From Hyphomicrobium facile (GTDB lineage: Bacteria; Pseudomonadota; Alphaproteobacteria; Rhizobiales; Hyphomicrobiaceae), in the NCBI RefSeq assembly GCF_900116175.1, contig NZ_FPCH01000003.1, positions 1 through 64,000 on the forward strand: 64,000 nucleotides of DNA, written 5' to 3'. Below, piece by piece: positions 1 to 64,000 of this stretch. Position numbers and translations under genes: made by a program. The notes under the pieces were generated by a model. The model saw only the letters and a list, made by a program, of their open reading frames with translations. It was not told where the DNA came from and made no database searches. Numbering within the stretch: the first letter of the stretch is position 1; every line of letters begins with the position of its first letter.

Positions 1-1
1 C

Positions 2-1414
2 GGCTCGGGGACGCGGCTGTGGCCGCTGTCGCGGGCGATGTATCCGAAGCAGTTCATTCGTTTCTTCAACGGTCAAAGCGCGTCGTTCCTCGGCGCGGCG
101 CTCGGGCGGCTGCCGGCGCCTGAGGGTTTCGAGCGACCGATCCTGCTGTGCAACAACGATCACCGGTTTCTGGTGCGCGAGGAGTTGGAACGCGCCGGCC
201 TCGAGCCGCGCGCCATCGTGCTCGAGCCCATCGCGCGCAACACGGCGCCGGCCATCGCGGTCGCGGCGCTGATTGCGCTTGCCGACAATCCGGACGCCGT
301 TCTCGCGGTCATGCCGTCCGATCACGTCATCGAAGACGGCGCGGCGTTCGCTAAGAACATCCGGCGCGCGGCGGAGGTCGCGGCGACGGGCAAGCTCGTC
401 CTCTTCGGCATCAAGCCGACGGAACCGCATACGGGTTACGGTTACATCAAGCGCGGCGCGGCGCTCGCGGGTTTCGACGGTCATGCGTTCGCCGTCGAGA
501 GCTTCGCCGAAAAGCCCGACCGCGCCACGGCCGAGCGCTATCTCGCCGATGGCGGCTATTTCTGGAACAGCGGCATCTTCGCGCTCAACGCCAAGACGTA
601 TCTCGCCGAGATCGAGCGGCTGGAGCCGAAAATCCTCGCGGCGGCGCGGGCGGCGCTGGCGGGGGCGACGGAAGACCTCGGCTTCCTGCGCCTCGACCGC
701 GCCGGCTTCGCGGCGTCGCCCAACATCTCAATCGACTACGCGGTGATGGAGAAGACGCGGGCGGCGGCGATCCTGCCGATGGACGTCGGCTGGAACGACG
801 TCGGCTCGTGGTCGTCGCTGTGGGACATCGCGCCTCGCGACGACAAGGGCAACTTCATCAAGGGCGAAGCGGTGCTCGAGGATACGTCGGATTGCTACGT
901 GCATTCCGAGCGCGCGCTGGTATCCACGATCGGCGTCAACGATCTCATCATCGTCAACACGCCGGACGCGCTGCTCGTCGCCGACAAGAGCCGCACGCAG
1001 GATGTTTCCAAGATCGTGCAGCGGCTGAAGCAATCGAACCGCAAGGAGCAGGAGCAGCACCTCAGAAACTACCGGCCGTGGGGTTACTTCGAGACGCTCA
1101 ACATCGGGCCGCGGTTTCAGGTGAAGCTGTTGCACGTGAAGCCCGGCGGCATGCTCTCCATGCAAATGCATCATCACCGGTCGGAGCATTGGATCGTCGT
1201 GCAGGGGACGGCGCAGGTGTCGATCGGCGAGAAGGAGCAGCTCGTGCGCGAGAACGAGAGCGTCTACATATTCGCGACGCAATGGCACCGGCTGCAAAAT
1301 CCCGGCAAGGTTCCCGTCGAAATCATCGAAGTGCAGATCGGCTCGTACCTCGGCGAGGACGACATCATGCGCACCGACGACATCTATCATCGCCAGCCCG
1401 AAGAGACGAAGTGA
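2..1414 (+). CDS. manC: Mannose-1-phosphate guanylyltransferase / mannose-6-phosphate isomerase, 5'-truncated by window edge
   Basis: Makes GDP-mannose from mannose-1-phosphate and GTP for polysaccharide synthesis in the cytoplasm; the fused cupin domain is the type II mannose-6-phosphate isomerase. The first readable codons give GSGTRLWPLSR, the nucleotidyltransferase signature, so only about ten N-terminal residues lie before the window. The reading frame is open upstream of the first ATG (38), so that ATG is internal. An FAEKP segment matches the active-site region of the family. The C-terminal third carries the cupin motif RPWGYFE...MHHHRSEHWIVVQGTA. About 470 residues are visible, the usual length for the bifunctional enzyme. 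No companion polysaccharide genes are inside the window. Confidence 0.93.
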   Translation, partial: GSGTRLWPLSRAMYPKQFIRFFNGQSASFLGAALGRLPAPEGFERPILLCNNDHRFLVREELERAGLEPRAIVLEPIARNTAPAIAVAALIALADNPDAVLAVMPSDHVIEDGAAFAKNIRRAAEVAATGKLVLFGIKPTEPHTGYGYIKRGAALAGFDGHAFAVESFAEKPDRATAERYLADGGYFWNSGIFALNAKTYLAEIERLEPKILAAARAALAGATEDLGFLRLDRAGFAASPNISIDYAVMEKTRAAAILPMDVGWNDVGSWSSLWDIAPRDDKGNFIKGEAVLEDTSDCYVHSERALVSTIGVNDLIIVNTPDALLVADKSRTQDVSKIVQRLKQSNRKEQEQHLRNYRPWGYFETLNIGPRFQVKLLHVKPGGMLSMQMHHHRSEHWIVVQGTAQVSIGEKEQLVRENESVYIFATQWHRLQNPGKVPVEIIEVQIGSYLGEDDIMRTDDIYHRQPEETK

Positions 1415-1429
1415 CGGGCGTGGTGGCTA

Positions 1430-1942
1430 GCCGCGTTCCGCGAGCGGGCCGCCAGCGTCGTTGTCATCTGGGGCGCTGGCGACTCGCGTTCCGCGAGCCG
1501 GCCGCCAGCGCATTTATTTCGCCGGGATGATGGAATAAGCGGGCTCCGCCGCGTGCCTCGGCAGGCAAAGTTGTCGTCCCGGGCGAGCCCATCTTGCGAG
1601 ACCCGGGACCCATCTCTCTTGTGGCCCTGGGTCCCGGCTCTGCGCTGCGCTTCGGCCGGGATGACAAGGGGGAAGTCGCGGCATGAGCCGGGGACGTCCC
1701 TACCCACCGTCATGCCGACGAAGGTCGCCAGACAGGCTTCGGCAATACGGGGGTGGCGGGTTTGCTCCGCGCGGGCCGCGAGCACCGACATGCTGCGCAT
1801 TGCCTGGATCCCGGCCTTCGCCGGGATGACGGTATGTTCGGTCGACTCGCGTTCCGCGAGCCGGCCGCCAGCCTTGTCGTTGTCATCTCGCGCTGGCGAC
1901 TTGCGTTCCGCAAGCCGGCCGCCAGCGCATTTATTTCGCCGG
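1430..1942. repeat. REP-like double-stem repeats, about 97-bp block in two copies
   Basis: A roughly 97-bp block at 1430-1526 recurs at 1843-1942. The core is a nested hairpin: outer stem CTGGCG/CGCCAG and inner stem CTCGCG-TTC-CGCGAG (1476-1508). In the copy at 1893-1925 the inner stem is CTTGCG-TTC-CGCAAG, so both arms changed together. A third core at 1846-1871 keeps the inner stem but has lost the left outer arm. The second block runs into the last codons and stop of pssA, and that tail is repeated at 1509-1523. The rest of the 1415-1930 gap holds the common GGATCCCGGC-type repeat and no gene. Confidence 0.75.
1803..1832. repeat. Dispersed palindromic repeat, CCCGGC-TTCG-CCGGG family
   Basis: CCTGGATCCCGGCCTTCGCCGGGATGACGG folds as CCCGGC...GCCGGG around a short loop. 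Near-identical copies lie at 14600-14630 and, in the opposite orientation, at about 14505-14532. Such elements are widespread between genes in Hyphomicrobiales. Confidence 0.7.
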
Positions 1943-2866
1943 ATCGGTCGGGCGGAAGGTAAAGATGCGCCCCGTACCTTGCTGTGGCGCGGGCGTTTCG
2001 CTCGGTTGAGGAGAAGCCGCCTGCGCAGCGGCGGCGGCTGCGCTCTCGCCCTCGCTCCTGTCGCGGAAGTTCCGCCAGCTCACGGGGATGAAGCCGAGAT
2101 AAATCAGCGTCAACACAGTCAGCGTTTCGTAGGGGTAGGTGAACAGGAACGCGACGATGCCGATGGCGACGACGAATATCGGCAGCACCCATTCCCGTCC
2201 CACGCGCTCGCCGACCAGCTTGCCGGAGTATGTCGGGATCGACGACACCATCATGAAGGCGATGAACACCGTGTAGACGAGCACGACCTTCAACGCCCAC
2301 TGCGTTTTGATGTCGGCGAGGCCGAGCTGATCGAGATAGACCGGCAGCAGCAGGACAATTGCCGCTGCGGGCGTCGGCATGCCCATGAAGTAGTTCGATT
2401 GCCACTTCGGCTTCTCATCGTCGAGCGCCGCATTGAAGCGTGCGAGGCGAAGGGCGGAGGCAAGCGCGAAGATCATCACGCAGATCCAGCCTGCGCTTTT
2501 CAGGTCACCGAGACCCCAATTGAAAAGCAGAAAAGCCGGAGCGACGCCGAAGTTCACAAAATCGGCGAGGCTGTCGAGCTCGGCGCCGAAACGGGATGAA
2601 GCCTTCAGGAGCCGGGCGATGCGGCCATCGATCCCGTCGAGACAGGCGGCGAAGACAATCGCCGCCAGCGCCAGATCGTACCGGCCTTCGATCCCCATGC
2701 GGATCGATGTCAGGCCGGCGCACAGACCGAGGAGCGTAAAGAAATTCGGCACCAGCATCCGCACTGGCACGCGCCGGTGACGGAACAGAGACCGGCGCCT
2801 GCGACGGCGCGTTTCGGTCTCGATGAATGGCTCGTCCGCATCCATGGCAGGCTCCTTATGGTCCAT
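1931..2866 (-). CDS. pssA: CDP-diacylglycerol--serine O-phosphatidyltransferase
   Basis: Makes phosphatidylserine from CDP-diacylglycerol and serine in the inner membrane, the first step to phosphatidylethanolamine. The CDP-alcohol phosphatidyltransferase signature is present as DGIDGRIAR followed by GAELDSLADF. After an Arg-rich N-terminal stretch (about residues 20-35) there are several membrane segments through residue 260. The last 40 residues form an Ala/Pro/Gln-rich tail without a recognised domain. psd lies 32 bp upstream on the same strand, so the two form an operon for consecutive steps. The stop codon falls inside a copy of the neighbouring repeat, so the tail sequence may have been shaped by it. 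Confidence 0.93.
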   Translation of the reverse strand: MDHKEPAMDADEPFIETETRRRRRRSLFRHRRVPVRMLVPNFFTLLGLCAGLTSIRMGIEGRYDLALAAIVFAACLDGIDGRIARLLKASSRFGAELDSLADFVNFGVAPAFLLFNWGLGDLKSAGWICVMIFALASALRLARFNAALDDEKPKWQSNYFMGMPTPAAAIVLLLPVYLDQLGLADIKTQWALKVVLVYTVFIAFMMVSSIPTYSGKLVGERVGREWVLPIFVVAIGIVAFLFTYPYETLTVLTLIYLGFIPVSWRNFRDRSEGESAAAAAAQAASPQPSETPAPQQGTGRIFTFRPTDPAK

Positions 2867-2898
2867 GCCTCAAGTTTCAACAGCGCGGCGCCACGGCC

Positions 2899-3612
2899 TC
2901 AGGCGTTACGCGCTTCGCGTTCCGGCTCGATCGATTGAAGATCTGCCAAAACCGTCTCGCCTGCAACAGCACGCTGACCAACGCTGACGAGAGCGTTTTT
3001 GCCGGGGGGCAGATAAACGTCCACGCGCGACCCAAAACGGATCAAACCGAAGCGCTGGCCGGTTCCGAGTGTGTCACCGACCTCGCAAAAGGTCACGATG
3101 CGGCGGGCCACAAGTCCTGCGATTTGCACCACGCCGACGTCGCCTTCGGCTGGGGTCTCGATGACGATAAGCCGGCGTTCGTTGTCCTCGCTCGCCTTGT
3201 CGAGAGCGGCGTTCAGAAATGTGCCCGGCACGTAGATGGAGCGGACGACGCGGCCGGCGATCGGCGCGCGGTTGATGTGAACGTCGAACACCGAGAGGAA
3301 TGTCGAAATACGGGTGCGCGGCTCCGTGCCGAGGCCCATCTCGGCGGGCGGCACGACTTTCTCGATGCCGGAGATCTTGCCGTCGGCGGCGGAGACGACG
3401 AGGCCCGGTCTCAGCGGGGTGACGCGCTGCGGATCACGGAAGAAATAGATGACCCATGCGGTAATGCCCGCGCAGATCCATCCGAGCGGCGGATAAAGGA
3501 AGAAGAACAGCAGCGTTACCGCGGCGGCGATGCCGACGAACTTGTGTCCATCGGGATGCACGGGCGATAGCTGGTCGAAAATCGTATCGAGAATGCCGTG
3601 ACCTTTGGACAC
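2899..3612 (-). CDS. psd: Phosphatidylserine decarboxylase, short pyruvoyl form
   Basis: Decarboxylates phosphatidylserine to phosphatidylethanolamine at the inner membrane. The enzyme activates itself by cleavage at a Gly-Ser pair, which makes the pyruvoyl group; here the site is RFGSRVD near residue 193, leaving a short alpha chain. A hydrophobic segment at about residues 25-57 is followed by FFRDP. The FDVHINRAP motif typical of the family is intact. At 237 residues it matches the short alphaproteobacterial type rather than the roughly 320-residue E. coli type. It is the first gene of the psd-pssA unit. Confidence 0.93.
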
Positions 3613-3656
3613 GAATTACCTCCTGCCGAGAATTTCTGGTTCCGATAGCACGCGGG

Positions 3657-5126
3657 TTACGACAACGGCACTGCGACGAAGCGGAGATCGCCCTTGCTGT
3701 CCTCGACACGAAGCAGCACGGCCTTGCGGCCGGCCTTCTTGACCTTTTCGACGCTTTTCGCGACGTCGTCGGGTTCGGAGACGCTGTCCTGCCCCGCTTC
3801 GACGATGACATCGCCCGGCTTCAGGCCTTTGCTCGCGGCGGGGCTTTGCGGATCGACCTGCTCAACGACGACGCCTTTGATCTTGTCGTCCAGATTGTAC
3901 TTCTTGCGAAGGTCGTCGCTCAGGGGCGAGAGCGTCAGCCCGATGATGGTCGAGCCCTTTGGATCAGCGTCTTTGCCGAGGTCGTTTTTGAGGTCGCTGG
4001 CGTTATCGTCGTCGTCTTCGAGACGGCCGACGGTCACTTGCGCGTTCTGCTTCTGACCTTTGCGGAGAAGCTCGAGGTCGACGGCTTGGCCGACCTCAGC
4101 CTGGGCGACCATCTTCGGCAGGCCGCGCATCGTCGTCACGTCCTTGCCGTCGAACCGCAAAATGACGTCGCCCGCTTCGAGCCCCGCTTTCGAAGCCGGG
4201 CTGCCGGGCGTTACGGCCGCAACGAGAGCGCCTGTGTTTTGAGGCAATCCCAGCGTTTCGGCGATGTCGTCGGTCACGGTTTGGATTTTGACGCCGAGCC
4301 AGCCGCGCCGTACTTCGCCGTACTGCTTCAGCTGGTCGATGACTTTCGCGACGGTGTCGGACGGGACCGCAAAGCCGATGCCGATCGATCCGCCGGTCGG
4401 CGAGATGATCGCCGTGTTCACGCCGATGACTTCGCCATTCATGTTGAACAGCGGGCCGCCGGAGTTGCCCTTGTTGATCGCCGCGTCGGTCTGCAGGTAG
4501 TCGTCATAGGGCCCGGAATTGATGTCGCGGCTTTTCGCCGAGATGATGCCGAGCGAAACCGATCCGCCGAGGCCGAACGGGTTGCCGATGGCCATGACCC
4601 AATCGCCGACGTCGATTTGCGAGGATGGGCCGAATTTCACGTCCGCAAGCGGCTTCTTCGGCGTGACCTTCAAAAGCGCGAGGTCGGCCTTGGTGTCGCG
4701 GCCGATGATCTTCTCGACGACGAGCTTGGAGCCGTCATGGAAGTTGATGTCGATCTCCTCGGCACCTTCGATGACGTGGTTGTTGGTGACGATCAGGCCT
4801 TCCTTGCCGTCGATCACGAAGCCCGAGCCGAGCGACGAGACCTTGCGGTCGCCGTGGGGAACGCCGCCGCGCTTGTTGAAGAAGTCATCGAAAAAGTCTT
4901 CGAAGGGTGCACCCTTCGGAACCTTCGGCAGCGGGTTGCCGGCCGGGCCTTTGACGGTTTGAGACGTCGCGATGTTGACGACCGCATCCTCGAGACGCTT
5001 GGCGAGGGGTGCGACGGACGCCGGTCCGTTCGCGAATTCTGCTGCTAGAGCCGGTCCTGCACCAGCTGAGCCCCACAGCGCGACGAAGCCAACACTGACA
5101 AGAAGCGCCGAACGTTTCTTCATCAT
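3657..5126 (-). CDS. degP: Periplasmic serine protease, Do/DegP-MucD family
   Basis: Protease/chaperone for misfolded periplasmic proteins. A signal peptide with an Ala-rich cleavage region covers residues 1-29. The trypsin-like domain shows the catalytic triad: His117 in TNNHVIEG, Asp148 in DTKADLALL, Ser222 in GNSGGPLF. Two PDZ domains follow (about 265-360 and 390-480), the second ending near the C-terminus. At 489 residues it has the length of the Do family. It lies about 220 bp downstream of the hflK-hflC-DUF2065 genes, an order common in Proteobacteria that groups membrane-protein quality control. It could equally be called mucD; the paralogue cannot be decided from one copy. Confidence 0.93.
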   Translation of the reverse strand: MMKKRSALLVSVGFVALWGSAGAGPALAAEFANGPASVAPLAKRLEDAVVNIATSQTVKGPAGNPLPKVPKGAPFEDFFDDFFNKRGGVPHGDRKVSSLGSGFVIDGKEGLIVTNNHVIEGAEEIDINFHDGSKLVVEKIIGRDTKADLALLKVTPKKPLADVKFGPSSQIDVGDWVMAIGNPFGLGGSVSLGIISAKSRDINSGPYDDYLQTDAAINKGNSGGPLFNMNGEVIGVNTAIISPTGGSIGIGFAVPSDTVAKVIDQLKQYGEVRRGWLGVKIQTVTDDIAETLGLPQNTGALVAAVTPGSPASKAGLEAGDVILRFDGKDVTTMRGLPKMVAQAEVGQAVDLELLRKGQKQNAQVTVGRLEDDDDNASDLKNDLGKDADPKGSTIIGLTLSPLSDDLRKKYNLDDKIKGVVVEQVDPQSPAASKGLKPGDVIVEAGQDSVSEPDDVAKSVEKVKKAGRKAVLLRVEDSKGDLRFVAVPLS

Positions 5127-5293
5127 CGCGAAAACTCCAGGGGCTGATCGTGTCGTACGCTCGTTCGGCCGGGTGGGGGGCCGTTCGGCCAGGTACCGGA
5201 TTAACAGGCGTTATTGGCGCAACATCCAAGCGTCAACATGGCAACTTTAGCATACCGTCAAGGCGGGGGGATAAGTTGGTCGTTTCAGCCCTA

Positions 5294-5338
5294 TCCCTGG
5301 TGCGTCCCTGGGTGCGTCCCTCGGCGCGTCCCTGGGCT
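5294..5338. repeat. Short imperfect tandem repeat, four 11-12 bp units
   Basis: TCCCTGGTGCG, TCCCTGGGTGCG, TCCCTCGGCGCG and TCCCTGGGCTC follow one another between degP and the DUF2065 gene. No function is suggested by the sequence. Confidence 0.5.
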
Positions 5339-5348
5339 CATCGCTGGC

Positions 5349-5534
5349 TCATCCCCGGGCCAGCCAAACGACAAAAACGCCGAGCGCCACTGCGGCGACG
5401 GCGCAGGCCTGGATGCGGCCATTGCTGAAACTTGAAATTTCTTCAAGGGCCCGCCGCGCCTTTTGAGGCGCGGCGGCCCAGAGGAGGCCCTCGAGGACGA
5501 GTGCGAAGCCCAGCCCTGCGAGGAGATCGTTCAT
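5349..5534 (-). CDS. DUF2065 small membrane protein
   Basis: A 61-residue protein with two hydrophobic segments: LLAGLGFALVLEGLLWAA near the N-terminus and a second one before the C-terminal LARG. The length, the two-helix layout and the position directly after hflC match the DUF2065 (YjeT-like) family. The start ATG overlaps the hflC stop by 4 bp (ATGA), so translation is probably coupled. The function of the family is unknown; genomic linkage suggests an accessory role with the HflKC/FtsH membrane protease complex. Confidence 0.85.
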   Translation of the reverse strand: MNDLLAGLGFALVLEGLLWAAAPQKARRALEEISSFSNGRIQACAVAAVALGVFVVWLARG

Positions 5535-6430
5535 CGCTGGTCGGCAGGAGCCCGCGACGCCGGCTCCTTGCCGTTAGGGTCCTGGAAGTACCGGAAGAAC
5601 TCGCTGTCAGGCGTCAGCAGCAAGCGGGTGTCGTCGGGCTTGATAGCCGTCGTATAGGCCTGCATCGACCGATAGAAGCGGAAGAATTCCGGGTCCTTGC
5701 CGAAGGCGTCCGCGAAGATCCTGCTGCGCTCGGCTTCGCCGTCGCCGCGGATTTCATCGGACTTCTGCGTCGCCGTCGCCTTGATGATCGTCACGTCCTT
5801 GTCGGCGTTGGCGCGGATGCGGTTGCTTTCCGCTTCGCCCTGGGCGCGCAGCTCCGTCGCCTCGCGAACACGGTCGGCCCGCATCCGGTCATAGACCTTG
5901 ACGAGGTTTTCCTTCGGAAGGTCAGCGCGTTTGATGCGGACGTCGACGACTTCAAGACCGTAGTCGCGGCCTTCCTTGTTCACCTGCGCGGCGATCAGCT
6001 TCATCAGGCTTTCGCGCTTGTCCTTGACGACTTCCTGCAGAGTTGCAGAACCAAGAACACGGCGGATTTCAGATTCGATCAGCGGGCCTACGACCTCGCG
6101 AACGCGATCCTCGGTGCGCACGTTCTGATAGAACTTGAGCTGGTCGGTGATGCGATAGCGGGCGTAAGCGTCGACGATCAATCGCTGCTGATCGGACGCC
6201 GTCACTTCCTGCTCGGTCGTATCGAGATCAAGGATGCGCTTGTCGAACTTCTCGACGGTATCGATGAACGGCACCTTCCACTTCAGGCCAGGCGTCGTGA
6301 TGGCCTGCTGCGGATTACCGAAGCGAAGCACGAGCGCCTGCTCGTTCTGGTGCACGATGAAGGCGGAGGCGTAGAGCCCCAGCGCTGCGAGACCGAGAAC
6401 GGTCAGGATAAAAGCGAAGAACGCTCGCAT
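5531..6430 (-). CDS. hflC: HflC, SPFH-domain modulator of FtsH
   Basis: Forms with HflK a large inner-membrane complex that encloses and modulates the FtsH protease. One N-terminal membrane segment (about residues 3-25) is followed by the SPFH/band-7 domain, which includes LVLRFGNPQQAI, and a charged helical region with ADKDVTIIKATA. 299 residues is the expected size. It follows hflK by 1 bp and overlaps the DUF2065 gene, so the three form one operon. Confidence 0.95.
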   Translation of the reverse strand: MRAFFAFILTVLGLAALGLYASAFIVHQNEQALVLRFGNPQQAITTPGLKWKVPFIDTVEKFDKRILDLDTTEQEVTASDQQRLIVDAYARYRITDQLKFYQNVRTEDRVREVVGPLIESEIRRVLGSATLQEVVKDKRESLMKLIAAQVNKEGRDYGLEVVDVRIKRADLPKENLVKVYDRMRADRVREATELRAQGEAESNRIRANADKDVTIIKATATQKSDEIRGDGEAERSRIFADAFGKDPEFFRFYRSMQAYTTAIKPDDTRLLLTPDSEFFRYFQDPNGKEPASRAPADQR

Positions 6431-6431
6431 A

Positions 6432-7631
6432 TTATTTCGCTCCGTCGGGCTGTTGCTGGTCGCGCTTCTGGAGCTGCTCCAGCGGCAGGTACGGGACTAC
6501 GCCCTGGCCGCCGCTCTTTTGATCGAGGATGATCTTGTCAGCCCCGGACAGAACGCGTTCCTGCATTTCGAGATAAAGCCGTTCGCGCGTAACGTCCGGC
6601 GCCTTCTTGTATTCGTCGTAGACCTTGGTGAAGCGGGCGGCCTGACCCGTCGCCTCGGCGATCGTCTGATCGCGGTAGCCTTCGGCGGCGGCAACGATGC
6701 GGTCGGCATCGCCGCGGGCACGCGGGGTCACCTGGTCCTGATAAGTCTGAGCCTGCTTGACCAGGGTTTCCTTCTCCTGACCGGCAGCGGCGACTTCGCG
6801 GAATGAACTGATGACTTCCTGCGGCGGGTCGACCTCTTTGAGCTGGATCTGATCGATCTTGATGCCGGCACGATAGTAATCGAGCGTCTTCTGCATCAGA
6901 TTACGCACGTCTTCCTGCGTTTTTTGACGGCCGCCAGTCAGAAGCGGCTGAAGGGCCGACTGACCGACAACTTCACGCATGGCGCTCTCGGCGACCTCAC
7001 GAACGGTCGTCTCGGGCTGGGCGATGTTGAACATGTACTGCTCGACGCCCGTCTCTCCGGTTACCGGATCCGATTCAGGGCTGATGCGCCAGAAAACGAC
7101 GAAGCGAACGTCGACGACGCTGCCGTCTCCCGTCAGCATCAAGCCGCTATCCTGGCCGCCGATAACACTGCGGCCGGCGCCGACTTCGATCGTACGCTGC
7201 TGCGTAACCTTCGGCAGGCGAACTTCCTCGATCGGATAAGGCCAGCGGAAATGCAGGCCCGCCGGCTCCCACCGGTCAAACTTGCCGAACCGCATGACGA
7301 TGCCCTGCTCGTCCGGATTGACGCGGAAGAAGAAGCCGTAGAACGAGACGCCTGCAAGCAGCAGCATCGCGATCAGGAAAAGGAAGGGTTTCGGTACGCC
7401 GCCGCCGAAGTCGCCGCTACCGTTGCCGTTGCCACCGCCGCCGCGCATCACTTGGCGCACGCGATCCTGGCCACGGCGCAGAATCTCATCGAGATCGGGC
7501 GGTTCTTTACCACCACCACCGCCGCCGCCAGAAGGCCCCCAGGGTCCTTGGCCCCACGGGCCACCACCGCCCTTGCGGCCGCCGCCATTCCCACCGGGGT
7601 TGCCGCCACCGCCTTGACTCGTCCAGGGCAT
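6432..7631 (-). CDS. hflK: HflK, SPFH-domain modulator of FtsH
   Basis: Partner of HflC. The first 60 residues are Gly/Pro-rich (GGGGNPGGNGGG and similar), a low-complexity N-terminus typical of HflK. A membrane segment at about residues 83-103 is followed by the SPFH domain (NPDEQGIVMRFGKFDRWEPAGLHF) and a helical arm with the RARGDADRIVAAAEGYRDQ segment. 399 residues. First gene of the hflK-hflC-DUF2065 unit. The 240-bp region upstream (7632-7871) holds no other gene and should contain its promoter; I could not pick a convincing -35/-10 pair. Confidence 0.95.
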   Translation of the reverse strand: MPWTSQGGGGNPGGNGGGRKGGGGPWGQGPWGPSGGGGGGGKEPPDLDEILRRGQDRVRQVMRGGGGNGNGSGDFGGGVPKPFLFLIAMLLLAGVSFYGFFFRVNPDEQGIVMRFGKFDRWEPAGLHFRWPYPIEEVRLPKVTQQRTIEVGAGRSVIGGQDSGLMLTGDGSVVDVRFVVFWRISPESDPVTGETGVEQYMFNIAQPETTVREVAESAMREVVGQSALQPLLTGGRQKTQEDVRNLMQKTLDYYRAGIKIDQIQLKEVDPPQEVISSFREVAAAGQEKETLVKQAQTYQDQVTPRARGDADRIVAAAEGYRDQTIAEATGQAARFTKVYDEYKKAPDVTRERLYLEMQERVLSGADKIILDQKSGGQGVVPYLPLEQLQKRDQQQPDGAK

Positions 7632-7871
7632 AACTCAGGGCCTCATCGAATTTGAGTTGAAAAGTGAAATCGCGACCCCCGCTTTGAATACGCCGGCAAC
7701 AGATCGCTGTCGCCGATTGTTAGACATGCACCACAAAGGGTTGAGCCACGTCGTTAAAAGAGATTTCGCGGAGCTTATAGGGCAGGGCCCGATCGATCGC
7801 AAATTCCGCTTTTTTTGGCTAATTGCAATTTGGTGGCTCCGCGCGAGCCTTCAAGTGCGGCGTGTCGCTTC

Positions 7872-8411
7872 TTATGCCGATGTTTTCAGGCGATCGTAAA
7901 CGATTAGCGTCGACGCGTGGTCGTCGCGAGGGCCATTTGGTAGCGCCTCCTCGCTGACTTTTTGCCACTGGGCAGCGTCGAGCGGCGCGAAATGACGGTC
8001 ACCGTCAACTACCGCATGGACGCGGGTCAAGTAGATCCGATCTGCGACCGGAAATGCCGCGTCGTAGATCGCCGCACCGCCGATAACCATGATCTCTTCG
8101 GCACCGCGCGTCGTCGCGAGAACGCGTCCAAGGGTCAGCGCTTCGCTCACCGTCTCGCACGTCGAGACACCGGCCACCTCGAATGAGGGGTCTCGCGTGA
8201 CGACGATGTTATCGCGGCCATCGAGCGGCTTGCCGATCGATTGGAATGTTTTGCGGCCCATGATGATGGGCTTGTCCATCGTGAGGCGACGGAACGTCTT
8301 GAGGTCGGATGAGAGCCGCCACGGCAAGCCGCCGTCGCGGCCGATAACGCCGTTCTCGGAGACGGCGACGATAAGTGAAACTTTCAATGCGCTCAAATTT
8401 CTGGCTTGCAT
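7872..8411 (-). CDS. folA: Dihydrofolate reductase
   Basis: Reduces dihydrofolate to tetrahydrofolate with NADPH, regenerating the cofactor consumed by ThyA, whose gene lies about 500 bp upstream on the same strand. Family motifs are clear: LIVAVSENGVIG, LPWRLSSDLKTFRRLT, IIMGRKTFQSIG, IMVIGGAAIYDAA and the late YDRLKT. The ATG at 8411 gives 179 residues and overlaps the preceding lipoprotein gene by 19 bp. A TTG at 8387 would give the shorter N-terminus LKVSLIVAV, closer to the normal family start, so the true start is uncertain. Confidence 0.92.
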   Translation of the reverse strand: MQARNLSALKVSLIVAVSENGVIGRDGGLPWRLSSDLKTFRRLTMDKPIIMGRKTFQSIGKPLDGRDNIVVTRDPSFEVAGVSTCETVSEALTLGRVLATTRGAEEIMVIGGAAIYDAAFPVADRIYLTRVHAVVDGDRHFAPLDAAQWQKVSEEALPNGPRDDHASTLIVYDRLKTSA

Positions 8412-8803
8412 CCCTGAATAGGGATCATCGTGAACTGGTTGCTGTCGACGTATTTGTTCATTGCGCCGCTAATGGCATCGACTCCTAGTCCGACGACGCC
8501 GCCAACCAAAACATTTCCGGCTGTCATGGTCTCAGTATAGGAGGGAATAATGCCCACCGCGTCCTGATAACATTTTTTCTTACACGTCACCGAAATATTT
8601 TGTTGGCTCTTGTCCAACACTAGGTTCGCAGGTGTCACGATACTTTTGGAGCCGATTCCCGGCGAGGACAGCATGCACGTCGCCCCGGGGGCACCGGGAG
8701 TGTCGATCGCGACTGTTTGCGTCGTACCTCTTGTAATGGTCGCACATCCCGGGAATTGAGCAGCACATAAAACCGCGCATGCTACCGTGCTCAGCTTCCC
8801 CAT
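8393..8803 (-). CDS. Small putative lipoprotein of unknown function
   Basis: A 136-residue protein with an N-terminal signal ending in the lipobox-like FPGC (Cys20), so probably lipid-anchored in the envelope. The segment after it, ATITRGTTQTVAIDTPG, is a pattern I associate with small uncharacterised proteobacterial lipoproteins. Several further cysteines (CMLSS, CKKKCYQD, GCKPE) could form disulfides. A Gly-rich hydrophobic stretch lies near residues 95-112. It sits between thyA and folA on the same strand, which says nothing about its function. A GGGGAGGC ribosome binding site precedes the ATG. Confidence 0.65.
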   Translation of the reverse strand: MGKLSTVACAVLCAAQFPGCATITRGTTQTVAIDTPGAPGATCMLSSPGIGSKSIVTPANLVLDKSQQNISVTCKKKCYQDAVGIIPSYTETMTAGNVLVGGVVGLGVDAISGAMNKYVDSNQFTMIPIQGCKPEI

Positions 8804-8896
8804 CCCCAGCGCCTCCCCAGCCCCATTATCCTTGAAATGAGGTTTAGAGGACGGCCACCTCCGGGTCCAGCCTTCAGCAGGCTGAAAATCTGTGTT

Positions 8897-9691
8897 CTAC
8901 ACCGCCACCGGCGCCTTGATGTGCGGGTGAGGATCGTAGCCTACCAGCTCGAAGTCCTCGTATTTGAAGTCGAAGATCGATGACACCGCGGGGTTTATCT
9001 TCATCTGAGGCAGCGCGCGCGGCGTGCGGGACAGCTGCAGATCCGCCTGCTCGAGGTGATTGAGATAGAGGTGCGCGTCGCCGAACGTGTGGACGAAATC
9101 TCCCGGCTTCAGTCCCGTCACTTGCGCCATCATCATCGTCAGCAGCGCGTAGCTCGCGATGTTGAACGGAACGCCGAGGAACACGTCCGCCGAGCGCTGA
9201 TAGAGCTGACACGAGAGCTTACCGTCGGTGACATAGAACTGGAAAAGGCAATGGCAGGGGGCCAACGCCATTTTCGACAGGTCGCCCGGGTTCCAAGCCG
9301 TCACGATGATGCGGCGCGAATCCGGATTGCGCGTCAGATCGGCGACGGCGATTGCGATTTGATCGATGGTCGCGCCATCGGGGGCTTCCCAGCTGCGCCA
9401 CTGCTTGCCGTAGACCGGACCGAGATTGCCTTCCGCGTCCGCCCATTCGTCCCAGATGCTGACGCCATGCTCCTTCAGATACTGGGTATTCGTCGCTCCC
9501 GACAGAAACCACAGCAGCTCGACGATGATCGACCGCAGGTGCAGCTTCTTCGTCGTGACGAGGGGGAACCCCTCCGAAAGGTCGAAGCGCATCTGGTGGC
9601 CGAAGACCGAAAGGGTGCCGGTGCCGGTGCGGTCGGTTTTCTTCGCGCCTTCGGTTCGCACGCGGCGCAGCAGGTCGAGGTATTGTTGCAT
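8897..9691 (-). CDS. thyA: Thymidylate synthase
   Basis: Converts dUMP to dTMP with methylene-tetrahydrofolate, producing dihydrofolate for FolA. At 264 residues it has the same length as E. coli ThyA and full-length motifs: [12 protein letters not shown], the catalytic cysteine in [11 protein letters not shown] (near residue 146), [18 protein letters not shown], and the late [12 protein letters not shown]. thyA, the small lipoprotein gene and folA run in the same direction, consistent with co-expression of the thymidylate cycle. Confidence 0.97.
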
Positions 9692-9749
9692 TCGATGAGC
9701 ACTAATCGATTCTAGCCCGCTGATCGATTCCGGCGAGCTTTCCGCCCAC

Positions 9750-10514
9750 CTAGACGAACGATCCCCCGGCCGAGAAAGCCATCAAGAGGATGATCATCGA
9801 GTTGTAGGCGCCATGACAGACGATCGGTGTCAATAGCGACCCGGTGCGCTCGCGAAGCCACGCAAGATAAAGTCCGATCAGCGTTATCGCAGCCAAGCCA
9901 TAGAGCGAATAATTGGCATGCAGCAGGGCCCACGTCACCGCGGTGATGACCGCCGCGCCGGTAAATCCCAACGGCGAAGGCCTGAGGGCTCCGAAGAGCA
10001 AACCCCGGAACAGGCATTCCTCGGCGAGCGGCGCTCCGATACCGGCCGCGAGGAGAATGAGCCACCACGTCCGCGATTTCATCATCTCGGCGAAGGGCTG
10101 GAGGTCGTGCTGCAGTGCGTCCGGATTGAAAACGAAAACAAAGGAGGCGAAGACCATCGCGAGCGCCATCAGCACGACGACGGAGAGCGCGAGCGTCTTG
10201 ATGCCCCCAGGCGGCATTTCGAAATTCAAAAAGGGCACGCCCGCGACGCGCCTGCGGCGAGCATTGGCCAGAAATACAGAGACGACCGTCACTGCCTGAA
10301 AAGCGAAGAGCGATATGGCGACGCGTCCCGTCATCAGGGCTTCGGGTTCACCGGCCGCGAAGGCGCGAGGCTCCTTGATCTGGCTCCAGATATCGAAGAC
10401 TGCGGCGGCGCCGTATCCCGAAACTGTCGCCAGTACGACGATCGCGACGGCTAGGCAGACACCGGTCGCCACCCATTTCCAAATCTGAGCTCGACTTTGC
10501 ACGTGACCTTGCAC
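9750..10514 (-). CDS. CPBP family intramembrane metalloprotease
   Basis: Membrane protein of 254 residues with about seven hydrophobic segments. The CPBP (Abi) motifs appear in order: EECLFRG (Glu-Glu-x3-Arg), [13 protein letters not shown] and CHGAYNSMI, which supply the residues proposed for metal binding and catalysis. Members of this family include CAAX prenyl proteases and bacteriocin self-immunity proteins, and most bacterial members are uncharacterised; no bacteriocin genes are nearby. It lies 58 bp upstream of thyA on the same strand. Confidence 0.85.
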
Positions 10515-10793
10515 TCGATTTTAGGCTCGACCCTGAAAGCAACCCAGGCCCCGGATCATGAGCGGGACCTTATCTTGCGACGATACGCTCACTCTATAAT
10601 TTCTTGGGGTGAAGTTCTCCCGCCTGCCGGGGCGCCATGATCAAATCACGGCGCCCAGCGCCAGAACCGGGGCCAAAATCGGGGGTCTCGTTCACCAATC
10701 GCTCTGTCCAATCGTCGCTCCGCCGATCACAGATTTCTTCGTCGTGGCGAGCACATAGGCGCGGAAACGCTTTTTTTCGAAAGCATTGCACCC

Positions 10794-10799
10794 TATATT
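10794..10799 (+). promoter_or_regulatory. Possible -10 element for the tmRNA precursor
   Basis: TATATT lies 7 bp before the hairpin that probably starts the transcript. No good -35 box is seen at the usual spacing, only a T-run at 10771-10777. The rest of 10515-10793 holds an imperfect inverted repeat at about 10631-10658 and no gene. Confidence 0.35.
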
Positions 10800-10805
10800 C
10801 GTCGT

Positions 10806-11155
10806 GCTGGCTTCGGCCAGCTATGGCGATAAACGCGGTCGTAATAAGCCGATCGGACCCGGGGGCGGTACCCGGCGCCTCCACCACATGCCACCTTTCA
10901 CTGCTCGTCGAGCGGGCTGAGGCGGCATCTGATGGGGGCGAAATAGGATCGACGAAGGCGTAAAGGACTTAGCTTTTGCCCGGCATGATACCACCGTTAT
11001 CGGGTCTTACAGAATAGTTGCCAATGACAACTATGCTGAGGCCGCTCTCGCTGCGTAATGCAGTGCGAATAGCCTGAACTTGAAGCCCTTATCCGTAGCA
11101 GGATAAGGCGCGGTCCGGAGGGCACCGGGCAACAGAAGCCCTCCACTTTTACTGC
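10806..11155 (+). ncRNA. ssrA: Circularly permuted two-piece tmRNA
   Basis: Rescues stalled ribosomes and tags nascent proteins for degradation. The acceptor piece comes first: a GCTGGC-TTCG-GCCAGC hairpin (10806-10821), a T-arm stem CCGGG...CCCGG, and a 3' end CGCCTCC-ACCA (10876-10886) with encoded CCA. After an intervening segment (10887-10934) the coding piece begins with GGGGGCGAAATAGGATCGAC at 10935. GGGGGCG pairs with CGCCTCC to give the 7-bp acceptor stem (one G-U). The tag reading frame follows at 11020. This arrangement is the alphaproteobacterial permuted tmRNA. The outer 5' and 3' limits are approximate. Confidence 0.93.
11020..11058 (+). other. tmRNA tag peptide reading frame
   Basis: The resume codon GCC starts ANDNYAEAALAA followed by TAA. 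The AND start is the SspB-contacting region of known tags and the LAA end is the ClpX recognition signal. Confidence 0.93.
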
Positions 11156-11276
11156 GTCCCTTTAGAATGTCCCTAGAATGTCCCTGGCACTCGGACTTGA
11201 GGGGACGGGACTTGACGGGACGGCAAATCTGATTTCAGAGGTCAGAACGAAGTGTTCGCGAATTGAAGGCTGAGGC

Positions 11277-11960
11277 ATGGCATCGGGGCCGTCCATAGAT
11301 TACGCAAAGCTACAACAGGAGGCGATGCGAGGCGTTGTGCGCGCGGTACTGCAGCAGGTCGTCAAGACCGGGTTGCCCGACGAGCACCATTTCTACATCT
11401 CGTTCCTTACGCAGGCGCAGGGCGTGATCCTGTCGAAGCGGCTCAAGGAAAAATATCCGACCGAAATGACGATCGTGCTCCAGCACCGGTTCTGGGATCT
11501 GATCGTTTCGGAGGACCGGTTCGAGGTCAAGCTCACCTTTGACGGCATTCCCGAAAGACTCGTCGTTCCCTTCGCCGCCATCAAGGTTTTCATCGACCCG
11601 AGCGTTCGCTACGGGCTGCAGTTCGACGAGGAAGCGAGCGATCGCGATGCGCCGCCCGCGCCGCGTGCGATCAGCGCGGATGCGACCTACGACGTCGTCG
11701 ACGTAACGGAAACGCCGCGCACGCAAACCAAAAAACCGAGAGCGCCGCGCAAGGCCCGCGGCGATAAGGACGTTCCGAACGCAGCGCCGGCTTTGGTTGC
11801 CGTGAAGTCGGGTCCTTCTTCGGTACCGCCCAATCCGGAACCCGCGTCGCGCGCCGGTGAGGAAGCTGCGAAAGACGGCGACCATAGCGAGGCTGCGACT
11901 GAGGCTGCACCCGAAGGTGGCGCCAAGATCCTGAGCCTGGATCAGTTCCGGAAGAAGTAG
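11277..11960 (+). CDS. sspB: SspB-type ClpXP specificity adaptor
   Basis: Binds ssrA-tagged substrates and hands them to the ClpXP protease. The N-terminal 125 residues match the alphaproteobacterial SspB domain (DUF1321): YAKLQQEAMRGVVR, EHHFYISFLT, PTEMTIVLQHRFWDL, VPFAAIKVFIDPSV. The second half is an Ala/Pro/Lys-rich linker with no fold visible, ending in ILSLDQFRKK, probably the ClpX-binding tail. 227 residues. Its position about 120 bp downstream of the tmRNA gene that writes the tag is functionally coherent. Confidence 0.92.
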   Translation: MASGPSIDYAKLQQEAMRGVVRAVLQQVVKTGLPDEHHFYISFLTQAQGVILSKRLKEKYPTEMTIVLQHRFWDLIVSEDRFEVKLTFDGIPERLVVPFAAIKVFIDPSVRYGLQFDEEASDRDAPPAPRAISADATYDVVDVTETPRTQTKKPRAPRKARGDKDVPNAAPALVAVKSGPSSVPPNPEPASRAGEEAAKDGDHSEAATEAAPEGGAKILSLDQFRKK

Positions 11961-12047
11961 GCGGCCACCGGCGTTCGCCCGCCGTTCAGGCGTTTGCGAA
12001 CAGCTCATCCCGTGAGTATGAAATCATACAAACTGACGGGATAGCGA

Positions 12048-12806
12048 ATGACAATCTCAAGCGATGACGAGCTCGATCGGCTCAAGGAGATCGGCCGCAT
12101 TGTCGCCGACACACTGGCAGCAATGGGAAAGGCCATCGAGCCAGGAATGACGACGCGCGAGCTCGATGAGTTGGGCCGAGCTCTTCTGGAAAAGGCAGGG
12201 GCCACGTCTGCTCCCGAGCTTTGCTACGGTTTCCCGGGCGCCACCTGCATCAGCGTCAACGAAGAGATCGCGCACGGAATTCCGGGGAACCGGCGGATTG
12301 CTGCGGGTGACTTGGTCAACATCGACGTTTCCGCGCAAAAGAATCGTGTTTTCGCCGACACGGGCGCGTCGTTCGCCGTGCCGCCGACCTCCAAAGCGAT
12401 CGAGCGGCTTTGTCGCGATGGGCGACGAGCCATGTGGACCGGCATCAGGCAGATCGGCGCGAATAAGCCGCTCGGCGGCATCGGAAAAGCGATCGGCGCG
12501 TTCGCTCGCCGAAACCGCTATACGCTCGTTCAAAATCTTGCCAGCCACGGCATTGGGCATTCGTTGCACGAGGAGCCGACGGAGATCGCAACCTGGCCGG
12601 TTCAATCGGAGCGGCGGATCATGAATGAAGGTCTCGTCTTCACCGTGGAGCCGTTTCTTTCGCTTGGCGCCGAGTGGGCGGAAGATGGTGGCGAAGCCGG
12701 CGACGCGTGGACGCTCTTCAGCAGCCCCAGAGCGCCGACCGTACAATACGAGCACACCGTCGTCGCGACGCGTAACGGTCCTCTCGTCGTGACGTTACCC
12801 GGGTAA
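12048..12806 (+). CDS. map: Methionine aminopeptidase, type I
   Basis: Removes the initiator methionine from new proteins; cytoplasmic dinuclear metalloenzyme. All metal ligands are present in order: Asp93 (NIDVSAQ), Asp104 (FADTGAS), His167 (SHGIGHSLHEEP), Glu201 (FTVEPF) and Glu235 (YEHTVV). 252 residues is normal for the short type Ia enzyme without an N-terminal extension. It lies downstream of sspB, separated by 87 bp, and may be a paralogue of an operon-encoded map elsewhere; copy number cannot be judged here. Confidence 0.94.
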   Translation: MTISSDDELDRLKEIGRIVADTLAAMGKAIEPGMTTRELDELGRALLEKAGATSAPELCYGFPGATCISVNEEIAHGIPGNRRIAAGDLVNIDVSAQKNRVFADTGASFAVPPTSKAIERLCRDGRRAMWTGIRQIGANKPLGGIGKAIGAFARRNRYTLVQNLASHGIGHSLHEEPTEIATWPVQSERRIMNEGLVFTVEPFLSLGAEWAEDGGEAGDAWTLFSSPRAPTVQYEHTVVATRNGPLVVTLPG

Positions 12807-12885
12807 TTCTCACGCGGCTGCTACTTCTGGCCCGGCACCGACGCCAGCATGGCGCAACGAGACCTCGCCGCTGGTGACGCACGAA

Positions 12886-13686
12886 CTAGAAATTGAACCC
12901 GATGCCTGCGGTTCCCAGATGGTAGGACGTTTCGCCGAAGCGATCCGTCCAGGCAGAGGTGGGAACATGGGTGTCATACACGGTCGGCCCGAAAATCTGA
13001 TCGACGGAGCCGACGTACAGGTAGCGATACTCGCCGAACACGTAGGCGTTGCTGCTAAGGGCGACGCGAACACCGGCCTTGGCTTGTGCCGCGAAGGTCC
13101 AGGCAGATGAGTCGGGGCCGGAGTTGAAGTGGTTGATGCCACCTTCTGCTGGGTTGGTCTGGAGGGAATTCGCGCCGTCGATGGCGACGCGGGCGCCGCC
13201 GATGCCGCCGCCGAAATAGGGCGTCACGCCCGGATAGGACGTCGGAAAACTGAGAACCAGATTCGCCAGAACAACGGAGCTGTTCATCGGGAACGTATCG
13301 TCGAACGTATGCTCGGGAAGCCGGTCAGTGGGGTTTTGCAGCGTCGCGCGGCGGGTCCCGGCGTCGAGATCCAGACCTTCGATCTCGAAGGCAGGCAACA
13401 CCGAGCCGTGCGAAAATTCATAACCGATCTGCCCGCCGACGAACCCGACACCGCCGCTGTCGGTCCGACCCCTAGCATTGACCGCTAACGGACCTCCCGC
13501 GATCTCGGGAAAAAAGGCCGTGCCGAGCTGGGTGACGTCAGTTGCGGTGCTGAAGCCCCCACCGCCGAAAACGCCGAGGTAGACACCGCGCGCTGGCGCG
13601 GCTTGTCCTGGCAACTGCCTGTCGGCAGCGACGGCCGGCGCCACCGCAAAACTCGCGATGATCGCTAGTGTCAGTTTGAACCGCAT
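12886..13686 (-). CDS. Outer-membrane beta-barrel protein, Omp25/porin-like family
   Basis: A 266-residue protein with a signal peptide (MRFKLTLAIIASFAVAPAVAA) and repeated amphipathic strands, including GGGFSTATDV, GQIGYEF, PYFGGGIGGARV and VFGEYRYLYVG. It ends YHLGTAGIGFNF with a C-terminal Phe, as expected for insertion by the BAM machinery. These are features of the Omp25/Omp31-like OmpA-fold proteins common in Hyphomicrobiales. The start at 13686 was chosen because a GAGGGGG ribosome binding site and the signal peptide lie there; a longer reading frame upstream is not supported. Confidence 0.85.
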   Translation of the reverse strand: MRFKLTLAIIASFAVAPAVAADRQLPGQAAPARGVYLGVFGGGGFSTATDVTQLGTAFFPEIAGGPLAVNARGRTDSGGVGFVGGQIGYEFSHGSVLPAFEIEGLDLDAGTRRATLQNPTDRLPEHTFDDTFPMNSSVVLANLVLSFPTSYPGVTPYFGGGIGGARVAIDGANSLQTNPAEGGINHFNSGPDSSAWTFAAQAKAGVRVALSSNAYVFGEYRYLYVGSVDQIFGPTVYDTHVPTSAWTDRFGETSYHLGTAGIGFNF

Positions 13687-14110
13687 AACCGCCCCCTCAG
13701 ATGACCGCCCCGAATCGAATCTACTCCGGATCAGACTATTGGAGCTTGGCCACGAGTTCACGGCATTGTTGGTGCACGGTCCAATCGTTCGCGCATGGCT
13801 TACTGACGCGCTGTCTGCGGGGCTTTGTTGCGCGTCTTCGAGAAGACTCCTGCATGACCTCGTGCCGCGAGACATGTGTCGTGCAGAGCGTGTGGGGGGC
13901 GCGCGCCCAACATAATCGGGAAGGTCGAGCGGGTTTAAGCTTCGCGCCGACGTTCGGATTTACACCTGCACACGTCAGCTTTTGGCCGAAAGCTGTCGTG
14001 ATCGCTCGTTGGCCGATCTCTGCTTTCACGCCAAAGAGCGGGCGTCACGATCACGTGAGCCAAGTCGCTTCCTGATCCTTAGCGGACGTTCCATGAAGAA
14101 CGTCGCCCCT
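13687..14110. other. Intergenic region, no gene seen
   Basis: 424 bp between two minus-strand genes. Short reading frames exist but none has a ribosome binding site or recognisable motif. CGTGATCG (13997) and CGATCACG (14048) form a loose inverted repeat. The part next to 13687 should hold the promoter of the outer-membrane protein gene. Confidence 0.6.
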
Positions 14111-14428
14111 TTACGCCGGCGGGTGGAATTCGACTTTTCTTTTCACCGCTTGGTCCACATCTTCCGGCGTCATGAGGACCGTGACCCGAGACTTCAACGT
14201 GCCGCTGGCCTGGGCGACGATGGCGGTGGCTGCCATCTCCATGTTGCTCGGCAGATCGAGAATAATGACGAAGTCATCGCCGCCAAAAGCGAAGTAAAAT
14301 GCTTCGAGTTTGCCGCCCATATCCTTGGCGAGCCGTTCTACCATTGCACGTCGTTTCGAGCCGCCCTCCTTTAGCAGGCCCTTCAGACCCTGATCGGTGT
14401 AGGAACCCTGCACGAGATATTTCGGCAT
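14111..14428 (-). CDS. GYD domain-containing protein
   Basis: A 105-residue cytoplasmic protein beginning MPKYLVQGSYTDQGLKGLL, with the central FGGDDFVIILDLP segment that corresponds to the Gly-Tyr-Asp (here Gly-Asp-Asp) motif of the family. The fold is expected to be a ferredoxin-like alpha+beta barrel; GYD proteins are small dimeric proteins of unknown function. A GAGGAGGAG ribosome binding site precedes the ATG. The neighbours give no functional clue. Confidence 0.88.
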   Translation of the reverse strand: MPKYLVQGSYTDQGLKGLLKEGGSKRRAMVERLAKDMGGKLEAFYFAFGGDDFVIILDLPSNMEMAATAIVAQASGTLKSRVTVLMTPEDVDQAVKRKVEFHPPA

Positions 14429-14504
14429 AGCGTCTCCTCCTCCTCAAGCTACTTGCGACAGGAGATTATAGACCCTGAGTTGGAGGCGACATAACTGCCC
14501 TTTC

Positions 14505-14630
14505 CGTCATGCCGGCGAAGGCCGGCGCCCAGACAAGCTGCACGGGGCAGACGCGGTTCGCTCTGAGGCGCACCACAACTGTATTTGCGCTGCGCTTTGC
14601 CTGGATCCCAGCCTTTGCCGGGATGACGGT
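14505..14630. repeat. Pair of dispersed palindromic repeats in a 450-bp gap
   Basis: CGTCATGCCGGCGAAGGCCGGCGCCCAG (14505-14532) and CTGGATCCCAGCCTTTGCCGGGATGACGG (14601-14629) are inverted versions of the element at 1803-1832, together bracketing about 100 bp. The gap 14429-14876 holds no supported gene; its last part must contain the acyltransferase promoter. Confidence 0.65.
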
Positions 14631-14876
14631 GGGTGTGGGCTCGACGCTGCGATCCGGCCGGTATGACAAGAGCCGTCGGAGATGGGCTCACTGCCGTCAT
14701 CCTCGGTGAGCCCCACTTGAGAGACGCGAGACCCAGCCCTCCCGGGATGCTGGCGCTCGATGGCTGTCCAAGACCACCGCCTTGCTTGAAAGGCAGGCCA
14801 AGCATTGGACTTTTGCTGTGCCCACTTTCGAAGGAAGAATCATTGCTCCGCATGCTGAATTTGTTAGATTGGTTGC

Positions 14877-16013
14877 ATGGGGGAACGACTTCCGACACTC
14901 GATGGTCTGCGCGCGGTCGCGATCTTGCTCGTATTAGCGAGTCACCTGCCGTATACCGAAAGCTTCCCGCCTAGCTCCTCCACCGACTTTTTGACCTCGC
15001 ATGGCCAATTTGGCGTGCGGCTATTCTTTGTCATCAGCGGGTTTCTGATCACACACCTTTTACTGAAGGAGCATGGACGCTTCGGATCAGTCAGCCTTTC
15101 CGAATTTTACATTAGGCGAAGCTTCCGCATTCTCCCCATATACGTGGCATTTTTGTTGACGATCGCCGGTTTTCAATTCTTCGGGCTGGTCCACGACCAA
15201 GCGTCAAGTTGGCTTGGGAGCCTGACCTTCACCAGAAACGTCTTGGGGCGGGGCGACAGTCCCTCAATCCATCTCTGGAGCCTTGCTGTCGAAGAGCAGT
15301 TCTACTTGCTTTGGCCTAGCGCGATTGCTTTTCTCGGGCTTGCAGATCGCCCCCGACGTGCGTTGGCTATTCTATGTGGTACGATACTCGTCGCTGTCAT
15401 CGCGCGCAGCGTCAGCTGTCAGACCGGAATTGTTTGCGTGCGCCTTCTGGGAGAGAAAAGCCTTATCCATAACGGTGACAGTTTGGCAGTGGGTTGCGCT
15501 CTGGTATTCTGGATGCGCTCGCGGCAGCCTGCTTCGCGGTTAGGTTTATTATCTCTCGGGAGTACATCGCTCGTCTTATTCGCTAGTTGCTTCATAACGC
15601 CGACCAACGCTTGGAGCGCTTCGTTGCTCATCCTCGCCCAGACTTTGGGCTTCGCTGCCCTCATCTATTGCGGCGTCGCTCAGAGCAGATCAGGCATTGC
15701 CTTTCAGTTTCTCAACTCCAAGGCGATGACAGCAATCGGTCTCATCTCCTATTCACTCTACGTCTGGCATATGCTGTTCCTATCGGCGAACACCGGCACC
15801 CGTATCTTTCCCTCGCCCCTCTACGATTGGCGTATCTGGTGGCTACCCGCCTTTTGCTTGGCTGCCGCATCTTACTATTTTTACGAAAGCCCCATTCGAA
15901 GCCTCGGGTCGCGCCTCATCGCCAAGCGCCGCGGACAACAAGCAGCTCTAGCCTCCCCGATAAGCGCGCCGGTTCGAGATCATGTTGCCACGTTACGCGC
16001 CGTCAAAGGCTGA
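14877..16013 (+). CDS. Acyltransferase family 3 membrane protein (OafA/YrhL-like)
   Basis: A 378-residue inner-membrane protein that probably O-acylates a surface polysaccharide or lipid. The N-terminus [19 protein letters not shown] carries the family's membrane-embedded catalytic His, followed by [31 protein letters not shown] and [14 protein letters not shown], all hallmark motifs. About ten hydrophobic segments follow. It lacks the C-terminal SGNH domain found in longer relatives. Codon use looks somewhat less GC-rich than the neighbours, and repeats flank it upstream, so acquisition by transfer is possible but not shown. Acceptor unknown. Confidence 0.9.
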
Positions 16014-16180
16014 TAGGCCGCCCGCCTAAAAATTGCTGGCTTACCACCAAGGGTCCCGGCGCGGCGCTACGCTCGGCTGGCCGATACGCCGGCATGACCG
16101 ATTACCCGCTCGACAAACGGGCTCGTATGCGCGACGAAGCACGAAAATTTGGACATCCGATCAATCACGGGACCGACACC

Positions 16181-17572
16181 ATGAGCAAGACGCGCACCGA
16201 AACCGACACCTTTGGCCCGATCGAAGTTGCGGCCGATCGTTATTGGGGTGCGCAGGCACAGCGCAGCCTCGGCAATTTCAAGATCGGCTGGGAGAAGCAG
16301 CCCGCTCCGATCGTTCGCGCGCTCGGCGTCGTGAAGCGCGCTGCGGCCGAGACGAACATGGCGCTCGGCAGGCTCGATCCGAAGATCGGCGAGACGATCG
16401 TCAAAGCTGCGCAGGAAGTCATCGAGGGGAAACTCGACGATCATTTCCCGCTCGTCGTCTGGCAGACGGGCTCGGGTACGCAATCGAACATGAATGCGAA
16501 CGAAGTCATCTCGAACCGCGCTATCGAAATGCTGGGCGGCGAGATGGGCTCGAAAAAGCCCGTGCATCCAAACGATCACGTCAACATGAGCCAGTCGTCC
16601 AACGACACCTATCCGACGGCGATGCACATCGCGTGCTCGGAAGAGGTCGTGCACCGGCTCATTCCGGCGCTGCAGCAGCTGCGCAACGCATTGAACGACA
16701 AGGCGCAGGCTTGGTCGCGCATCATCAAGATCGGCCGCACGCACACGCAGGACGCGACGCCGTTGACGCTCGGCCAAGAGTTCTCGGGTTATACCCAGCA
16801 GGTTGAGAACGGCATTGCGCGCATCGAACAAACGCTCCCGAAGTTGATGGAGCTCGCGCAGGGCGGAACTGCAGTCGGCACCGGCCTCAACGCGCCGAAG
16901 GGCTTCGCGGAGCTCGTAGCGGAGCGCATCGCTTCAATCACGCACCTGCCGTTCAAATCGGCGCCCAACAAGTTCGAGGCTCTCGCCGCGCACGATGCGA
17001 TGGTGTTTTCGCACGGCGCGATCAACACCGTCGCCGCATCGCTGTTCAAGATCGCGAACGACATCCGGTTGCTGGGTTCCGGCCCTCGTTCCGGCCTCGG
17101 CGAACTATCGCTCCCCGAAAACGAACCGGGTTCGTCGATCATGCCGGGCAAGGTTAACCCGACGCAGTGCGAGGCGCTGACGCAGGTTTGCATTCAGATT
17201 TTCGGCAACAACGCCGCCATCTCGTTCGCCGGCAGCCAAGGGCATTTCGAGCTGAATGTTTACAATCCCGTAATGGCCTACAACTTCCTGCAATCGGTTC
17301 GCTTGATGAGCGATGCCGCTGTATCGTTCACCGAACATTGCGTCGCCGGTATCGAGCCGAGGGAAGACAACATCCGCGCCGGTCTCGAGCGGTCGTTGAT
17401 GCTCGTCACGGCCTTGGCTCCGAAGATCGGTTACGACAACGCCGCTAAAATCGCGAAAACCGCGCACAAGAAGGGCACGACGCTTCGCGACGAAGCCGTG
17501 GGCGGCGGCTATGTGACGGACAAGGAGTTCGATGAGATCGTGCGGCCGGAAAAGATGATCGGGCCCGAGTGA
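16181..17572 (+). CDS. fumC: Fumarate hydratase class II
   Basis: Interconverts fumarate and L-malate in the TCA cycle; iron-independent homotetramer. The superfamily signature [11 protein letters not shown] lies near residue 316, followed by [10 protein letters not shown], and the N-terminal part has [12 protein letters not shown] and [15 protein letters not shown]. 463 residues, matching class II enzymes of about 465. The ATG at 16181 was chosen because it begins the conserved [19 protein letters not shown]-terminus; the frame continues open upstream into the acyltransferase region, which is coincidental. Confidence 0.96.
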
Positions 17573-17760
17573 TCTCGCCGGTCTCGCGCTGATCCTCGCA
17601 ACTTTGCGACGTTCGCGGACTGACATGCGCGACCGTGGCATTGCGACCGAACGGCACTTTCAACATCAAGTGCTGCGTCGCCGTTTGACGGATTTGCGTT
17701 GCTGCAGATAAAATGGCTGAAACTCAGGATGCGATTTGCATCCTTTGCGGAGTGCATTTT

Positions 17761-17988
17761 ATGACCGCCGAGATCATCAATCTCAACAAGGTCCGTAAAG
17801 CCCGCGAGCGCGCCGACCGGGAACGAGAGGCGCATGAAAACCGGCTCAAATACGGGCAATCGAAGTCGGAGCGGGGGCTTGTCGACGCGCAACATCGCAA
17901 GTCTCAGGCCGAGCTCGACAGGGCACGACGGGAAGACAATCGCGCCGACGAAGACGCCGACGATATCGATCCCAACACCGCCTCGTAA
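17761..17988 (+). CDS. DUF4169 family small protein
   Basis: A 75-residue, highly charged, helical protein starting MTAEIINLNKVRKARERAD, the conserved N-terminus of DUF4169. It is rich in Arg, Lys, Glu and Asp with no hydrophobic core, so a long helix or coiled coil is likely. The start at 17761 is preferred over one 48 bp upstream because it begins the conserved block. The stop TAA directly abuts the ATG of the next gene, a pairing with an RHH protein that is common in Hyphomicrobiales. Function unknown. Confidence 0.82.
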   Translation: MTAEIINLNKVRKARERADREREAHENRLKYGQSKSERGLVDAQHRKSQAELDRARREDNRADEDADDIDPNTAS

Positions 17989-18219
17989 ATGAGGCCCGAG
18001 AAGCGCTCGTTCTCGATTCAGGGACACAGAACGTCGGTTTCACTCGAGAAGGCGTTCTGGATTGCTCTCAAGGAAGCTGCCGCCGAAGACGGCATGACGC
18101 TCGCGAGCTTGATCAATTCCATCGACAGGGGACGCGGGGAGGCGGGGCTCTCGAGTGCCGTTCGCGTCTGGCTGCTGGACCGCCTGAAAGCACGCGCGCA
18201 GGCGAAGGCCGCCGATTAG
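17989..18219 (+). CDS. Ribbon-helix-helix domain protein
   Basis: A 76-residue protein with FSIQGHRTSVSLEKAFWIALKEAA as the ribbon and first helix, then ASLINSIDRGRG as the turn, the pattern of the RHH_4 family of DNA-binding proteins. Such proteins bind operators as dimers; the target here is unknown. Its ATG directly follows the stop of the DUF4169 gene (TAAATG), so the two are co-translated. Confidence 0.85.
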   Translation: MRPEKRSFSIQGHRTSVSLEKAFWIALKEAAAEDGMTLASLINSIDRGRGEAGLSSAVRVWLLDRLKARAQAKAAD

Positions 18220-18252
18220 CGGCAGCGCGGCGTGGCCCGGCAGCGGTGCTGC

Positions 18253-18495
18253 TTACCGGTATCCGTTCCGGTAGCGATCGCGAAATCGCATATCCGGCGG
18301 GCGGGTAGACCCGGTGTCGCACCAGGGATTGCCGTAATAGCCATAGCGGCCATTGATCGGCGTGCAGTCGCGCTCGACGGGCTTCGCGTACCAAGGCTGC
18401 GGCTTCGGCTTCGCCCTGGTGTGCTTCGCCAATGCTTGCGAGGCTGGGGCGACTGCGGCGAGCGCCAGGAAAATTCCGATCAGATACGCTTTCAC
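18253..18495 (-). CDS. Small secreted basic protein, unknown function
   Basis: An 80-residue protein with a signal peptide (VKAYLIGIFLALAAVAPASQALA) followed by a basic, Pro/Tyr/Arg-rich mature part with two cysteines (DCTPINGRYG, NPWCDTGS). The GTG start at 18495 is preferred because GAAGGAA sits just upstream and it begins the signal peptide. The motif GRYGYYGNPWCDTG resembles small periplasmic proteins often seen in this order, but I cannot assign a function. Confidence 0.6.
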   Translation of the reverse strand: MKAYLIGIFLALAAVAPASQALAKHTRAKPKPQPWYAKPVERDCTPINGRYGYYGNPWCDTGSTRPPDMRFRDRYRNGYR

Positions 18496-18764
18496 GACAG
18501 TTCCTTCGGGTAGTTTCCTTCGAGGCGCGGGATTTCTTGTCGGCCGGGCGCTCTCGATTTGCCGCCTCCGGAACTTAGGTATTCGACACGGCGGTTGCCA
18601 GCCCACTCGAGTTGCCGATGCGAGGCGGCGACGGGGTTACTTTCGAGGAAACGCGTGAGGGTTCCAATATAGCGGAAAGGCGGGGCCGGGACCTCGAAGG
18701 TGCCGCCCCGCCGCGTTCCGATCTTGAGATGCGGGCCCGTTAGGCGACCCAGGCCCTCTCGCCG

Positions 18765-19220
18765 TTAAGGCAGACGACCCCAGCTGAAGAGGCCGTAAAG
18801 CCAAGCCGCCACCGCGCCGAATCCGGCGGCGATGCACAGTATCGGCACGATCTCACTGATGTTGCCTTCGAGCAGCGGCGACTGCCGCTGCGCGAGATGC
18901 GGCATCACGATAAACGCGCTGATGAGGCCCGGTCCGAAGAGGCCGAGGATGGCGCCGCGAATGGTCATCATGCCCTGAGGCTTCCAGCCAAGGATCAAGC
19001 CAAACAGTGCGCCCCAGAGGCCGCCGGTCAACGTGTTGCCAATGATCCAGGGTAGCTCGATCGACGGCACAAGCAGGCTCGGCACAGGGTCCGTGCTCCA
19101 GGGCATCGCGTTCCAGCCGGTCCAATATTGCACGAATAGCCAGCTGATCCCTTCTTGGGCGATGAGCGCCGCAATCATCCCGGCGACGAAGCCCACCAAA
19201 AGACTTCTCAAGGCATTCAT
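18765..19220 (-). CDS. Four-helix membrane protein of unknown function
   Basis: A 151-residue protein with four hydrophobic segments: about 5-30 (LLVGFVAGMIAALIAQEG), 58-80 (IIGNTLTGGLWGALFGLILG), 87-108 and 125-145. The Gly-rich second segment resembles channel-like or glycine-zipper packing. I do not recognise the family. It stands alone between noncoding regions. Confidence 0.6.
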   Translation of the reverse strand: MNALRSLLVGFVAGMIAALIAQEGISWLFVQYWTGWNAMPWSTDPVPSLLVPSIELPWIIGNTLTGGLWGALFGLILGWKPQGMMTIRGAILGLFGPGLISAFIVMPHLAQRQSPLLEGNISEIVPILCIAAGFGAVAAWLYGLFSWGRLP

Positions 19221-19632
19221 GGTTGTGTCCCCTTCCCTGCTGTCCCCTTTTGCGCGATGTGCCCCGCGCCCTTCTTGCTACTCTGCTTGCGTCAACTATT
19301 CCATGCCTGTTGCTCAATTTACAGATTTCGACTGAAGGCTGTTCGCGAGAAGCAACGGACGCTATGCCATTACAACTCGCCTTATTTTGGCCCATCGGGT
19401 AAGGCTTTCAGTACACGCCACACAAAACGGTGCACTCGTCTTCCGTGACAGGGCACCTCCGGTCTCTTTGAGATCACGGTCGTGAGGCGCACCGGGGGGC
19501 TGGCGCTCGCGGTCCCCTGTCCAATCCAATGCTCCGCAGCGCGGGCCTTATGGCTCGCCATAGCAGCTTCACGGGGAAGCAGCGGGCGGTGCGTTTCGAC
19601 CTTTTCCCATCATTGAACACGAGGGACTTCCC
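19221..19632. other. Intergenic region, no gene seen
   Basis: 412 bp between divergent genes. No motif, RNA or strong palindrome was recognised; it should hold promoters for both neighbours. Confidence 0.5.
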
Positions 19633-20085
19633 ATGAGTAAGGGATCGACTATTGCTGTGCTTTCTCTGGCACTTGCCGCGTTCGTCGCGCCGAGCCTGGC
19701 CGAGGCCAAATCGTACAACAGCGGCAAAGGCTACCGCGCCAAAAGCCACGCGACGGCCGCCCGCCGCGTATCCGGTGACAACACCGCTTGCCTGACATCG
19801 GAAGCACGCAACCTCCTCGCGCGTATCCGGGGCCAATTCAACAACGTCCAAATCGTCTCGACCTGCCGGCCGGGCGCGAAGATCGCGGGGACGAACTATC
19901 CCTCGAAGCACGCTTCGGGACAGGCGATCGATTTCCGCGTCCCGGGCCGCAAAGCCGAAGTCGTCCGCTGGCTGATCGCCAATTATAAGAACGGTGGCAT
20001 CATGACTTACAACGATATGGACCATATCCATGTCGACGTCGGCGCCCGCTTCGTCGCTCTTAACCGTCCGAGCGGCCGCACCTGA
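19633..20085 (+). CDS. Secreted peptidase M15-like (D-Ala-D-Ala carboxypeptidase family) protein
   Basis: A 150-residue protein with a signal peptide (residues 1-25) and a C-terminal peptidase M15A-type domain. The zinc-site motifs are SKHASGQAIDF (His and Asp ligands) and DHIHVDVG (His ligand). Such proteins trim peptidoglycan stem peptides or are related YcbK-type periplasmic enzymes. The domain is at the short end of the family. A strong hairpin follows the stop codon. It is monocistronic. Confidence 0.85.
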   Translation: MSKGSTIAVLSLALAAFVAPSLAEAKSYNSGKGYRAKSHATAARRVSGDNTACLTSEARNLLARIRGQFNNVQIVSTCRPGAKIAGTNYPSKHASGQAIDFRVPGRKAEVVRWLIANYKNGGIMTYNDMDHIHVDVGARFVALNRPSGRT

Positions 20086-20091
20086 ATCTTC

Positions 20092-20115
20092 GAGGCGGGC
20101 CGTGCGGCCCGCCTC
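20092..20115 (+). terminator. Hairpin after the M15-like gene
   Basis: GAGGCGGGCC-GTGC-GGCCCGCCTC is a perfect 10-bp stem 6 bp after the stop codon. It is followed by AATTTC rather than a clean T-run, so it may terminate weakly or protect the 3' end. Confidence 0.6.
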
Positions 20116-20369
20116 AATTTCAATCGGGCGTTGTCCGCGGGATGCTGAAACGGCATGCATTTCAGGGCTCTGTGGCGCATCCTGACGGCCCCCGTGCCGC
20201 CTGCGACGATCTTGCCTTTCTTGAAGGAGCAAGGCATAAAGTCGCCATCGAACACGCCTTGGCTTACTCTTCGACAGCGCTACCGCCTGCCCTAAGACGT
20301 CTCCATCGCGCGATTTGATTATCTCCGGACATTCTGCCGGGGAATGCATGTTTGCTTTGGAGGCAATTG

Positions 20370-20576
20370 ATGTCGAACGGGACTGTGAAGTGGTTCAACG
20401 GTCAGAAGGGTTACGGCTTTATTCAGCCTGAAGAAGGTGGGAACGATGTTTTTGTTCACATCTCTGCAGTTGAGAGAGCAGGTCTTCAGTCGCTCCGCGA
20501 AGGCCAAAAGATCTACTTTGAAACCGAGCGTGGACGTAACGGTAAGATCGCTGCCGTAAACCTCCGTCCGCTCTAA
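20370..20576 (+). CDS. Cold-shock domain protein, CspA family
   Basis: A 68-residue single OB-fold protein that binds single-stranded RNA/DNA. Both nucleic-acid motifs are intact: KGYGFIQ (RNP1) and DVFVHIS (RNP2). The start at 20370 has TTGGAGG upstream and gives the conserved MSNGTVKWFN N-terminus. The 250-bp noncoding stretch upstream (20116-20369) is long enough for the structured leader usual for such genes, though I could not define one. A strong terminator follows. Confidence 0.95.
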   Translation: MSNGTVKWFNGQKGYGFIQPEEGGNDVFVHISAVERAGLQSLREGQKIYFETERGRNGKIAAVNLRPL

Positions 20577-20600
20577 GGTTTTCGAGGCCACTCCACTCAT

Positions 20601-20631
20601 GCGGGGAGCAGCTCGGCTGCTCCCCGCTTTT
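20601..20631 (+). terminator. Rho-independent terminator of the cold-shock gene
   Basis: GCGGGGAGCAGC-TCG-GCTGCTCCCCGC, a perfect 12-bp stem, is followed by TTTT and lies 24 bp after the stop codon. Confidence 0.92.
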
Positions 20632-20669
20632 CTTATCCGGTTATCAAAAAAGGAAGTTCGGGAGATCGA

Positions 20670-20972
20670 ATGGCGAAAGAAGAGATGCTCGAGTTCGAGG
20701 GTGTGGTGGATGAAGTTCTGCCTGACGCCCGCTGTCGCGTGAAGCTCGACAATGGGCATGAAGTCATTGCCTACACCTCGGGGCGCATGAAGAAGAACCG
20801 CATCCGCATTCTCGCCGGCGACCGTGTGACGGTCGAGATGACCCCTTATGATTTGACCAAGGGCCGCATCAATTTCCGTCACAAAGACGGTCGTCCCGGT
20901 GGCGGCGGCGCGGAACCTGCAGGCACGGCACGCTCAAGCGGCGGCCCTCCTCGTCGCGGCGGCGGACGCTAA
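20670..20972 (+). CDS. infA: Translation initiation factor IF-1 with Gly/Arg tail
   Basis: Binds the ribosomal A site during initiation. Residues 1-72 are canonical IF-1: [42 protein letters not shown] and [11 protein letters not shown]. The remaining 28 residues are a Gly/Pro/Arg-rich extension ending RRGGGR, not part of the usual 72-residue protein. The cold-shock gene just upstream also encodes an OB-fold protein, but a strong terminator separates them. Confidence 0.95.
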
Positions 20973-21029
20973 TCACGACGGACTGCGCGCTGCCTTCAAC
21001 CGCAGTGCTCCCCCGCGAGTTAACGGGCT

Positions 21030-22331
21030 TTAGTCACTAACGGAAAGTTCGGCGGCGCGCTGCTTGTGATTGGCGCCGAGGCGCTCGGCGGTCCAGAGCC
21101 AAGCGACCACCAGCGGAATGGCGATTGCTCCGGTTGCTCCTGCGGCAAATCCGAGCCCGCCTCCGACGATCGAAAAGAGCCACCCCGACGTCGCATCGCC
21201 GCCGCGAAATACGACCGTGTCGATGAAGTTCTGCACCTTGTATTTATCGGCTGGCGTGGCGAGCGTGTAGATCACCTTTATCGCGGGATTGGCGAGCGCG
21301 AACGAAACGATCCGTTCAGCGACCATGACGGCGGCGACAATCCACAGCGCTGCGTCGAACGTCAGCAAAAGCACGCCCAGCGCGCCTGTCAGCGGCAAAG
21401 CGAGCAACGCTCCCGTTACGCCGAAGCGGCGCAGAACGCGCGCCGTTCCGAAGACTTCGATCAGGAACGTCACGACGCTGACGGCAAGGTCACGGCCGGA
21501 AAAGAACAGCACGCGGTCGGCGCTGTTGTCTATCGATGCCGCGACGAGGCGCGCCTGCTCCAGGTAAAAAAACGTCCCGATGATGTTCGTGATGAAGATG
21601 AAAAGCGCGATGCGCGCGAACATCGGCGTCGTGAAGACCTTGATCGCGCCGTCGAGTATGCCGCCGCCTGCGGGCTCGGACGCCGTCTTCGCTTCCGCGG
21701 GTCTCAGGCGGCGCAATTGCAAGCTCGCCAACATCGAAGCGATCAGCAGCGCCGCCGAGACAGCCAAGAGATCGACGGGTGGCAATACTCTGACCAGCCC
21801 TTGGGTGAACAATGGCCCCGCGAGAGCACCAGCGGTGCCGCCTGCCGAAATGAAGCCGTAGAGCCGCGTCGCTTCCTCGTGCGACCAGAGCTCCGACATC
21901 AGACTCCAGAAGAGCGATACGACGAAGAGATTGAAGACGCTTGCCCAGACGAAGAACGATCCGGCTACCCATTGATCGCCAGGCGACGCTTTGAGCACGA
22001 GCCAGAAGATGACGAGGTTCACCGAGAAGAAGCTGTAAATTGACGGAAGCACGTAACGGCGCGGAAAGCGTGTCGCGACAAATCCAAACAGCGGCACGAG
22101 GACGAGCATCACGACGAAGACGACCGTGAAGAGTTCGCGGAGGGAATCCTTGCCGAGCGACACGCCCATTTCGTCGCGAACCGGACGGATGATGTAGTAG
22201 GCAGACAGCAGCGCGAAGAACATCGCGAACGACGCGAGCAGTGCCGATATCTCTCCGGGCGCAACATCAACAAAGCGCCGCAACCACGGACGGGAAGAAG
22301 TTGCCGATGAGGGGGATCGTTGTGATGGCAT
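21030..22331 (-). CDS. MFS-type carrier related to Tlc/Npt nucleotide transporters
   Basis: A 433-residue inner-membrane protein with about twelve hydrophobic segments. The early motif SAYYIIRPVRDEMG and the FSVNLVIFWLV region resemble free-living relatives of the rickettsial ATP:ADP translocase family, often annotated simply as MFS transporter. The substrate in non-parasitic bacteria is unknown; it need not be a nucleotide. Convergent with infA, divergent from phaZ. Confidence 0.75.
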   Translation of the reverse strand: MPSQRSPSSATSSRPWLRRFVDVAPGEISALLASFAMFFALLSAYYIIRPVRDEMGVSLGKDSLRELFTVVFVVMLVLVPLFGFVATRFPRRYVLPSIYSFFSVNLVIFWLVLKASPGDQWVAGSFFVWASVFNLFVVSLFWSLMSELWSHEEATRLYGFISAGGTAGALAGPLFTQGLVRVLPPVDLLAVSAALLIASMLASLQLRRLRPAEAKTASEPAGGGILDGAIKVFTTPMFARIALFIFITNIIGTFFYLEQARLVAASIDNSADRVLFFSGRDLAVSVVTFLIEVFGTARVLRRFGVTGALLALPLTGALGVLLLTFDAALWIVAAVMVAERIVSFALANPAIKVIYTLATPADKYKVQNFIDTVVFRGGDATSGWLFSIVGGGLGFAAGATGAIAIPLVVAWLWTAERLGANHKQRAAELSVSD

Positions 22332-22474
22332 GCCGGCCCGCGTTCTCGCAGCTATCTCTCTTATTGTCTTCCCGGAACTAACAGTGGCGAGCGCGCGTCA
22401 TCGTGATTGACGCGATGCAGCAGGAAAGTGCCGGGCGGAGACGCTGTTCGGCAGTGTACCTTTAATGCACAGGT

Positions 22475-22493
22475 GTGCCTTATCATTAGGCAC
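22475..22493. promoter_or_regulatory. Inverted repeat upstream of phaZ
   Basis: GTGCCT-TATCATT-AGGCAC lies between the divergent carrier and phaZ genes, about 130 bp before the phaZ start. It could be an operator; no regulator is indicated. Confidence 0.35.
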
Positions 22494-22619
22494 GCAAACG
22501 TTTTCTAGATTGTGACTATGACCAATCGTTCTATACTGACGCAGTGCAGCAACAACAAGCTGTCCGGTGAGTTGGCAGTCGGCGGGAAATCCTTATCAAC
22601 ACAAGGACTTGCGACAGAT

Positions 22620-24005
22620 ATGAACTACTACGCCTATGAAATGGCCCATGCGTTCATGTCCCCTGTCCGATTCGGCGTCCAGGCTCTGCGTCAGACGCTA
22701 GGCTGGCCTCTCAACCCGATGAGTTACACGACGGCGGGTAAGAACATGATCGCCGCGTGCGAGGTGTTCGAGAACATCACGCGCCGTTATGGGAAGCCCG
22801 AGTTCGGCATCAAAAGCGTGCAACTCGCGGGGCTCACGGTTCCGATCCGCGAAGAGGTCGTTCTCGCCAAGCCGTTCTGCAATCTTATTCATTTCGATCG
22901 CGGCCAGGCCGAGACCGGCAAGCGTTACGATCCGAAAGTTCTGATCATCGCACCGATGTCGGGGCACTACGCGACGCTGCTCAGGGGCACGGTTGAATCC
23001 ATGCTTCCCGAGCACGACGTCTACATCACAGACTGGGCCGACGCGCGCAACGTGCCGATCGCGGCGGGCCGATTCGATTTCGATGATTTCGTCGATTACC
23101 TGATCGACTTCATGCGTTTCATCGGCACGAACACGCACGTCATCGCGGTATGCCAGCCGGCCGTGCCCGCGCTCGTCGCGGCCGCGCTGATGGCCTCACG
23201 GAATGAAACCTGTCAGCCGGCGTCGCTTGTGTTGATGGGCGGCCCCATCGACACGCGCCGTAATCCGACGAAGGTCAACGATCTCGCGGCAGATAGATCA
23301 ATCTCGTGGTTCGAATCCAATGTGATCTCGACCGTGCCATTTCCACATGCGGGATTCATGCGGCCGGTTTATCCGGGATTCATGCAGCTCACGGGCTTCA
23401 TGACGATGAACCTCGAGCGGCACATGAACGCTCACGTCGACCTGTTCAACAATCTCGTCAAAGGCGACTGCGACAGCGTCAACCAGCATCAGGCGTTCTA
23501 CGAGGAATACCTCGCGGTCATGGACCTCACTGCGGAGTTCTATCTGCAGACCGTGCAGACGGTATTCCAGGACCACCTGCTTCCCGATAAGAAGCTGATG
23601 CACAGGAACGAGCTGGTCGATTGCTCGGCAATCCGCAACACCGCTCTCATGACCGTCGAAGGCGAGCGCGACGACATTTGCGGCCTCGGCCAAACGGAAG
23701 CCGCGCACGATCTCTGCGTCGGCATTCCCCATGACGAGAAAGTGCATTACGTGCAGCAGGGCGTCGGCCATTACGGCGTGTTCAACGGCACGCGCTGGCG
23801 CACCGAGATTCAGCCGCGCATTCGCGAGTTCATCCGGACGATCAATTACAAGCGGCTGACCGGCAATCAGTCGACCCGCATGCCGAAGCCGTACCGGGTG
23901 CTGAAGGATGCTCCGGACGTTGCTCCCGATTGGCGCACGAAGCCGAATGGCGCGCTCAACGGCGTCAACGGCAAACATCCGCCGTCGTCCGCCGCCGGCG
24001 AATAA
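22620..24005 (+). CDS. phaZ: Intracellular polyhydroxyalkanoate depolymerase
   Basis: Hydrolyses amorphous poly-3-hydroxybutyrate granules in the cytoplasm to mobilise stored carbon. An alpha/beta hydrolase in which the nucleophile is a cysteine in place of the lipase-box serine: VCQPAVPAL, with Cys at about residue 178. Candidate acid and His residues are in ERDDICG and VGHYGVFNG. The family N-terminus MNYYAYEMAHAFMSP fixes the start at 22620; a longer frame upstream is not conserved in character. 461 residues, close to the usual length of about 410-440 with a Pro-rich tail. Confidence 0.92.
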   Translation: MNYYAYEMAHAFMSPVRFGVQALRQTLGWPLNPMSYTTAGKNMIAACEVFENITRRYGKPEFGIKSVQLAGLTVPIREEVVLAKPFCNLIHFDRGQAETGKRYDPKVLIIAPMSGHYATLLRGTVESMLPEHDVYITDWADARNVPIAAGRFDFDDFVDYLIDFMRFIGTNTHVIAVCQPAVPALVAAALMASRNETCQPASLVLMGGPIDTRRNPTKVNDLAADRSISWFESNVISTVPFPHAGFMRPVYPGFMQLTGFMTMNLERHMNAHVDLFNNLVKGDCDSVNQHQAFYEEYLAVMDLTAEFYLQTVQTVFQDHLLPDKKLMHRNELVDCSAIRNTALMTVEGERDDICGLGQTEAAHDLCVGIPHDEKVHYVQQGVGHYGVFNGTRWRTEIQPRIREFIRTINYKRLTGNQSTRMPKPYRVLKDAPDVAPDWRTKPNGALNGVNGKHPPSSAAGE

Positions 24006-24006
24006 T

Positions 24007-24050
24007 TAGAGCGTCGGCACGGATAGAAACACGACCGACGCTCTAGGTTT
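24007..24050 (+). terminator. Rho-independent terminator of phaZ
   Basis: TAGAGCGTCGG (24007-24017) pairs perfectly with CCGACGCTCTA (24035-24045), followed by GGTTTTT. It begins right after the phaZ stop codon. Confidence 0.8.
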
Positions 24051-24058
24051 TTGTTGTC

Positions 24059-24103
24059 GCATCGCTTTTGCACAAAACCGGTGCCCACTTTTGTGCACGA
24101 TGC
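24059..24103. repeat. Dispersed inverted repeat between phaZ and polA
   Basis: GCATCG...TGCACAAAA and TTTTGTGCA-CGATGC form a near-complete inverted repeat around CCGGTGCCCAC. The sequence matches a well-known short intergenic repeat of Hyphomicrobiales and abuts the polA stop codon, so it may act as a bidirectional 3' hairpin. Confidence 0.65.
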
Positions 24104-24104
24104 T

Positions 24105-27100
24105 CTAGTGCGCCTCGTCCCAGTTGTAGGCGGCTTTCGCATCGACGTGGATCGGCACCGATAGCTTGACGGCTGGTTCGCCCGCCGTCTCCATCACCCG
24201 GCGCGCGACGTCGATGAGCTTTTGCGCATCAGCTTCAGCCACTTCGAAAACGAGTTCGTCGTGAACCTGCAGAAGCATGCGGGCTGAGTCCAGCTTCGCC
24301 TTTTCGATCGCGCCCGGCATGCGGATCATGGCGCGGCGGATGATGTCTGCCGCTGAGCCTTGTATCGGCGCGTTGATCGCGGCGCGCTCGAGGAAACCGC
24401 GCATAGACGGGTTCTTCGTGTTGATCTCGGGATAGTGAATTTTCCGCCCGAAGATCGTCTCGACGTGGCCGTGTGCATGCGCGTGCTTCTTCGTCGCTTC
24501 CATGTAATCGCGGATGCCGGGGAAGCGCTGGAAGTATGTCTTGATGTAATCGCTCGCTTCCTCGCGGCTGATGCTCAGCTGGTTTGCGAGGCCAAACGGC
24601 GAGATGCCGTAGATGATGCCGAAGTTGATCGCCTTGGCGCGTCGGCGCACTTCGCCCGGCATATCCTTGACCGGCACGCCGAACATTTCCGACGCCGTCA
24701 TCGCGTGAATGTCGAGGCCGTCGGCGAAGGCTTTCTTCAGCTGCGGAATATCGGCGACGTGAGCGAGAACGCGCAGCTCGATCTGCGAATAGTCGGCCGA
24801 GACGAGCTTCATGCCCTTGTCGGCGATGAAGGCTGTGCGAATTTCGCGGCCCTCTTTCGTGCGGATCGGGATGTTCTGCAGATTGGGATCGGACGAAGCG
24901 AGACGGCCGGTCGTCGTCGAGGCCAGCGCGTAGCTCGTATGGATGCGGCCCGTCGAGGGATCGATGAACTCGGGCAATGCGTCGGTGTACGTCGAGCGAA
25001 GCTTCGAGATCTGGCGCCATTCGAGCATCGTATTGATGAGGCGGCGCGCATCGCCGTCGAGCTCCTCGTTCGCCGCGAGTTCGTCAAGCAGGTTGGCGCG
25101 AGTTTCCCATTGGCCGGACTTCGTCTTCTTGCCGCCGGGCAGCTTCAGGCGATCGAACAGAAGCTCTCCGAGTTGCTTCGGCGAGCCGAGGTTGAACTTG
25201 TGGCCGACCAGGCCGTTGATCTCTTCCTCGAGCCTGACGGCGCGCTGCGCGAACGCACTCGACAGCCGCGCGAGGATATCGCGATCGACCTTGATGCCCG
25301 CGTGCTCCATCGCGACGATGACGGGAACGAGCGGCCGCTCCAGCATCTCGTAGACAGTCGTCACGTGTTCCGCCGCAAGACGAGGCTTCAGGACTTTCCA
25401 GAGCCTCAGCGTCACGTCTGCATCTTCGGCCGCGTATTCGGTCGCCTTGTCGAGCGGCATCGCCGCGAAGGTCTTCTCGGACTTCTTGGCGCCCGGCGCT
25501 TGTCCCATTGCCTGCGCAAACGTCATGCAGGCGTGGCCGAGGTGGCGCTCGGCCAGCACATCCATGCCGTGCGCATTGCGTCCGCCGTCGAGCGCGTAGG
25601 AAATTAGCATCGTGTCGTCGAACGGCGTGACGTCGATGCCATAGCGCTTCATCACCAGCGCATCATACTTGATGTTCTGACCAATCTTCAGGACGGAGGG
25701 ATCTTCGAGCAGCGGCCGCAGGACGTCCAATGCTTCAGTGATCGGAAGCTGCGGCGGCCGATTGTCGGCGCCGCCAAAGAGATCGTTGCTTGGCCCCGTG
25801 TGGCCGAGCGGCACGTAGCACGCTTCACCCGGTGCAACGGCGAGCGAAATGCCGACGAGGTCGGCGCGCGTCGCGTCGAGGTCCGTCGTTTCGGTGTCGA
25901 ATGCGACGTAGCCTGTTTGACCTGCCTTCCTGACCCATTCCTCCAGGCGCGTTCGCGTCGTGATCGTTTCGTATTTACTGCGGTCGATCGCCTTGGCGCG
26001 CGCGATCGCCGTTCCAGCGGCGACGGCCGCTGCCGGAGTGGCACCCTCGAATGCCTCCTCTTCGGCGAGCGCCTCGATTTTATCCGATGTCGATTGCGCT
26101 TTGGATTTGAGGCTCGCGCCAACCGAGATCGCGAGCGGCGGCGGGGCTTCTGCTCCCAAGCCTTCGGCGATCCGCTTCGTAAGCGTGCTGAATTCCATCG
26201 CGCGCAGGAAGCCGAGAAGTGCATCGACCTCGGGATCGCGAACGCCCAGCGCATCGATTGCGATCTCGAGCGGCACGTCTTCTTTCAAGAGCACGAGCTG
26301 ACGCGAGATGCGCGCCTGCTCGGCGAACTCGATGAGCTTTTCGCGCCGTTTCGGCTGCTTGATTTCGCCGGCGCGCGCCAAGAGCGTATCGAGATCGCCA
26401 TACGTCGAAATGAGTTCGGCCGCCGTCTTGATGCCGATGCCGGGGACGCCCGGAACGTTGTCGACGGAGTCGCCCGAGAGCGCCTGTACGTCGATGACTT
26501 TTTCGGGCGGGACGCCGAACTTCTCGATCACCTCATCGCGGCCGATGCGCTTGGCTTTCATGCCGTCGAACATCGTGACGCCGGGGCGCACGAGTTGCAT
26601 AAGGTCCTTGTCGGAGGACACAATCGTAACATCGCCGCCAGCGTTCACGGCCTCTCTGGCGTACGTCGCGATCAGATCGTCGGCCTCGTAGCGGTCGAGC
26701 TCAATGCAGGCGACGTTGAAGGCTTTTACTGCGTCCCGGATAAGGGGGAATTGCGGAAGCAGCTCTTCCGGCGGCGGCGGGCGGTGCGCCTTGTACTTGG
26801 GATAGATGTCGTTCCGGAACGTCTCCCGGCCGGCATCGAAAATGACGGCAATGTGGGTTGGCGCTTCGGACGCTTTCGACTCGCGCAAAAGCTTCCAGAG
26901 CATCGCACAGAAGCCGTGCACCGCACCTACGGGCAGCCCGTCGGAAGGGCGCGTCAGCGGGGGAAGTGCGTGGAAGGCTCGGAAAATATAGCCTGAACCG
27001 TCAACGAGATAGACGTGGCTTCCCTTGACGATCGGGACCAGTTCCGCCGCGCCAACAACTGAAGACTGCTCAATTTTGTTCTGCTGCATCTTTGCTCTTT

Positions 27101-27107
27101 TGGCCAT
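24105..27107 (-). CDS. polA: DNA polymerase I
   Basis: Replication and repair polymerase that removes Okazaki primers. Three domains are present: the N-terminal 5'-3' exonuclease (YLVDGSGYIFRAFHALPP, SSDKDLMQLV, GVPGIGIKTAAEL), the 3'-5' exonuclease with FDTETTDLDA intact, and the polymerase domain with DYSQIELRVLAH (near residue 767) and LLQVHDELVFEV. About 1000 residues, slightly longer than E. coli Pol I because of a linker rich in Ala and Glu near residues 330-380. ATG 27107 was chosen; ATG 27089 is also possible. Both lack a strong ribosome binding site. Confidence 0.95.
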   Translation of the reverse strand: MAKRAKMQQNKIEQSSVVGAAELVPIVKGSHVYLVDGSGYIFRAFHALPPLTRPSDGLPVGAVHGFCAMLWKLLRESKASEAPTHIAVIFDAGRETFRNDIYPKYKAHRPPPPEELLPQFPLIRDAVKAFNVACIELDRYEADDLIATYAREAVNAGGDVTIVSSDKDLMQLVRPGVTMFDGMKAKRIGRDEVIEKFGVPPEKVIDVQALSGDSVDNVPGVPGIGIKTAAELISTYGDLDTLLARAGEIKQPKRREKLIEFAEQARISRQLVLLKEDVPLEIAIDALGVRDPEVDALLGFLRAMEFSTLTKRIAEGLGAEAPPPLAISVGASLKSKAQSTSDKIEALAEEEAFEGATPAAAVAAGTAIARAKAIDRSKYETITTRTRLEEWVRKAGQTGYVAFDTETTDLDATRADLVGISLAVAPGEACYVPLGHTGPSNDLFGGADNRPPQLPITEALDVLRPLLEDPSVLKIGQNIKYDALVMKRYGIDVTPFDDTMLISYALDGGRNAHGMDVLAERHLGHACMTFAQAMGQAPGAKKSEKTFAAMPLDKATEYAAEDADVTLRLWKVLKPRLAAEHVTTVYEMLERPLVPVIVAMEHAGIKVDRDILARLSSAFAQRAVRLEEEINGLVGHKFNLGSPKQLGELLFDRLKLPGGKKTKSGQWETRANLLDELAANEELDGDARRLINTMLEWRQISKLRSTYTDALPEFIDPSTGRIHTSYALASTTTGRLASSDPNLQNIPIRTKEGREIRTAFIADKGMKLVSADYSQIELRVLAHVADIPQLKKAFADGLDIHAMTASEMFGVPVKDMPGEVRRRAKAINFGIIYGISPFGLANQLSISREEASDYIKTYFQRFPGIRDYMEATKKHAHAHGHVETIFGRKIHYPEINTKNPSMRGFLERAAINAPIQGSAADIIRRAMIRMPGAIEKAKLDSARMLLQVHDELVFEVAEADAQKLIDVARRVMETAGEPAVKLSVPIHVDAKAAYNWDEAH

Positions 27108-27345
27108 GTCTCGGGCGGTTAGGCACGGGGCGACGGGAGACAATCGCGGCTATTCTCAAAACCGCGGGAAGGCACGTTCCTCGACGAAATCGCGGCCATT
27201 ATCGCACGCTGGCGGACCAATCTGCCAATCCGGGCCGGCCGGTCCGTTGACAGCGCCCTCTGCCCCGTGGCTGATGTCCGCCAACACCTATGTAGGGTGC
27301 CGGCTGGGGAAGTTGCAAACCGTCACTTTGGGGAGACTATTTGTC

Positions 27346-27663
27346 ATGCGCACAACCGTCAAATTCATGGCCGGCGTCGCCGCCGTTGCAGCGATAACTT
27401 CCGCTTTTGGGGCCGTCGACGCCCAAGCGCTGCCTCGCTGCCGCGCGCCCGTCGAAGGCGTTGCGACCGCAACCGGCATTCTGGGGACCGGTTCGGAGAA
27501 GGCCCGGATCGAGGCCCGCGAGAACTGGAAGAGCACGGTGCGCAACCTCTATGGTCCCCGCTACGCCGACTTCTGGAATGCACAGGGCAAGCAGTGGGAC
27601 TGCAAAAAGGGCGCGATCCTGCTCGCGAAATGCGTCGTCGTCGCCAAGCCCTGCCGCTATTGA
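27346..27663 (+). CDS. Small secreted cysteine-containing protein, unknown function
   Basis: A 105-residue protein with a signal peptide (MRTTVKFMAGVAAVAAITSAFGAVDAQA) and a mature part with four cysteines (PRCRAP, WDCKKG, AKCVVV, KPCRY). The middle, ATGILGTGSEKARIEARENWKSTV, is a pattern seen in small periplasmic proteins of this order whose role is unknown. The start at 27346 fits the signal peptide and has GGGGAGA upstream; the frame is open further upstream. A terminator follows. Confidence 0.7.
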   Translation: MRTTVKFMAGVAAVAAITSAFGAVDAQALPRCRAPVEGVATATGILGTGSEKARIEARENWKSTVRNLYGPRYADFWNAQGKQWDCKKGAILLAKCVVVAKPCRY

Positions 27664-27729
27664 GCACCAGCGCGCCCGGGGCTTCCCCGGGGAAGGCGGG
27701 CGCAGGCTCATGACTAAACCGCAAAAAAT

Positions 27730-27760
27730 AAGGTGAGGCGCCTCGTCTCACCTTTATTTT
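27730..27760 (+). terminator. Probable terminator before tRNA-Arg
   Basis: AAGGTGAG (27730-27737) pairs with CTCACCTT (27747-27754), followed by TATTTT. Confidence 0.7.
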
Positions 27761-27830
27761 CGAGCAGTTACCGCGCCGCAGGCGTCTGCATTTGCGGCGC
27801 GTCGACGAATGGGCTATCAGTCTCGCCGAA

Positions 27831-27907
27831 GCACCCGTAGCTCAGCTGGATAGAGTGTCGCCCTCCGAAGGCGAAGGTCGCAGGTTCGAATCCTGCCGGG
27901 TGCGCCA
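27831..27907 (+). tRNA. tRNA-Arg (anticodon CCG)
   Basis: A 77-nt cloverleaf: acceptor GCACCCG/CGGGTGC, D-arm GCTC...GAGT, anticodon stem TCGCC/GGCGA with loop CTCCGAA (anticodon CCG), T-arm GCAGG-TTCGAAT-CCTGC, and encoded GCCA end. Confidence 0.97.
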
Positions 27908-27960
27908 TCGCCAAAACATCGAATAAATCGGGTCGTGCAGCTTCACCGTAGTGTCGTTGG

Positions 27961-28857
27961 CTAAACCGTTGGCACGAAGTCCGCTGCCGCCTGCAAGCGC
28001 GCTATGTCACGCCGTGGCGGGACACCGAAGAGACGCCGGTACTCCCTGCTGAATTGCGACTGACTTTCGTAGCCGACTGCGAAGCCTGCCGATCCGGCGC
28101 TCACGCCTTCCGTCAGCATCAGCCGTCGCGCCTCCTGGAGTCGAAGGTGCTTCTGGTATTCCACAGGCGTCATTCGGGTGATCGCCTTGAAATGCGCGTG
28201 AAGCGAAGACGTGCTCATGCCCGCCGCGGCGGCAATGTCGTCAATCCGCAACCGCTGCTGATAGCCGCCACGGATCATCCCAATTGCGCGGCTCACTTGT
28301 CCCAAGTGGCTGTCTGCGGCCGCCATGTGGCGCAGCAGGGGGCCGTGCGGGCCGGTCAGCAGCCGATAAAGGATTTCGCGCTCGATCAGTGGCGCGAGCG
28401 TCGGCACGCTTTCGGGCCGCTCAAGAAGCGAAACGAACCGGCAAGCTGCATCCACCAAGTCCGGATCGCTCGGATACACAGCGAGGACACTCAGGTTTGA
28501 CGATCGGACCGGAGCATTCTCAGCAATGATCAAGTCGGCGAGCGCCGGCAGATCAAGGTCAATTTTGCAGCAGAGGTATGGCGCGTCCGGGCTCGCGTCG
28601 ATGACGTGTCCCACCAGCGGCAAGTCGACAGACACAAGAAGATATCTCGCAGCGTCGTAGATCACACTATGGTCCGCGAGGGACACGCGCTTCGAGCCCT
28701 GGGCGATCAGGCAAAGCGAGGCCTCGTAAACCGCCGGGACCGGCACCGTCGGCCGATCTGCCCGAATGAGCGACAGTCGAGGAACGGCCGTAGGCGCCAT
28801 CCCGGATTCCGGGGCATGCCGCTTGATGAGTGCAGCGAGGGTGTTGATCCTTTCCAT
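27961..28857 (-). CDS. AraC family transcriptional regulator
   Basis: A 298-residue regulator with an N-terminal ligand domain of the AraC_N type ([21 protein letters not shown], then [10 protein letters not shown]) and a C-terminal pair of helix-turn-helix motifs ([22 protein letters not shown], then [21 protein letters not shown]). It is divergent from the adjacent short-chain dehydrogenase gene with about 150 bp between them, so it probably controls that gene. The ATG at 28857 has GGGAAAC upstream and gives a normal N-terminus; a longer frame exists but is unlikely. Confidence 0.88.
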
Positions 28858-29007
28858 TGAACTTTGTTTCCCATCAACCCTAGGGCCAGCGCAAGCAGTG
28901 CTCGCACATTTGGAGAATCGTGCAAAGTCTGCGTGGTATCGCTCTAACGCCTGAGGCAGCCTCCGCTTCATCTTCCGTCCGGCAATTCCAACCGGAAGGA
29001 AGAGTGA

Positions 29008-29733
29008 ATGATTGGAGTGAAAGACAAGGCCGTACTGATAACCGGTGCATCGAGCGGCATCGGCGAAGCGACCGTTCGCGAACTCGCCAAGGCCGGGGCT
29101 CGCCTGTTCATCGGTGCGCGGCGGGGTGAGCGCCTGAAGGCGTTGGCCGGGGAGCTAGGTTCGAACGTCGCTTGGCGCGAGCTGGACGTAACGGACGCTG
29201 CCGACTTCAGCGCCTTTGTCGACGCGGCTGAAGAAAAACTCGGGCGCATCGACGCGTTAGTGAACAACGCCGGCGTGATGCCATTGTCGCCGCTTGCCGC
29301 GTTGAAGCGCGACGAATGGAAGAAGATGATCGACGTAAACATTCACGGCGTTCTGAACGGAATCGCCGCTGTGCTCCCACGCTTCGTCGCGCAGCGGTCG
29401 GGACATATCGTCAATGTCGCGTCTATCGGCGCGCATATGGTCGTTCCCACCGGTGCTGTCTATTGCGCGACCAAATATGCCGTTTGGGCGATCACGGAAG
29501 GACTCCGTCAAGAGCACGACGACATCCGCGCCACGATCATTTCGCCTGGTGTCGTCGAGACCGAACTCGGGAACGACATCAGCGACGCACAAACGGCAGC
29601 CGCCCTCCAGGGCTGGCGGAAGAAATCGCTGACCCCCGACGCCATCGGCCGAGCGATCCGTTACGCCCTCGAGCAACCCGAAGGCGTCGATGTCAACGAG
29701 GTGATCGTCCGCCCGACCGCAGCCGGTATGTAG
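29008..29733 (+). CDS. Short-chain dehydrogenase/reductase, classical type
   Basis: A 241-residue NAD(P)-dependent oxidoreductase. Rossmann motifs: VLITGASSGIGEA (cofactor), NNAGVMPLS, then Ser in VASIGAH and YCATK with the catalytic Tyr and Lys; PGVVETEL follows. The ARRGERL after the second strand suggests NADPH. Substrate unknown. The divergent AraC gene is the likely regulator, a frequent arrangement for stress-inducible SDRs. Confidence 0.88.
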   Translation: MIGVKDKAVLITGASSGIGEATVRELAKAGARLFIGARRGERLKALAGELGSNVAWRELDVTDAADFSAFVDAAEEKLGRIDALVNNAGVMPLSPLAALKRDEWKKMIDVNIHGVLNGIAAVLPRFVAQRSGHIVNVASIGAHMVVPTGAVYCATKYAVWAITEGLRQEHDDIRATIISPGVVETELGNDISDAQTAAALQGWRKKSLTPDAIGRAIRYALEQPEGVDVNEVIVRPTAAGM

Positions 29734-29872
29734 CGATCGCCGCGGCGTTTGCCCGGCCGCTGAGCCTGGAAGATGTCCATGTGCAAGTATGGTCGGCGTG
29801 GGACGTTCCTTGCCGGCCATGCATTGGGTTGCGGGCGATTGGGATCGACTGCCAAATGGCGGGTAAAAGACA

Positions 29873-30520
29873 TCAGCGCCGAGCCGCTTTCTTCAGCAGG
29901 AGCACCACCTTGCCGCGCCGGTCCTCTTCCAAAAATCCGAGCATCAGCGAAGCGGCCGCCTCCTCAAAGGAACCCTCGAGTTCGTCGTCTGCGGTCTCTC
30001 CCGCCACCCAAAACGAGATGCAGCCCCGAAAACTATAGGCCAGTTGCCGAGGCAGAACAGTCTTCGCCAACGATTGGTGGATAGCGGCAACCCCCCTGAG
30101 GTCACCGAGCGCCGTTGCCCAAAGTCTCGTTGATTGCACCATCACTGCGCCGGGTTCTCCCGTCGCGGTTCCGAGCGAACCGACAATCCGCTTTGAAACG
30201 TCGGCTTGCTCACGCAGAACGCTTACTGCGATACGCCCCATCTTCAAGACACGGTCGACCGCGTCGCCCCTTGGCGTTGCCTCGCCGAACGTGTTTTCCA
30301 TCCTCCCGATCCACCGCATCGAAAGCGCCTGCATGATCGCGGCCTTGCTTCCGAAATGATTGAAAGGCGTGGCGAAGCCGACACCCGCCTCCGCCGCCAA
30401 GGACCGCATGCTGAAATCAGCGGTATCGCTGCTTTCGAGAAGCCGTTCGGCAGCATCGAGAACCGCTTCACGCGCCGCGCGCCGATTTTGCTCTCGTAGC
30501 GACGGCTTATCGCTGATCAT
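29873..30520 (-). CDS. TetR family repressor of the adjacent SDR gene
   Basis: A 215-residue regulator with an N-terminal helix-turn-helix (AREAVLDAAERLL, SMRSLAAEAGVGFATPFNHFGSKAAIM) and a ligand-binding helical C-terminus. It is divergent from the following SDR gene, and the 79-bp intergenic region contains two perfect palindromes that are the probable operators, so autoregulation and control of the SDR gene are likely. Ligand unknown. Confidence 0.9.
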   Translation of the reverse strand: MISDKPSLREQNRRAAREAVLDAAERLLESSDTADFSMRSLAAEAGVGFATPFNHFGSKAAIMQALSMRWIGRMENTFGEATPRGDAVDRVLKMGRIAVSVLREQADVSKRIVGSLGTATGEPGAVMVQSTRLWATALGDLRGVAAIHQSLAKTVLPRQLAYSFRGCISFWVAGETADDELEGSFEEAAASLMLGFLEEDRRGKVVLLLKKAARR

Positions 30521-30544
30521 CTTGTCAACTCTCCGGTCGAATTC

Positions 30545-30580
30545 TATATCATGATATACTTATCATATCATGATATGATA
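30545..30580. promoter_or_regulatory. Tandem palindromic operators between TetR and SDR genes
   Basis: TATATCATGATATA (30545-30558) and TATCATATCATGATATGATA (30561-30580) are both perfect palindromes sharing the core ATATCATGATAT, with centres 19 bp apart. They end 19 bp before the SDR start codon, so bound repressor would block transcription of both genes. Confidence 0.85.
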
Positions 30581-30599
30581 TTTGCAGGAAGGCGATCCC

Positions 30600-31433
30600 A
30601 TGAAAAACAAAACATTTCTCATCACCGGCGTTAGCTCGGGACTCGGCAAAGCCTTTGCGGAGGGCGCGCTTGGGGCAGATCACACAGTCATCGGCACGGT
30701 GCGCAAACCGGAAGCGGCGGCGGCCTTCGAGGCTCTGGCTCCGGGGCGAGCGCACGCGGTCATCCTCGACGTCACGCGCTTCGATGACGTTGCTTCGACG
30801 GTATCCGAAATCGCGCGCAAGTACGGGGCCATCGATGTGCTGGTCAACAACGCGGGATACGGTCAGGAGGGCATTCTGGAAGAATCTTCCATTGACGACC
30901 TTCGCAGGCAGTTCGAGACCAACGTCTTCGCGCCGGTGGCTATGATCAAAGCCGTCCTCCCCGGAATGCGCGAACGCCGTTCCGGCCGCATCATCAACGT
31001 CACGTCGATGGGAGGCTTCATCACGATGCCTGGCATTGCCTATTACTGCGGCAGCAAGTTCGCCCTTGAGGGCATTTCCGAAGCGCTTGGTAAGGAACTC
31101 CGGCCGCTTGGCATCTTCGTGACGGCGCTAGCGCCTGGCCAATTCCGCACTGATTGGGCAGGACGATCCATGGAACGCGCCCCGCGCACCATCTCCGACT
31201 ATGACGCCATCATGGATCCCATCCGGACGGCCCGCCAAACCAAGAGCGGACAGCAGCCCGGCGATCCGGCCAAAGCAGCGCAAGCGCTGCTTACCCTCGT
31301 TGAATCCGAGAATCCTCCGACACGCCTTTTCCTTGGGGGCGACGCACTAAAACTCGTCGGCGACAAGATCGAGAGCATGAAGTCGGAAATCGCCTCCTGG
31401 CAGGAAACGACTCTCTCGACCGATTTTGCGTGA
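30600..31433 (+). CDS. Short-chain dehydrogenase/reductase
   Basis: A 277-residue SDR with LITGVSSGLGKAFAEGAL (cofactor site), NNAGYGQEG, Ser in NVTSMGGF and YYCGSKFALEG with catalytic Tyr and Lys. The long C-terminal part (PTRLFLGGDALKLVGDKIE) is typical of the extended group near retinol-dehydrogenase-like SDRs. The ATG at 30600 has CAGGAAGG upstream. Substrate unknown; probably induced by a compound sensed by the divergent TetR protein. Confidence 0.88.
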   Translation: MKNKTFLITGVSSGLGKAFAEGALGADHTVIGTVRKPEAAAAFEALAPGRAHAVILDVTRFDDVASTVSEIARKYGAIDVLVNNAGYGQEGILEESSIDDLRRQFETNVFAPVAMIKAVLPGMRERRSGRIINVTSMGGFITMPGIAYYCGSKFALEGISEALGKELRPLGIFVTALAPGQFRTDWAGRSMERAPRTISDYDAIMDPIRTARQTKSGQQPGDPAKAAQALLTLVESENPPTRLFLGGDALKLVGDKIESMKSEIASWQETTLSTDFA

Positions 31434-31532
31434 TCAACTGGCGAACTAATGCGCGGGATGACCGCGTTCAGAAAAGAGGCGCCCGGCGGTGGCAATCGCC
31501 GGGCGCCCAATCGCAGCTTGAGTGGAAGAAGC

Positions 31533-32603
31533 TCAAGCAACGTCATCCCATTCGCCGGGCGTCTTTTGTCCCGCCCACAGATACGGTTGCTGGAGTCCAA
31601 TTCCGAATACGAGCGGAATAACGAGCGACCAGTTCACGCCCATGTAGGCGTACGTGAGAAGCTCCTCCATGCTTGAAAATACTGGCCCGATGAGTTTGGT
31701 CAGCAAGCTCGCGACGATTACGTCGATCACGAGATATGTCGCGCACGCGAGTATGCCGCCCCACGGCATCGGTATCTTCGAGAAGGGCCAGTTGTGTGTG
31801 ATGATCGGCATCGCGTAGTTGATCGATGTCGCCGTCATGAAGCAGAGCAGCCAGAAGCTGTCGTCCGTGAAGTGCCCCATGCTCCAAAACGGCGAAATCG
31901 GCGATTTATCAAAATCCCAGAGTCCGGCAGCCGCAGAAATCTGGAACGATAGACAGGCCGTCGCGAATAGAATTGCCATTATCACGACCGCACGTCCGGG
32001 CTGAGGCAGGCCGCGCGTGAGGAATGTCAGCGTACCCGTTCCCAGTCCGACAAGCAGGAAGGGAAACCACCATGCGGGAATCCACTTCACCGCGGAGTGC
32101 GTGATCAGGTAGGTAAGACCGGCGAAAAGCAGCAGATGAATGAGCGCCTGGCGGTGGGGCGGCAGCTTCGCGACGAGGAAATTTCCACCCGCAAAGCAGA
32201 AGAAGGCGAGAAGGAACCACGTCGTTCCGACGAGCGGGAAAATGCCGTCTGCGCCGGGCCCGATCAAAAAGATGAGCTTCGCACTCCACCATCCGAGAAC
32301 CCATGAGGCGATGACGAGTGCTGCGCCTCGGACCGTCTTGTCCTGGATGGAGTTGAACGGCCAAAAGTTGCAAACGACGAAGAAACAGGCCCACCAGGCA
32401 GAGAAAATCTGCCAGCTGACGTTATCAAGCCAGAACGACTTTGCGATATCATCTCCGCGCCACGGGCCGATGGGGTTTGCCGTGACCCAGAGGTTGACCA
32501 GATAGCATGAGACGATCGACAGACCGTAGATCCAGACGAAGCCGCGTACGGCCTCGCTCGGTCGATAAGGTGCAACGGCGGCCGACATTGTAGTAGCTGA
32601 CAC
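31533..32603 (-). CDS. Ten-helix membrane protein of unknown family
   Basis: A 356-residue, Trp-rich integral membrane protein with about ten hydrophobic segments, for example WQIFSAWWACFFVVCNFW, WFLLAFFCFAGGNFLV and WGGILACATYLVIDVIVASL. Polar or charged residues inside membrane regions (several His and Asp, as in TYLITHSAVKW, ATSINYAMPIITHNW) hint at a ligand or metal site, but I recognise no family. The GTG start has GGAGGAAA upstream. A DmoA-cluster type operator lies about 280 bp upstream, shared with the divergent EamA gene, so it may be a transporter or membrane enzyme of methyl-sulfur metabolism. Confidence 0.7.
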   Translation of the reverse strand: MSATTMSAAVAPYRPSEAVRGFVWIYGLSIVSCYLVNLWVTANPIGPWRGDDIAKSFWLDNVSWQIFSAWWACFFVVCNFWPFNSIQDKTVRGAALVIASWVLGWWSAKLIFLIGPGADGIFPLVGTTWFLLAFFCFAGGNFLVAKLPPHRQALIHLLLFAGLTYLITHSAVKWIPAWWFPFLLVGLGTGTLTFLTRGLPQPGRAVVIMAILFATACLSFQISAAAGLWDFDKSPISPFWSMGHFTDDSFWLLCFMTATSINYAMPIITHNWPFSKIPMPWGGILACATYLVIDVIVASLLTKLIGPVFSSMEELLTYAYMGVNWSLVIPLVFGIGLQQPYLWAGQKTPGEWDDVA

Positions 32604-32881
32604 GCATTTCCTCCTTTTTTGTTTCCTGCCGTTGGCAATGCCAACAACAAGCGGACTTCTTATTTGAGGGAGTGCAGCGAGCGAGACCGCTCACCTCATC
32701 GCTTGTGCCGATCGTCTTTAGGAAGAAGAGCGTTGCGAGCGATTGGCGTCGCGTGGACGAAGCCCACGACGAGGTTGCCAACTGATAGAGGACATCGCTT
32801 CGCGTTCACTCGCGACCGTCGGCACACGGCAATCGGTCTTTCATCGGGCTTCCCCTCGTCGATTACTATTGTCATTTTGTT

Positions 32882-32917
32882 TGTATCGACCGGTACATAC
32901 TGATACAGCTCCGTACA
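32882..32917. promoter_or_regulatory. Pair of TetR-type operator boxes, methyl-sulfur regulon
   Basis: TGTATCGACCGGTACA (32882-32897) is a good match to the ideal dyad TGTACCGATCGGTACA. A weaker match on the other strand, TGTACGGAGCTGTATC, lies at 32902-32917, exactly 20 bp further. The pair sits between the divergent membrane-protein and EamA genes. Confidence 0.75.
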
Positions 32918-32944
32918 GAAATCAAGCGATTTGAATTTGGCCGA

Positions 32945-33985
32945 GTGCCAGGTGGGATTTTGGGCAACGCATCACGACTTCGATGGGGGCTGCTTTATGC
33001 GTTCATCGCCTGCATGTTCTGGTCGTCGCTGTACGTCAGAACAGACTTCGTCGCGCCCTACGGCACGGCCGACTTGGCCATCGTTAGATTTTCGTTTTCA
33101 ACGTTGATCGCGATGCTCATCCTGCTCGCACGCGGGGGCTTGCGACGGATTTTCAACGAGCGAACGCGGGGCGAATGGCTTTTAGCATCGGCTCTCGGTT
33201 TTTTGGGATTTACCGGCTATTATTTTTTTCTCGCCACGGCGATCAAATATACGTCCGAGGTCATCACTGTTGCGATCATCGCGATGATTTCCGTCGTGAC
33301 GCTGCTTGTGAACAATGCGCTGTATCGCGAATTCAAATGGCATGTGGTGGCATGGCCAGCGCTTCTGGGGGGCGCGGGCGTCGCGACGATCGTCTGGGGC
33401 CAAGTTCAAGCGGGAGCCTTTTCATTCACCGATAAGGGAATGAAGGGACTCATCGGTCTGGCCGCGGCATTGGTCGCGCTCGCGATGTGGAGCGCTTATC
33501 AGGTGCTCAATAAGCGCGCCCTTATTCGCTTTTCCGCAGTATCCGTCGAAGATTGGACGTTACTGACGCTCATTGGCGGCGCGATCGCGTTGCCGCCGCT
33601 TCTCGCCATTCTTCCAGCGTCGCCGATGAGCGAGGAATTCACACTTTATTCGCAACCTCTAGGACCATCCACATTACCATTGCTGGGATGGGGATTGTTT
33701 CTGGCTATCGGCGCTTCGCTGCTTTCCCTGAGTTCTTGGAATCGGGCGCAGAAATATCTTCCGCCTACACTCAGCGGCCAATCCGTCGTGTTCTTGTTGC
33801 CGCTGGTCTTTGCACTCGGCTGGTACTATGGGCGCTTCTCGACCAACGCGTTCGCGATGCTGACGGGTATAGGACTTCTTTTCCTTTCGGTTGGCGCGAC
33901 GATCATTCTCCAGCACTCTCCGAAGTGGCTGCCAAAGAGTTTCCGCTCAAATGCGAGGCGGGCGTCAAACGCGGATAGCGTTTGA
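32945..33985 (+). CDS. EamA/DMT family transporter
   Basis: A 346-residue inner-membrane protein with ten hydrophobic segments in two repeated halves, the drug/metabolite transporter layout. Motifs include GLLYAFIACMFWSSLYV at the start and WGQVQAGAFSF after the first half. It probably exports a small metabolite; the substrate is unknown. The start is a GTG at 32945; a TTG at 32960 preceded by AGGTGGG is also possible. The operator pair ends only 27 bp upstream, so it is probably a regulon member. Confidence 0.82.
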   Translation: MPGGILGNASRLRWGLLYAFIACMFWSSLYVRTDFVAPYGTADLAIVRFSFSTLIAMLILLARGGLRRIFNERTRGEWLLASALGFLGFTGYYFFLATAIKYTSEVITVAIIAMISVVTLLVNNALYREFKWHVVAWPALLGGAGVATIVWGQVQAGAFSFTDKGMKGLIGLAAALVALAMWSAYQVLNKRALIRFSAVSVEDWTLLTLIGGAIALPPLLAILPASPMSEEFTLYSQPLGPSTLPLLGWGLFLAIGASLLSLSSWNRAQKYLPPTLSGQSVVFLLPLVFALGWYYGRFSTNAFAMLTGIGLLFLSVGATIILQHSPKWLPKSFRSNARRASNADSV

Positions 33986-34014
33986 CGCCGCATCATCGGG
34001 TGGGCACGAGGTGG

Positions 34015-35253
34015 CTATCTCAACCCGTGGCCGATCTTTACGGCCTCGGGCAGATGTCTCAGACGAAACATCGCTATCGTGCCGATCACGGGCCCGGGTA
34101 CAAGCACGAGGAAGGCCCATTGCCATCCGCCCAAATAGTCGGCGAGCATCGGCACGACACGGATTGCAATAACGGTCAGCGCGAAGCCTAGACCTAGCTG
34201 CAGTGCCAGCGCCGTACCCACGAACGATGACTCCCCGACCTCCGTTACGATCGCGGAGAACTGCGCGGAATCGCCGATCACAGTCACTCCCCATACCACC
34301 GAGATGAGCAGGAAAACCCAAAGCGGCGCATCGAATGAGAAGCCGATGAGCAGCGCGCAGAGTCCGGACAACGCCATCATGATCGATGTCGTTGCCGTGC
34401 GCCCGATTCGATCGGCCATGGCGCCACCGACAACGCACCCGATGATGCCCGATCCGATCACCGCGAACGTAATCAGGGAAGCGCTGGACGTGCTCAATCC
34501 TCGTTCCTGCAATGCCGCCTGGGCGAAGGCCAAGAACCATCCCCACATTGCGTACAGCTCCCACATGTGGCCGAAGTAGCCAATGTTGGCGAGCATCACC
34601 GGTTTGTCGCGCAGGACCCGTCCGATCTGGCGAGGGTCGAATGTCGCGCGCGCAAACGGGTTGGGTCCCTCGACGGCGTACCGCGCCATCAGCAGTGCGC
34701 CGCCGACCGTCATGATCGACGTCGCGCTGACGACCAATTTCCAATTCAAATCCGTCGTTATCGCGCGCAAGAGATGCGGAAAGGCCGAGCCAAGCGTCAA
34801 CGCCGCGATCACACAACCAAGGGCCAAGCCCCGCCCTCGGACAAACCAGGTCGAGATGAGTTTCAGGGCCGGCGGATAAACTCCCGCGAGCGCCATTCCC
34901 GTTATGAAGCGCAATGCAATCGCAACCTCGGCGTTCGGAGCGGCGAGCAGCGCGAGATTCGCCGCCGCAGCGAGCGCTGCAGAAGCCGACATCAGGGTGC
35001 GCGCGGAAACGACGTCGGGAAGATTGAAAAAGCTTGCGCCGAGCGCTCCAACGACGAATCCAATTTGCACGGCATTCGTCAGCCACGCAGCGGCACCGGC
35101 ATCAAGCGACCAGACCGCGCGAAGTTCGGACACGATCGCAGTCGCGGAAAACCATGTCGTCATCGAAAGCACGATTGCTAAGCTCAGAATCGCGAGCATT
35201 TTCCAGCGCGATTCGTCGAGCGCGCGCTGGCTCGAATGCGAAGTCACCGTCAT
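34015..35253 (-). CDS. Major facilitator superfamily transporter
   Basis: A 412-residue protein with twelve hydrophobic segments. The MFS loop motif appears as GGAMADRIGRTAT between helices 8 and 9 and the DAGAAAWLTNAVQIGFVVGALG segment covers helices 1-2. The ATG at 35253 with AGAGGGAAAC upstream is preferred over one 24 bp earlier. It starts 11 bp after the MaoC gene, so both are one operon. Substrate unknown; an organic acid or sulfonate is plausible from context only. Confidence 0.85.
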   Translation of the reverse strand: MTVTSHSSQRALDESRWKMLAILSLAIVLSMTTWFSATAIVSELRAVWSLDAGAAAWLTNAVQIGFVVGALGASFFNLPDVVSARTLMSASAALAAAANLALLAAPNAEVAIALRFITGMALAGVYPPALKLISTWFVRGRGLALGCVIAALTLGSAFPHLLRAITTDLNWKLVVSATSIMTVGGALLMARYAVEGPNPFARATFDPRQIGRVLRDKPVMLANIGYFGHMWELYAMWGWFLAFAQAALQERGLSTSSASLITFAVIGSGIIGCVVGGAMADRIGRTATTSIMMALSGLCALLIGFSFDAPLWVFLLISVVWGVTVIGDSAQFSAIVTEVGESSFVGTALALQLGLGFALTVIAIRVVPMLADYLGGWQWAFLVLVPGPVIGTIAMFRLRHLPEAVKIGHGLR

Positions 35254-35263
35254 GAGTTTCCCT

Positions 35264-35743
35264 CTACTCCACCGCAACCTGCTTGGCGGTCATATGTCTG
35301 CGCAACGGCGACACATAAACGACCGCCGAGCCTGAAAGGCATACGCTCCCGTCTTCGCCATAGATCGTCGTGATCAGCTCGCAGATGGGTTTGTCATCAC
35401 GCACGGATGTGACCTCGACCTCCGCCGTGATCATCTCATCCACGCCGACAGCGCGAACGAACCGCCAGTTCACGCCAAGAAAAACAGTGCCAGGCCCTGG
35501 AAGGTCTTCAGCGACGATCGCATTGAGAAGACCTGAGGTGACACCCCCTTGGACGATTACGCGACCGAAGGCAGATGCCTCCGCGAGTTTCTGGTCGTAG
35601 TGCAATGGATTGTAGTCACCCGTCATTTCAGAAAAACGCGTGATGTCCTCTTGCGAGGTCCGGCGCGAGCGTCGCGCCCGCGACCCGACGGTCGGTTTTC
35701 CGTTCAGCGTGTCTTCCCAAACACTCGTGGCGGATGTCCCCAT
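35264..35743 (-). CDS. MaoC-like hotdog dehydratase/hydratase
   Basis: A 159-residue single hotdog-domain protein. The hydratase motif is FSEMTGDYNPLHYDQKLAE, with the Asp and His of the enoyl-CoA hydratase 2 active site (D-x4-H), followed by VQGGVTSGLLNAI. It probably acts on an acyl-CoA or related thioester. Start ATG 35743 has AAGGAAC upstream. Linked to the MFS gene; no dmo-type operator was seen in front of this pair, so membership in the sulfur regulon is not supported. Confidence 0.85.
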   Translation of the reverse strand: MGTSATSVWEDTLNGKPTVGSRARRSRRTSQEDITRFSEMTGDYNPLHYDQKLAEASAFGRVIVQGGVTSGLLNAIVAEDLPGPGTVFLGVNWRFVRAVGVDEMITAEVEVTSVRDDKPICELITTIYGEDGSVCLSGSAVVYVSPLRRHMTAKQVAVE

Positions 35744-36311
35744 TGCGCTAGTTCCTTTTGGGCTTGTTTTTATTCTGCGCGACTGAACTTGCATGCGCAC
35801 CGCGCCCACTCGAGAGTTCGAGCGGCAGCACGGATTTCAACGAAACACAGGCTGTGGCGCCCGCAGTTCTGAGGATGCACGGCCAAACTCCGCGCTTGGC
35901 AAGCCGCCACAAGCGGCCGCACAACCGGTCTATGGAACCTGCGAGATTTCGCGAATGAATTTGGTCTCCAAAAATGATTTGGAAAACCCGAAGCGAAGAG
36001 CTCGATATTTGGGGCGTGGCCTGTCCGATATCGCAACTAGCCTGTATGCTGATTTTCTCGGATTTTTCTTTTTCGCACTCGCAAAAAAAATGCGATGCTG
36101 TCGCTAGGGCGACGGAGTGTGGTTGACTCAAAAGCAGCGTCATTTCGGGCGTCGCCAAGTTCCCAATTGTATGCTGTTATCGTAAAGTACGACGGTCATT
36201 TGGATTAAGCCGACGAACAGTTTTGGAGGCCTTCTTGTCACGCTCAGATTTGAAATCGCCGACCCGGGCGGGACGAAAGCGACAATCATCAGACCTTGAC
36301 CTTAGCACTAG
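35744..36311. other. Intergenic region, no gene seen
   Basis: About 570 bp between divergent genes. Short open frames on both strands lack ribosome binding sites and recognisable motifs. Lower GC than the neighbours from 36020 on. Confidence 0.5.
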
Positions 36312-36327
36312 TGTACCGACTAGTCCA
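36312..36327. promoter_or_regulatory. Operator box in front of the TetR regulator gene
   Basis: TGTACCGACTAGTCCA matches the left half of the ideal dyad TGTACCGATCGGTACA exactly and the right half partly. It lies 33 bp before the regulator start codon, which suggests autoregulation. Confidence 0.7.
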
Positions 36328-36360
36328 CACACACATTGGTCTGCGGATAGCGATAGAAAT

Positions 36361-36969
36361 ATGCGAAATGGAAAGCCGACCGTCGCCGGGGGTCAGCAAT
36401 ACGAGCGAATTCAGAAGATTGCGGCGGACTTGTTTGCGACGCGAGGCTATCGCGCCGTGGGTGTCGCAGAAATCGGGGAAGCGGTCGGATTAGGCAGGGG
36501 CGCGCTTTATTATCATATAAGCAGCAAGGAAGATTTGCTGTTCAACATCGCGGTTCGATATATCGAAGATCTGGTTGTTGCGGGTAGAGACTCGCTTGCC
36601 TCCGAGCCCGATCCAAGAAAGCGGATTTATATCCTTAGCCGCAATCTGATGCACACTATCTTCGCCAACCTGCCGGAAATGACAGTCTGCTTCCGTGAAG
36701 CCGATTGCCTCACCGGTCAACGGCATCGGATCGTATCCGAACTCCATCAAGCGTATCAGGACATCTGGACGACGACGTTCCGGGAGGGAGAGAAGAAAGG
36801 ACTTTTCCGTTCTCTGCCAACGGTTGCGATAAAGGGCATCCTAGGGATGTACTTCTACAGTTTCCTTTGGCTGAAGCCCTCAGGCCGAAAATCATCACGC
36901 GAGATCGCCGACGTGTTCGCAGACATGGCGTTGTCGATCGCAGAATCCAAAGGGCGGCAAGCTCCTTGA
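36361..36969 (+). CDS. TetR family regulator, probable controller of the methyl-sulfur regulon
   Basis: A 202-residue regulator. The helix-turn-helix spans RIQKIAADLFATRGYRAVGVAEIGEAVGLGRGALYYHISSKEDLL region (about residues 15-60). The C-terminal domain resembles the KstR/FadR-like TetR group (TVCFREADCLTGQ, WTTTFREGEKKGLF). The start at 36361 fits the family; the longer upstream frame would overlay the operator at 36312. The same dyad recurs in front of the dmoA, porin, msuE, soxC and EamA units, so this is the best candidate for a regulon-wide repressor. The ligand is unknown; DMS, DMSO2 or a CoA or flavin-linked metabolite are possibilities. Confidence 0.85.
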   Translation: MRNGKPTVAGGQQYERIQKIAADLFATRGYRAVGVAEIGEAVGLGRGALYYHISSKEDLLFNIAVRYIEDLVVAGRDSLASEPDPRKRIYILSRNLMHTIFANLPEMTVCFREADCLTGQRHRIVSELHQAYQDIWTTTFREGEKKGLFRSLPTVAIKGILGMYFYSFLWLKPSGRKSSREIADVFADMALSIAESKGRQAP

Positions 36970-37085
36970 AGGGGGCCGCCGCTCTGGCTCAGCGGCGACA
37001 GCTCTTATTTAGTCGACACTGCCTCACAGGAATTGACGGCGCAGCTCAATGAGCCACAGAGGGCCGGCATACAAGGAGCTGCGCG

Positions 37086-37721
37086 TCAGCAGTCGTGCGC
37101 CATACGCAACCGCTTTGTTTCAAGGTAACGACGGTTGTGCGGGTTCGGATCGACGACCAGCGGCACGCGTTCGATGACAGAAATGCCGAGAGCCCGTAGC
37201 GCCTGCTGCTTGAGCGGGTTGTTCGACAACAATCGAACCGTATTCATGCCGAGCTCCAACAGTGCTCGGCCTGCCAATGTATAATCGCGAGCGTCGACTG
37301 GAGCGCCAATCTCGATATTGGCGTCGATCGTGTCGATCCCTTGATCTTGAAGCGCGTAGGCCTGCAGCTTCTTGAACAATCCAATACCGCGCCCTTCCTG
37401 GTAGGGCGCGTACGCAAGTGCTCCGAACGGCGCTGCACAAATGGCCCGCAAAGCCATCTGCAGTTGCTGGTGGCAATCACAGCGCAGCGAATGAAAAATA
37501 TCCCCCGTTACGCAACCCGAATGGATGCGCACCAGAGGGATGGTTGCTTCTGACGCTTCGGCGGTACGATGAACCAGAACGACGAGCTGTTCGGCGGCGT
37601 CGTCGCCTTGATACGCGTAAGCATCAAGGAGAACCTCCTCGCCCTCCAATTCTATTGGTAACACAGTGGCAACGACGCGTAGGACGCCCGGTTCGACGGC
37701 TTTTAAGGCGCTTATCCGCAT
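37086..37721 (-). CDS. ribA: GTP cyclohydrolase II
   Basis: Opens the imidazole ring of GTP in the first step of riboflavin synthesis. All three zinc cysteines are present in SGCVTGDIFHSLRCDCHQQL (Cys70, Cys81, Cys83), followed by the EGRGIGLFKKLQAYALQDQG catalytic block. 211 residues, a stand-alone enzyme. It complements the ribBA gene 4 kb away, whose C-terminal GTP cyclohydrolase domain lacks these cysteines. It is last in a run of minus-strand genes for sulfur oxidation and flavin synthesis. Confidence 0.93.
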   Translation of the reverse strand: MRISALKAVEPGVLRVVATVLPIELEGEEVLLDAYAYQGDDAAEQLVVLVHRTAEASEATIPLVRIHSGCVTGDIFHSLRCDCHQQLQMALRAICAAPFGALAYAPYQEGRGIGLFKKLQAYALQDQGIDTIDANIEIGAPVDARDYTLAGRALLELGMNTVRLLSNNPLKQQALRALGISVIERVPLVVDPNPHNRRYLETKRLRMAHDC

Positions 37722-37766
37722 TGTTGTTTCGCCTCCTGGAGACGCGGCACGCTTGAGGCTGCGATT

Positions 37767-38345
37767 TCACTTCGCCGGCGACGCCGACTGGTTGATCCGA
37801 TACATATCGAGCTCGGGGCCAGATCCGTCGAAGAAGCCTTTGGCGTTTGGCATGACGACTTTCCGAAGCGTCTTGGCGTCCAAGACCTGCTTGTCATCGA
37901 TGATCTTCCCGACTGACAGGATGTAGGCCGACAGCGCGTACACCTCGTCGGGCGTGAGGGAGCCCGGTTGGTCGAACGGCATGGTGCGCCAGATATAGTC
38001 GAACAGCGTACTGGCATGGGGCCAGTAACTCTCGACAGATTTGAGGGGCCTGTCCGTGGCCAAGCTTCCCCGTCCGCCTGCGAGCACGGGGCCGCCAGCT
38101 TCTTTTATCCCCTCGAGATGCTCACCATGACAATGAGCGCACCGTTGCGCATAGATTTCACGGCCAGCAGCGGCCGTGCCTTGTCCAGGGGGCAGAGTTG
38201 CGCCGTCAGGCTGAATGGCAAAGAACTTTGCCAGTTCCTCTGACGAGACCGGCGTGCCGACACTCGCGTCGGTATTGCCGGCGTGGGACAACGCGGGCCA
38301 CAAGCAGAAGAGTATTGCCGTGCAAAGGCCTCTAAACGTGGACAT
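37767..38345 (-). CDS. Class I c-type cytochrome, partner of the SoxC-like sulfite dehydrogenase
   Basis: A 192-residue periplasmic protein with a signal peptide (STFRGLCTAILFCLWPALSHA) and one haem-binding motif CAHCH near residue 80; the Met ligand is probably in TMPFDQPG. It accepts electrons from the molybdenum subunit and passes them to the respiratory chain, as SorB or SoxD-type cytochromes do. It overlaps the 3' end of the soxC gene by 14 bp, so translation is coupled. The length and single haem fit the small SoxD/SorB-like group; which name is right cannot be settled here. Confidence 0.85.
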   Translation of the reverse strand: MSTFRGLCTAILFCLWPALSHAGNTDASVGTPVSSEELAKFFAIQPDGATLPPGQGTAAAGREIYAQRCAHCHGEHLEGIKEAGGPVLAGGRGSLATDRPLKSVESYWPHASTLFDYIWRTMPFDQPGSLTPDEVYALSAYILSVGKIIDDKQVLDAKTLRKVVMPNAKGFFDGSGPELDMYRINQSASPAK

Positions 38346-39669
38346 TGGACACACTACCGTCTGAAGCGACGGCCCAGCTCTGAATGGCGTTGTAGTGGTA
38401 GACGGAGTTCACGCCTCGCACGCTGATAAGCTCCGAGCGCGTCGGCTGAACGTTGCCGGCTTCGTCGATACACCGGCTTTGTAAAATGGCCGGCTTGCCA
38501 TCCCAGTGCCAAGGGTAGCTGAAGCGTACCGTACTCATGGGCTCCGGCACATTGTCGAGCCTGGCCGGCGCCCACGTCTTGCCGCCGTCGAGTGACACGT
38601 CGACCGCATAAACGCGGCCGCGTCCAGACCATGCGAAACCCTTGATCAGATAATGACCGGGCTTCGGCAGCATCATTTCGCCGGACGGAAACGTGATGAC
38701 GGACTTTGCATCCATCTCGAGAGTGAACAGTTTCGCGCGCCCGTCCTTCAAGAGATCGGTATAGGCGGCCGTTTCCTCATGCGTCATGAACGGGCGGTCG
38801 CTCACTTGCAGGCGACGCAGCCACTTGATCTGCGTATTGCCTTCGAAGCCTGGCAATATGAGGCGGAGCGGGTAGCCCTGCTCGGGCCGAAGCGCTTCGC
38901 CGTTCTGTCCGTAAGCTATGAGCGCATCCGACATCAGCTTGCCGATCGGAATGCTGCGGGTCATCACCGCGGCGTCGGCGCCTTCGGCCAAGACCCAGGC
39001 CGCATTCTCCTGCAAGCCCACGTGACGAGCCAACGTCGCAAACGGAACGCCCGTCCACTCGGTCGTGCTCAATAATCCGTGCGTAACTTGGACGTTTTTT
39101 CCTGTCGGCTTCGACCACTCGTCCAACGTATTGCCGGAGCACTCGATAAAGCATCGCCGCGTAACGGACGGCAAACTCTTGATCTCGGCGATCGTGAATT
39201 TCTTCGCGATATCGACAAGACCGTGAACGTAGAGCTCGTGGCGCGCTGGATCTATGGTTGGAATGCCGCCGTGATGGCGCTCGAAGTGCAGCCCGGAGGG
39301 CGTAAGATTTCCGATCGTTGCGGCGAGCGGCGTATATGTCCACGAAGTGGCATCCAGCGGACGATCGGCTTTGACACGCACCTCGGTTTCGAATTGGGAG
39401 CGTGTGCCGTAGCCGTTATCTTCGTGCACACCGCGACCCATCTCTTTCGTAGGATCGTCGGGAACGTCGTAAAGGACCGCACCAGGAGGTGCCGTCTTCT
39501 TCTCGGCGAGCGCCGGCGCAGCTGCCAATGGCGCGGCAGCGGTCGCCGCGGCGGCGGAAAATATCAGCTTGCGCCGATCAAGCTCGAGATGCGGCTTCAT
39601 CCCGTCCTTGCAGGGACAATCGTCACCCGATGGACCTGCCGTAGCTTCGGTGTTTCGATTTAGCGACAC
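38332..39669 (-). CDS. soxC: Sulfite dehydrogenase molybdenum subunit, SoxC type
   Basis: Periplasmic molybdopterin enzyme that oxidises sulfite to sulfate. The N-terminus has a twin-arginine signal (DRRKLIFSAAAATAAAP, residues 31-47). The sulfite oxidase fold follows, with the Mo ligand cysteine at about 177 in CFIECSGNT, and the C-terminal dimerisation domain with VYAVDVSLDGGKTW. 445 residues, typical of SoxC. No soxAXYZB genes are nearby, so it acts as a stand-alone sulfite dehydrogenase with the following cytochrome. An operator box lies 40 bp upstream of the start. Confidence 0.92.
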   Translation of the reverse strand: MSLNRNTEATAGPSGDDCPCKDGMKPHLELDRRKLIFSAAAATAAAPLAAAPALAEKKTAPPGAVLYDVPDDPTKEMGRGVHEDNGYGTRSQFETEVRVKADRPLDATSWTYTPLAATIGNLTPSGLHFERHHGGIPTIDPARHELYVHGLVDIAKKFTIAEIKSLPSVTRRCFIECSGNTLDEWSKPTGKNVQVTHGLLSTTEWTGVPFATLARHVGLQENAAWVLAEGADAAVMTRSIPIGKLMSDALIAYGQNGEALRPEQGYPLRLILPGFEGNTQIKWLRRLQVSDRPFMTHEETAAYTDLLKDGRAKLFTLEMDAKSVITFPSGEMMLPKPGHYLIKGFAWSGRGRVYAVDVSLDGGKTWAPARLDNVPEPMSTVRFSYPWHWDGKPAILQSRCIDEAGNVQPTRSELISVRGVNSVYHYNAIQSWAVASDGSVSNVHV

Positions 39670-39708
39670 CCCCGCCTCCTGAAATATACGACCTGGGCGC
39701 TCAATGTA

Positions 39709-39724
39709 TGTATCAGTCGGTACA
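39709..39724. promoter_or_regulatory. Operator box upstream of soxC
   Basis: TGTATCAGTCGGTACA matches the right half of the ideal dyad TGTACCGATCGGTACA and most of the left half. It lies 40 bp before the soxC start, in the 170-bp gap after ribF, so soxC-cytochrome-ribA may have its own regulated promoter. Confidence 0.75.
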
Positions 39725-39842
39725 ATGCAAGCTCAAATGCAGGACCGTTGATTAAAAGATGACGTCCGCCTGACGAGGCAGAGAAAGACTGCCGTTTCGC
39801 TCTTTGCTAAAACGTTATGCGCCGTAAATTGCCGTTCAGGAC

Positions 39843-40913
39843 TCAGTGTCCGTCAGCGCTCGCAATGGCGCACGCACGGCGGTCGAGCACACTCTCTATC
39901 GCGGGTTCTTGAAAGTCGCTGCTCAGCAGGCGCCGGGCGGACAGGCAGTCGGCATCGATCTGCTTCGTCAGGGCAGAGACATTGACGAAGGTTCGTTCGG
40001 ATCTCTGAAACGCCACGAACTCGACGAGCAATTGCGCTCCGTATATATCGCCGCTGAAATCGAGAATGTGGACCTCGAGGCGCGGCGCTCCATCGTCAAA
40101 CTGAGGCCGCGTTCCGTAGCACGCTACCCCGTTCGCGATTTTCCCATCGATCAGAACCCGGACGGCGTAGATGCCGAAGCCGATGCGCGCATCGTGGAAC
40201 GGATCGAGATTGGCTGTCGGAAAGCCGAGCTGACGACCACGCTTGTCGCCGTGGACGACGATGCCTTCCATCGTCCATCTGCGACCCAGAAGATTGTTGG
40301 CCGCCTTGACGTCACCCAGAGCCAGCCTTGACCTTACCGCCGTCGACGTAATGGTCTCGTCGCTCTCCATCAGGACCAGCGGGGGGATCACCTCAACAGT
40401 CATGCCGGCGCAAGGACCCAGTTCGGCAAGTTGGGTTACACCTCCTATGCGCTTTTTACCGAAGCGAAAATTTCTGCTGGCGATGATCCGCTCGGGCTCG
40501 AAACCTCGCGTCAGCACTTGCTGGACGAACGCTTCCGGTTGCAGCGACGCCATTCCGGCATCGAACTTGAGAGTGATGACATCATCGACACCCGCTTCCT
40601 TCAGCAAACGGGCTTTCTCGGCGGGGCCCGTCAGTTGGACGAATGGCTCGTGCGGCGCCAGAACGACACGAGGATGCGGATCGAACGTGATCGCCACCAC
40701 ACGGCGTCCGTCGACCCGCGCCATCTTCGACGCACGTTTTATGATTTCACGGTGGCCTCTATGGACACCGTCGAAATTGCCGACGACGACGTAGGCGCCA
40801 CGCAGATGCTCCGGCACATCTTGCAATTTGTCCAACGACCACGACGATGCACCTGCGGATTTAAGCTCCGCAGATCGCACGTCGCCTTCTGCACTCAAGG
40901 CATTGAGGCTCAT
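39843..40913 (-). CDS. ribF: Bifunctional riboflavin kinase / FAD synthetase
   Basis: Converts riboflavin to FMN and then to FAD. The N-terminal FAD synthetase domain has GNFDGVHRGH (nucleotide-binding), FDPHPRVVL, RIIASRNFRFGKKR and TAVRSRLALGD. The C-terminal riboflavin kinase domain has GRQLGFPTANL and RLEVHILDFSGDIYG. 356 residues, slightly longer than usual because of a 40-residue N-terminal extension. Placement inside a cluster of FMN-dependent monooxygenases suggests a dedicated second copy, though copy number cannot be judged from this window. Confidence 0.92.
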   Translation of the reverse strand: MSLNALSAEGDVRSAELKSAGASSWSLDKLQDVPEHLRGAYVVVGNFDGVHRGHREIIKRASKMARVDGRRVVAITFDPHPRVVLAPHEPFVQLTGPAEKARLLKEAGVDDVITLKFDAGMASLQPEAFVQQVLTRGFEPERIIASRNFRFGKKRIGGVTQLAELGPCAGMTVEVIPPLVLMESDETITSTAVRSRLALGDVKAANNLLGRRWTMEGIVVHGDKRGRQLGFPTANLDPFHDARIGFGIYAVRVLIDGKIANGVACYGTRPQFDDGAPRLEVHILDFSGDIYGAQLLVEFVAFQRSERTFVNVSALTKQIDADCLSARRLLSSDFQEPAIESVLDRRACAIASADGH

Positions 40914-40993
40914 CGCGTGCTCTCGCTTCCCACTTGCGGGCTGCGTCCGCCGGCTATTCGCGGCCGAATGAATTTACCCGGCCGCCGCAACCG

Positions 40994-41533
40994 TCAAATA
41001 TGCGAAATCATCCCGTAGCGGGCGTCGTGATAGACCAGCGGCGCGAGGGTCTCGACATCCGTTCCGATGACCTGACCGACAAATACAGTGTGCGTGCCGA
41101 TCGGAATTCTCTGTTGAATTTCACATTCGAGCTGGGCTGCGGCGCCCTTGATGAGGGGCACGCCTCTTTCGCTCAAGCGATGCTCGACGGACGCGAATTG
41201 ATTTTCGCCCTTCGTGGCGAAATGTTCAGCGATGTTCTTTTGGCCATCAGCCAGGATATTGACTGCAAATGCGCCTTTTCTATCGATATGCGGATGAGTC
41301 CGCGCCGTCTTGTTTACGGCGATGAGGATGGTCGGCGGCTCGGCGCAAACACTGCAGACCGCGGTCGCGGTAAATCCGTAGAGCGTGCCGTTCTCTTCCG
41401 TTGTGATCACGGTCACGCAACCGGCGAGCTGGCGCATGACTGTTCGAAAGGCATTGGCATCGACAGTCGAGGGCTTCCCCCCCAACGCAGCACCGATGCT
41501 GTTGATCGCGCTCCGAATAGACCCCATCTGCAT
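40994..41533 (-). CDS. Flavin reductase, HpaC/FRP split-barrel family; candidate DmoB
   Basis: Supplies reduced FMN to a two-component monooxygenase using NAD(P)H. Family motifs: FRTVMRQLAGCVTVIT, GFTATAVCSVCAEPPTILIAVN and FAVNILADGQ. 179 residues, about 19 kDa. From memory, the small subunit DmoB reported with purified DMS monooxygenase of Hyphomicrobium was about 19 kDa, so the size fits. GAGGAGAG precedes the ATG. It sits between ribBA and ribF on the same strand. It could also serve SfnG. Confidence 0.88.
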   Translation of the reverse strand: MQMGSIRSAINSIGAALGGKPSTVDANAFRTVMRQLAGCVTVITTEENGTLYGFTATAVCSVCAEPPTILIAVNKTARTHPHIDRKGAFAVNILADGQKNIAEHFATKGENQFASVEHRLSERGVPLIKGAAAQLECEIQQRIPIGTHTVFVGQVIGTDVETLAPLVYHDARYGMISHI

Positions 41534-41598
41534 AAGTCAGTCTCTCCTCATTTCAGGCAATGAAGGTCGCGGCCCCACCGGCTCGCGCCTTCGCAACT

Positions 41599-42708
41599 TC
41601 ACAACTGCTCTTTCCCGACAATCGTCAGCCCATAACCTTCGATGCCGACGAGTGTCTGATCGCGGCTCGACAGCAGGATCATGTCTTTGATCCCAAGATC
41701 GACGAGGATTTGCGCACCGACGCCGTACTCGCGAAGTTGCGGGCCCGGCCGGGAATGGGGGCTGCTGTTGCGAATGCGCTCGGAAAGCGCGCCGCGGCGG
41801 CCATCGTTCAAAAGAACGATGACGCCCCGTCCCCGCCGCATGATCTTGAACATGGCGCTATTCAAGCCTTCTCCCTCGCGAGAGAGGATCACGTCGCTCA
41901 CAAGATCCGACCTGTGCAGGCAAACTGGGATTGCGCCAGGCTTCGTGATATTTCCCTTGATCAACACCGCGTGCTCGGAGCCGTCGACTGTGTCCTGGTA
42001 AATGGCCAACTGCCATTCACCGAAGCTCGGGTGATGAATCGCAGACGTCGCAACACGCGTGACAAGCCGCTCATGGCGAAGCCGGTAGGCGATCAGATCA
42101 GCAATCGTTCCGAGCTTGATGCGATGCGCACTCGCGAATTTCAGCAGATCCGGCAGGCGCGCCATCGTGCCGTCATCGTTCATGATTTCGCAGATGACGC
42201 CTGATGGATTGAGGCCCGCGATCCTCGCCACATCAACAGCAGCCTCGGTATGCCCCGCGCGAACGAGCGTACCGCCTTCCCGTGAAATCAACGGGAAAAT
42301 ATGGCCCGGAGTGACGATATCGTTCGACGTGCATTCCGGATTGATTGCGACTGCGATGGTTCGCGCCCGGTCGGCGGCGGAAATTCCTGTCGTCACTCCG
42401 GTCTTGGCTTCGATCGAAAGAGTGAAGGCGGTCTGCAACCCTGTTTGCACCGATTGCGCCATGGCACTGAGTTTCAGGTGCGCAACACGCTGAGGCGTTA
42501 GTGCGAGACAGATCAGCCCACGTGCGTGCCGGGCCATGAAGTTTATGGCATCGGCGGTCGCGAATTGCGCTGGAATGACTATATCGCCTTCGTTCTCGCG
42601 ACCTTCGTCGTCGACGAGAATGAAGCAGCGCCCAGCCCTCGCTTCTTCAATGATGTCTTCCGCAGGGCTTATCTCTTCAGCGTCGTGGTTCGTGAACATG
42701 AAGTTCAT
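41599..42708 (-). CDS. ribBA: RibBA-like protein: active DHBP synthase, degenerate GTP cyclohydrolase II domain
   Basis: The N-terminal half makes 3,4-dihydroxy-2-butanone 4-phosphate for riboflavin; its metal and substrate motifs are intact ([11 protein letters not shown], DFxxN-type [37 protein letters not shown]). The C-terminal half is homologous to GTP cyclohydrolase II but the zinc cysteines are missing: where an active enzyme has H-S-x-C...LRCDC this one reads [18 protein letters not shown], and the QEGRGIGL block is NDGRRGALS. So it is probably monofunctional, with the separate ribA supplying the other activity. Confidence 0.9.
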
Positions 42709-42825
42709 AACTTCGCTTCCTTCCCCGGATCGCTTAGAAACCGGTTTAGCCAGCGTCTAAACTCTCGTTTCTTCGCGGAAGGACCGCTCTGTTACCGAGC
42801 CATCCCCCCTTCGCCTTTTTTAGTG

Positions 42826-43941
42826 TTATGCGATCGCTTGCCTTTTCATCGGGGCGGCGCGCTCGAGTTCGCGGACGAGCGGAATGACCCGCTCACCGAA
42901 AAAGCGCGTCTCCTCATGGAAGTGCAAGAACCCGCAAAGAACCATGTCCACGCCGATTTTGCGGAGTTCGTATATGCGGAGCGCGATCTGCTCGGGCGTT
43001 CCGACCAAGTTCGTGTTGAAGCCATCGTTGTATTGGATCAGATCGCGGCTCGTGGACTTCACCCACATCCCCTTGCCTTCCTTGCTCGCCTGCCCGGCCT
43101 CCTTGACCGCTATGCGGAAATTCTCGACGGCCTCCGTATCGGCGCCGCGCACGATACGCTCGAGTTCTGCCTGAGCTTCCGCTTCCGTCTCGCGAGCAAT
43201 CACGAAGGCATTGGCAACGAATTTGACTGTCCGGCCTTTTGCCGTTGCAAGCTTCGTGACGTAATTGATCTGCTCTTTGAAGCCCTCGGGTGTATTGCCA
43301 TTCATGCAATACCAATCCGAAACCGACGCCGCCATTCTTTGGGCCGCGAGCGAATTTCCGCCTTGGAAAATCTCCGGCGTCGGACGACCGGGAATGACGA
43401 GCGGCTTCGGCTTCAGTGTGTAGCCGTCGATCTTCCAATACTTGCCGGCGTAACTGAAATCGTCCTCGGTCCACGCCCCGCGAAGAATCTCGATGAATTC
43501 CTGCGAACGGACGTAACGCTCATCGTGCTCGACCCACGGCACGCCAAGAGCATCGTATTCGGCTCGACACCAACCGCTGACAACGTTGATCGCCCAGCGG
43601 CCATTGAAGATTTGATCGGCGGTAGCGCCATGCTTGGCGACGACACCGGGATGAAACATTCCCGGAAGTATGCCGGTAATGATGTTGAGCGTTTCGGTAT
43701 GAGCGAGCAGCGCTGTCGAAAATATCAGCGCGTCATGTTGATATTCAGCGCCGTAGCTTCCCATGAAGCGGATCTGCGTAAGGGCATACTCGAAGCCAAC
43801 TTCTTCCGCGATCTTGGCGAGTCTAATGTTGTATTCGAGACCCCAGTCGGTGCGCTGCGGGACCTTGCTGACAACAAGGCCACCGCTGGCACTGGAAACC
43901 CAATGCGCAAACTTCATAGGACTAGCGTTCTTGGCGCCCAT
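42826..43941 (-). CDS. sfnG: FMNH2-dependent dimethyl sulfone monooxygenase
   Basis: Luciferase-like monooxygenase that cleaves dimethyl sulfone to methanesulfinate and formaldehyde. The full-length protein (371 residues) reads as SfnG: FAHWVSSASGGLVVSK, FMGSYGAEYQHD, GILPGMFHPGVVAKHGA, WAINVVSGWCRAEYDALG and the late ETRFFGERVIPLVREL. The group is close to SsuD alkanesulfonate monooxygenase, so a related C1 or C2 sulfone or sulfonate substrate remains possible. It follows msuE by about 90 bp on the same strand, the partner it needs for reduced FMN. Confidence 0.9.
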   Translation of the reverse strand: MGAKNASPMKFAHWVSSASGGLVVSKVPQRTDWGLEYNIRLAKIAEEVGFEYALTQIRFMGSYGAEYQHDALIFSTALLAHTETLNIITGILPGMFHPGVVAKHGATADQIFNGRWAINVVSGWCRAEYDALGVPWVEHDERYVRSQEFIEILRGAWTEDDFSYAGKYWKIDGYTLKPKPLVIPGRPTPEIFQGGNSLAAQRMAASVSDWYCMNGNTPEGFKEQINYVTKLATAKGRTVKFVANAFVIARETEAEAQAELERIVRGADTEAVENFRIAVKEAGQASKEGKGMWVKSTSRDLIQYNDGFNTNLVGTPEQIALRIYELRKIGVDMVLCGFLHFHEETRFFGERVIPLVRELERAAPMKRQAIA

Positions 43942-44028
43942 GACTGCTGCCTTTCGATGCCTTAGCGGGAGCGTTCCCGATTTTTACAGAGCATACGGTT
44001 CAACGAAGGAGGGAATTGCTGGGGCAGG

Positions 44029-44586
44029 CTATTCGACCAACTGACGAACGGGCACACGTGAAGGCACAAGCAGGCCGACGGCTTCATCTGCCGCTCTTTC
44101 GATGCGCTCTCTAAGGGCGGGGCTTGAAACCGCGCCACTTGCGAAATCATCGCTGAGGCCGTAGAGACCGGTCGTCACGGTCTGGATTGCAAAAAAGCCC
44201 ATGAGGGGCCGCATCTGATGCTCGATCACTAGGGCGTGCATTGGTGTACCGCCAGTTGCACACAGGATCGCCTTGCGGTTACGCATGGCGTCCCGATCCA
44301 CAAGATCAAAGAAGTGCTTGAGCAATCCCGTGTAGGCTGCTCGATACACCGGCGTCCCGATGATCAGCAGGTCAGCACGCTCAACGAGCTGGAGGAGTTC
44401 TTCGCCTTTGACGGAGACGTCAGGGCGCGTCAGTCCGCACATGACCTCATGGCCAACGTCGGATAGGGCTATTTTATAGCTGTCCGTTGGCAGCGCCGTC
44501 GCGACGGCATCAGCCACGGCGTCAATCAAGATGCCAGTCTTAGATTGGCGCGTCGGACTGCCGTTGATCCCCACAATGGTCAACAT
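44029..44586 (-). CDS. msuE: NAD(P)H-dependent FMN reductase, MsuE/SsuE type
   Basis: A 185-residue flavodoxin-fold reductase that provides FMNH2 to sulfonate or sulfone monooxygenases. Motifs: VGINGSPTRQSKTG (FMN phosphate loop), IIGTPVYRAAYTGLLKHFFDL and ILCATGGTPMHAL. Start ATG 44586 has AGGGAAAC upstream and gives the normal MLTIVGINGS N-terminus. It is the first gene of the minus-strand run through sfnG, ribBA, the second flavin reductase and ribF, and the operator box at 44640 lies 53 bp before its start. Confidence 0.9.
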   Translation of the reverse strand: MLTIVGINGSPTRQSKTGILIDAVADAVATALPTDSYKIALSDVGHEVMCGLTRPDVSVKGEELLQLVERADLLIIGTPVYRAAYTGLLKHFFDLVDRDAMRNRKAILCATGGTPMHALVIEHQMRPLMGFFAIQTVTTGLYGLSDDFASGAVSSPALRERIERAADEAVGLLVPSRVPVRQLVE

Positions 44587-44639
44587 CAGGCGTTTCCCTA
44601 GATATTTTTTTTTAGGGTCCATTGACCGGACCACCTGTT

Positions 44640-44655
44640 TGTATCGATCGGTCCA
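44640..44655. promoter_or_regulatory. Operator box upstream of msuE-sfnG
   Basis: TGTATCGATCGGTCCA differs from the ideal dyad TGTACCGATCGGTACA at two positions. A weaker partial match (TTGACCGGACCA) lies just downstream toward the gene. Confidence 0.75.
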
Positions 44656-44865
44656 TCATTATGTAAAAATTCAAAACACGCAAGTGGGATCAGCGATGAG
44701 CTGCAAGTTCGTCCGCATACTTTGCTCGCTTTAAAATTAACGCGCCTCAAGTCCCGAGCTCAAATCCATCAACGCGCATGAAAGAAGGGCATCAATCTCT
44801 GCGTGGAAATTTTTTTCGGGCAACCCGAGCGGCGAATGCGGTCACGAATTAAGTGCCCGCGGACA

Positions 44866-44898
44866 CAAAAAAGCCCGAAGCTTTTGGAGCTCCGGGCT
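44866..44898 (-). terminator. Rho-independent terminator of the porin gene
   Basis: On the minus strand AGCCCGGAGCT-CCAAA-AGCTTCGGGCT (one mismatch) is followed by TTTTTT, 27 bp beyond the porin stop codon. Confidence 0.85.
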
Positions 44899-44925
44899 AA
44901 GTGGAGGAAGCAGGACACGAAGAAG

Positions 44926-46227
44926 CTAGAAATTTATCATGCTGCCAAACACGATCGTGGACATGTCTTTCGTGTTGACACCGGGAACATCCACTTCGTG
45001 GTTTCTATAGCGAAGCCAAACCGACATAGCGGCGGCATCTATTTCCTGAACTGCGCCGAAGCCCCAGAAGCGTGTCGATGACCCCTTGATGACCTGGGAT
45101 GTATCGTCGGAAGCGTCGCCGGGCGAACCGCCATCACTGACGATCATCGCGCTGTTGTTGGCTCCGAGGTATTCGCCATAGGGAATCGTCGCCCCGAGCG
45201 GATTGAGCTTCAGACGGACACCACTCTTCATATACCAAGTATCTGTCGCCGGATTATCGACCAGCCCGCCCTGCTCAGTCAGATGCCCCCAGCCCGCTGT
45301 ACCAAACCAGCCCGAGGGAAGATGCTGAACGTAGAGGCCAGCCTGCGTGTACTTCAACTTTCCGTCGGGCGGCGCGCCGAGGTTCGAGTCCGTTGTCTCA
45401 GCATATGTCAAAGCGCCCGCAATCTTGAAATTGCCGAGGGTATTTGCGTACCAACCCGCAAGCGCCCAATCGTCATCTTCACCCCACGACGCGGTGGCAG
45501 AGAAACCTTTATACGCGGGCGTATCGTACCTGACCGCATTCCGTGGAAGGCCATCGCAATCGCCCGGACCGCCGCCGTATCCCCGGCACGAAGATGCGTT
45601 ACCCCAGATCATCGATTGACCCGGAGCAAAGTTGCCGCGAACGTTGAAGCCAAACACGTCATAGGCGACCCAATAAGCCGCCGCCAGCGTTCCCGAGCTA
45701 TCGAGCGATACGATCGCGTTGTCGTCAGCCGGTGAAACCTTGCCGACGCTGAACTTGCCGAGCTGCTCGCTCTTCAGGAACCAGTATGAATAGAGCACCT
45801 GCACGCTGTTCTTAGTGCCGGTCAACGCAGCAGGACCTACAGGCGTGTTCTGGTTTGTCGTGTAAACGTCGCTATCGATAGCTTCGAGATGCAGTACGTA
45901 GCCGGCCGACCAATCCTTGTTGATCTTAGCCGTTCCCGTGAAATTCACGTTGCTCGCGAATGCGGTTCCAAGCCCGGAGACGTACGTGTTGGATTCAACG
46001 CCGTCGTCCCAGTAAACGACTTGCTCAGCAACCCAGCCTGACACCGTCAGCGAAACTTTTCTGTTGCCTTTAACAGCCGCGGACGCCTCGAGCTCGGCAA
46101 TGCGCTCTTCGAGATCGGCACAGCAATTGCCGCCAAGATCTGCAGCCGACGCCCCCGAAACACCAATGAGACCCAAAAAAGCCGGCGCGAAAAGAGCCGC
46201 TTTTCGTGTCTTCTTCTGAATTTTCAT
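44926..46227 (-). CDS. Outer-membrane porin, alphaproteobacterial porin_2 type
   Basis: A 433-residue protein with a signal peptide (KTRKAALFAPAFLGLIGVSGASA), a short coiled region with two adjacent cysteines (GNCCADLEERIAELEASAA) and a 16-strand-like barrel. The conserved start of the barrel VSLTVSGWVAEQVVYWDDG and the final FGSMINF with terminal Phe match the porin family of Hyphomicrobiales. Two operator boxes lie 42-86 bp upstream, and dmoA is divergent, so this porin is probably induced for uptake of methylated sulfur compounds or anions. Confidence 0.9.
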   Translation of the reverse strand: MKIQKKTRKAALFAPAFLGLIGVSGASAADLGGNCCADLEERIAELEASAAVKGNRKVSLTVSGWVAEQVVYWDDGVESNTYVSGLGTAFASNVNFTGTAKINKDWSAGYVLHLEAIDSDVYTTNQNTPVGPAALTGTKNSVQVLYSYWFLKSEQLGKFSVGKVSPADDNAIVSLDSSGTLAAAYWVAYDVFGFNVRGNFAPGQSMIWGNASSCRGYGGGPGDCDGLPRNAVRYDTPAYKGFSATASWGEDDDWALAGWYANTLGNFKIAGALTYAETTDSNLGAPPDGKLKYTQAGLYVQHLPSGWFGTAGWGHLTEQGGLVDNPATDTWYMKSGVRLKLNPLGATIPYGEYLGANNSAMIVSDGGSPGDASDDTSQVIKGSSTRFWGFGAVQEIDAAAMSVWLRYRNHEVDVPGVNTKDMSTIVFGSMINF

Positions 46228-46268
46228 CACTTCCCCCATTCGAATCGACAGCGCAGAACCTAAACAGA

Positions 46269-46313
46269 CCGACCGAATGGTACAACTAAATTGAAAACCG
46301 ACCGATAGGTACA
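46269..46313. promoter_or_regulatory. Two operator boxes in front of the porin gene
   Basis: CCGACCGAATGGTACA (46269-46284) and CCGACCGATAGGTACA (46298-46313), 29 bp apart, share the right half GGTACA and the CCGA core with the other boxes of the regulon. Confidence 0.78.
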
Positions 46314-46520
46314 GTTTTGAACGGGTGTGTGGGAGACGGCGCTCGACCCATTCGCTTGATCGGGGAATCCTGATCATTGTCAGCCCATTACGGCGGCGCG
46401 GCGGGCAAAGATTGCGCCTTCATCACGCATCGGAATTTTTTAGCCGCGCTGAGACAATGAGATCGGCAATTGATTGGAATAACGAGTTGCGCTTGCGTTT
46501 CCCCGCAAAATCCGATTATG

Positions 46521-46559
46521 TGGACCGGTCGGTACACTCCCAAGTGACCGATAGGTACG
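46521..46559. promoter_or_regulatory. Two operator boxes between porin and dmoA
   Basis: TGGACCGGTCGGTACA (46521-46536) and GTGACCGATAGGTACG (46544-46559), 23 bp apart. They lie about 300 bp before dmoA. The remaining 46560-46852 holds no gene and must contain the dmoA leader. Confidence 0.78.
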
Positions 46560-46852
46560 TAACGAACAATTGGTATCGGGGGCTTCGTTGGTTTGCTTTT
46601 TGGAACGCGCGGTCAAGGTAACTCGCGGCTTCAAAAAACTTACGAAGCAACAGGAAAGCCTGCGCCCAGGTTTCTCAGGAAGGTTCTGATTGATCAGCGA
46701 TGTCGAGGCTCACGAATTGCATTCGCACCGCAATTCACGGCCGGGACCCTATCGGAGAGCGGGAAAGATAAACCTGAAAAATGTCCGCTTTAAAACCGGC
46801 GAGCCCGACGAGAAGTGATTGTAACCGTGAAAAATACGAACGAGGAAACGCA

Positions 46853-48295
46853 ATGAAACCGAGGATCATCCTCAACGCTTTCGATATGACGTGCGTTAGC
46901 CACCAATCGGCGGGCACGTGGCGTCACCCATCCAGTCAAGCTTCGAAATACAATGATCTTGATTACTGGACGAACATGGCGCGGGAGCTTGAACGAGGAT
47001 GCTTCGACACTCTGTTTATCGCTGACGTCGTCGGTGTCTATGACGTCTATCGCAACTCGGCGGAAATGGCCCTCAAGGATGCCGCTCAGGTTCCTGTCAA
47101 CGACCCGTTCGCTGCGATCTCGGCAATGGCGGCGGTTACCAGCCACGTCGGCTTCGGCGTTACTGCAGCCGTGACGTTCGAACCGCCGTACCTTCTCGCA
47201 CGCAGGCTTTCGACCTTGGATCATCTGACCAAGGGCCGCATCGCTTGGAACGTGGTGTCTTCTTATTTGAACAGCGCCGCCCTCAATATCGGTATGGATA
47301 AGCAAATCGCTCACGACGAGCGCTACGACATCGCCGAAGAATACCTCGAGGTGATGTACAAGCTCTGGGAAGGCTCGTGGGAAGACGGCGCCGTTCAGCG
47401 CAACAAGGAAACGGGAGTCTTTACGGATGGCAGCAAGGTCCATCCGATTCAGCACCAAGGAAAATACTTCAAGGTCCCCGGCTTCCACTTGTGCGAACCG
47501 TCTCCGCAGCGCACTCCGGTGATTTTCCAGGCTGGCGCATCGGGCCGCGGCCGCCAATTCGCGTCCAAGCATGCCGAGGGCATGTTCATCCTGACGACGA
47601 ACGTCCAGCAGGCGCGAAAGATGACGGACGACATCCGCAATCAAACCGAAGCACAGGGCCGTTCTCGCGACTCAGTGAAGATCTTCATGCTGTTGACCGT
47701 CATCACCGGTCCGACAGACGAAGCTGCTCAGCGGAAGTACGAGGAATATCTTTCGTACGCGAGCCCGGAGGGCATGCTCGCGCTCTTTGGCGGCTGGACG
47801 GGCATGGACTTCTCCAAGCTTGATCCGGACGAGCCACTCAAGGCTATGGACAACGACAGCCTTCGCACGACACTCGAGTCGCTCACGAGCGGCAGCGACA
47901 AGGCGTGGACGGTTCGGGACGTCATCAAGAACCGCTGCATCGGCGGCCTCGGACCTGTGCTCGTTGGTGGACCGCAAAAGGTTGCGGACGAACTGGAGCG
48001 TTGGGTCGACGAAGGCGGAGTCGATGGCTTCAACCTCGCCTATGCGGTGACGCCCGGAACGACGACCGACTTCATCGACTTTGTTGTGCCCGAACTGCGC
48101 AAGCGCGGCCGCGTGCAAACGTCGTACAAGGAAGGCACGATGCGCGAAAAGCTCATCGGCACGAAGGATGGCAACGTCGAGAGCACGCATCCGGCTGCTC
48201 AGTACCGGACTGCTTATGTTGGCAAAGAGAGCGTTGCCAGCAAAACGATCGCGTCAAAGTTCTCGGACGTCACGAAGGTCCCGGAAACGGTCTAA
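46853..48295 (+). CDS. dmoA: Dimethyl sulfide monooxygenase large subunit
   Basis: FMNH2-dependent luciferase-like monooxygenase of the NtaA/SnaA/DszA group that oxidises dimethyl sulfide to methanethiol and formaldehyde. The N-terminus MKPRIILNAFDMTCVSHQSA, then FIADVVGVYDVY and RIAWNVVSSYLNSAALNIG, follow the pattern I know for DmoA of Hyphomicrobium. 480 residues, about 53 kDa, as reported for that subunit. ATG 46853 with GAGGAAACG upstream is preferred over a longer start. Divergent from the porin gene across four operator boxes. A relative acting on a longer thioether cannot be excluded. Confidence 0.88.
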   Translation: MKPRIILNAFDMTCVSHQSAGTWRHPSSQASKYNDLDYWTNMARELERGCFDTLFIADVVGVYDVYRNSAEMALKDAAQVPVNDPFAAISAMAAVTSHVGFGVTAAVTFEPPYLLARRLSTLDHLTKGRIAWNVVSSYLNSAALNIGMDKQIAHDERYDIAEEYLEVMYKLWEGSWEDGAVQRNKETGVFTDGSKVHPIQHQGKYFKVPGFHLCEPSPQRTPVIFQAGASGRGRQFASKHAEGMFILTTNVQQARKMTDDIRNQTEAQGRSRDSVKIFMLLTVITGPTDEAAQRKYEEYLSYASPEGMLALFGGWTGMDFSKLDPDEPLKAMDNDSLRTTLESLTSGSDKAWTVRDVIKNRCIGGLGPVLVGGPQKVADELERWVDEGGVDGFNLAYAVTPGTTTDFIDFVVPELRKRGRVQTSYKEGTMREKLIGTKDGNVESTHPAAQYRTAYVGKESVASKTIASKFSDVTKVPETV

Positions 48296-48324
48296 GTCTA
48301 GCGCTTCAACACTTCTAAATCAGC

Positions 48325-48350
48325 GAGGCGGAACCCAGCGGTTCCGCCTC
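48325..48350 (+). terminator. Strong hairpin between dmoA and the ABM gene
   Basis: GAGGCGGAACC-CAGC-GGTTCCGCCTC is a perfect 11-bp stem 30 bp after the dmoA stop. No T-run follows (GTATTG), so it may protect the dmoA message or attenuate rather than fully terminate. Confidence 0.65.
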
Positions 48351-48455
48351 GTATTGCATGACGATCAGCGAACGCCGCTGACGAAGCAACGCGCCACGAC
48401 TGGCGTATCCGCCCTCGCGGCTCGAGCGCCCAGTCGCAACAGGAGGAAAGACCCA

Positions 48456-48758
48456 ATGGCCAAGCTTGCACTCTACGTTCGTCTCGAAGCAAAGCCCGGA
48501 AAAGAGACTGCTCTTCAGCAGTTTTTGGAGAGTGCGCTTCCGCTCGCCGTCAACGAGCCGGACACGCCGGTCTGGTTTGCACTGCGTTTCGGTCCAAGCA
48601 CATTTGGAATATTCGACGCGTTTGAGACGGAAGAAGGCCGCCAAGCTCACCTCAACGGTCCGATTGCTGCCGCGCTCATGTCCAAAGTTGACGAGCTCCT
48701 CGCGGTCGCACCAAAAATCGAGCAGGTGGATGTTCTCGCGGCCAAACTCTCAGGCTGA
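48456..48758 (+). CDS. Small ABM-domain (antibiotic biosynthesis monooxygenase) protein
   Basis: A 100-residue ferredoxin-like protein beginning MAKLALYVRLEAKPGKETALQQFL, a typical ABM domain (dimeric alpha+beta barrel). The mid part PVWFALRFGPSTFGIFDAF fits the family. AGGAGGAAAG lies before the ATG. It is 160 bp downstream of dmoA, separated only by a hairpin, and is probably co-transcribed. ABM proteins include monooxygenases and stress proteins; a role on a reactive intermediate such as methanethiol or formaldehyde is speculation. Confidence 0.82.
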   Translation: MAKLALYVRLEAKPGKETALQQFLESALPLAVNEPDTPVWFALRFGPSTFGIFDAFETEEGRQAHLNGPIAAALMSKVDELLAVAPKIEQVDVLAAKLSG

Positions 48759-48795
48759 TCATGGCGTAGAAACGCCATACAAAGGTGGCCGCGAA

Positions 48796-48826
48796 CCTGC
48801 CGGCGTGAGCGCTCCCCGTCGGCAGG
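48796..48826 (+). terminator. Possible terminator after the ABM gene
   Basis: CCTGCCG...CGGCAGG with a 17-nt loop is followed by ATTTATA. A smaller hairpin ATGGCGT-AGAA-ACGCCAT lies at 48761-48778. The gap up to 49114 holds no gene. Confidence 0.4.
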
Positions 48827-49114
48827 ATTTATAGCGCTTTTGGGTACGGACTCTTCCCGAGCTCCGGCGGTCAAAGCGAACCTTGTCCGTATGCCGGTCT
48901 CCGGGCCGCTCATGAGCGATGCTGATGCTCGCTCGCACAGTCTTTCACTAGTCAATCGCCGGCGTGCAACGGATTCGCTCAGCCGCGCAACCGATTGCCA
49001 GGGATGTGCGTTGCAATCCCGGCCATATAGCGAGGATGGCAGCGTCGCCTATGCGGGCACGAGCCAAAACATCCATTCACGCGACAACTTGGAAAGCAGG
49101 CGGCAGTGACAGTC

Positions 49115-50182
49115 ATGGACAAGCCATCCCCGTCGTTAGAACTGCCCACGCATGGGGCCGCTACTTTGCCCAGCGTGACGGTCGATAGTTACAATATCGA
49201 GGTGCGCGACGACGACGGGTTCATCGGCGACAAAGCGAGCAAGGGCGCATTTTGGGACATCGTCGAGAAATGGCGTAAGGCGCTGCGGAAGGCTGGCGAA
49301 GACCCGTTTGGAAAGACGGCCACGGAAGACCTGTCGAAGAAGCAGCTGGTCGACGAATTGGAAAAGGGTGATCCGGAAGCTGCCGGCGTCGTACAAAGTG
49401 CGGTCGAAGAATTTTCTCAGCAATTCGCCCATGTCATCCGGCGCTTTTTGCGGACCAAGGAATGGCGAGATACCGAAGCAATCGTCATTGGTGGCGGGTT
49501 TCGCGGCAGTAGACTGGGAGAACTTGTGGCGGGCCGGACAGGGCTCATTCTCAAGGCCGAGAAAATCAAGGTCGACCTCGAAATGATACACAACGACCCT
49601 GACGACGCCGGTCTTATCGGCGCCGCCCACTTGCTACCGCCCTGGATGCTCAAGGGACACGATACGATGCTCGCCGTTGATATCGGCGGCACCAACATAC
49701 GCGTCGGCACGGTGGAATTGAACATCGGGAAATCGCGGGACCTCATCAAAAGCAAAGTAGCGAACTCAGAGATCTGGTGCCATGCGAAGGACGAGACTGA
49801 CCGGTCGGGCGCGGTCGCCCGACTGGTGAAGATGCTCGAAGACCAAATTCGCTGGAACGGCAAAGAGAAGCTCGCGTTGGCGCCCGTTATCGGGATTGGC
49901 TGTCCGGGGATCATCCGTGAGGATGGCTCTATTGATCGCGGCGGCCAGAATCTTCCCGGCAATTGGGAAAGCAGCAGCTTCCATCTTCCTGGTGGCATTA
50001 AGGAAAAGATTGGAGAGATCGGCGGATCTGAAGCGATGATCGTCATGCATAACGATGCCGTCGTTCAGGGGTTGAGCGAATTACCCCATATGCAAGATCG
50101 CAAGAGTTGGGCGGTTCTGACGATCGGAACGGGCCTCGGCAATGCGCGCTTCACCAACCGCGATGTGAAGAAGACAAAATAA
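49115..50182 (+). CDS. ROK-family sugar kinase-like protein with circularly permuted motif order
   Basis: A 355-residue ASKHA-fold protein. The motifs occur in an unusual order. Residues 75-172 look like the end of a normal ROK protein (GDPEAAGVVQSAVEEF, AIVIGGGF at about 122-129, DPDDAGLIGAAH at 160-172). Then comes the normal start, LAVDIGGTNIRVGTVEL (186-202), later IGIGCPGI (about 259) and finally LTIGTGLGNARF (about 337) close to the C-terminus. The usual zinc motif (G-H-x9-C-x-C-G-x2-G-C) is not seen. It could be a kinase with rearranged topology or a regulator. ATG 49115 was preferred to GTG 49106. Confidence 0.78.
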   Translation: MDKPSPSLELPTHGAATLPSVTVDSYNIEVRDDDGFIGDKASKGAFWDIVEKWRKALRKAGEDPFGKTATEDLSKKQLVDELEKGDPEAAGVVQSAVEEFSQQFAHVIRRFLRTKEWRDTEAIVIGGGFRGSRLGELVAGRTGLILKAEKIKVDLEMIHNDPDDAGLIGAAHLLPPWMLKGHDTMLAVDIGGTNIRVGTVELNIGKSRDLIKSKVANSEIWCHAKDETDRSGAVARLVKMLEDQIRWNGKEKLALAPVIGIGCPGIIREDGSIDRGGQNLPGNWESSSFHLPGGIKEKIGEIGGSEAMIVMHNDAVVQGLSELPHMQDRKSWAVLTIGTGLGNARFTNRDVKKTK

Positions 50183-50261
50183 CGGTCGCCCAGCGGCCTT
50201 GATAAGATCTCGTTTGAAGCGAAAGACTAAGTCTCGGCGATTTTATAGTTGAGGGTGAGCG

Positions 50262-51908
50262 ATGGCTGATATTGTAATCGTCAATCCGCGCTTCAACACA
50301 TCTTTCTGGGGCATGGAAAGATGTATGGGACTTCTTGGCAAGCGAGCCAATCTCCCTGTCGCCTGCCTGCCGTTGCTCGCGGCTCTCGTCCCAAAGCACC
50401 ATGACGTGACCATTGTCGACGAGAACATCGAAGACATCGACTTCGCTCGTCTCGGACGGGCCGACATGGTGTGCGTCACGGGCATGACTGTCCAGGGAAC
50501 ACGAATGCGGGAAATTCTAAAGGAGGTTCGGGCTCGCGGTGCCTTCACTGTCGTCGGCGGACCGATGGCCACTGTCGAACCGGAAGAACTCGAGGATCTT
50601 GCGGATGTCATCTTCGTCGGCGAAGCTGACTTAACGTGGCCGCAGTTCATCAATGAGTGGGAAGCAGGCCGGCACGCTTGCCGTTACGAGCAACACGACA
50701 AGACCGACATGACGACCTTGCCACCGCCGCGGCTCGATCTCCTCAAATCACAACGTTACATGTTCGGGAGCATGCAGATCTCACGTGGGTGTCCGTTCAC
50801 CTGCGAGTTTTGCGACATCATCGTCACTTTCGGGCGAAAGCCGCGTTTAAAATCCACTCAGCAAGTGCTGGCGGAACTCGACGCCTACTATCGCGAAGGC
50901 ATTAGAATCGTCTTCGTCGTCGACGACAACTTGATCGGCAATAAGAAGGCCATCAAGCCGACGTTACGCGAGATCGCAAAATGGCAGGAAGACCATGCCT
51001 ACGCGCTCACCCTCTTCACCGAGGCATCGTTGGATCTTGCGGAAGACGACGAGCTGATGAGCCTGATGGGGAAGGCCGGCTTTCAAAGCGTGTTCATCGG
51101 CATTGAAAGTCCGGACGAGGCGTCCCTCAGAGAAACGAAGAAACTTCAGAACGTGCGTGAAAGAGCGGGCACGCTCGTTGAACGCGTCAAACGCATTCAA
51201 GACAGCGGGATTGACGTCTGGTGCGGGATGATCGTCGGATTCGACAACGACAAGCCGGCGGCTTTCGATGTTCTTCCGGGATTTCTGGCCGAAGCGAGGA
51301 TCGCGAACGCCCTTATCGGCTTGCTGCACGCTATACCGACTACGCCGCTCTTCGATCGCCTGAAAGCCGAGGGCCGATTGAATGACGCGGCAGGCAGCGA
51401 GAATTTTGGCACGAACGTCATTCCGCTCGGCATGTCGCCAGGCATGTTGCGAGACGGTTTGACCAGAGTGACGGAAAATTCCTATTCCGCGGATGCCTAC
51501 TTCCAGCGTCTTGATGCCCTATTCGTCGACGGTGGCTTCAAGTTCGCCGCGCACCGACTCCCGTACTGGCGGAACCATCGGCTAGCCTGGGCAAAAAGCT
51601 GCTTTGAGAACTATGTGATGTTCCTTGTACTCGCGACCCGTCTCGTTCTTCGGGTCGAAGACAGAGGCTTGGCACACCGCTACCGTGCGCAGCTTCTCCG
51701 CGCCTTTCGAGCCCGCAAGTTCGAGCCGCAGTTACTCTTCACCTACGCGGTGAAAACGGCGATGCACTATCATTACGATGCGATCGCGAAGAGCCTTTCG
51801 GCTTCAGCCGGCGGGCCGGTCCCGGAGTCGGTGCGCTCATTTTCGCGCGCACGCTCGCGCGACACTTCCGATCGGGTTACGACAGTCGGCAATGGCGCGC
51901 TGCATTAG
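50262..51908 (+). CDS. B12-binding radical SAM protein with DUF4070-like C-terminus
   Basis: A 548-residue protein with an N-terminal cobalamin-binding-like domain (about 1-135: MADIVIVNPRFNTSFWG, GGPMATVEPEEL, FVGEADLTWP), a radical SAM domain with the 4Fe-4S site RGCPFTCEFCDIIV (near residue 175), and a C-terminal segment (AIPTTPLFDRLKAEGRL onward) like DUF4070 proteins. The canonical DxHxxG B12 motif is not evident, so cobalamin may bind without the histidine ligand. Relatives include methyltransferases such as HpnP of hopanoid synthesis; the substrate here is unknown. It follows the ROK gene by 79 bp. Confidence 0.85.
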   Translation: MADIVIVNPRFNTSFWGMERCMGLLGKRANLPVACLPLLAALVPKHHDVTIVDENIEDIDFARLGRADMVCVTGMTVQGTRMREILKEVRARGAFTVVGGPMATVEPEELEDLADVIFVGEADLTWPQFINEWEAGRHACRYEQHDKTDMTTLPPPRLDLLKSQRYMFGSMQISRGCPFTCEFCDIIVTFGRKPRLKSTQQVLAELDAYYREGIRIVFVVDDNLIGNKKAIKPTLREIAKWQEDHAYALTLFTEASLDLAEDDELMSLMGKAGFQSVFIGIESPDEASLRETKKLQNVRERAGTLVERVKRIQDSGIDVWCGMIVGFDNDKPAAFDVLPGFLAEARIANALIGLLHAIPTTPLFDRLKAEGRLNDAAGSENFGTNVIPLGMSPGMLRDGLTRVTENSYSADAYFQRLDALFVDGGFKFAAHRLPYWRNHRLAWAKSCFENYVMFLVLATRLVLRVEDRGLAHRYRAQLLRAFRARKFEPQLLFTYAVKTAMHYHYDAIAKSLSASAGGPVPESVRSFSRARSRDTSDRVTTVGNGALH

Positions 51909-52285
51909 GATCGCTCGGCGCTCCAAACGCCGGAGCACAGACCCGAGGGACCGCTGCCCCTCCAAGTGCCGCCGGCGCTAAATTCGCCGAACCGTCCGGT
52001 TCCATAGGCGATGCGCGGGCCAGCCACTGCATTCATACGGGCTTGCCCGGAGCCCGAAACGCGGCCGCCCAATTGAATTGGGTAGAAAGCGAAAGATCCA
52101 CTCGTCGAGTAAATTCGGCCGCCGGTTATCTCAAGCCCAATCTCGATGTAGCCGCAATGGCCGTTGGTCGTCTCGGCGACCATGTTCCAATATCCATCGT
52201 ACCGGGCTGCAGTTGCGGGCGGAGCCGAACAGATAATTGCGGAAGCAGCCAACAAAGCGATGTTGCTCATACGATTGCCAATCAT
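51905..52285 (-). CDS. Small secreted protein of unknown function
   Basis: A 126-residue protein with a signal peptide (MSNIALLAASAIICSAPPATA) and a mature beta-rich part (RYDGYWNMVAETTNGHCGYIEIGLEI, GGRVSGSGQARM, SAGGTWRGSG) with two cysteines. The pattern of repeated Gly/Ser strand-turn units is common in short periplasmic proteins of this order; the function is unknown. AGGAGG lies 6 nt before the ATG. Convergent with the radical SAM gene, overlapping its last 4 bases. Confidence 0.72.
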   Translation of the reverse strand: MIGNRMSNIALLAASAIICSAPPATAARYDGYWNMVAETTNGHCGYIEIGLEITGGRIYSTSGSFAFYPIQLGGRVSGSGQARMNAVAGPRIAYGTGRFGEFSAGGTWRGSGPSGLCSGVWSAERS

Positions 52286-53013
52286 AGGAAACCTCCTACG
52301 TGCATCAATGCGATTTGTTCGGATGGCAAGGCGCGTCGAGACACCGGACTCGGAAGCCTCTGCAAACCATCACTCACCTCGCCAATGTTCGAACCACTAC
52401 CTGGCTGCGGCTGCCGCGCAATCCAACTTGCACATCAGAGGCCGGTTCCCTCCCCTCGTTCGTTTCGGAGCCGATATCGTTGCTCCAGATCGTGAATGCA
52501 TGACGAGCAGATCGCGGTTCTTCAGAGCGCATCTGAAATTGTCCCGGTGCTTACATCGCCAATCTCTCTCTGAGCTGAACTCTGGGCCGAAGCTAAAAGA
52601 TTTACCAAATTTACTTGCATCGTGATGCGACACGCGCAGGTGCTTCGATTTCTCGGCGTCATTAGCGATGTCGCAAATGGCGACCCGAGCGTCAGGTCCG
52701 ATGTCGGCGGATCGGAACGCGTTCAGGATGCGCAATGCAATCGATACAGCATCGGATATGCATCCGACCGAGATGCGAACAAATCATTACGCTGAGCATT
52801 CAGTTGCTCCCCCGCAACCGCATCTGTCCCGAACGGAAATCGGGAAAAATTTCCACTGCCATCAGGTTCGTCGTGTTTGCCAAACTGATCTAGCTGAATT
52901 GTCGATTCTCGTTTGCCACAAACTGGGGAAGGCAAAGAGCAGAATCGGTAGGCGCTTCTGCGCGATGTTCTCCTATTCGGAAGAACATGAAAGCAGACGG
53001 TATGGGGGACGGC
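52286..53013. other. Intergenic region, no gene seen
   Basis: About 730 bp upstream of the TonB-dependent receptor. Open frames on both strands show no motif, and no cobalamin riboswitch box or clear Fur-type palindrome was recognised. The dmo-type dyad was not found here. It should hold the receptor promoter. Confidence 0.5.
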
Positions 53014-55806
53014 ATGAAGCATCCCGCTTTCGCTTTGGCGACTGCAGTCGCGTTATGCGCGACGGCGGAAATCACGGGGCCGGCGATAGCGCAAGATGCG
53101 GGAGGGGCAGCGCCGCCGACATCTGCGCCGGCACCTTCGACATCCACGCCAGCTCCATCCACATCCGCGCCATCCACGCCGGCGCCTTCCGGGGGCGCCG
53201 CAACGCCGAGCACTAATCTTCCTGAAGTCCAAGTCATCCAGCAAAAGAAGCCGAAGCCGGGCCCATCCAAACACGTGACCAAAGCGCCAAAGAAGGCGAA
53301 GCCGAGCCCGGTTGAGCAAGTGAGCAAACCGCCCGTTAAAAAGCCGGCTCCGGTTGCAGCCGCGGCTGCCGTTGCGCCACCGGCGGCTGTCCCACCGGCA
53401 GTCGCGCCGCCACCGGCTGTCGAATCCGATACTGAAGGCGTATCGCAGGGCGTGACGTATGAGGTTGCTCCGGGTCCGAGCACCGTCAAGATGTCCCCGA
53501 TCAGCGGTAGCGAAATTCCGATCGAGAAAGTGCCTGGTAGCGTCAGCACCATTTCCGCGGGCGAGATCGCACGGCTTAAGGCGGATTATGTGCCAGACGC
53601 CCTTGCGCACTATGTGCCCGGCGTGATCCTCAGTGACGTCCAAGGAAACGTCTTCCAGAACAACGTCGACTACCGAGGCTTCACTTCATCGCCAGTTGAT
53701 GGCGTGCCGCAAGGACTTGCCGTCTACCAGAATGGCGTCCGCATCAACGAAGCCTTCGGAGATACGGTCAATTACGACTTTCTTCCGGCCGTCGCCATCA
53801 ACCACATGGCGATCCTGAGCGGCAACCCGGTCTACGGTTTGAATGCAATCGGCGGCGCGCTGACGATCGATATGAAAGACGGATTCACCTATCAGGGTTT
53901 GGAGACGGATGCGCGCTTCGGATCCTTCGGCCGGGCGCAGGGCTCCATTCAGGACGGCATGCGATTTGGCAACTGGGCGACCTACATCGCGCTCGAAGAT
54001 ATTCACGACGATGGATACCGCGATTTCGGAACGTCGGATATTCGCCGGATGTATGCCGATCTCGGAGTGAGAGGCGATGGCTCCGAGTTTCATATCAACT
54101 TTACCGGCGCCGACAATACCTTTGGCGCGGCTGCTGCGTCGCCTATCGAGTTGTTGGATGAACGCTGGAGCAAGATCTTTACATCCCCGCAATCGACAAC
54201 CAACCAAATGGAGATGGTGTCCGTCAACGGTAAGGTGAAAGCTTCGGACACCTGGGACCTCGCCGGCGTCGCCTACTATCGCCACTTCAATCAGCAGCAT
54301 GTGGACGGAAACATTTCCAATGCGAGCCCTTGTCCCATCTTGCCGTCCAGCACACAGACCGGCGCATGCTTTCAGAACCTCGATGGCACCAACATCCTGC
54401 TGAGCGATACCAACGGCAATACAATCCTATTGCCGAATGACCTCACGGGTCTCGGCGAAATTGACCGGACTTCCATCGATGCAAACAGCTTCGGCGTTTC
54501 GCTTCAGGCGGTGGACAAGGAAAGACTCTTTGATCGCCACAACCAATTCTTGGTGGGAGCGAGCATCGATCACGGCAACGTTTCGTTTCGATCCTCCGCT
54601 GAGCTTGGCTTTTTCCAACCGAATTTCATCGTGAGCGGCGGCGGCGGATTTGTCGGACCTTTCGCGCAGGGATGCGATCTCACAGCATCTGGAGACCCGG
54701 CCGACGGATGCACCCCGAATGGAACGACCGCGTTATCCGACATTCGGCCCGTCAATATTTCGACGACCAACACGTACTACGGCATTTTCTTCCTCGACAC
54801 CTTCGACGCGACGGACCGATTGGCTCTAACGGTCGGCGGCCGATTTAATATCGCCGACCTCCGGATCCATGATGAAACCGGTTTGGCCCCGGCCCTCAAC
54901 AGTTCGCCCACCTATACGCACTTCAATCCGGTGGCGGGTGGCACATATAAGCTCTTCGACGGGATTTCGGTTTACGCCGGCTATTCGGAAGCCAATCGCG
55001 CTCCGGTTCCAGCAGAACTCGCCTGTGCAGATCCCAACCAACCCTGTCTTCTGCCGAGCTTCTTGACTTCGGATCCGCCGTTGAAGCAGGTCGTCTCGAA
55101 TACGTGGGAGGCGGGCTTCAGAGGCGAGAACACAAATATTCTGACGCACGAAAAGGTGAGCTGGAGTCTGGGCTATTTCCGCACAACGAACAATGACGAC
55201 ATCACCGAGGTCGCATCATCCATCATCGGCCGCAGTTCGTTCGCCAACGCCGGGGAAACGCTGCGGCAGGGCCTCGAGGCACAGGTGAACTATTGGTCGG
55301 GACGGCTTTTCACCTATATGGGATACAATTTTGTCGACGCTACATTTCAGAACGATCTAACCCTTCCCTCACCCTTCAACCCTGCCGCCGATGCGGATGG
55401 AAATATCTTCGTCCATCCCGGAGATCGCATTCCGGGCGTGCCGGCCCACAAGTTCAAAGCTGGTTTCGACTATGGCTTGACGCCACGCTGGAGAGCGGGA
55501 GCTGATTTGATCGCTGCGAGCAACCAGATCTTCTTTGGCGATGCATCCAATCAGAATGAGCCGCTTGGCGGTTATGCAAAGGTCAACCTGCATACCTCCT
55601 ACGATGTGACCAACAACATTCAGATCTACGGGCTCGTGGACAATCTCTTTGACCGGCACTACGGAGCTTACGGAACCTTTTTCGATGTTGAGGAAACCAA
55701 CGATAGCGGCGCGGCGCTCGGCAGCATAACATTTACGAATCCGCGCACGATTGTACCGGCTCCGCCAATCACTGCTTACGGCGGTATAAAATTCAAGTTC
55801 AACTAA
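53014..55806 (+). CDS. TonB-dependent outer-membrane receptor with Pro/Ala/Lys-rich N-terminus
   Basis: A 930-residue receptor that imports a ligand across the outer membrane with energy from TonB. After a signal peptide (KHPAFALATAVALCATAEITGPAIA) comes a low-complexity stretch of Ser/Pro/Ala, then Lys/Pro (about residues 30-140). The plug domain follows (VPGSVSTISAGEIARL, VPGVILSDVQGNVFQ, NPVYGLNAIGGALTIDMKDG), then a large barrel ending GIKFKFN. ATG 53014 has GGGGGA just upstream and gives a clean signal peptide; ATG 52987 is possible. A peroxiredoxin gene follows after 24 bp. Ligand unknown. Confidence 0.9.
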   Translation: MKHPAFALATAVALCATAEITGPAIAQDAGGAAPPTSAPAPSTSTPAPSTSAPSTPAPSGGAATPSTNLPEVQVIQQKKPKPGPSKHVTKAPKKAKPSPVEQVSKPPVKKPAPVAAAAAVAPPAAVPPAVAPPPAVESDTEGVSQGVTYEVAPGPSTVKMSPISGSEIPIEKVPGSVSTISAGEIARLKADYVPDALAHYVPGVILSDVQGNVFQNNVDYRGFTSSPVDGVPQGLAVYQNGVRINEAFGDTVNYDFLPAVAINHMAILSGNPVYGLNAIGGALTIDMKDGFTYQGLETDARFGSFGRAQGSIQDGMRFGNWATYIALEDIHDDGYRDFGTSDIRRMYADLGVRGDGSEFHINFTGADNTFGAAAASPIELLDERWSKIFTSPQSTTNQMEMVSVNGKVKASDTWDLAGVAYYRHFNQQHVDGNISNASPCPILPSSTQTGACFQNLDGTNILLSDTNGNTILLPNDLTGLGEIDRTSIDANSFGVSLQAVDKERLFDRHNQFLVGASIDHGNVSFRSSAELGFFQPNFIVSGGGGFVGPFAQGCDLTASGDPADGCTPNGTTALSDIRPVNISTTNTYYGIFFLDTFDATDRLALTVGGRFNIADLRIHDETGLAPALNSSPTYTHFNPVAGGTYKLFDGISVYAGYSEANRAPVPAELACADPNQPCLLPSFLTSDPPLKQVVSNTWEAGFRGENTNILTHEKVSWSLGYFRTTNNDDITEVASSIIGRSSFANAGETLRQGLEAQVNYWSGRLFTYMGYNFVDATFQNDLTLPSPFNPAADADGNIFVHPGDRIPGVPAHKFKAGFDYGLTPRWRAGADLIAASNQIFFGDASNQNEPLGGYAKVNLHTSYDVTNNIQIYGLVDNLFDRHYGAYGTFFDVEETNDSGAALGSITFTNPRTIVPAPPITAYGGIKFKFN

Positions 55807-55830
55807 GGTCCGCCAAAAGGGGGAACCAAC

Positions 55831-56373
55831 ATGCTGACCCGATATATCTTGGTCGTTGCCATGCTCTTCGCTTGCGGCACCGAACCGGCTTCGGCGGCGC
55901 TGAAGCCTGGCGATAAGGCGCCGATGTTCAAAGCGCATGCCTCACAAGGCGGCAAGGAATTCACGTTCTCGCTTGCCGAGGCGCTGAAAAAGGGACCGGT
56001 GGTCGTCTATTTCTATCCCCAGGCCTTCACGTCGGGCTGCACCATCGAAGCGCACGAATTCGCGGAGGCGATGGTGAAATTCAACGCCCTCGGCGCGTCG
56101 GTCATTGGCGTCAGCAACGACGACATCGCGACGCTCAATAAGTTTTCGACATCGGAATGCCGTAGCAAGTTTCCGGTCGCGGCTGATAAGGATCAGCGGA
56201 TCATGACGGCCTACGATTCCGTGATGATGGGCATCTTGCCGTACGCAAACCGCACATCGTACGTCGTCACGCCGGATGGGCGGATCTCGTATGAGTACAC
56301 ATCGCTCGATCCATCAGACCATGTAAAAAATACGCTGGCTGCAATCCAGAGCTGGAAGGCAAAGCACGAGTAG
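55831..56373 (+). CDS. Secreted peroxiredoxin, AhpC/TSA-BCP type
   Basis: A 180-residue thiol peroxidase with an N-terminal signal peptide (LTRYILVVAMLFACGTEPASA), so periplasmic. The peroxidatic site is FYPQAFTSGCTIEAHEF, with the T-x2-C pattern of peroxiredoxins; a second cysteine in STSECRSKF may be the resolving one. The GKEFTFSLAEALKKGPVVVYFY segment is the thioredoxin-fold core. It is co-directional with the TonB receptor, 24 bp downstream, so the two are probably one operon, which could link oxidative stress to metal or organic ligand uptake. Confidence 0.87.
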   Translation: MLTRYILVVAMLFACGTEPASAALKPGDKAPMFKAHASQGGKEFTFSLAEALKKGPVVVYFYPQAFTSGCTIEAHEFAEAMVKFNALGASVIGVSNDDIATLNKFSTSECRSKFPVAADKDQRIMTAYDSVMMGILPYANRTSYVVTPDGRISYEYTSLDPSDHVKNTLAAIQSWKAKHE

Positions 56374-56400
56374 TTGCGCGCGCGCTCTCGTCCTTGGCTC

Positions 56401-57180
56401 TCAGCCGGCCTTGATCACCGAAACGCCCGCATCTTCGAGGGCATCGGCGATCGCCTGAGGCGGCTCGGATTCGGTGACGACACGATGCACTGCTTCCAGC
56501 GGCGCGACCTTGATGAGGCCGCCACGGCCGAATTTCGACGCATCGGCAAGCACCGTGACGGAACGCGATTGCGTGATCATCGCGCGCGCGACATCCGCTT
56601 CTCTCAAATCGAAATCGAGGATGCCCACCGTCTCGATCGAGCCGACGGCAAGCACGGCGTGGATGGCATGAAACTGGTTGATCTGCTCAATGGCGATCGG
56701 GCCCAGGTTCTCGGTGCTTTCAGCGCGGTACTCGCCGCCGATCAGGAATGTGGAGTTGGAGGTGCCGCGCGCCGCCAGCGCCGCGATCGCTGCGGAATTG
56801 GTAATGACGGTCAGACCGCTTGCCATCGCGAGCTCTTCCGCAAACAGCAATGTCGTCGTTCCGGTGTCGACGAACAGGGTGTCGCCGGGCTCGAAAAGTT
56901 GTATGGCGCGCCGGGCGATGGCGCGCTTGGCCTCGGCATGCTCCAGGAGGCGCCCTTGAAACGATCCCTCGATGTCCGCCTCAGGAGTCGCTCCCCTAGG
57001 CTCGGCGAGGGTCGCTCCCCCATGAATTTTGCGGACGCGGCCGCGCTCCGCCAAATCCGTCAGATCCCGGCGGATCGTTTCCCTTGAAGTTCCAAGGAGT
57101 TCCGCCAGCGCATCGACGGTTACCCGCTCGCGCTCGCGAACCATTTGCTCGATCCGTTCACGCCTTATGTTAGGCCGCAT
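56401..57180 (-). CDS. DeoR/GlpR family transcriptional repressor
   Basis: A 259-residue regulator. The N-terminal DeoR helix-turn-helix reads RERIEQMVRERERVTVDALAELLGTSRETIRRDLTDLAERG, and the C-terminal sugar-phosphate isomerase-like effector domain has GDTLFVDTGTTTLLFAEEL and VTVLADASKFGRGG. The effector is normally a phosphorylated sugar or polyol. It is divergent from the permease-oxidoreductase-kinase operon, with a 20-bp-spaced direct repeat between them as its likely operator. Confidence 0.9.
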   Translation of the reverse strand: MRPNIRRERIEQMVRERERVTVDALAELLGTSRETIRRDLTDLAERGRVRKIHGGATLAEPRGATPEADIEGSFQGRLLEHAEAKRAIARRAIQLFEPGDTLFVDTGTTTLLFAEELAMASGLTVITNSAAIAALAARGTSNSTFLIGGEYRAESTENLGPIAIEQINQFHAIHAVLAVGSIETVGILDFDLREADVARAMITQSRSVTVLADASKFGRGGLIKVAPLEAVHRVVTESEPPQAIADALEDAGVSVIKAG

Positions 57181-57192
57181 TGTTTTCTGCCC

Positions 57193-57229
57193 GTTCGGTC
57201 ATTTTATTTGACTGTTCAGCCATTCTATT
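57193..57229. promoter_or_regulatory. Direct repeat, likely DeoR-type operator
   Basis: GTTCGGTCATTTTATT (57193-57208) and GTTCAGCCATTCTATT (57214-57229) are 16-bp direct repeats 21 bp apart, two helical turns. They lie 13 bp in front of the repressor start on one side and 79 bp before the permease on the other. GCCC-ATAC-GGGC at 57251-57262 is an extra small inverted repeat. Confidence 0.7.
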
Positions 57230-57307
57230 GGAGCATGCCACAGATATTTCGCCCATACGGGCAAAATGTAGACGCTGTCGATCCGAGTTAACAACTGGGG
57301 GTTGGGA

Positions 57308-58894
57308 ATGGGTCAGGACGAAGATACCAAAGTATTGCATTCGATGGGCTACGCGCAGGAATTGTCGCGGCGCATGGGTGCATTCTCGAACTTCGCAATT
57401 TCGTTTTCCATCATCTGCATCCTTGCGGGCGGCATCACTTCATATCCGCTCGCAATGGGAACGGGCGGCGGTTTCCAAGCAACCGTGGGCTGGATCGTGG
57501 GCGGCGTCTTCGCCCTCGTCGTTGCCACGTCGCTCGGGCAGATCGCATCAGCCTACCCGACGGCCGGCGGTCTCTATCATTGGTCATCCATCCTTGGCGG
57601 ACGTGGTTGGGGTTGGGCAACGGCTTGGATCAATCTCCTCGGCCTGATCTTCGTCGTCGCGTCGGTCAACGTCGGCGTGTGGCTTCTGTTTCGCGACCTC
57701 GTTCTCGCCGGCGTTTTCCACATGGACGTCACGGCGTGGACCACGCTGTCGACCGATCCGCTGCCTGCCGGCATGACGGCCGATCAAGTAGCGGCCAACA
57801 ATAACCACGCCTATCTGGTTCAGGTCATTGCAGTCAGTCTCATTACGTTTTGTCAGGCGGTTTGCAACCACTTCGGCATCAAGCTCACCACTGCACTCAC
57901 GGATTTTTCCGGCTACCTGATCCTCGTCGTTGCGGTCGTGTTGACTGCGATGTTCCTGATCTGGGGAGCCAGCTGGGATTTCTCGCGGGTCACGACGTTC
58001 GTCAACAACACGGGTGAGGCTGGCGGCGGCTATGTGCCGGAGCCACGCACGGCTCTCATCGCCTTCCTCATCGGCCTGCTCTATCCGCTCTATACGATCA
58101 CGGGCTTCGACGCGTCGGCGCATACGTCTGAAGAAACCCGCGATGCCCGCAATGCGGTGCCGCGCGGCATGATCCACTCGGTGTTCTGGTCGCTCGTGTT
58201 CGGCTTCGTGATGGCGTTGTCGTTCGTGCTCGCCAGCCCCGATATGGCGGCGACTGCGAAAGACGGCGCAAACGCGTGGTTCAACCTCTTCAACAACCTG
58301 CCTGCGCCGCAGCTGCTGAAAGATGTGATCGCGATCTCGATCGTGGTCGCGAACTTCATCTGCGCCCTCGCCGGCCTCACTTCGACCTCGCGCATGATCT
58401 TCGCATTCGCCCGTGATGGCGGCCTGCCGGGATCGAGCGTGTGGAAGAGGGTCAGCCCGACGTGGAGAACGCCGGTTCCGGCCATCTGGCTCGGAGCGGT
58501 GCTTTCGGTTGCCGCAACGCTCTACTCGCCGGCCTTTGCCGCCCTTGCTGCCGGCTGCGCGTTGTTCCTCTACGTATCGTACGCGATGCCGATCGCGGCT
58601 GGCCTCCTCGCTGAAGGAAAAACCTGGACCGAGTTCGGGCCGTTCCGCCTCGGCATCTGGTCGAAGCCGTTGGCACTGCTGACCATACTTGGCGTCTTCG
58701 TGCTCATGTATGCGGGCATCCAGCCTCCGTTCGACATTCTCATCAACTATGCGATCGGTCTGCTCGTCCTCCTCGTGGTGCTGTGGTTCGGAATCGAATC
58801 GCGCCGCTTCAAGGGTCCTCCGATCGGAGCCGAGATTGCGAAGCGGCAGGCTGAGATCGCTGCGGCCGAGCGCGCCGTCGGCGAAGCTGTTTAA
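57308..58894 (+). CDS. APC superfamily amino acid/amine permease
   Basis: A 528-residue inner-membrane protein with twelve hydrophobic segments. The N-terminal region FSNFAISFSIICILAGGITSYP and VATSLGQIASAYPTAGGLYHW are characteristic of the amino acid/choline transporter (ACT-like) branch of the APC superfamily. ATG 57308 chosen; a TTG 6 bp upstream is less likely. It opens the operon on this side, but a strong terminator separates it from the downstream oxidoreductase genes. The substrate is likely an amino acid, polyamine or amino alcohol. Confidence 0.87.
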   Translation: MGQDEDTKVLHSMGYAQELSRRMGAFSNFAISFSIICILAGGITSYPLAMGTGGGFQATVGWIVGGVFALVVATSLGQIASAYPTAGGLYHWSSILGGRGWGWATAWINLLGLIFVVASVNVGVWLLFRDLVLAGVFHMDVTAWTTLSTDPLPAGMTADQVAANNNHAYLVQVIAVSLITFCQAVCNHFGIKLTTALTDFSGYLILVVAVVLTAMFLIWGASWDFSRVTTFVNNTGEAGGGYVPEPRTALIAFLIGLLYPLYTITGFDASAHTSEETRDARNAVPRGMIHSVFWSLVFGFVMALSFVLASPDMAATAKDGANAWFNLFNNLPAPQLLKDVIAISIVVANFICALAGLTSTSRMIFAFARDGGLPGSSVWKRVSPTWRTPVPAIWLGAVLSVAATLYSPAFAALAAGCALFLYVSYAMPIAAGLLAEGKTWTEFGPFRLGIWSKPLALLTILGVFVLMYAGIQPPFDILINYAIGLLVLLVVLWFGIESRRFKGPPIGAEIAKRQAEIAAAERAVGEAV

Positions 58895-58908
58895 GACTCA
58901 TATAACGA

Positions 58909-58939
58909 AGGCCGCGAGTTCACCGCTCGCGGCCTTTTT
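58909..58939 (+). terminator. Rho-independent terminator after the permease gene
   Basis: AGGCCGCGAG-TTCACCG-CTCGCGGCCT is a perfect 10-bp stem running into TTTTT, 14 bp after the permease stop. Downstream genes may depend on read-through or on a separate promoter. Confidence 0.9.
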
Positions 58940-58996
58940 GTTTCCGTTACGATGCTCACAATCAAAAAACGCCGAATGGCAAAGGACCAAAGCAAT

Positions 58997-60376
58997 ATGT
59001 CGATCGCAGATGTCGCGATCGTAGGCGCGGGTGTCGTCGGCTGCGCGATGGCGCGACGCTTCGCTCTCGAAGGGGCAAAAGTCGTTCTTCTGGAACGCGG
59101 CGCGGACCTGCTCTCGGGCGCCAGCAAAGCCAACAGCGCCATCTTGCACACGGGCTTCGATGCGCCGCCCGGCAGCGTCGAACTCAGCTGTATGCAAGCC
59201 GGATACGCCGAATACCAAGCGATACGCGAAAGCTTCAATCTTCCGTTGCTCGAAACCGGAGCCATGGTCGTTGCCTGGTCGGACGCGGAGAAAGCGGCAC
59301 TCGACGGGATCGAGGCGCAGGCGCGCGCAAACGGCATCCACGATGTGCGGCGGCTGACGGCTTCCGAAATACGCGCGCGCGAACCGCAGCTTTCGCATCG
59401 CGCGCTCGAAGCTCTGCTGGTGCCAGGCGAGCATGTGATCGATCCGTGGTCGCCGTTTCTGGCCTATCTGCTGCAAGCCAAATCCCACGGCGCCGAGATC
59501 CGATTTGCTACTGAGGTGATTTCCGGAGGCTTTGACGGCGATATCTGGACGCTACAGACGAGCACCGGCGAGCAGAGGGCGCGGACCGTCATCAACTGTG
59601 CCGGACTTTTTGGCGACCGGCTCGACGCGCGTCTCCTGGGTACGGCCTCATTTCAAATTCGCCCGCGCAAAGGTCAGTTCGTCGTCTTCGACAAGGCGGC
59701 GGCAGCGCTTCTCCGAACCATCGTCCTGCCTGTTCCGTCGGAACGCACCAAAGGCGTCGTTCTCACGCGCACCGCTTTCGGGAACTTGCTCGTCGGGCCC
59801 ACCGCCGAAGAGCAGCAGGATCGCGAACGCGCGACCGTCGTGGATGACACGCTTCGCGGTTTGATCGCGCGCGCCGTGGAAATGATACCTGCATTGGCGG
59901 ATGCCGGCGTGACGGCCGTTTACGCAGGGCTTCGCCCCGCGACCGAAGAGAAACATTATCGTATCTCCGCGCATCCAGACCGTAATTGGATCACGGTCGG
60001 CGGGATCCGATCGACGGGCATGACAGCATCGCTCGGCATCGCCCAGCACATCTACAAACTCTACGAGGAGATGGGCCATCGCCACGTGCCCGTCGCGGCG
60101 CCGGCAACGCCCCGCGTTCCAAATCTCGCGGAGCACGAACCGCGGGACTGGCAATCGGCGGGTTACGGAGAGATCGTGTGTCACTGCGAGATGGTGACGT
60201 TGCGAGAGATTGAGCAGGCTCTTTCGGGGCCGTTGGCGCCCGGAAATTTCGGTGGCCTCAGGCGTCGCACACGGTGCGGCATGGGTCGATGCCAGGGCTT
60301 CTATTGCAACGCCCGGCTGGCGCAGCTCACGGCCGGACATTTTGCATCGCCTTTGGCGGTCGGAGATGCTGCGTGA
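58997..60376 (+). CDS. FAD-dependent oxidoreductase, GlpA-like, with C-terminal BFD-type [2Fe-2S] domain
   Basis: A 459-residue protein with an N-terminal FAD site (VAIVGAGVVGCAMARRFALEG, then SGASKANSAILHTGF) of the glycerol-3-phosphate dehydrogenase/DAO group. The C-terminus carries a BFD-like iron-sulfur domain: CHCEMV at about 394 and CGMGRCQGFYC at about 427. This architecture is that of anaerobic GlpA. ATG 58997 has AAGGA upstream and starts at the domain edge; earlier ATGs (58952, 58976) exist. It overlaps the next gene by 1 bp. Substrate probably a phosphorylated polyol. Confidence 0.85.
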   Translation: MSIADVAIVGAGVVGCAMARRFALEGAKVVLLERGADLLSGASKANSAILHTGFDAPPGSVELSCMQAGYAEYQAIRESFNLPLLETGAMVVAWSDAEKAALDGIEAQARANGIHDVRRLTASEIRAREPQLSHRALEALLVPGEHVIDPWSPFLAYLLQAKSHGAEIRFATEVISGGFDGDIWTLQTSTGEQRARTVINCAGLFGDRLDARLLGTASFQIRPRKGQFVVFDKAAAALLRTIVLPVPSERTKGVVLTRTAFGNLLVGPTAEEQQDRERATVVDDTLRGLIARAVEMIPALADAGVTAVYAGLRPATEEKHYRISAHPDRNWITVGGIRSTGMTASLGIAQHIYKLYEEMGHRHVPVAAPATPRVPNLAEHEPRDWQSAGYGEIVCHCEMVTLREIEQALSGPLAPGNFGGLRRRTRCGMGRCQGFYCNARLAQLTAGHFASPLAVGDAA

Positions 60377-61653
60377 TGGCCCTGCCGTCCGAGAGATCCG
60401 CGAGCGTTGACGCGCTCGTAATCGGCGCCGGGCCTGCGGGCCTTGCGTCGGCGACGCGGCTGAAGCGTCTCGGTCTTGCGCGCGTCGTCGTCATCGATCG
60501 CGAGCTGGAAGCCGGCGGCATTCCGCGCCACTGCGGGCATTCGCCGTTCGGCATGCGCGAATTCGGACGCGTGTTGACCGGACCCGCGTACGCGCGGCGA
60601 CTGACCGATGCCGCAAGACGCGCGGGTGTCGAACTGATGCTTGGCAATACCGTCGTCGCGATCGACACCGGCAAACCTTTGGTCGCGACTTGCACGAGCA
60701 GCGAAGGCATCGTCCGCATCGCGGCCAAACGCATTATTCTGGCGACCGGCGTGCGCGAGATGCCGCGGGCGGCGCGCCTCGTTTCGGGCGACCGGCCCAT
60801 CGGCGTTCTGAATACGGGCGCTCTGCAGGCCTACGCATATCTTCAACATCTTGCGCCCTTTCGCAGGCCAGTGATCGTCGGAACGGAACTCGTTTCGCTT
60901 TCGAGCCTGCTGACGTGCCGCAAGATCGGTGCTCGTCCGGTCGCGATGATCGAGGAGCGTAGCGGACCGACTACGCGGCGGCTTTTCATGGGCTTGCCAC
61001 GCCTGCTCGGCGTGCCGGTGCTTTACGGAACCCGCATCACCGACATCCGTGGGATGCACCGCGTCGAGGCCGTGACGCTCTCGGGAGCGGACGGAAAGCG
61101 ACAAGATATCGAATGCGACGGCGTGCTTTTCACGGGCCGCTTTACGCCCGACGCACCGCTCGCCCGGGCAGCGGGGCTCGACATCGATAGCCGCACCGGC
61201 GGCCCGACGATCGATCAATTCGCGCGAACGAGCGAGCCGCGGATTTTCGCTGCGGGCAATGTGCTGCATCCGGTCGAGACAGCAGGTTGGTCGTGGCGAG
61301 AGGCTGTGCGCGTCGCGGACTTCGTTGCTGCCGATCTCGGCGGGTGGCTGCCGTCACCGGAAAACGCAATCACGCTTACACCCGGGGACGGCGTCCGCTA
61401 TGTCGTGCCGCAACGCATCGTGCGGGGACCTGGGGGATTGCCTCATATCCAATTACGTGCGACCGGCGACGTTTCCGGCGCATTGGTTGCATGCAGCAAA
61501 GGCCAGCGATTGAGAACACAACCGATGACGTCAGGACCCGAGCGCCGGATTTTGGCGCCGCTCGCCGCGTTCCGTCAGGCCGATAGCGATATCACCTTCA
61601 GTTTCGACAACCGCCGTTCAACGGCATCCCGGAGCGATGCGACATGCGTGTAG
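60376..61653 (+). CDS. FAD/NAD(P)-binding oxidoreductase
   Basis: A 425-residue flavoprotein with ALVIGAGPAGLASATRLKRLG (first dinucleotide site), the ATGVRE motif after the second strand and RIFAAGNV near residue 293, the pattern of pyridine nucleotide-disulfide-like or GlpB/alpha-subunit sarcosine-oxidase-type proteins. The start overlaps the preceding stop (TGATG) and the end overlaps the kinase gene by 10 bp, so all three are tightly coupled. It probably forms a complex with the GlpA-like subunit and passes electrons onward. Confidence 0.85.
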   Translation: MALPSERSASVDALVIGAGPAGLASATRLKRLGLARVVVIDRELEAGGIPRHCGHSPFGMREFGRVLTGPAYARRLTDAARRAGVELMLGNTVVAIDTGKPLVATCTSSEGIVRIAAKRIILATGVREMPRAARLVSGDRPIGVLNTGALQAYAYLQHLAPFRRPVIVGTELVSLSSLLTCRKIGARPVAMIEERSGPTTRRLFMGLPRLLGVPVLYGTRITDIRGMHRVEAVTLSGADGKRQDIECDGVLFTGRFTPDAPLARAAGLDIDSRTGGPTIDQFARTSEPRIFAAGNVLHPVETAGWSWREAVRVADFVAADLGGWLPSPENAITLTPGDGVRYVVPQRIVRGPGGLPHIQLRATGDVSGALVACSKGQRLRTQPMTSGPERRILAPLAAFRQADSDITFSFDNRRSTASRSDATCV

Positions 61654-63080
61654 CGGCGATCGATCAAGGCACGACTTCGACGCGCGTTCTCGTCGCCGAC
61701 ACGGACGGCGCGATAGAGATCGCGTGCGCCATCACACATCAACAAATCCATCCGCATCCCGGCTGGGTGGAGCACGATCCTGAAGAGCTGCTGTCGAACA
61801 TTCGCGCTTGTCTCCAGGCTGCGGGCGTCGTCGATGCGATCGGCATCGACAATCAGGGCGAGAGCTGCCTCGCGTGGGATGCGCGAACCGGCGAAGCCTT
61901 ATCTCCCGTCATCGTGTGGCAGGACAATCGTACCGCCGACGTCATCGAGCGCCTGAAGGCGTCCGGCGCCGAAGCATTGACGCTGGCACGGGCCGGGCTG
62001 CCATTAGATGCGTATTTCTCAGCGTCGAAGCTCGCTTGGATCATCAACACGCTTCCGGCGGCGAAGGCCGCACTCGACGCCGGACATCTGCGGCTCGGTA
62101 CGACGGATGCATTCTTTCTCGACCGCCTGACCGGTACCTTCGCGACCGACGTCACGACAGCCTCACGCACGTCCTTGATGGATCTCGAGACGGGACAGTG
62201 GGACGAAGAGCTTTGCCAGCTCTTCGGCGTTCCGATGTCGTGCCTGCCGAAAATCCTGCCAACCGTTGCGGATTACGGGCGCGTTGACGGCGTGCCGATT
62301 ACCGCGGCCGTCGTCGATCAGCAGGCGGCCCTCTTCGGTCATGGATGCCGCAAACCCGGCGATGCCAAGATCACCTTCGGCACCGGCGCATTCGCGCTGA
62401 CGGTCACGGGCGACAAGATCGCACGCGCGCCGAATAAAGGTTTGCTGCCGACGGTCGCCTGGTCGATCGATGGCCAAATGACCTACGCGGTCGACGGCGG
62501 GGTCTATGACGCCGGTTCGGCAATCGAATGGGCGCGCCGCATCGGTCTCGTGTCGGATCTAACCGCGGATCTCGATTGGTTCGACGGTGCGCCCGCTATC
62601 GAGCGCGGCGTCGTCTTCGTGCCGGCGCTTTCGGGGCTTGCCTGTCCGCATTGGGATCGGACGGCCGCGTCGCTTTTCCTCGGGATGTCGGCTGCGACGA
62701 CGCGGGCCGATCTCTGTCAGGCATTGCTCGAAGGGATTGCGCTCAGCGCCGCCGATGTCGTCGGGGCCATGGACGCGCATGTTGCGATTGGCCGTTCGAT
62801 TGCCATCGACGGCGGCCTCGCCCGTAGCCGGTATTTCGCGCAGTTCCTTGCAGACATGATCGGCCGCGACGTTCTCGCGACGAGCTTCGATGAGAGAACG
62901 GCATTCGGCACGGCGTCGCTTGCCGCGCTCGGCGCCGGCTTTGCATTGCCTGAGCCCGAAACCGTCTCGCGGACGTTTTCGCCGCGCGGCGGGGATAATG
63001 GCAAGATACGCGCACGCTTCAGCGAGGCCGTATCACGGGCCAAGGGCTGGCGGGATCACGGCGGACAGCAAGCCGACTAA
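61644..63080 (+). CDS. FGGY family carbohydrate kinase, glycerol kinase-like
   Basis: A 478-residue kinase of the FGGY family. It begins VAAIDQGTTSTRVLVAD (phosphate loop) and continues GWVEHDPEEL, VIVWQDNRT, GDAKITFGTGAF and AIDGGLARSRYFAQFLADM. The sequence is closest in character to glycerol kinases but the substrate loop differs, so a related polyol could be phosphorylated. With the two oxidoreductases it would form a pathway that phosphorylates and then oxidises a polyol, controlled by the DeoR protein at the head of the region. Confidence 0.87.
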   Translation: MRVAAIDQGTTSTRVLVADTDGAIEIACAITHQQIHPHPGWVEHDPEELLSNIRACLQAAGVVDAIGIDNQGESCLAWDARTGEALSPVIVWQDNRTADVIERLKASGAEALTLARAGLPLDAYFSASKLAWIINTLPAAKAALDAGHLRLGTTDAFFLDRLTGTFATDVTTASRTSLMDLETGQWDEELCQLFGVPMSCLPKILPTVADYGRVDGVPITAAVVDQQAALFGHGCRKPGDAKITFGTGAFALTVTGDKIARAPNKGLLPTVAWSIDGQMTYAVDGGVYDAGSAIEWARRIGLVSDLTADLDWFDGAPAIERGVVFVPALSGLACPHWDRTAASLFLGMSAATTRADLCQALLEGIALSAADVVGAMDAHVAIGRSIAIDGGLARSRYFAQFLADMIGRDVLATSFDERTAFGTASLAALGAGFALPEPETVSRTFSPRGGDNGKIRARFSEAVSRAKGWRDHGGQQAD

Positions 63081-63150
63081 AAGGTCGCCCGTGGGCGAGC
63101 TGACATTGGGACCCTCCGCACCTACATGATGCGGGAGGCCGGAGGTTCCA

Positions 63151-64000
63151 ATGGTTCCACTTTCCATACTCGATCTCGTTCGCGTCACCGAAGACACCGA
63201 TGCGCGCGGCGCTCTCGATAACGCGCGCGACCTCGCCGCGCATGCCGAAATCTGGGGCTATCGCCGCTTCTGGGTCGCCGAGCATCACAACATGCCGGGG
63301 ATCGCCAGCGCCGCGACTTCGATCGCCATCGCGCACATTGCCGCCGGATCGAAGTCCATTCGCGTCGGCGCGGGCGGCATCATGCTGCCCAATCACGCGC
63401 CGCTCATCATCGCCGAGCAGTTCGGCACCCTCGCGCGGCTTTTTCCCGGCCGCATCGATCTCGGCGTCGGCCGCGCGCCCGGCACCGACCAGCTGACGGT
63501 GCAGGCGTTGAGGCGGCAACCGACGGCCGCCGATACGTTCCCGCGCGACGTGCTCGAGTTGCAGGCCTACTTCGAACCAGCGGCGCCTCACCAGCGTGTG
63601 CAGGCTGTGCCGGCGGCCGGAACGAAGGTGCCGATCTGGATCCTCGGATCGAGTACGTACGGAGCGCATCTCGCGGCGGAGCTTGGACTTCCCTACGCGT
63701 TCGCCTCTCACTTCGCGCCCGACCAACTGCTGGCCGCGCTCGACGTTTACCGTAGCCGCTTCAAGTCGTCGGAGCAGCTCGCGACGCCGCACGCGATGGT
63801 CGGCGTCAACATCATCGCCGCTGAAACCGACGGGGAAGCGCGGCGACTGGCGACGACGCAGCAGATGTCGTTCGCAAACATCTTTCGCGGGGCGCGGGGG
63901 CTGAGCCAACCGCCGATCGACGACATCGAAGCCTATTGGACGCCGCGCGAAAAGACGCAAGTTCTGCAGATGCTTCAGCGTTCCATCGTCGGTTCGCCGG
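63151..64000 (+). CDS. Luciferase-like (LLM class) flavin-dependent oxidoreductase, truncated by window edge
   Basis: Open reading frame without a stop to the window end, 283 residues visible. It is a bacterial luciferase-fold protein of the MupA/Atu3640-like group: [54 protein letters not shown] and [11 protein letters not shown]. These use FMN or FMNH2 on mostly unknown substrates. GGAGG lies 8 nt before the ATG. It starts 70 bp after the kinase gene, so it may belong to the same unit. Confidence 0.88.

Follow-up and report, generated by a model that had tools for sequence, protein, structure and literature searches.

A putative dimethyl sulfide and dimethylsulfone oxidation cluster of Hyphomicrobium facile with a predicted shared switch and its own riboflavin kinase gene

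Gene content and conservation of the cluster

The window, that is, the whole 64,000-nucleotide stretch of Hyphomicrobium facile DNA analyzed here (positions 1 to 64,000 of contig NZ_FPCH01000003.1), contains at 31533-48758 a cluster in which profile matches recovered every gene named in the original prediction, although the span from DmoA to RibA is about 9 kb rather than the 6 kb given there. The frame at 46781-48295 (+) scored 552 bits against TIGR03860 and 926 bits against the crystallized DmoA, an FMNH2-dependent dimethyl sulfide (DMS) monooxygenase (PDB 6AK1), compared with 500 bits for the next-best PDB relative, an alkane monooxygenase; with the start revised from 46781 to residue 1 of 6AK1, the gene occupies 46853..48295 (+). 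Orthologues of this protein are 83–97% identical (the 97% one is encoded by a truncated gene), as against 49–54% for paralogues within the family. The similarity to 6AK1 groups the protein with the characterized DmoA, away from the NtaA, LadA and DszA types, as had been predicted, and on this similarity we rejected an NtaA-type enzyme of other function. By sequence, this is a true DmoA, with a putative role in splitting DMS into methanethiol and formaldehyde in an FMNH2-dependent reaction. We also considered, and rejected, that dmoA of RGIG5714 is broken by two TGA codons, because both stops, at aligned codons 7 and 11, precede the start that matches 6AK1. A further reading frame (48081..48758, +), with a small protein (MAKLALYV...) that we take to be antibiotic-biosynthesis-monooxygenase-like, adjoins DmoA, as it also does in H. 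sulfonivorans and D-2.

The second monooxygenase, SfnG (42826..43941, -), matched TIGR04021 with 546.5 bits, above the curated cut-off of 382.95 and in line with its original identification, and PDB 8t0u with 464 bits; its putative role is the FMNH2-dependent cleavage of dimethylsulfone. The first gene of the SfnG-Rib operon encodes an MsuE-type FMN reductase (44029..44634, -; TIGR03566 184.9 bits, under the cut-off of 212.5), and a second flavin reductase, of the HpaC/RutF type (40994..41533, -), scored 137.8 bits against Pfam Flavin_Reduct and below every NCBIfam cut-off. The SoxC-type sulfite dehydrogenase (38332..39669, -) scored 527.7 bits against TIGR04555 (cut-off 420) and lies alongside a gene for a cytochrome c (37767..38354, -), its likely partner; a role in sulfite oxidation is putative. 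SBP56-type methanethiol oxidase was searched for in nine genomes, of which three, H. sulfonivorans among them, gave no match.

The remaining neighbors include a porin (44926..46377, -; PF13609) and an MFS transporter (34015..35277, -), each present in all eight loci compared, a MaoC-like protein (35264..35809, -) found in seven of these, and an EamA-family transporter (32945..33985, +; PF00892) found in three. MEM356 (31533..32603, -), an integral membrane protein that matches no Pfam family, is a conserved cluster member, whose counterparts in the seven further loci are 79–85% identical in six cases and 60% identical in one; its AlphaFold model is unusable (mean pLDDT of 48 with eight sequences).

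Thirteen genes are common to all eight Hyphomicrobiaceae loci compared, counting a partial match to the SZAS-16 membrane protein, which is cut by the end of the locus, and the kinase-only RibF of H. zavarzinii. The genomes compared share ancestry; nevertheless, this recurrence implies that the gene grouping is not due to chance, and the predicted linkage of monooxygenase genes to flavin-synthesis genes is conserved among these loci.

Palindromic operator-like sites

A 20-bp palindrome occurs at five promoters of the cluster: upstream of the gene for a TetR-family regulator (site 36312..36331), between the porin and DmoA genes (46517..46536), upstream of the MsuE-SfnG-RibBX-reductase-RibF operon (44640..44659), upstream of SoxC-CytC-RibA (39705..39724), and between the genes for MEM356 and the EamA-family transporter (32882..32901). 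The regulator itself (36361..36969, +; PF00440, PF17932) has a start that we infer to lie downstream of the original one at 36223, and the palindrome, the strongest of the five, is located 29 bp before the revised ATG. When the pattern was searched against the whole H. facile genome, all five matches fell inside the cluster. The pattern had been derived from these five sites and necessarily recovers them; the informative results are the absence of matches elsewhere in this genome and the matches in other genomes. Some matches outside the cluster were detected in four other genomes.

We further scanned the window with a matrix built from ten sites at the TetR and DmoA promoters of other genomes, which is partly non-blind for these two promoters given that the block was first spotted in an alignment including the window. 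The four top-ranking sites were those of TetR, DmoA, MEM356 (rank 3) and SoxC, with scores of 19.2–27.7, whereas none of 60 random sequences of 64 kb scored above 16.5. Taken by itself, the MsuE site is weak (0.26 expected per 64 kb): with the matrix it ranked sixth with a score of 12.0, which is within the random range, and it fell outside the top ten of a matrix derived from TetR sites only. The same or nearly the same site is found at the MsuE promoter in G050, H. sulfonivorans, D-2 and H. zavarzinii. At the SoxC promoter, no site appeared for H. sulfonivorans and D-2 among the matches listed.

With operator-like sites in front of dmoA and of the two operons that contain rib genes, we predict co-regulation, and with it co-expression, of dmoA and these rib genes. 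The palindromes are linked to the TetR-family protein by position and co-occurrence only, so that another regulator might bind them, but we consider this improbable given that the best site of each locus lies upstream of tetR in all eight loci and that the pattern had no match in G063, a genome from which the cluster has been lost. FMN-riboswitch control was rejected: RF00050 stayed below the gathering score throughout the window and was detected in none of eight whole genomes as opposed to seven of 14 control genomes, and an explanation by riboswitch escape is thereby discarded.

Flavin-synthesis genes and the second RibF

Three flavin-synthesis enzymes are encoded in the cluster. RibA, GTP cyclohydrolase II (37086..37721, -), retains the zinc-binding cysteine motif, which was present in all 15 separate RibA sequences checked. 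The protein originally called RibBA (41599..42708, -) does contain a DHBP synthase (RibB) half, but is not a bifunctional RibBA, as the C-terminal GTP-cyclohydrolase-like half has no cysteine motif; the motif was likewise absent from all 20 RibBX sequences checked (one partial), and we accordingly denote it RibBX. The third enzyme, RibF (39843..40913, -), is a riboflavin kinase/FAD synthetase with motifs in both halves (GNFDGVHRGH, TSTAVR with one conservative change, and PTAN, as judged against GNFDGxHxGH, SS[ST]xxR and PTAN), and thus appears bifunctional. Three enzymes out of six fall short of the nearly complete FMN/FAD supply that had been proposed: the sole RibH and RibE matches of this genome are on another contig (C4), and no RibD was recognized among the cluster genes scanned. 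The gene complement varies among related loci, with RibE and RibH copies added in the H. sulfonivorans and D-2 clusters, and RibBX and RibA present without RibF in Methyloligella-type loci.

A second RibF was identified in eight of 103 genomes of the family, and these coincide precisely with the eight genomes whose dmoA cluster is intact (additional matches in G009, G020 and G096 were left uncounted as split fragments of one gene, either adjacent to each other or lying on separate small contigs); G063, in which dmoA is truncated and the cluster gone, has one RibF. It could be argued that the rib genes meet the cell's overall need for flavins, traveling with the cluster or backing up housekeeping genes, and would matter regardless of DMS use. 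Indeed, no stand-alone RibA other than that of the cluster was found in H. sulfonivorans and D-2, where it is therefore more than an extra copy. However, housekeeping RibA, RibBX and RibF are present in the four cluster genomes searched (the H. facile genome itself, SZAS-16, RGIG5714 and H. zavarzinii), the extra RibF tracks the dmoA cluster without exception, and the operator-like sites are common to the rib operons and dmoA, all of which makes an origin in general demand unlikely.

In a tree of 39 RibF sequences (L078, L081 and L091 were omitted as duplicates of included ones), the cluster RibFs form one clade (support 100/99), consistent with a separate paralogue, within which the exact places of c_Hzav and c_RGIG are unsure because of their long branches. 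The riboflavin-kinase half is present in all eight cluster RibFs, with ATAN in place of PTAN in H. zavarzinii. The FAD-synthetase half, in contrast, is intact in its motifs in the window, G067 and SZAS-16, has altered motifs in four of the eight genomes, and is absent altogether in H. zavarzinii. This half has diverged more than the kinase half, with a mean gap of 22.7 percentage points across 21 cluster pairs against 9.3 across 36 housekeeping pairs, although gaps of 8–21 points likewise occur in housekeeping pairs in which one partner is H. sulfonivorans or D-2 and the other a different genome. The change or loss of the FAD-synthetase half in several lineages, with the kinase half retained, suggests that FMN, not FAD, is what the cluster requires.

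Alternatively, the housekeeping copy might cover FAD and thereby be the sole reason why this half diverges in the cluster RibFs, with no special demand for FMN. The housekeeping RibF motifs are kept in all nine genomes listed, and one lineage has lost the FAD-synthetase half entirely, as this scenario would have it, and we accord it a substantial, if minority, chance. Against it, the kinase half is present in every cluster RibF, and the FAD-synthetase half is strongly constrained in two close pairs (dN/dS of 0.03 and 0.06), a constraint that plain redundancy does not predict; simple decay is unsupported in these pairs. In the H. sulfonivorans/D-2 pair, strong purifying selection (the value of 0.03) acts on a half with altered motifs, so that decay alone is insufficient, and this half may have another role.

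Known systems and a possible dedicated FMN supply

Judged from sequence, 31533-48758 is a further copy of an H. sulfonivorans-type DMS-monooxygenase/dimethylsulfone cluster, the kind with which methylotrophic bacteria utilize DMS, and the novelty originally claimed for it does not hold: the homologous locus of H. sulfonivorans S1, with flavin reductases and riboflavin genes nearby, encodes the crystallized DmoA 6AK1 (two differing residues over 476 aligned), so that the cluster type is already known. Boden et al. 2011 reportedly described riboflavin genes beside dmoA. The gene set and order match (MsuE-SfnG-RibBX-reductase-RibF ... SoxC-CytC-RibA, TetR, porin, DmoA) except for the place of DmoA, which in H. 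sulfonivorans and D-2 is part of the operon, flanked by RibF and SoxC, but is divergent in the window. What is new compared with the known cluster is the shared predicted switch and the changing riboflavin-kinase gene, both clues to how such enzymes are fed; a literature search, with Boden et al. 2011 outside its scope, found no earlier description of the palindrome or of the RibF change.

We consider it likely, with a probability of roughly 0.8, that an H. sulfonivorans-type cluster such as this one combines TetR-controlled co-induction of monooxygenases, reductases and flavin genes with a separate RibF paralogue whose FAD-synthetase half has changed. DmoA would cleave DMS and SfnG dimethylsulfone, as their orthology suggests, both drawing on the FMNH2 that the pair of flavin reductases supplies, and SoxC with its cytochrome would oxidize sulfite. 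The cluster RibA and RibB would open both arms of riboflavin synthesis, housekeeping enzymes would carry out the middle steps, and RibF would make FMN at the end. Binding of the TetR-family protein to the palindrome at the five promoters would induce the monooxygenases, reductases and flavin-synthesis genes jointly. More tentatively, and at somewhat less than even odds, we propose that DMS-using Hyphomicrobiaceae possess a regulated, FMN-specific cofactor line, in which one TetR-type switch would turn on both FMNH2-dependent monooxygenases together with their reductases and the enzymes that begin and end FMN synthesis, and with a RibF paralogue of its own that is becoming a riboflavin kinase stopping at FMN.

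Free reduced FMN is easily lost, and feeding two-component flavin monooxygenases during growth is a practical question, including in biofilters and enzyme production. In this cluster, the oxidation of C1 sulfur would go hand in hand with dedicated genes for flavin synthesis, and it offers predicted operators together with a series of RibF proteins from bifunctional to kinase-only; these predictions can be tested directly in named strains, for example, H. sulfonivorans S1, whose RibF has altered FAD-synthetase motifs compared with the window protein, and H. zavarzinii.

Two other systems are comparable in part. The lux-rib operon of Photobacterium also combines an FMNH2-dependent enzyme of the luciferase fold with riboflavin-synthesis genes, but with different enzymes and a different rib gene set; we know of no ribF in it. 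The sfnG-msuCDE sulfur-scavenging pathway of Pseudomonas and Acinetobacter is regulated by SfnR, a protein other than the TetR-family regulator of the window. Like the window cluster, this pathway pairs SfnG with an MsuE-type FMN reductase, and the word riboflavin is absent from the main text of the paper that describes it (PMC13352529). The window cluster differs from it in having no MsuD-like gene, since SfnG and DmoA are the only luciferase-family genes there.

Composition and conservation of the DMS cluster

Every gene named in the original prediction, which described a compact dimethyl sulfide (DMS) and dimethyl sulfone oxidation cluster with its own flavin supply, was found where that prediction had placed it. 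The minus strand encodes, in this order, an MsuE-type FMN reductase, SfnG, RibBX (DHBP synthase RibB with a GTP-cyclohydrolase-like half), a second flavin reductase, RibF, a SoxC-type sulfite dehydrogenase, a cytochrome c and RibA, and this run from MsuE to RibA is probably a single operon. The porin gene lies upstream of MsuE, with dmoA divergent from it; the opposite flank carries a TetR-family gene, a MaoC-like gene, MFS and EamA transporters and an orphan membrane protein. The window cluster contains no third luciferase-family gene.

The window DmoA scores 926 bits against PDB 6AK1, the dimethyl-sulfide monooxygenase of Hyphomicrobium sulfonivorans S1, the next PDB relative being an alkane monooxygenase (500 bits). 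SfnG exceeds the curated TIGR04021 cut-off, and the MsuE-type protein falls below its own (184.9 vs 212.5 bits). H. sulfonivorans S1 is among the eight SfnG-bearing loci in named genomes and, because its cluster DmoA differs from 6AK1 at two of 476 aligned residues, its locus is that of the characterised enzyme. The cluster as a locus is therefore not new: the original interpretation was partly right, its claims of novelty and of a nearly complete FMN/FAD supply being unsupported. Boden et al. 2011 (J Bacteriol) reportedly close their abstract by placing the DmoA gene together with flavin reductases, homologues of sulfur-metabolism proteins and riboflavin-synthesis enzymes.

All eight Hyphomicrobiaceae loci share 13 genes, encoding DmoA, porin, MsuE, SfnG, RibBX, reductase, RibF, SoxC, cytochrome, RibA, TetR, MFS and the membrane protein, a count that includes a partial match to the membrane protein cut by the locus end in SZAS-16 and a kinase-only RibF in H. 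zavarzinii. MaoC is present in seven of the eight and EamA in three; in H. sulfonivorans and D-2, the operon itself contains dmoA, which separates ribF from soxC. In another four loci (L011, L013, L016 and L109), sfnG precedes genes for RibBX, a flavin reductase and a RibA-like protein, with no match to RibF, and two of these, L109 and L016, also carry DmoA (80 and 82%). L011, from a Beijerinckiaceae MAG, holds two units in succession, each consisting of a luciferase-fold monooxygenase, an FMN reductase and RibBX (L011:9693-16361); recruitment of RibBX to enzymes of this kind may be more widespread.

As for the sulfur route of the cluster, which we infer, two papers disagree on the product of DmoA: methanethiol and formaldehyde (PMC9259527, which also lists two Hyphomicrobium flavin reductases from the Boden work) or, for DmoA/B, DMSO, according to a legend (PMC13352529, where DmoA and DmoB are products of neighbouring genes); we followed the former. 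Among nine genomes searched, an SBP56-type methanethiol oxidase is full-length in three, including the genome of the window (GCF_900116175.1, C2:314875), weaker matches occur in three, and there is no match in G043, G047 and G058. In the window's own genome, an NtaA/DmoA-type monooxygenase, 33% identical to DmoA, is encoded about 3 kb from the full-length oxidase (C2:310816-316248), and further luciferase-fold monooxygenases, among them a 55% SfnG-like protein, form a second island together with MsuE-like reductases about 104 kb from the cluster (C3:152701-163943; L007, L003, L002).

Flavin synthesis genes and the extra RibF

DmoA is matched at no less than 83% identity in nine of the 103 family genomes, and a second RibF occurs in eight of the 103, exactly the DmoA genomes other than G063. 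Two RibF matches were obtained in 11 genomes, of which G009, G020 and G096 were excluded, since in each the pair looked like pieces of a single gene; RibF went unmatched in four genomes, each less than 90% complete. Given the shared ancestry of these genomes, we attach no probability to the association. The dmoA of G063 is truncated, beginning near codon 132, with two matching stretches in different frames (L055:17278-18423); the cluster-side genes are absent and those downstream of dmoA are still in order, so that whole cluster loss can occur in a near relative. Seven of 397 genomes sampled from the order have a cluster-type RibBX (E ≤ 1e-125). Five are cluster-bearing members of the family; of the remaining two, one has the wider cluster (L109) and the other a portion of it where a contig ends (L110).

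The eight cluster RibF copies fall on one side of a branch with 100/99 support in a tree of 39 rows, and they are therefore an old paralogue rather than local duplicates. None of the eight lacks the kinase half, in which one motif differs (H. zavarzinii has ATAN instead of PTAN). The FAD-synthetase half is missing in H. zavarzinii, has altered motifs in G050 (TSELIR), RGIG5714 (TSSAVH) and H. sulfonivorans and D-2 (SSFDGFHRGH, TAANIR), shows one conservative change in the window and looks intact in G067 and SZAS-16. The mean identity gap between the halves is 22.7 points in 21 cluster pairs vs 9.3 in 36 housekeeping pairs, although housekeeping pairs of H. sulfonivorans or D-2 with other genomes also show gaps of 8–21 points. 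The dN/dS of the FAD-synthetase half, 0.03 (H. sulfonivorans vs D-2) and 0.06 (G067 vs SZAS-16), speaks against simple decay; for the window and G050, the ratio is 0.21 vs 0.07 in the kinase half, with dS saturated.

All 15 separate RibA sequences carry the GTP cyclohydrolase II cysteine motif, which none of the 20 RibBX has, cluster and housekeeping alike; between them, RibA and RibBX would accordingly catalyse both entry steps, and RibF would provide the exit. H. sulfonivorans and D-2 each have three GTP-cyclohydrolase matches, two of them RibBX, the cluster RibA being the sole stand-alone RibA found. RibH is single in seven of nine genomes and duplicated in these two, where a second RibH and a second RibE lie inside the cluster (L105:1854-3001 and L106:1601-2736, respectively). 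At the DNA level, the cluster RibE and the housekeeping RibE of the same genome are 100% identical in H. sulfonivorans and 99.4% in D-2, compared to 93% between the two cluster copies; for RibH, the values are 97.8% and 92.6% within genomes and 90.2% between them. The pattern, clear for RibE alone, points to gene conversion or to recent duplications that were independent of each other.

A predicted operator shared by five promoters

A block upstream of tetR is conserved in all eight loci and has two window matches at up to three mismatches, against 0.01 expected. A palindromic matrix locates this operator-like 20-bp site at five window promoters, before TetR (36312), DmoA/porin (46517), the membrane protein (32882), SoxC-CytC-RibA (39705) and MsuE (44640). 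Under a matrix of ten sites from TetR and DmoA promoters of other genomes, the first four rank 1–4 in the window, above the maximum of 60 random 64-kb sequences, and the MsuE site ranks sixth, not above that maximum; the test is blind for the SoxC and membrane-protein sites and partly blind for the other two, because the window was itself part of the alignment that revealed the block. A six-TetR-site matrix again ranks these four 1–4, with MsuE outside the top ten. All 20 letters of the MsuE site agree between the window, G050, H. sulfonivorans and D-2. No SoxC-promoter site is among the matches listed for H. sulfonivorans and D-2.

Searched with a tolerance of one mismatch, a degenerate 17-base pattern based on these five sites of the window matches five times in the window's own genome, always inside the cluster, and nowhere in that of G063; in the other seven genomes, cluster places hold most matches. 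Those outside the cluster are at G043:C8 and G047:C6 without mismatch (the latter also on the other strand with one) and at G050:C1:1304872, G061:C2 and G061:C4 with one; the backwards pattern gives 0 or 1 match per strand. L109 and L013/L110, loci of the Methyloligella type, also have the site before MsuE and the MFS gene; in L011, no site scores above 12 among the matches listed. No FMN riboswitch was found in the window or in eight whole genomes.

The best explanation, with a probability of about 0.78, appears to be an H. sulfonivorans-type DMS cluster in which rib genes and monooxygenases would be co-induced through the predicted TetR operator. That the cluster rib genes instead serve general flavin demand, whether or not DMS is used, seems to us improbable. 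Three points shift the balance slightly from the first reading towards the second: the partial blindness of the operator test, the change in one kinase motif, and a search for housekeeping RibA and RibBX that covered a subset of the cluster genomes. Two features merit further work, the predicted shared operator and the RibF paralogue, which appears to be changing.

The orphan membrane protein (31533-32603, minus strand), which matched no Pfam family, is 79–85% identical to its counterparts in six other aligned Hyphomicrobiaceae loci and is preceded by the same operator-like site; it may serve the DMS cluster as a transporter or a sensor. Elsewhere in the window, a tmRNA gene of the permuted alphaproteobacterial type is located at 10767-11149.
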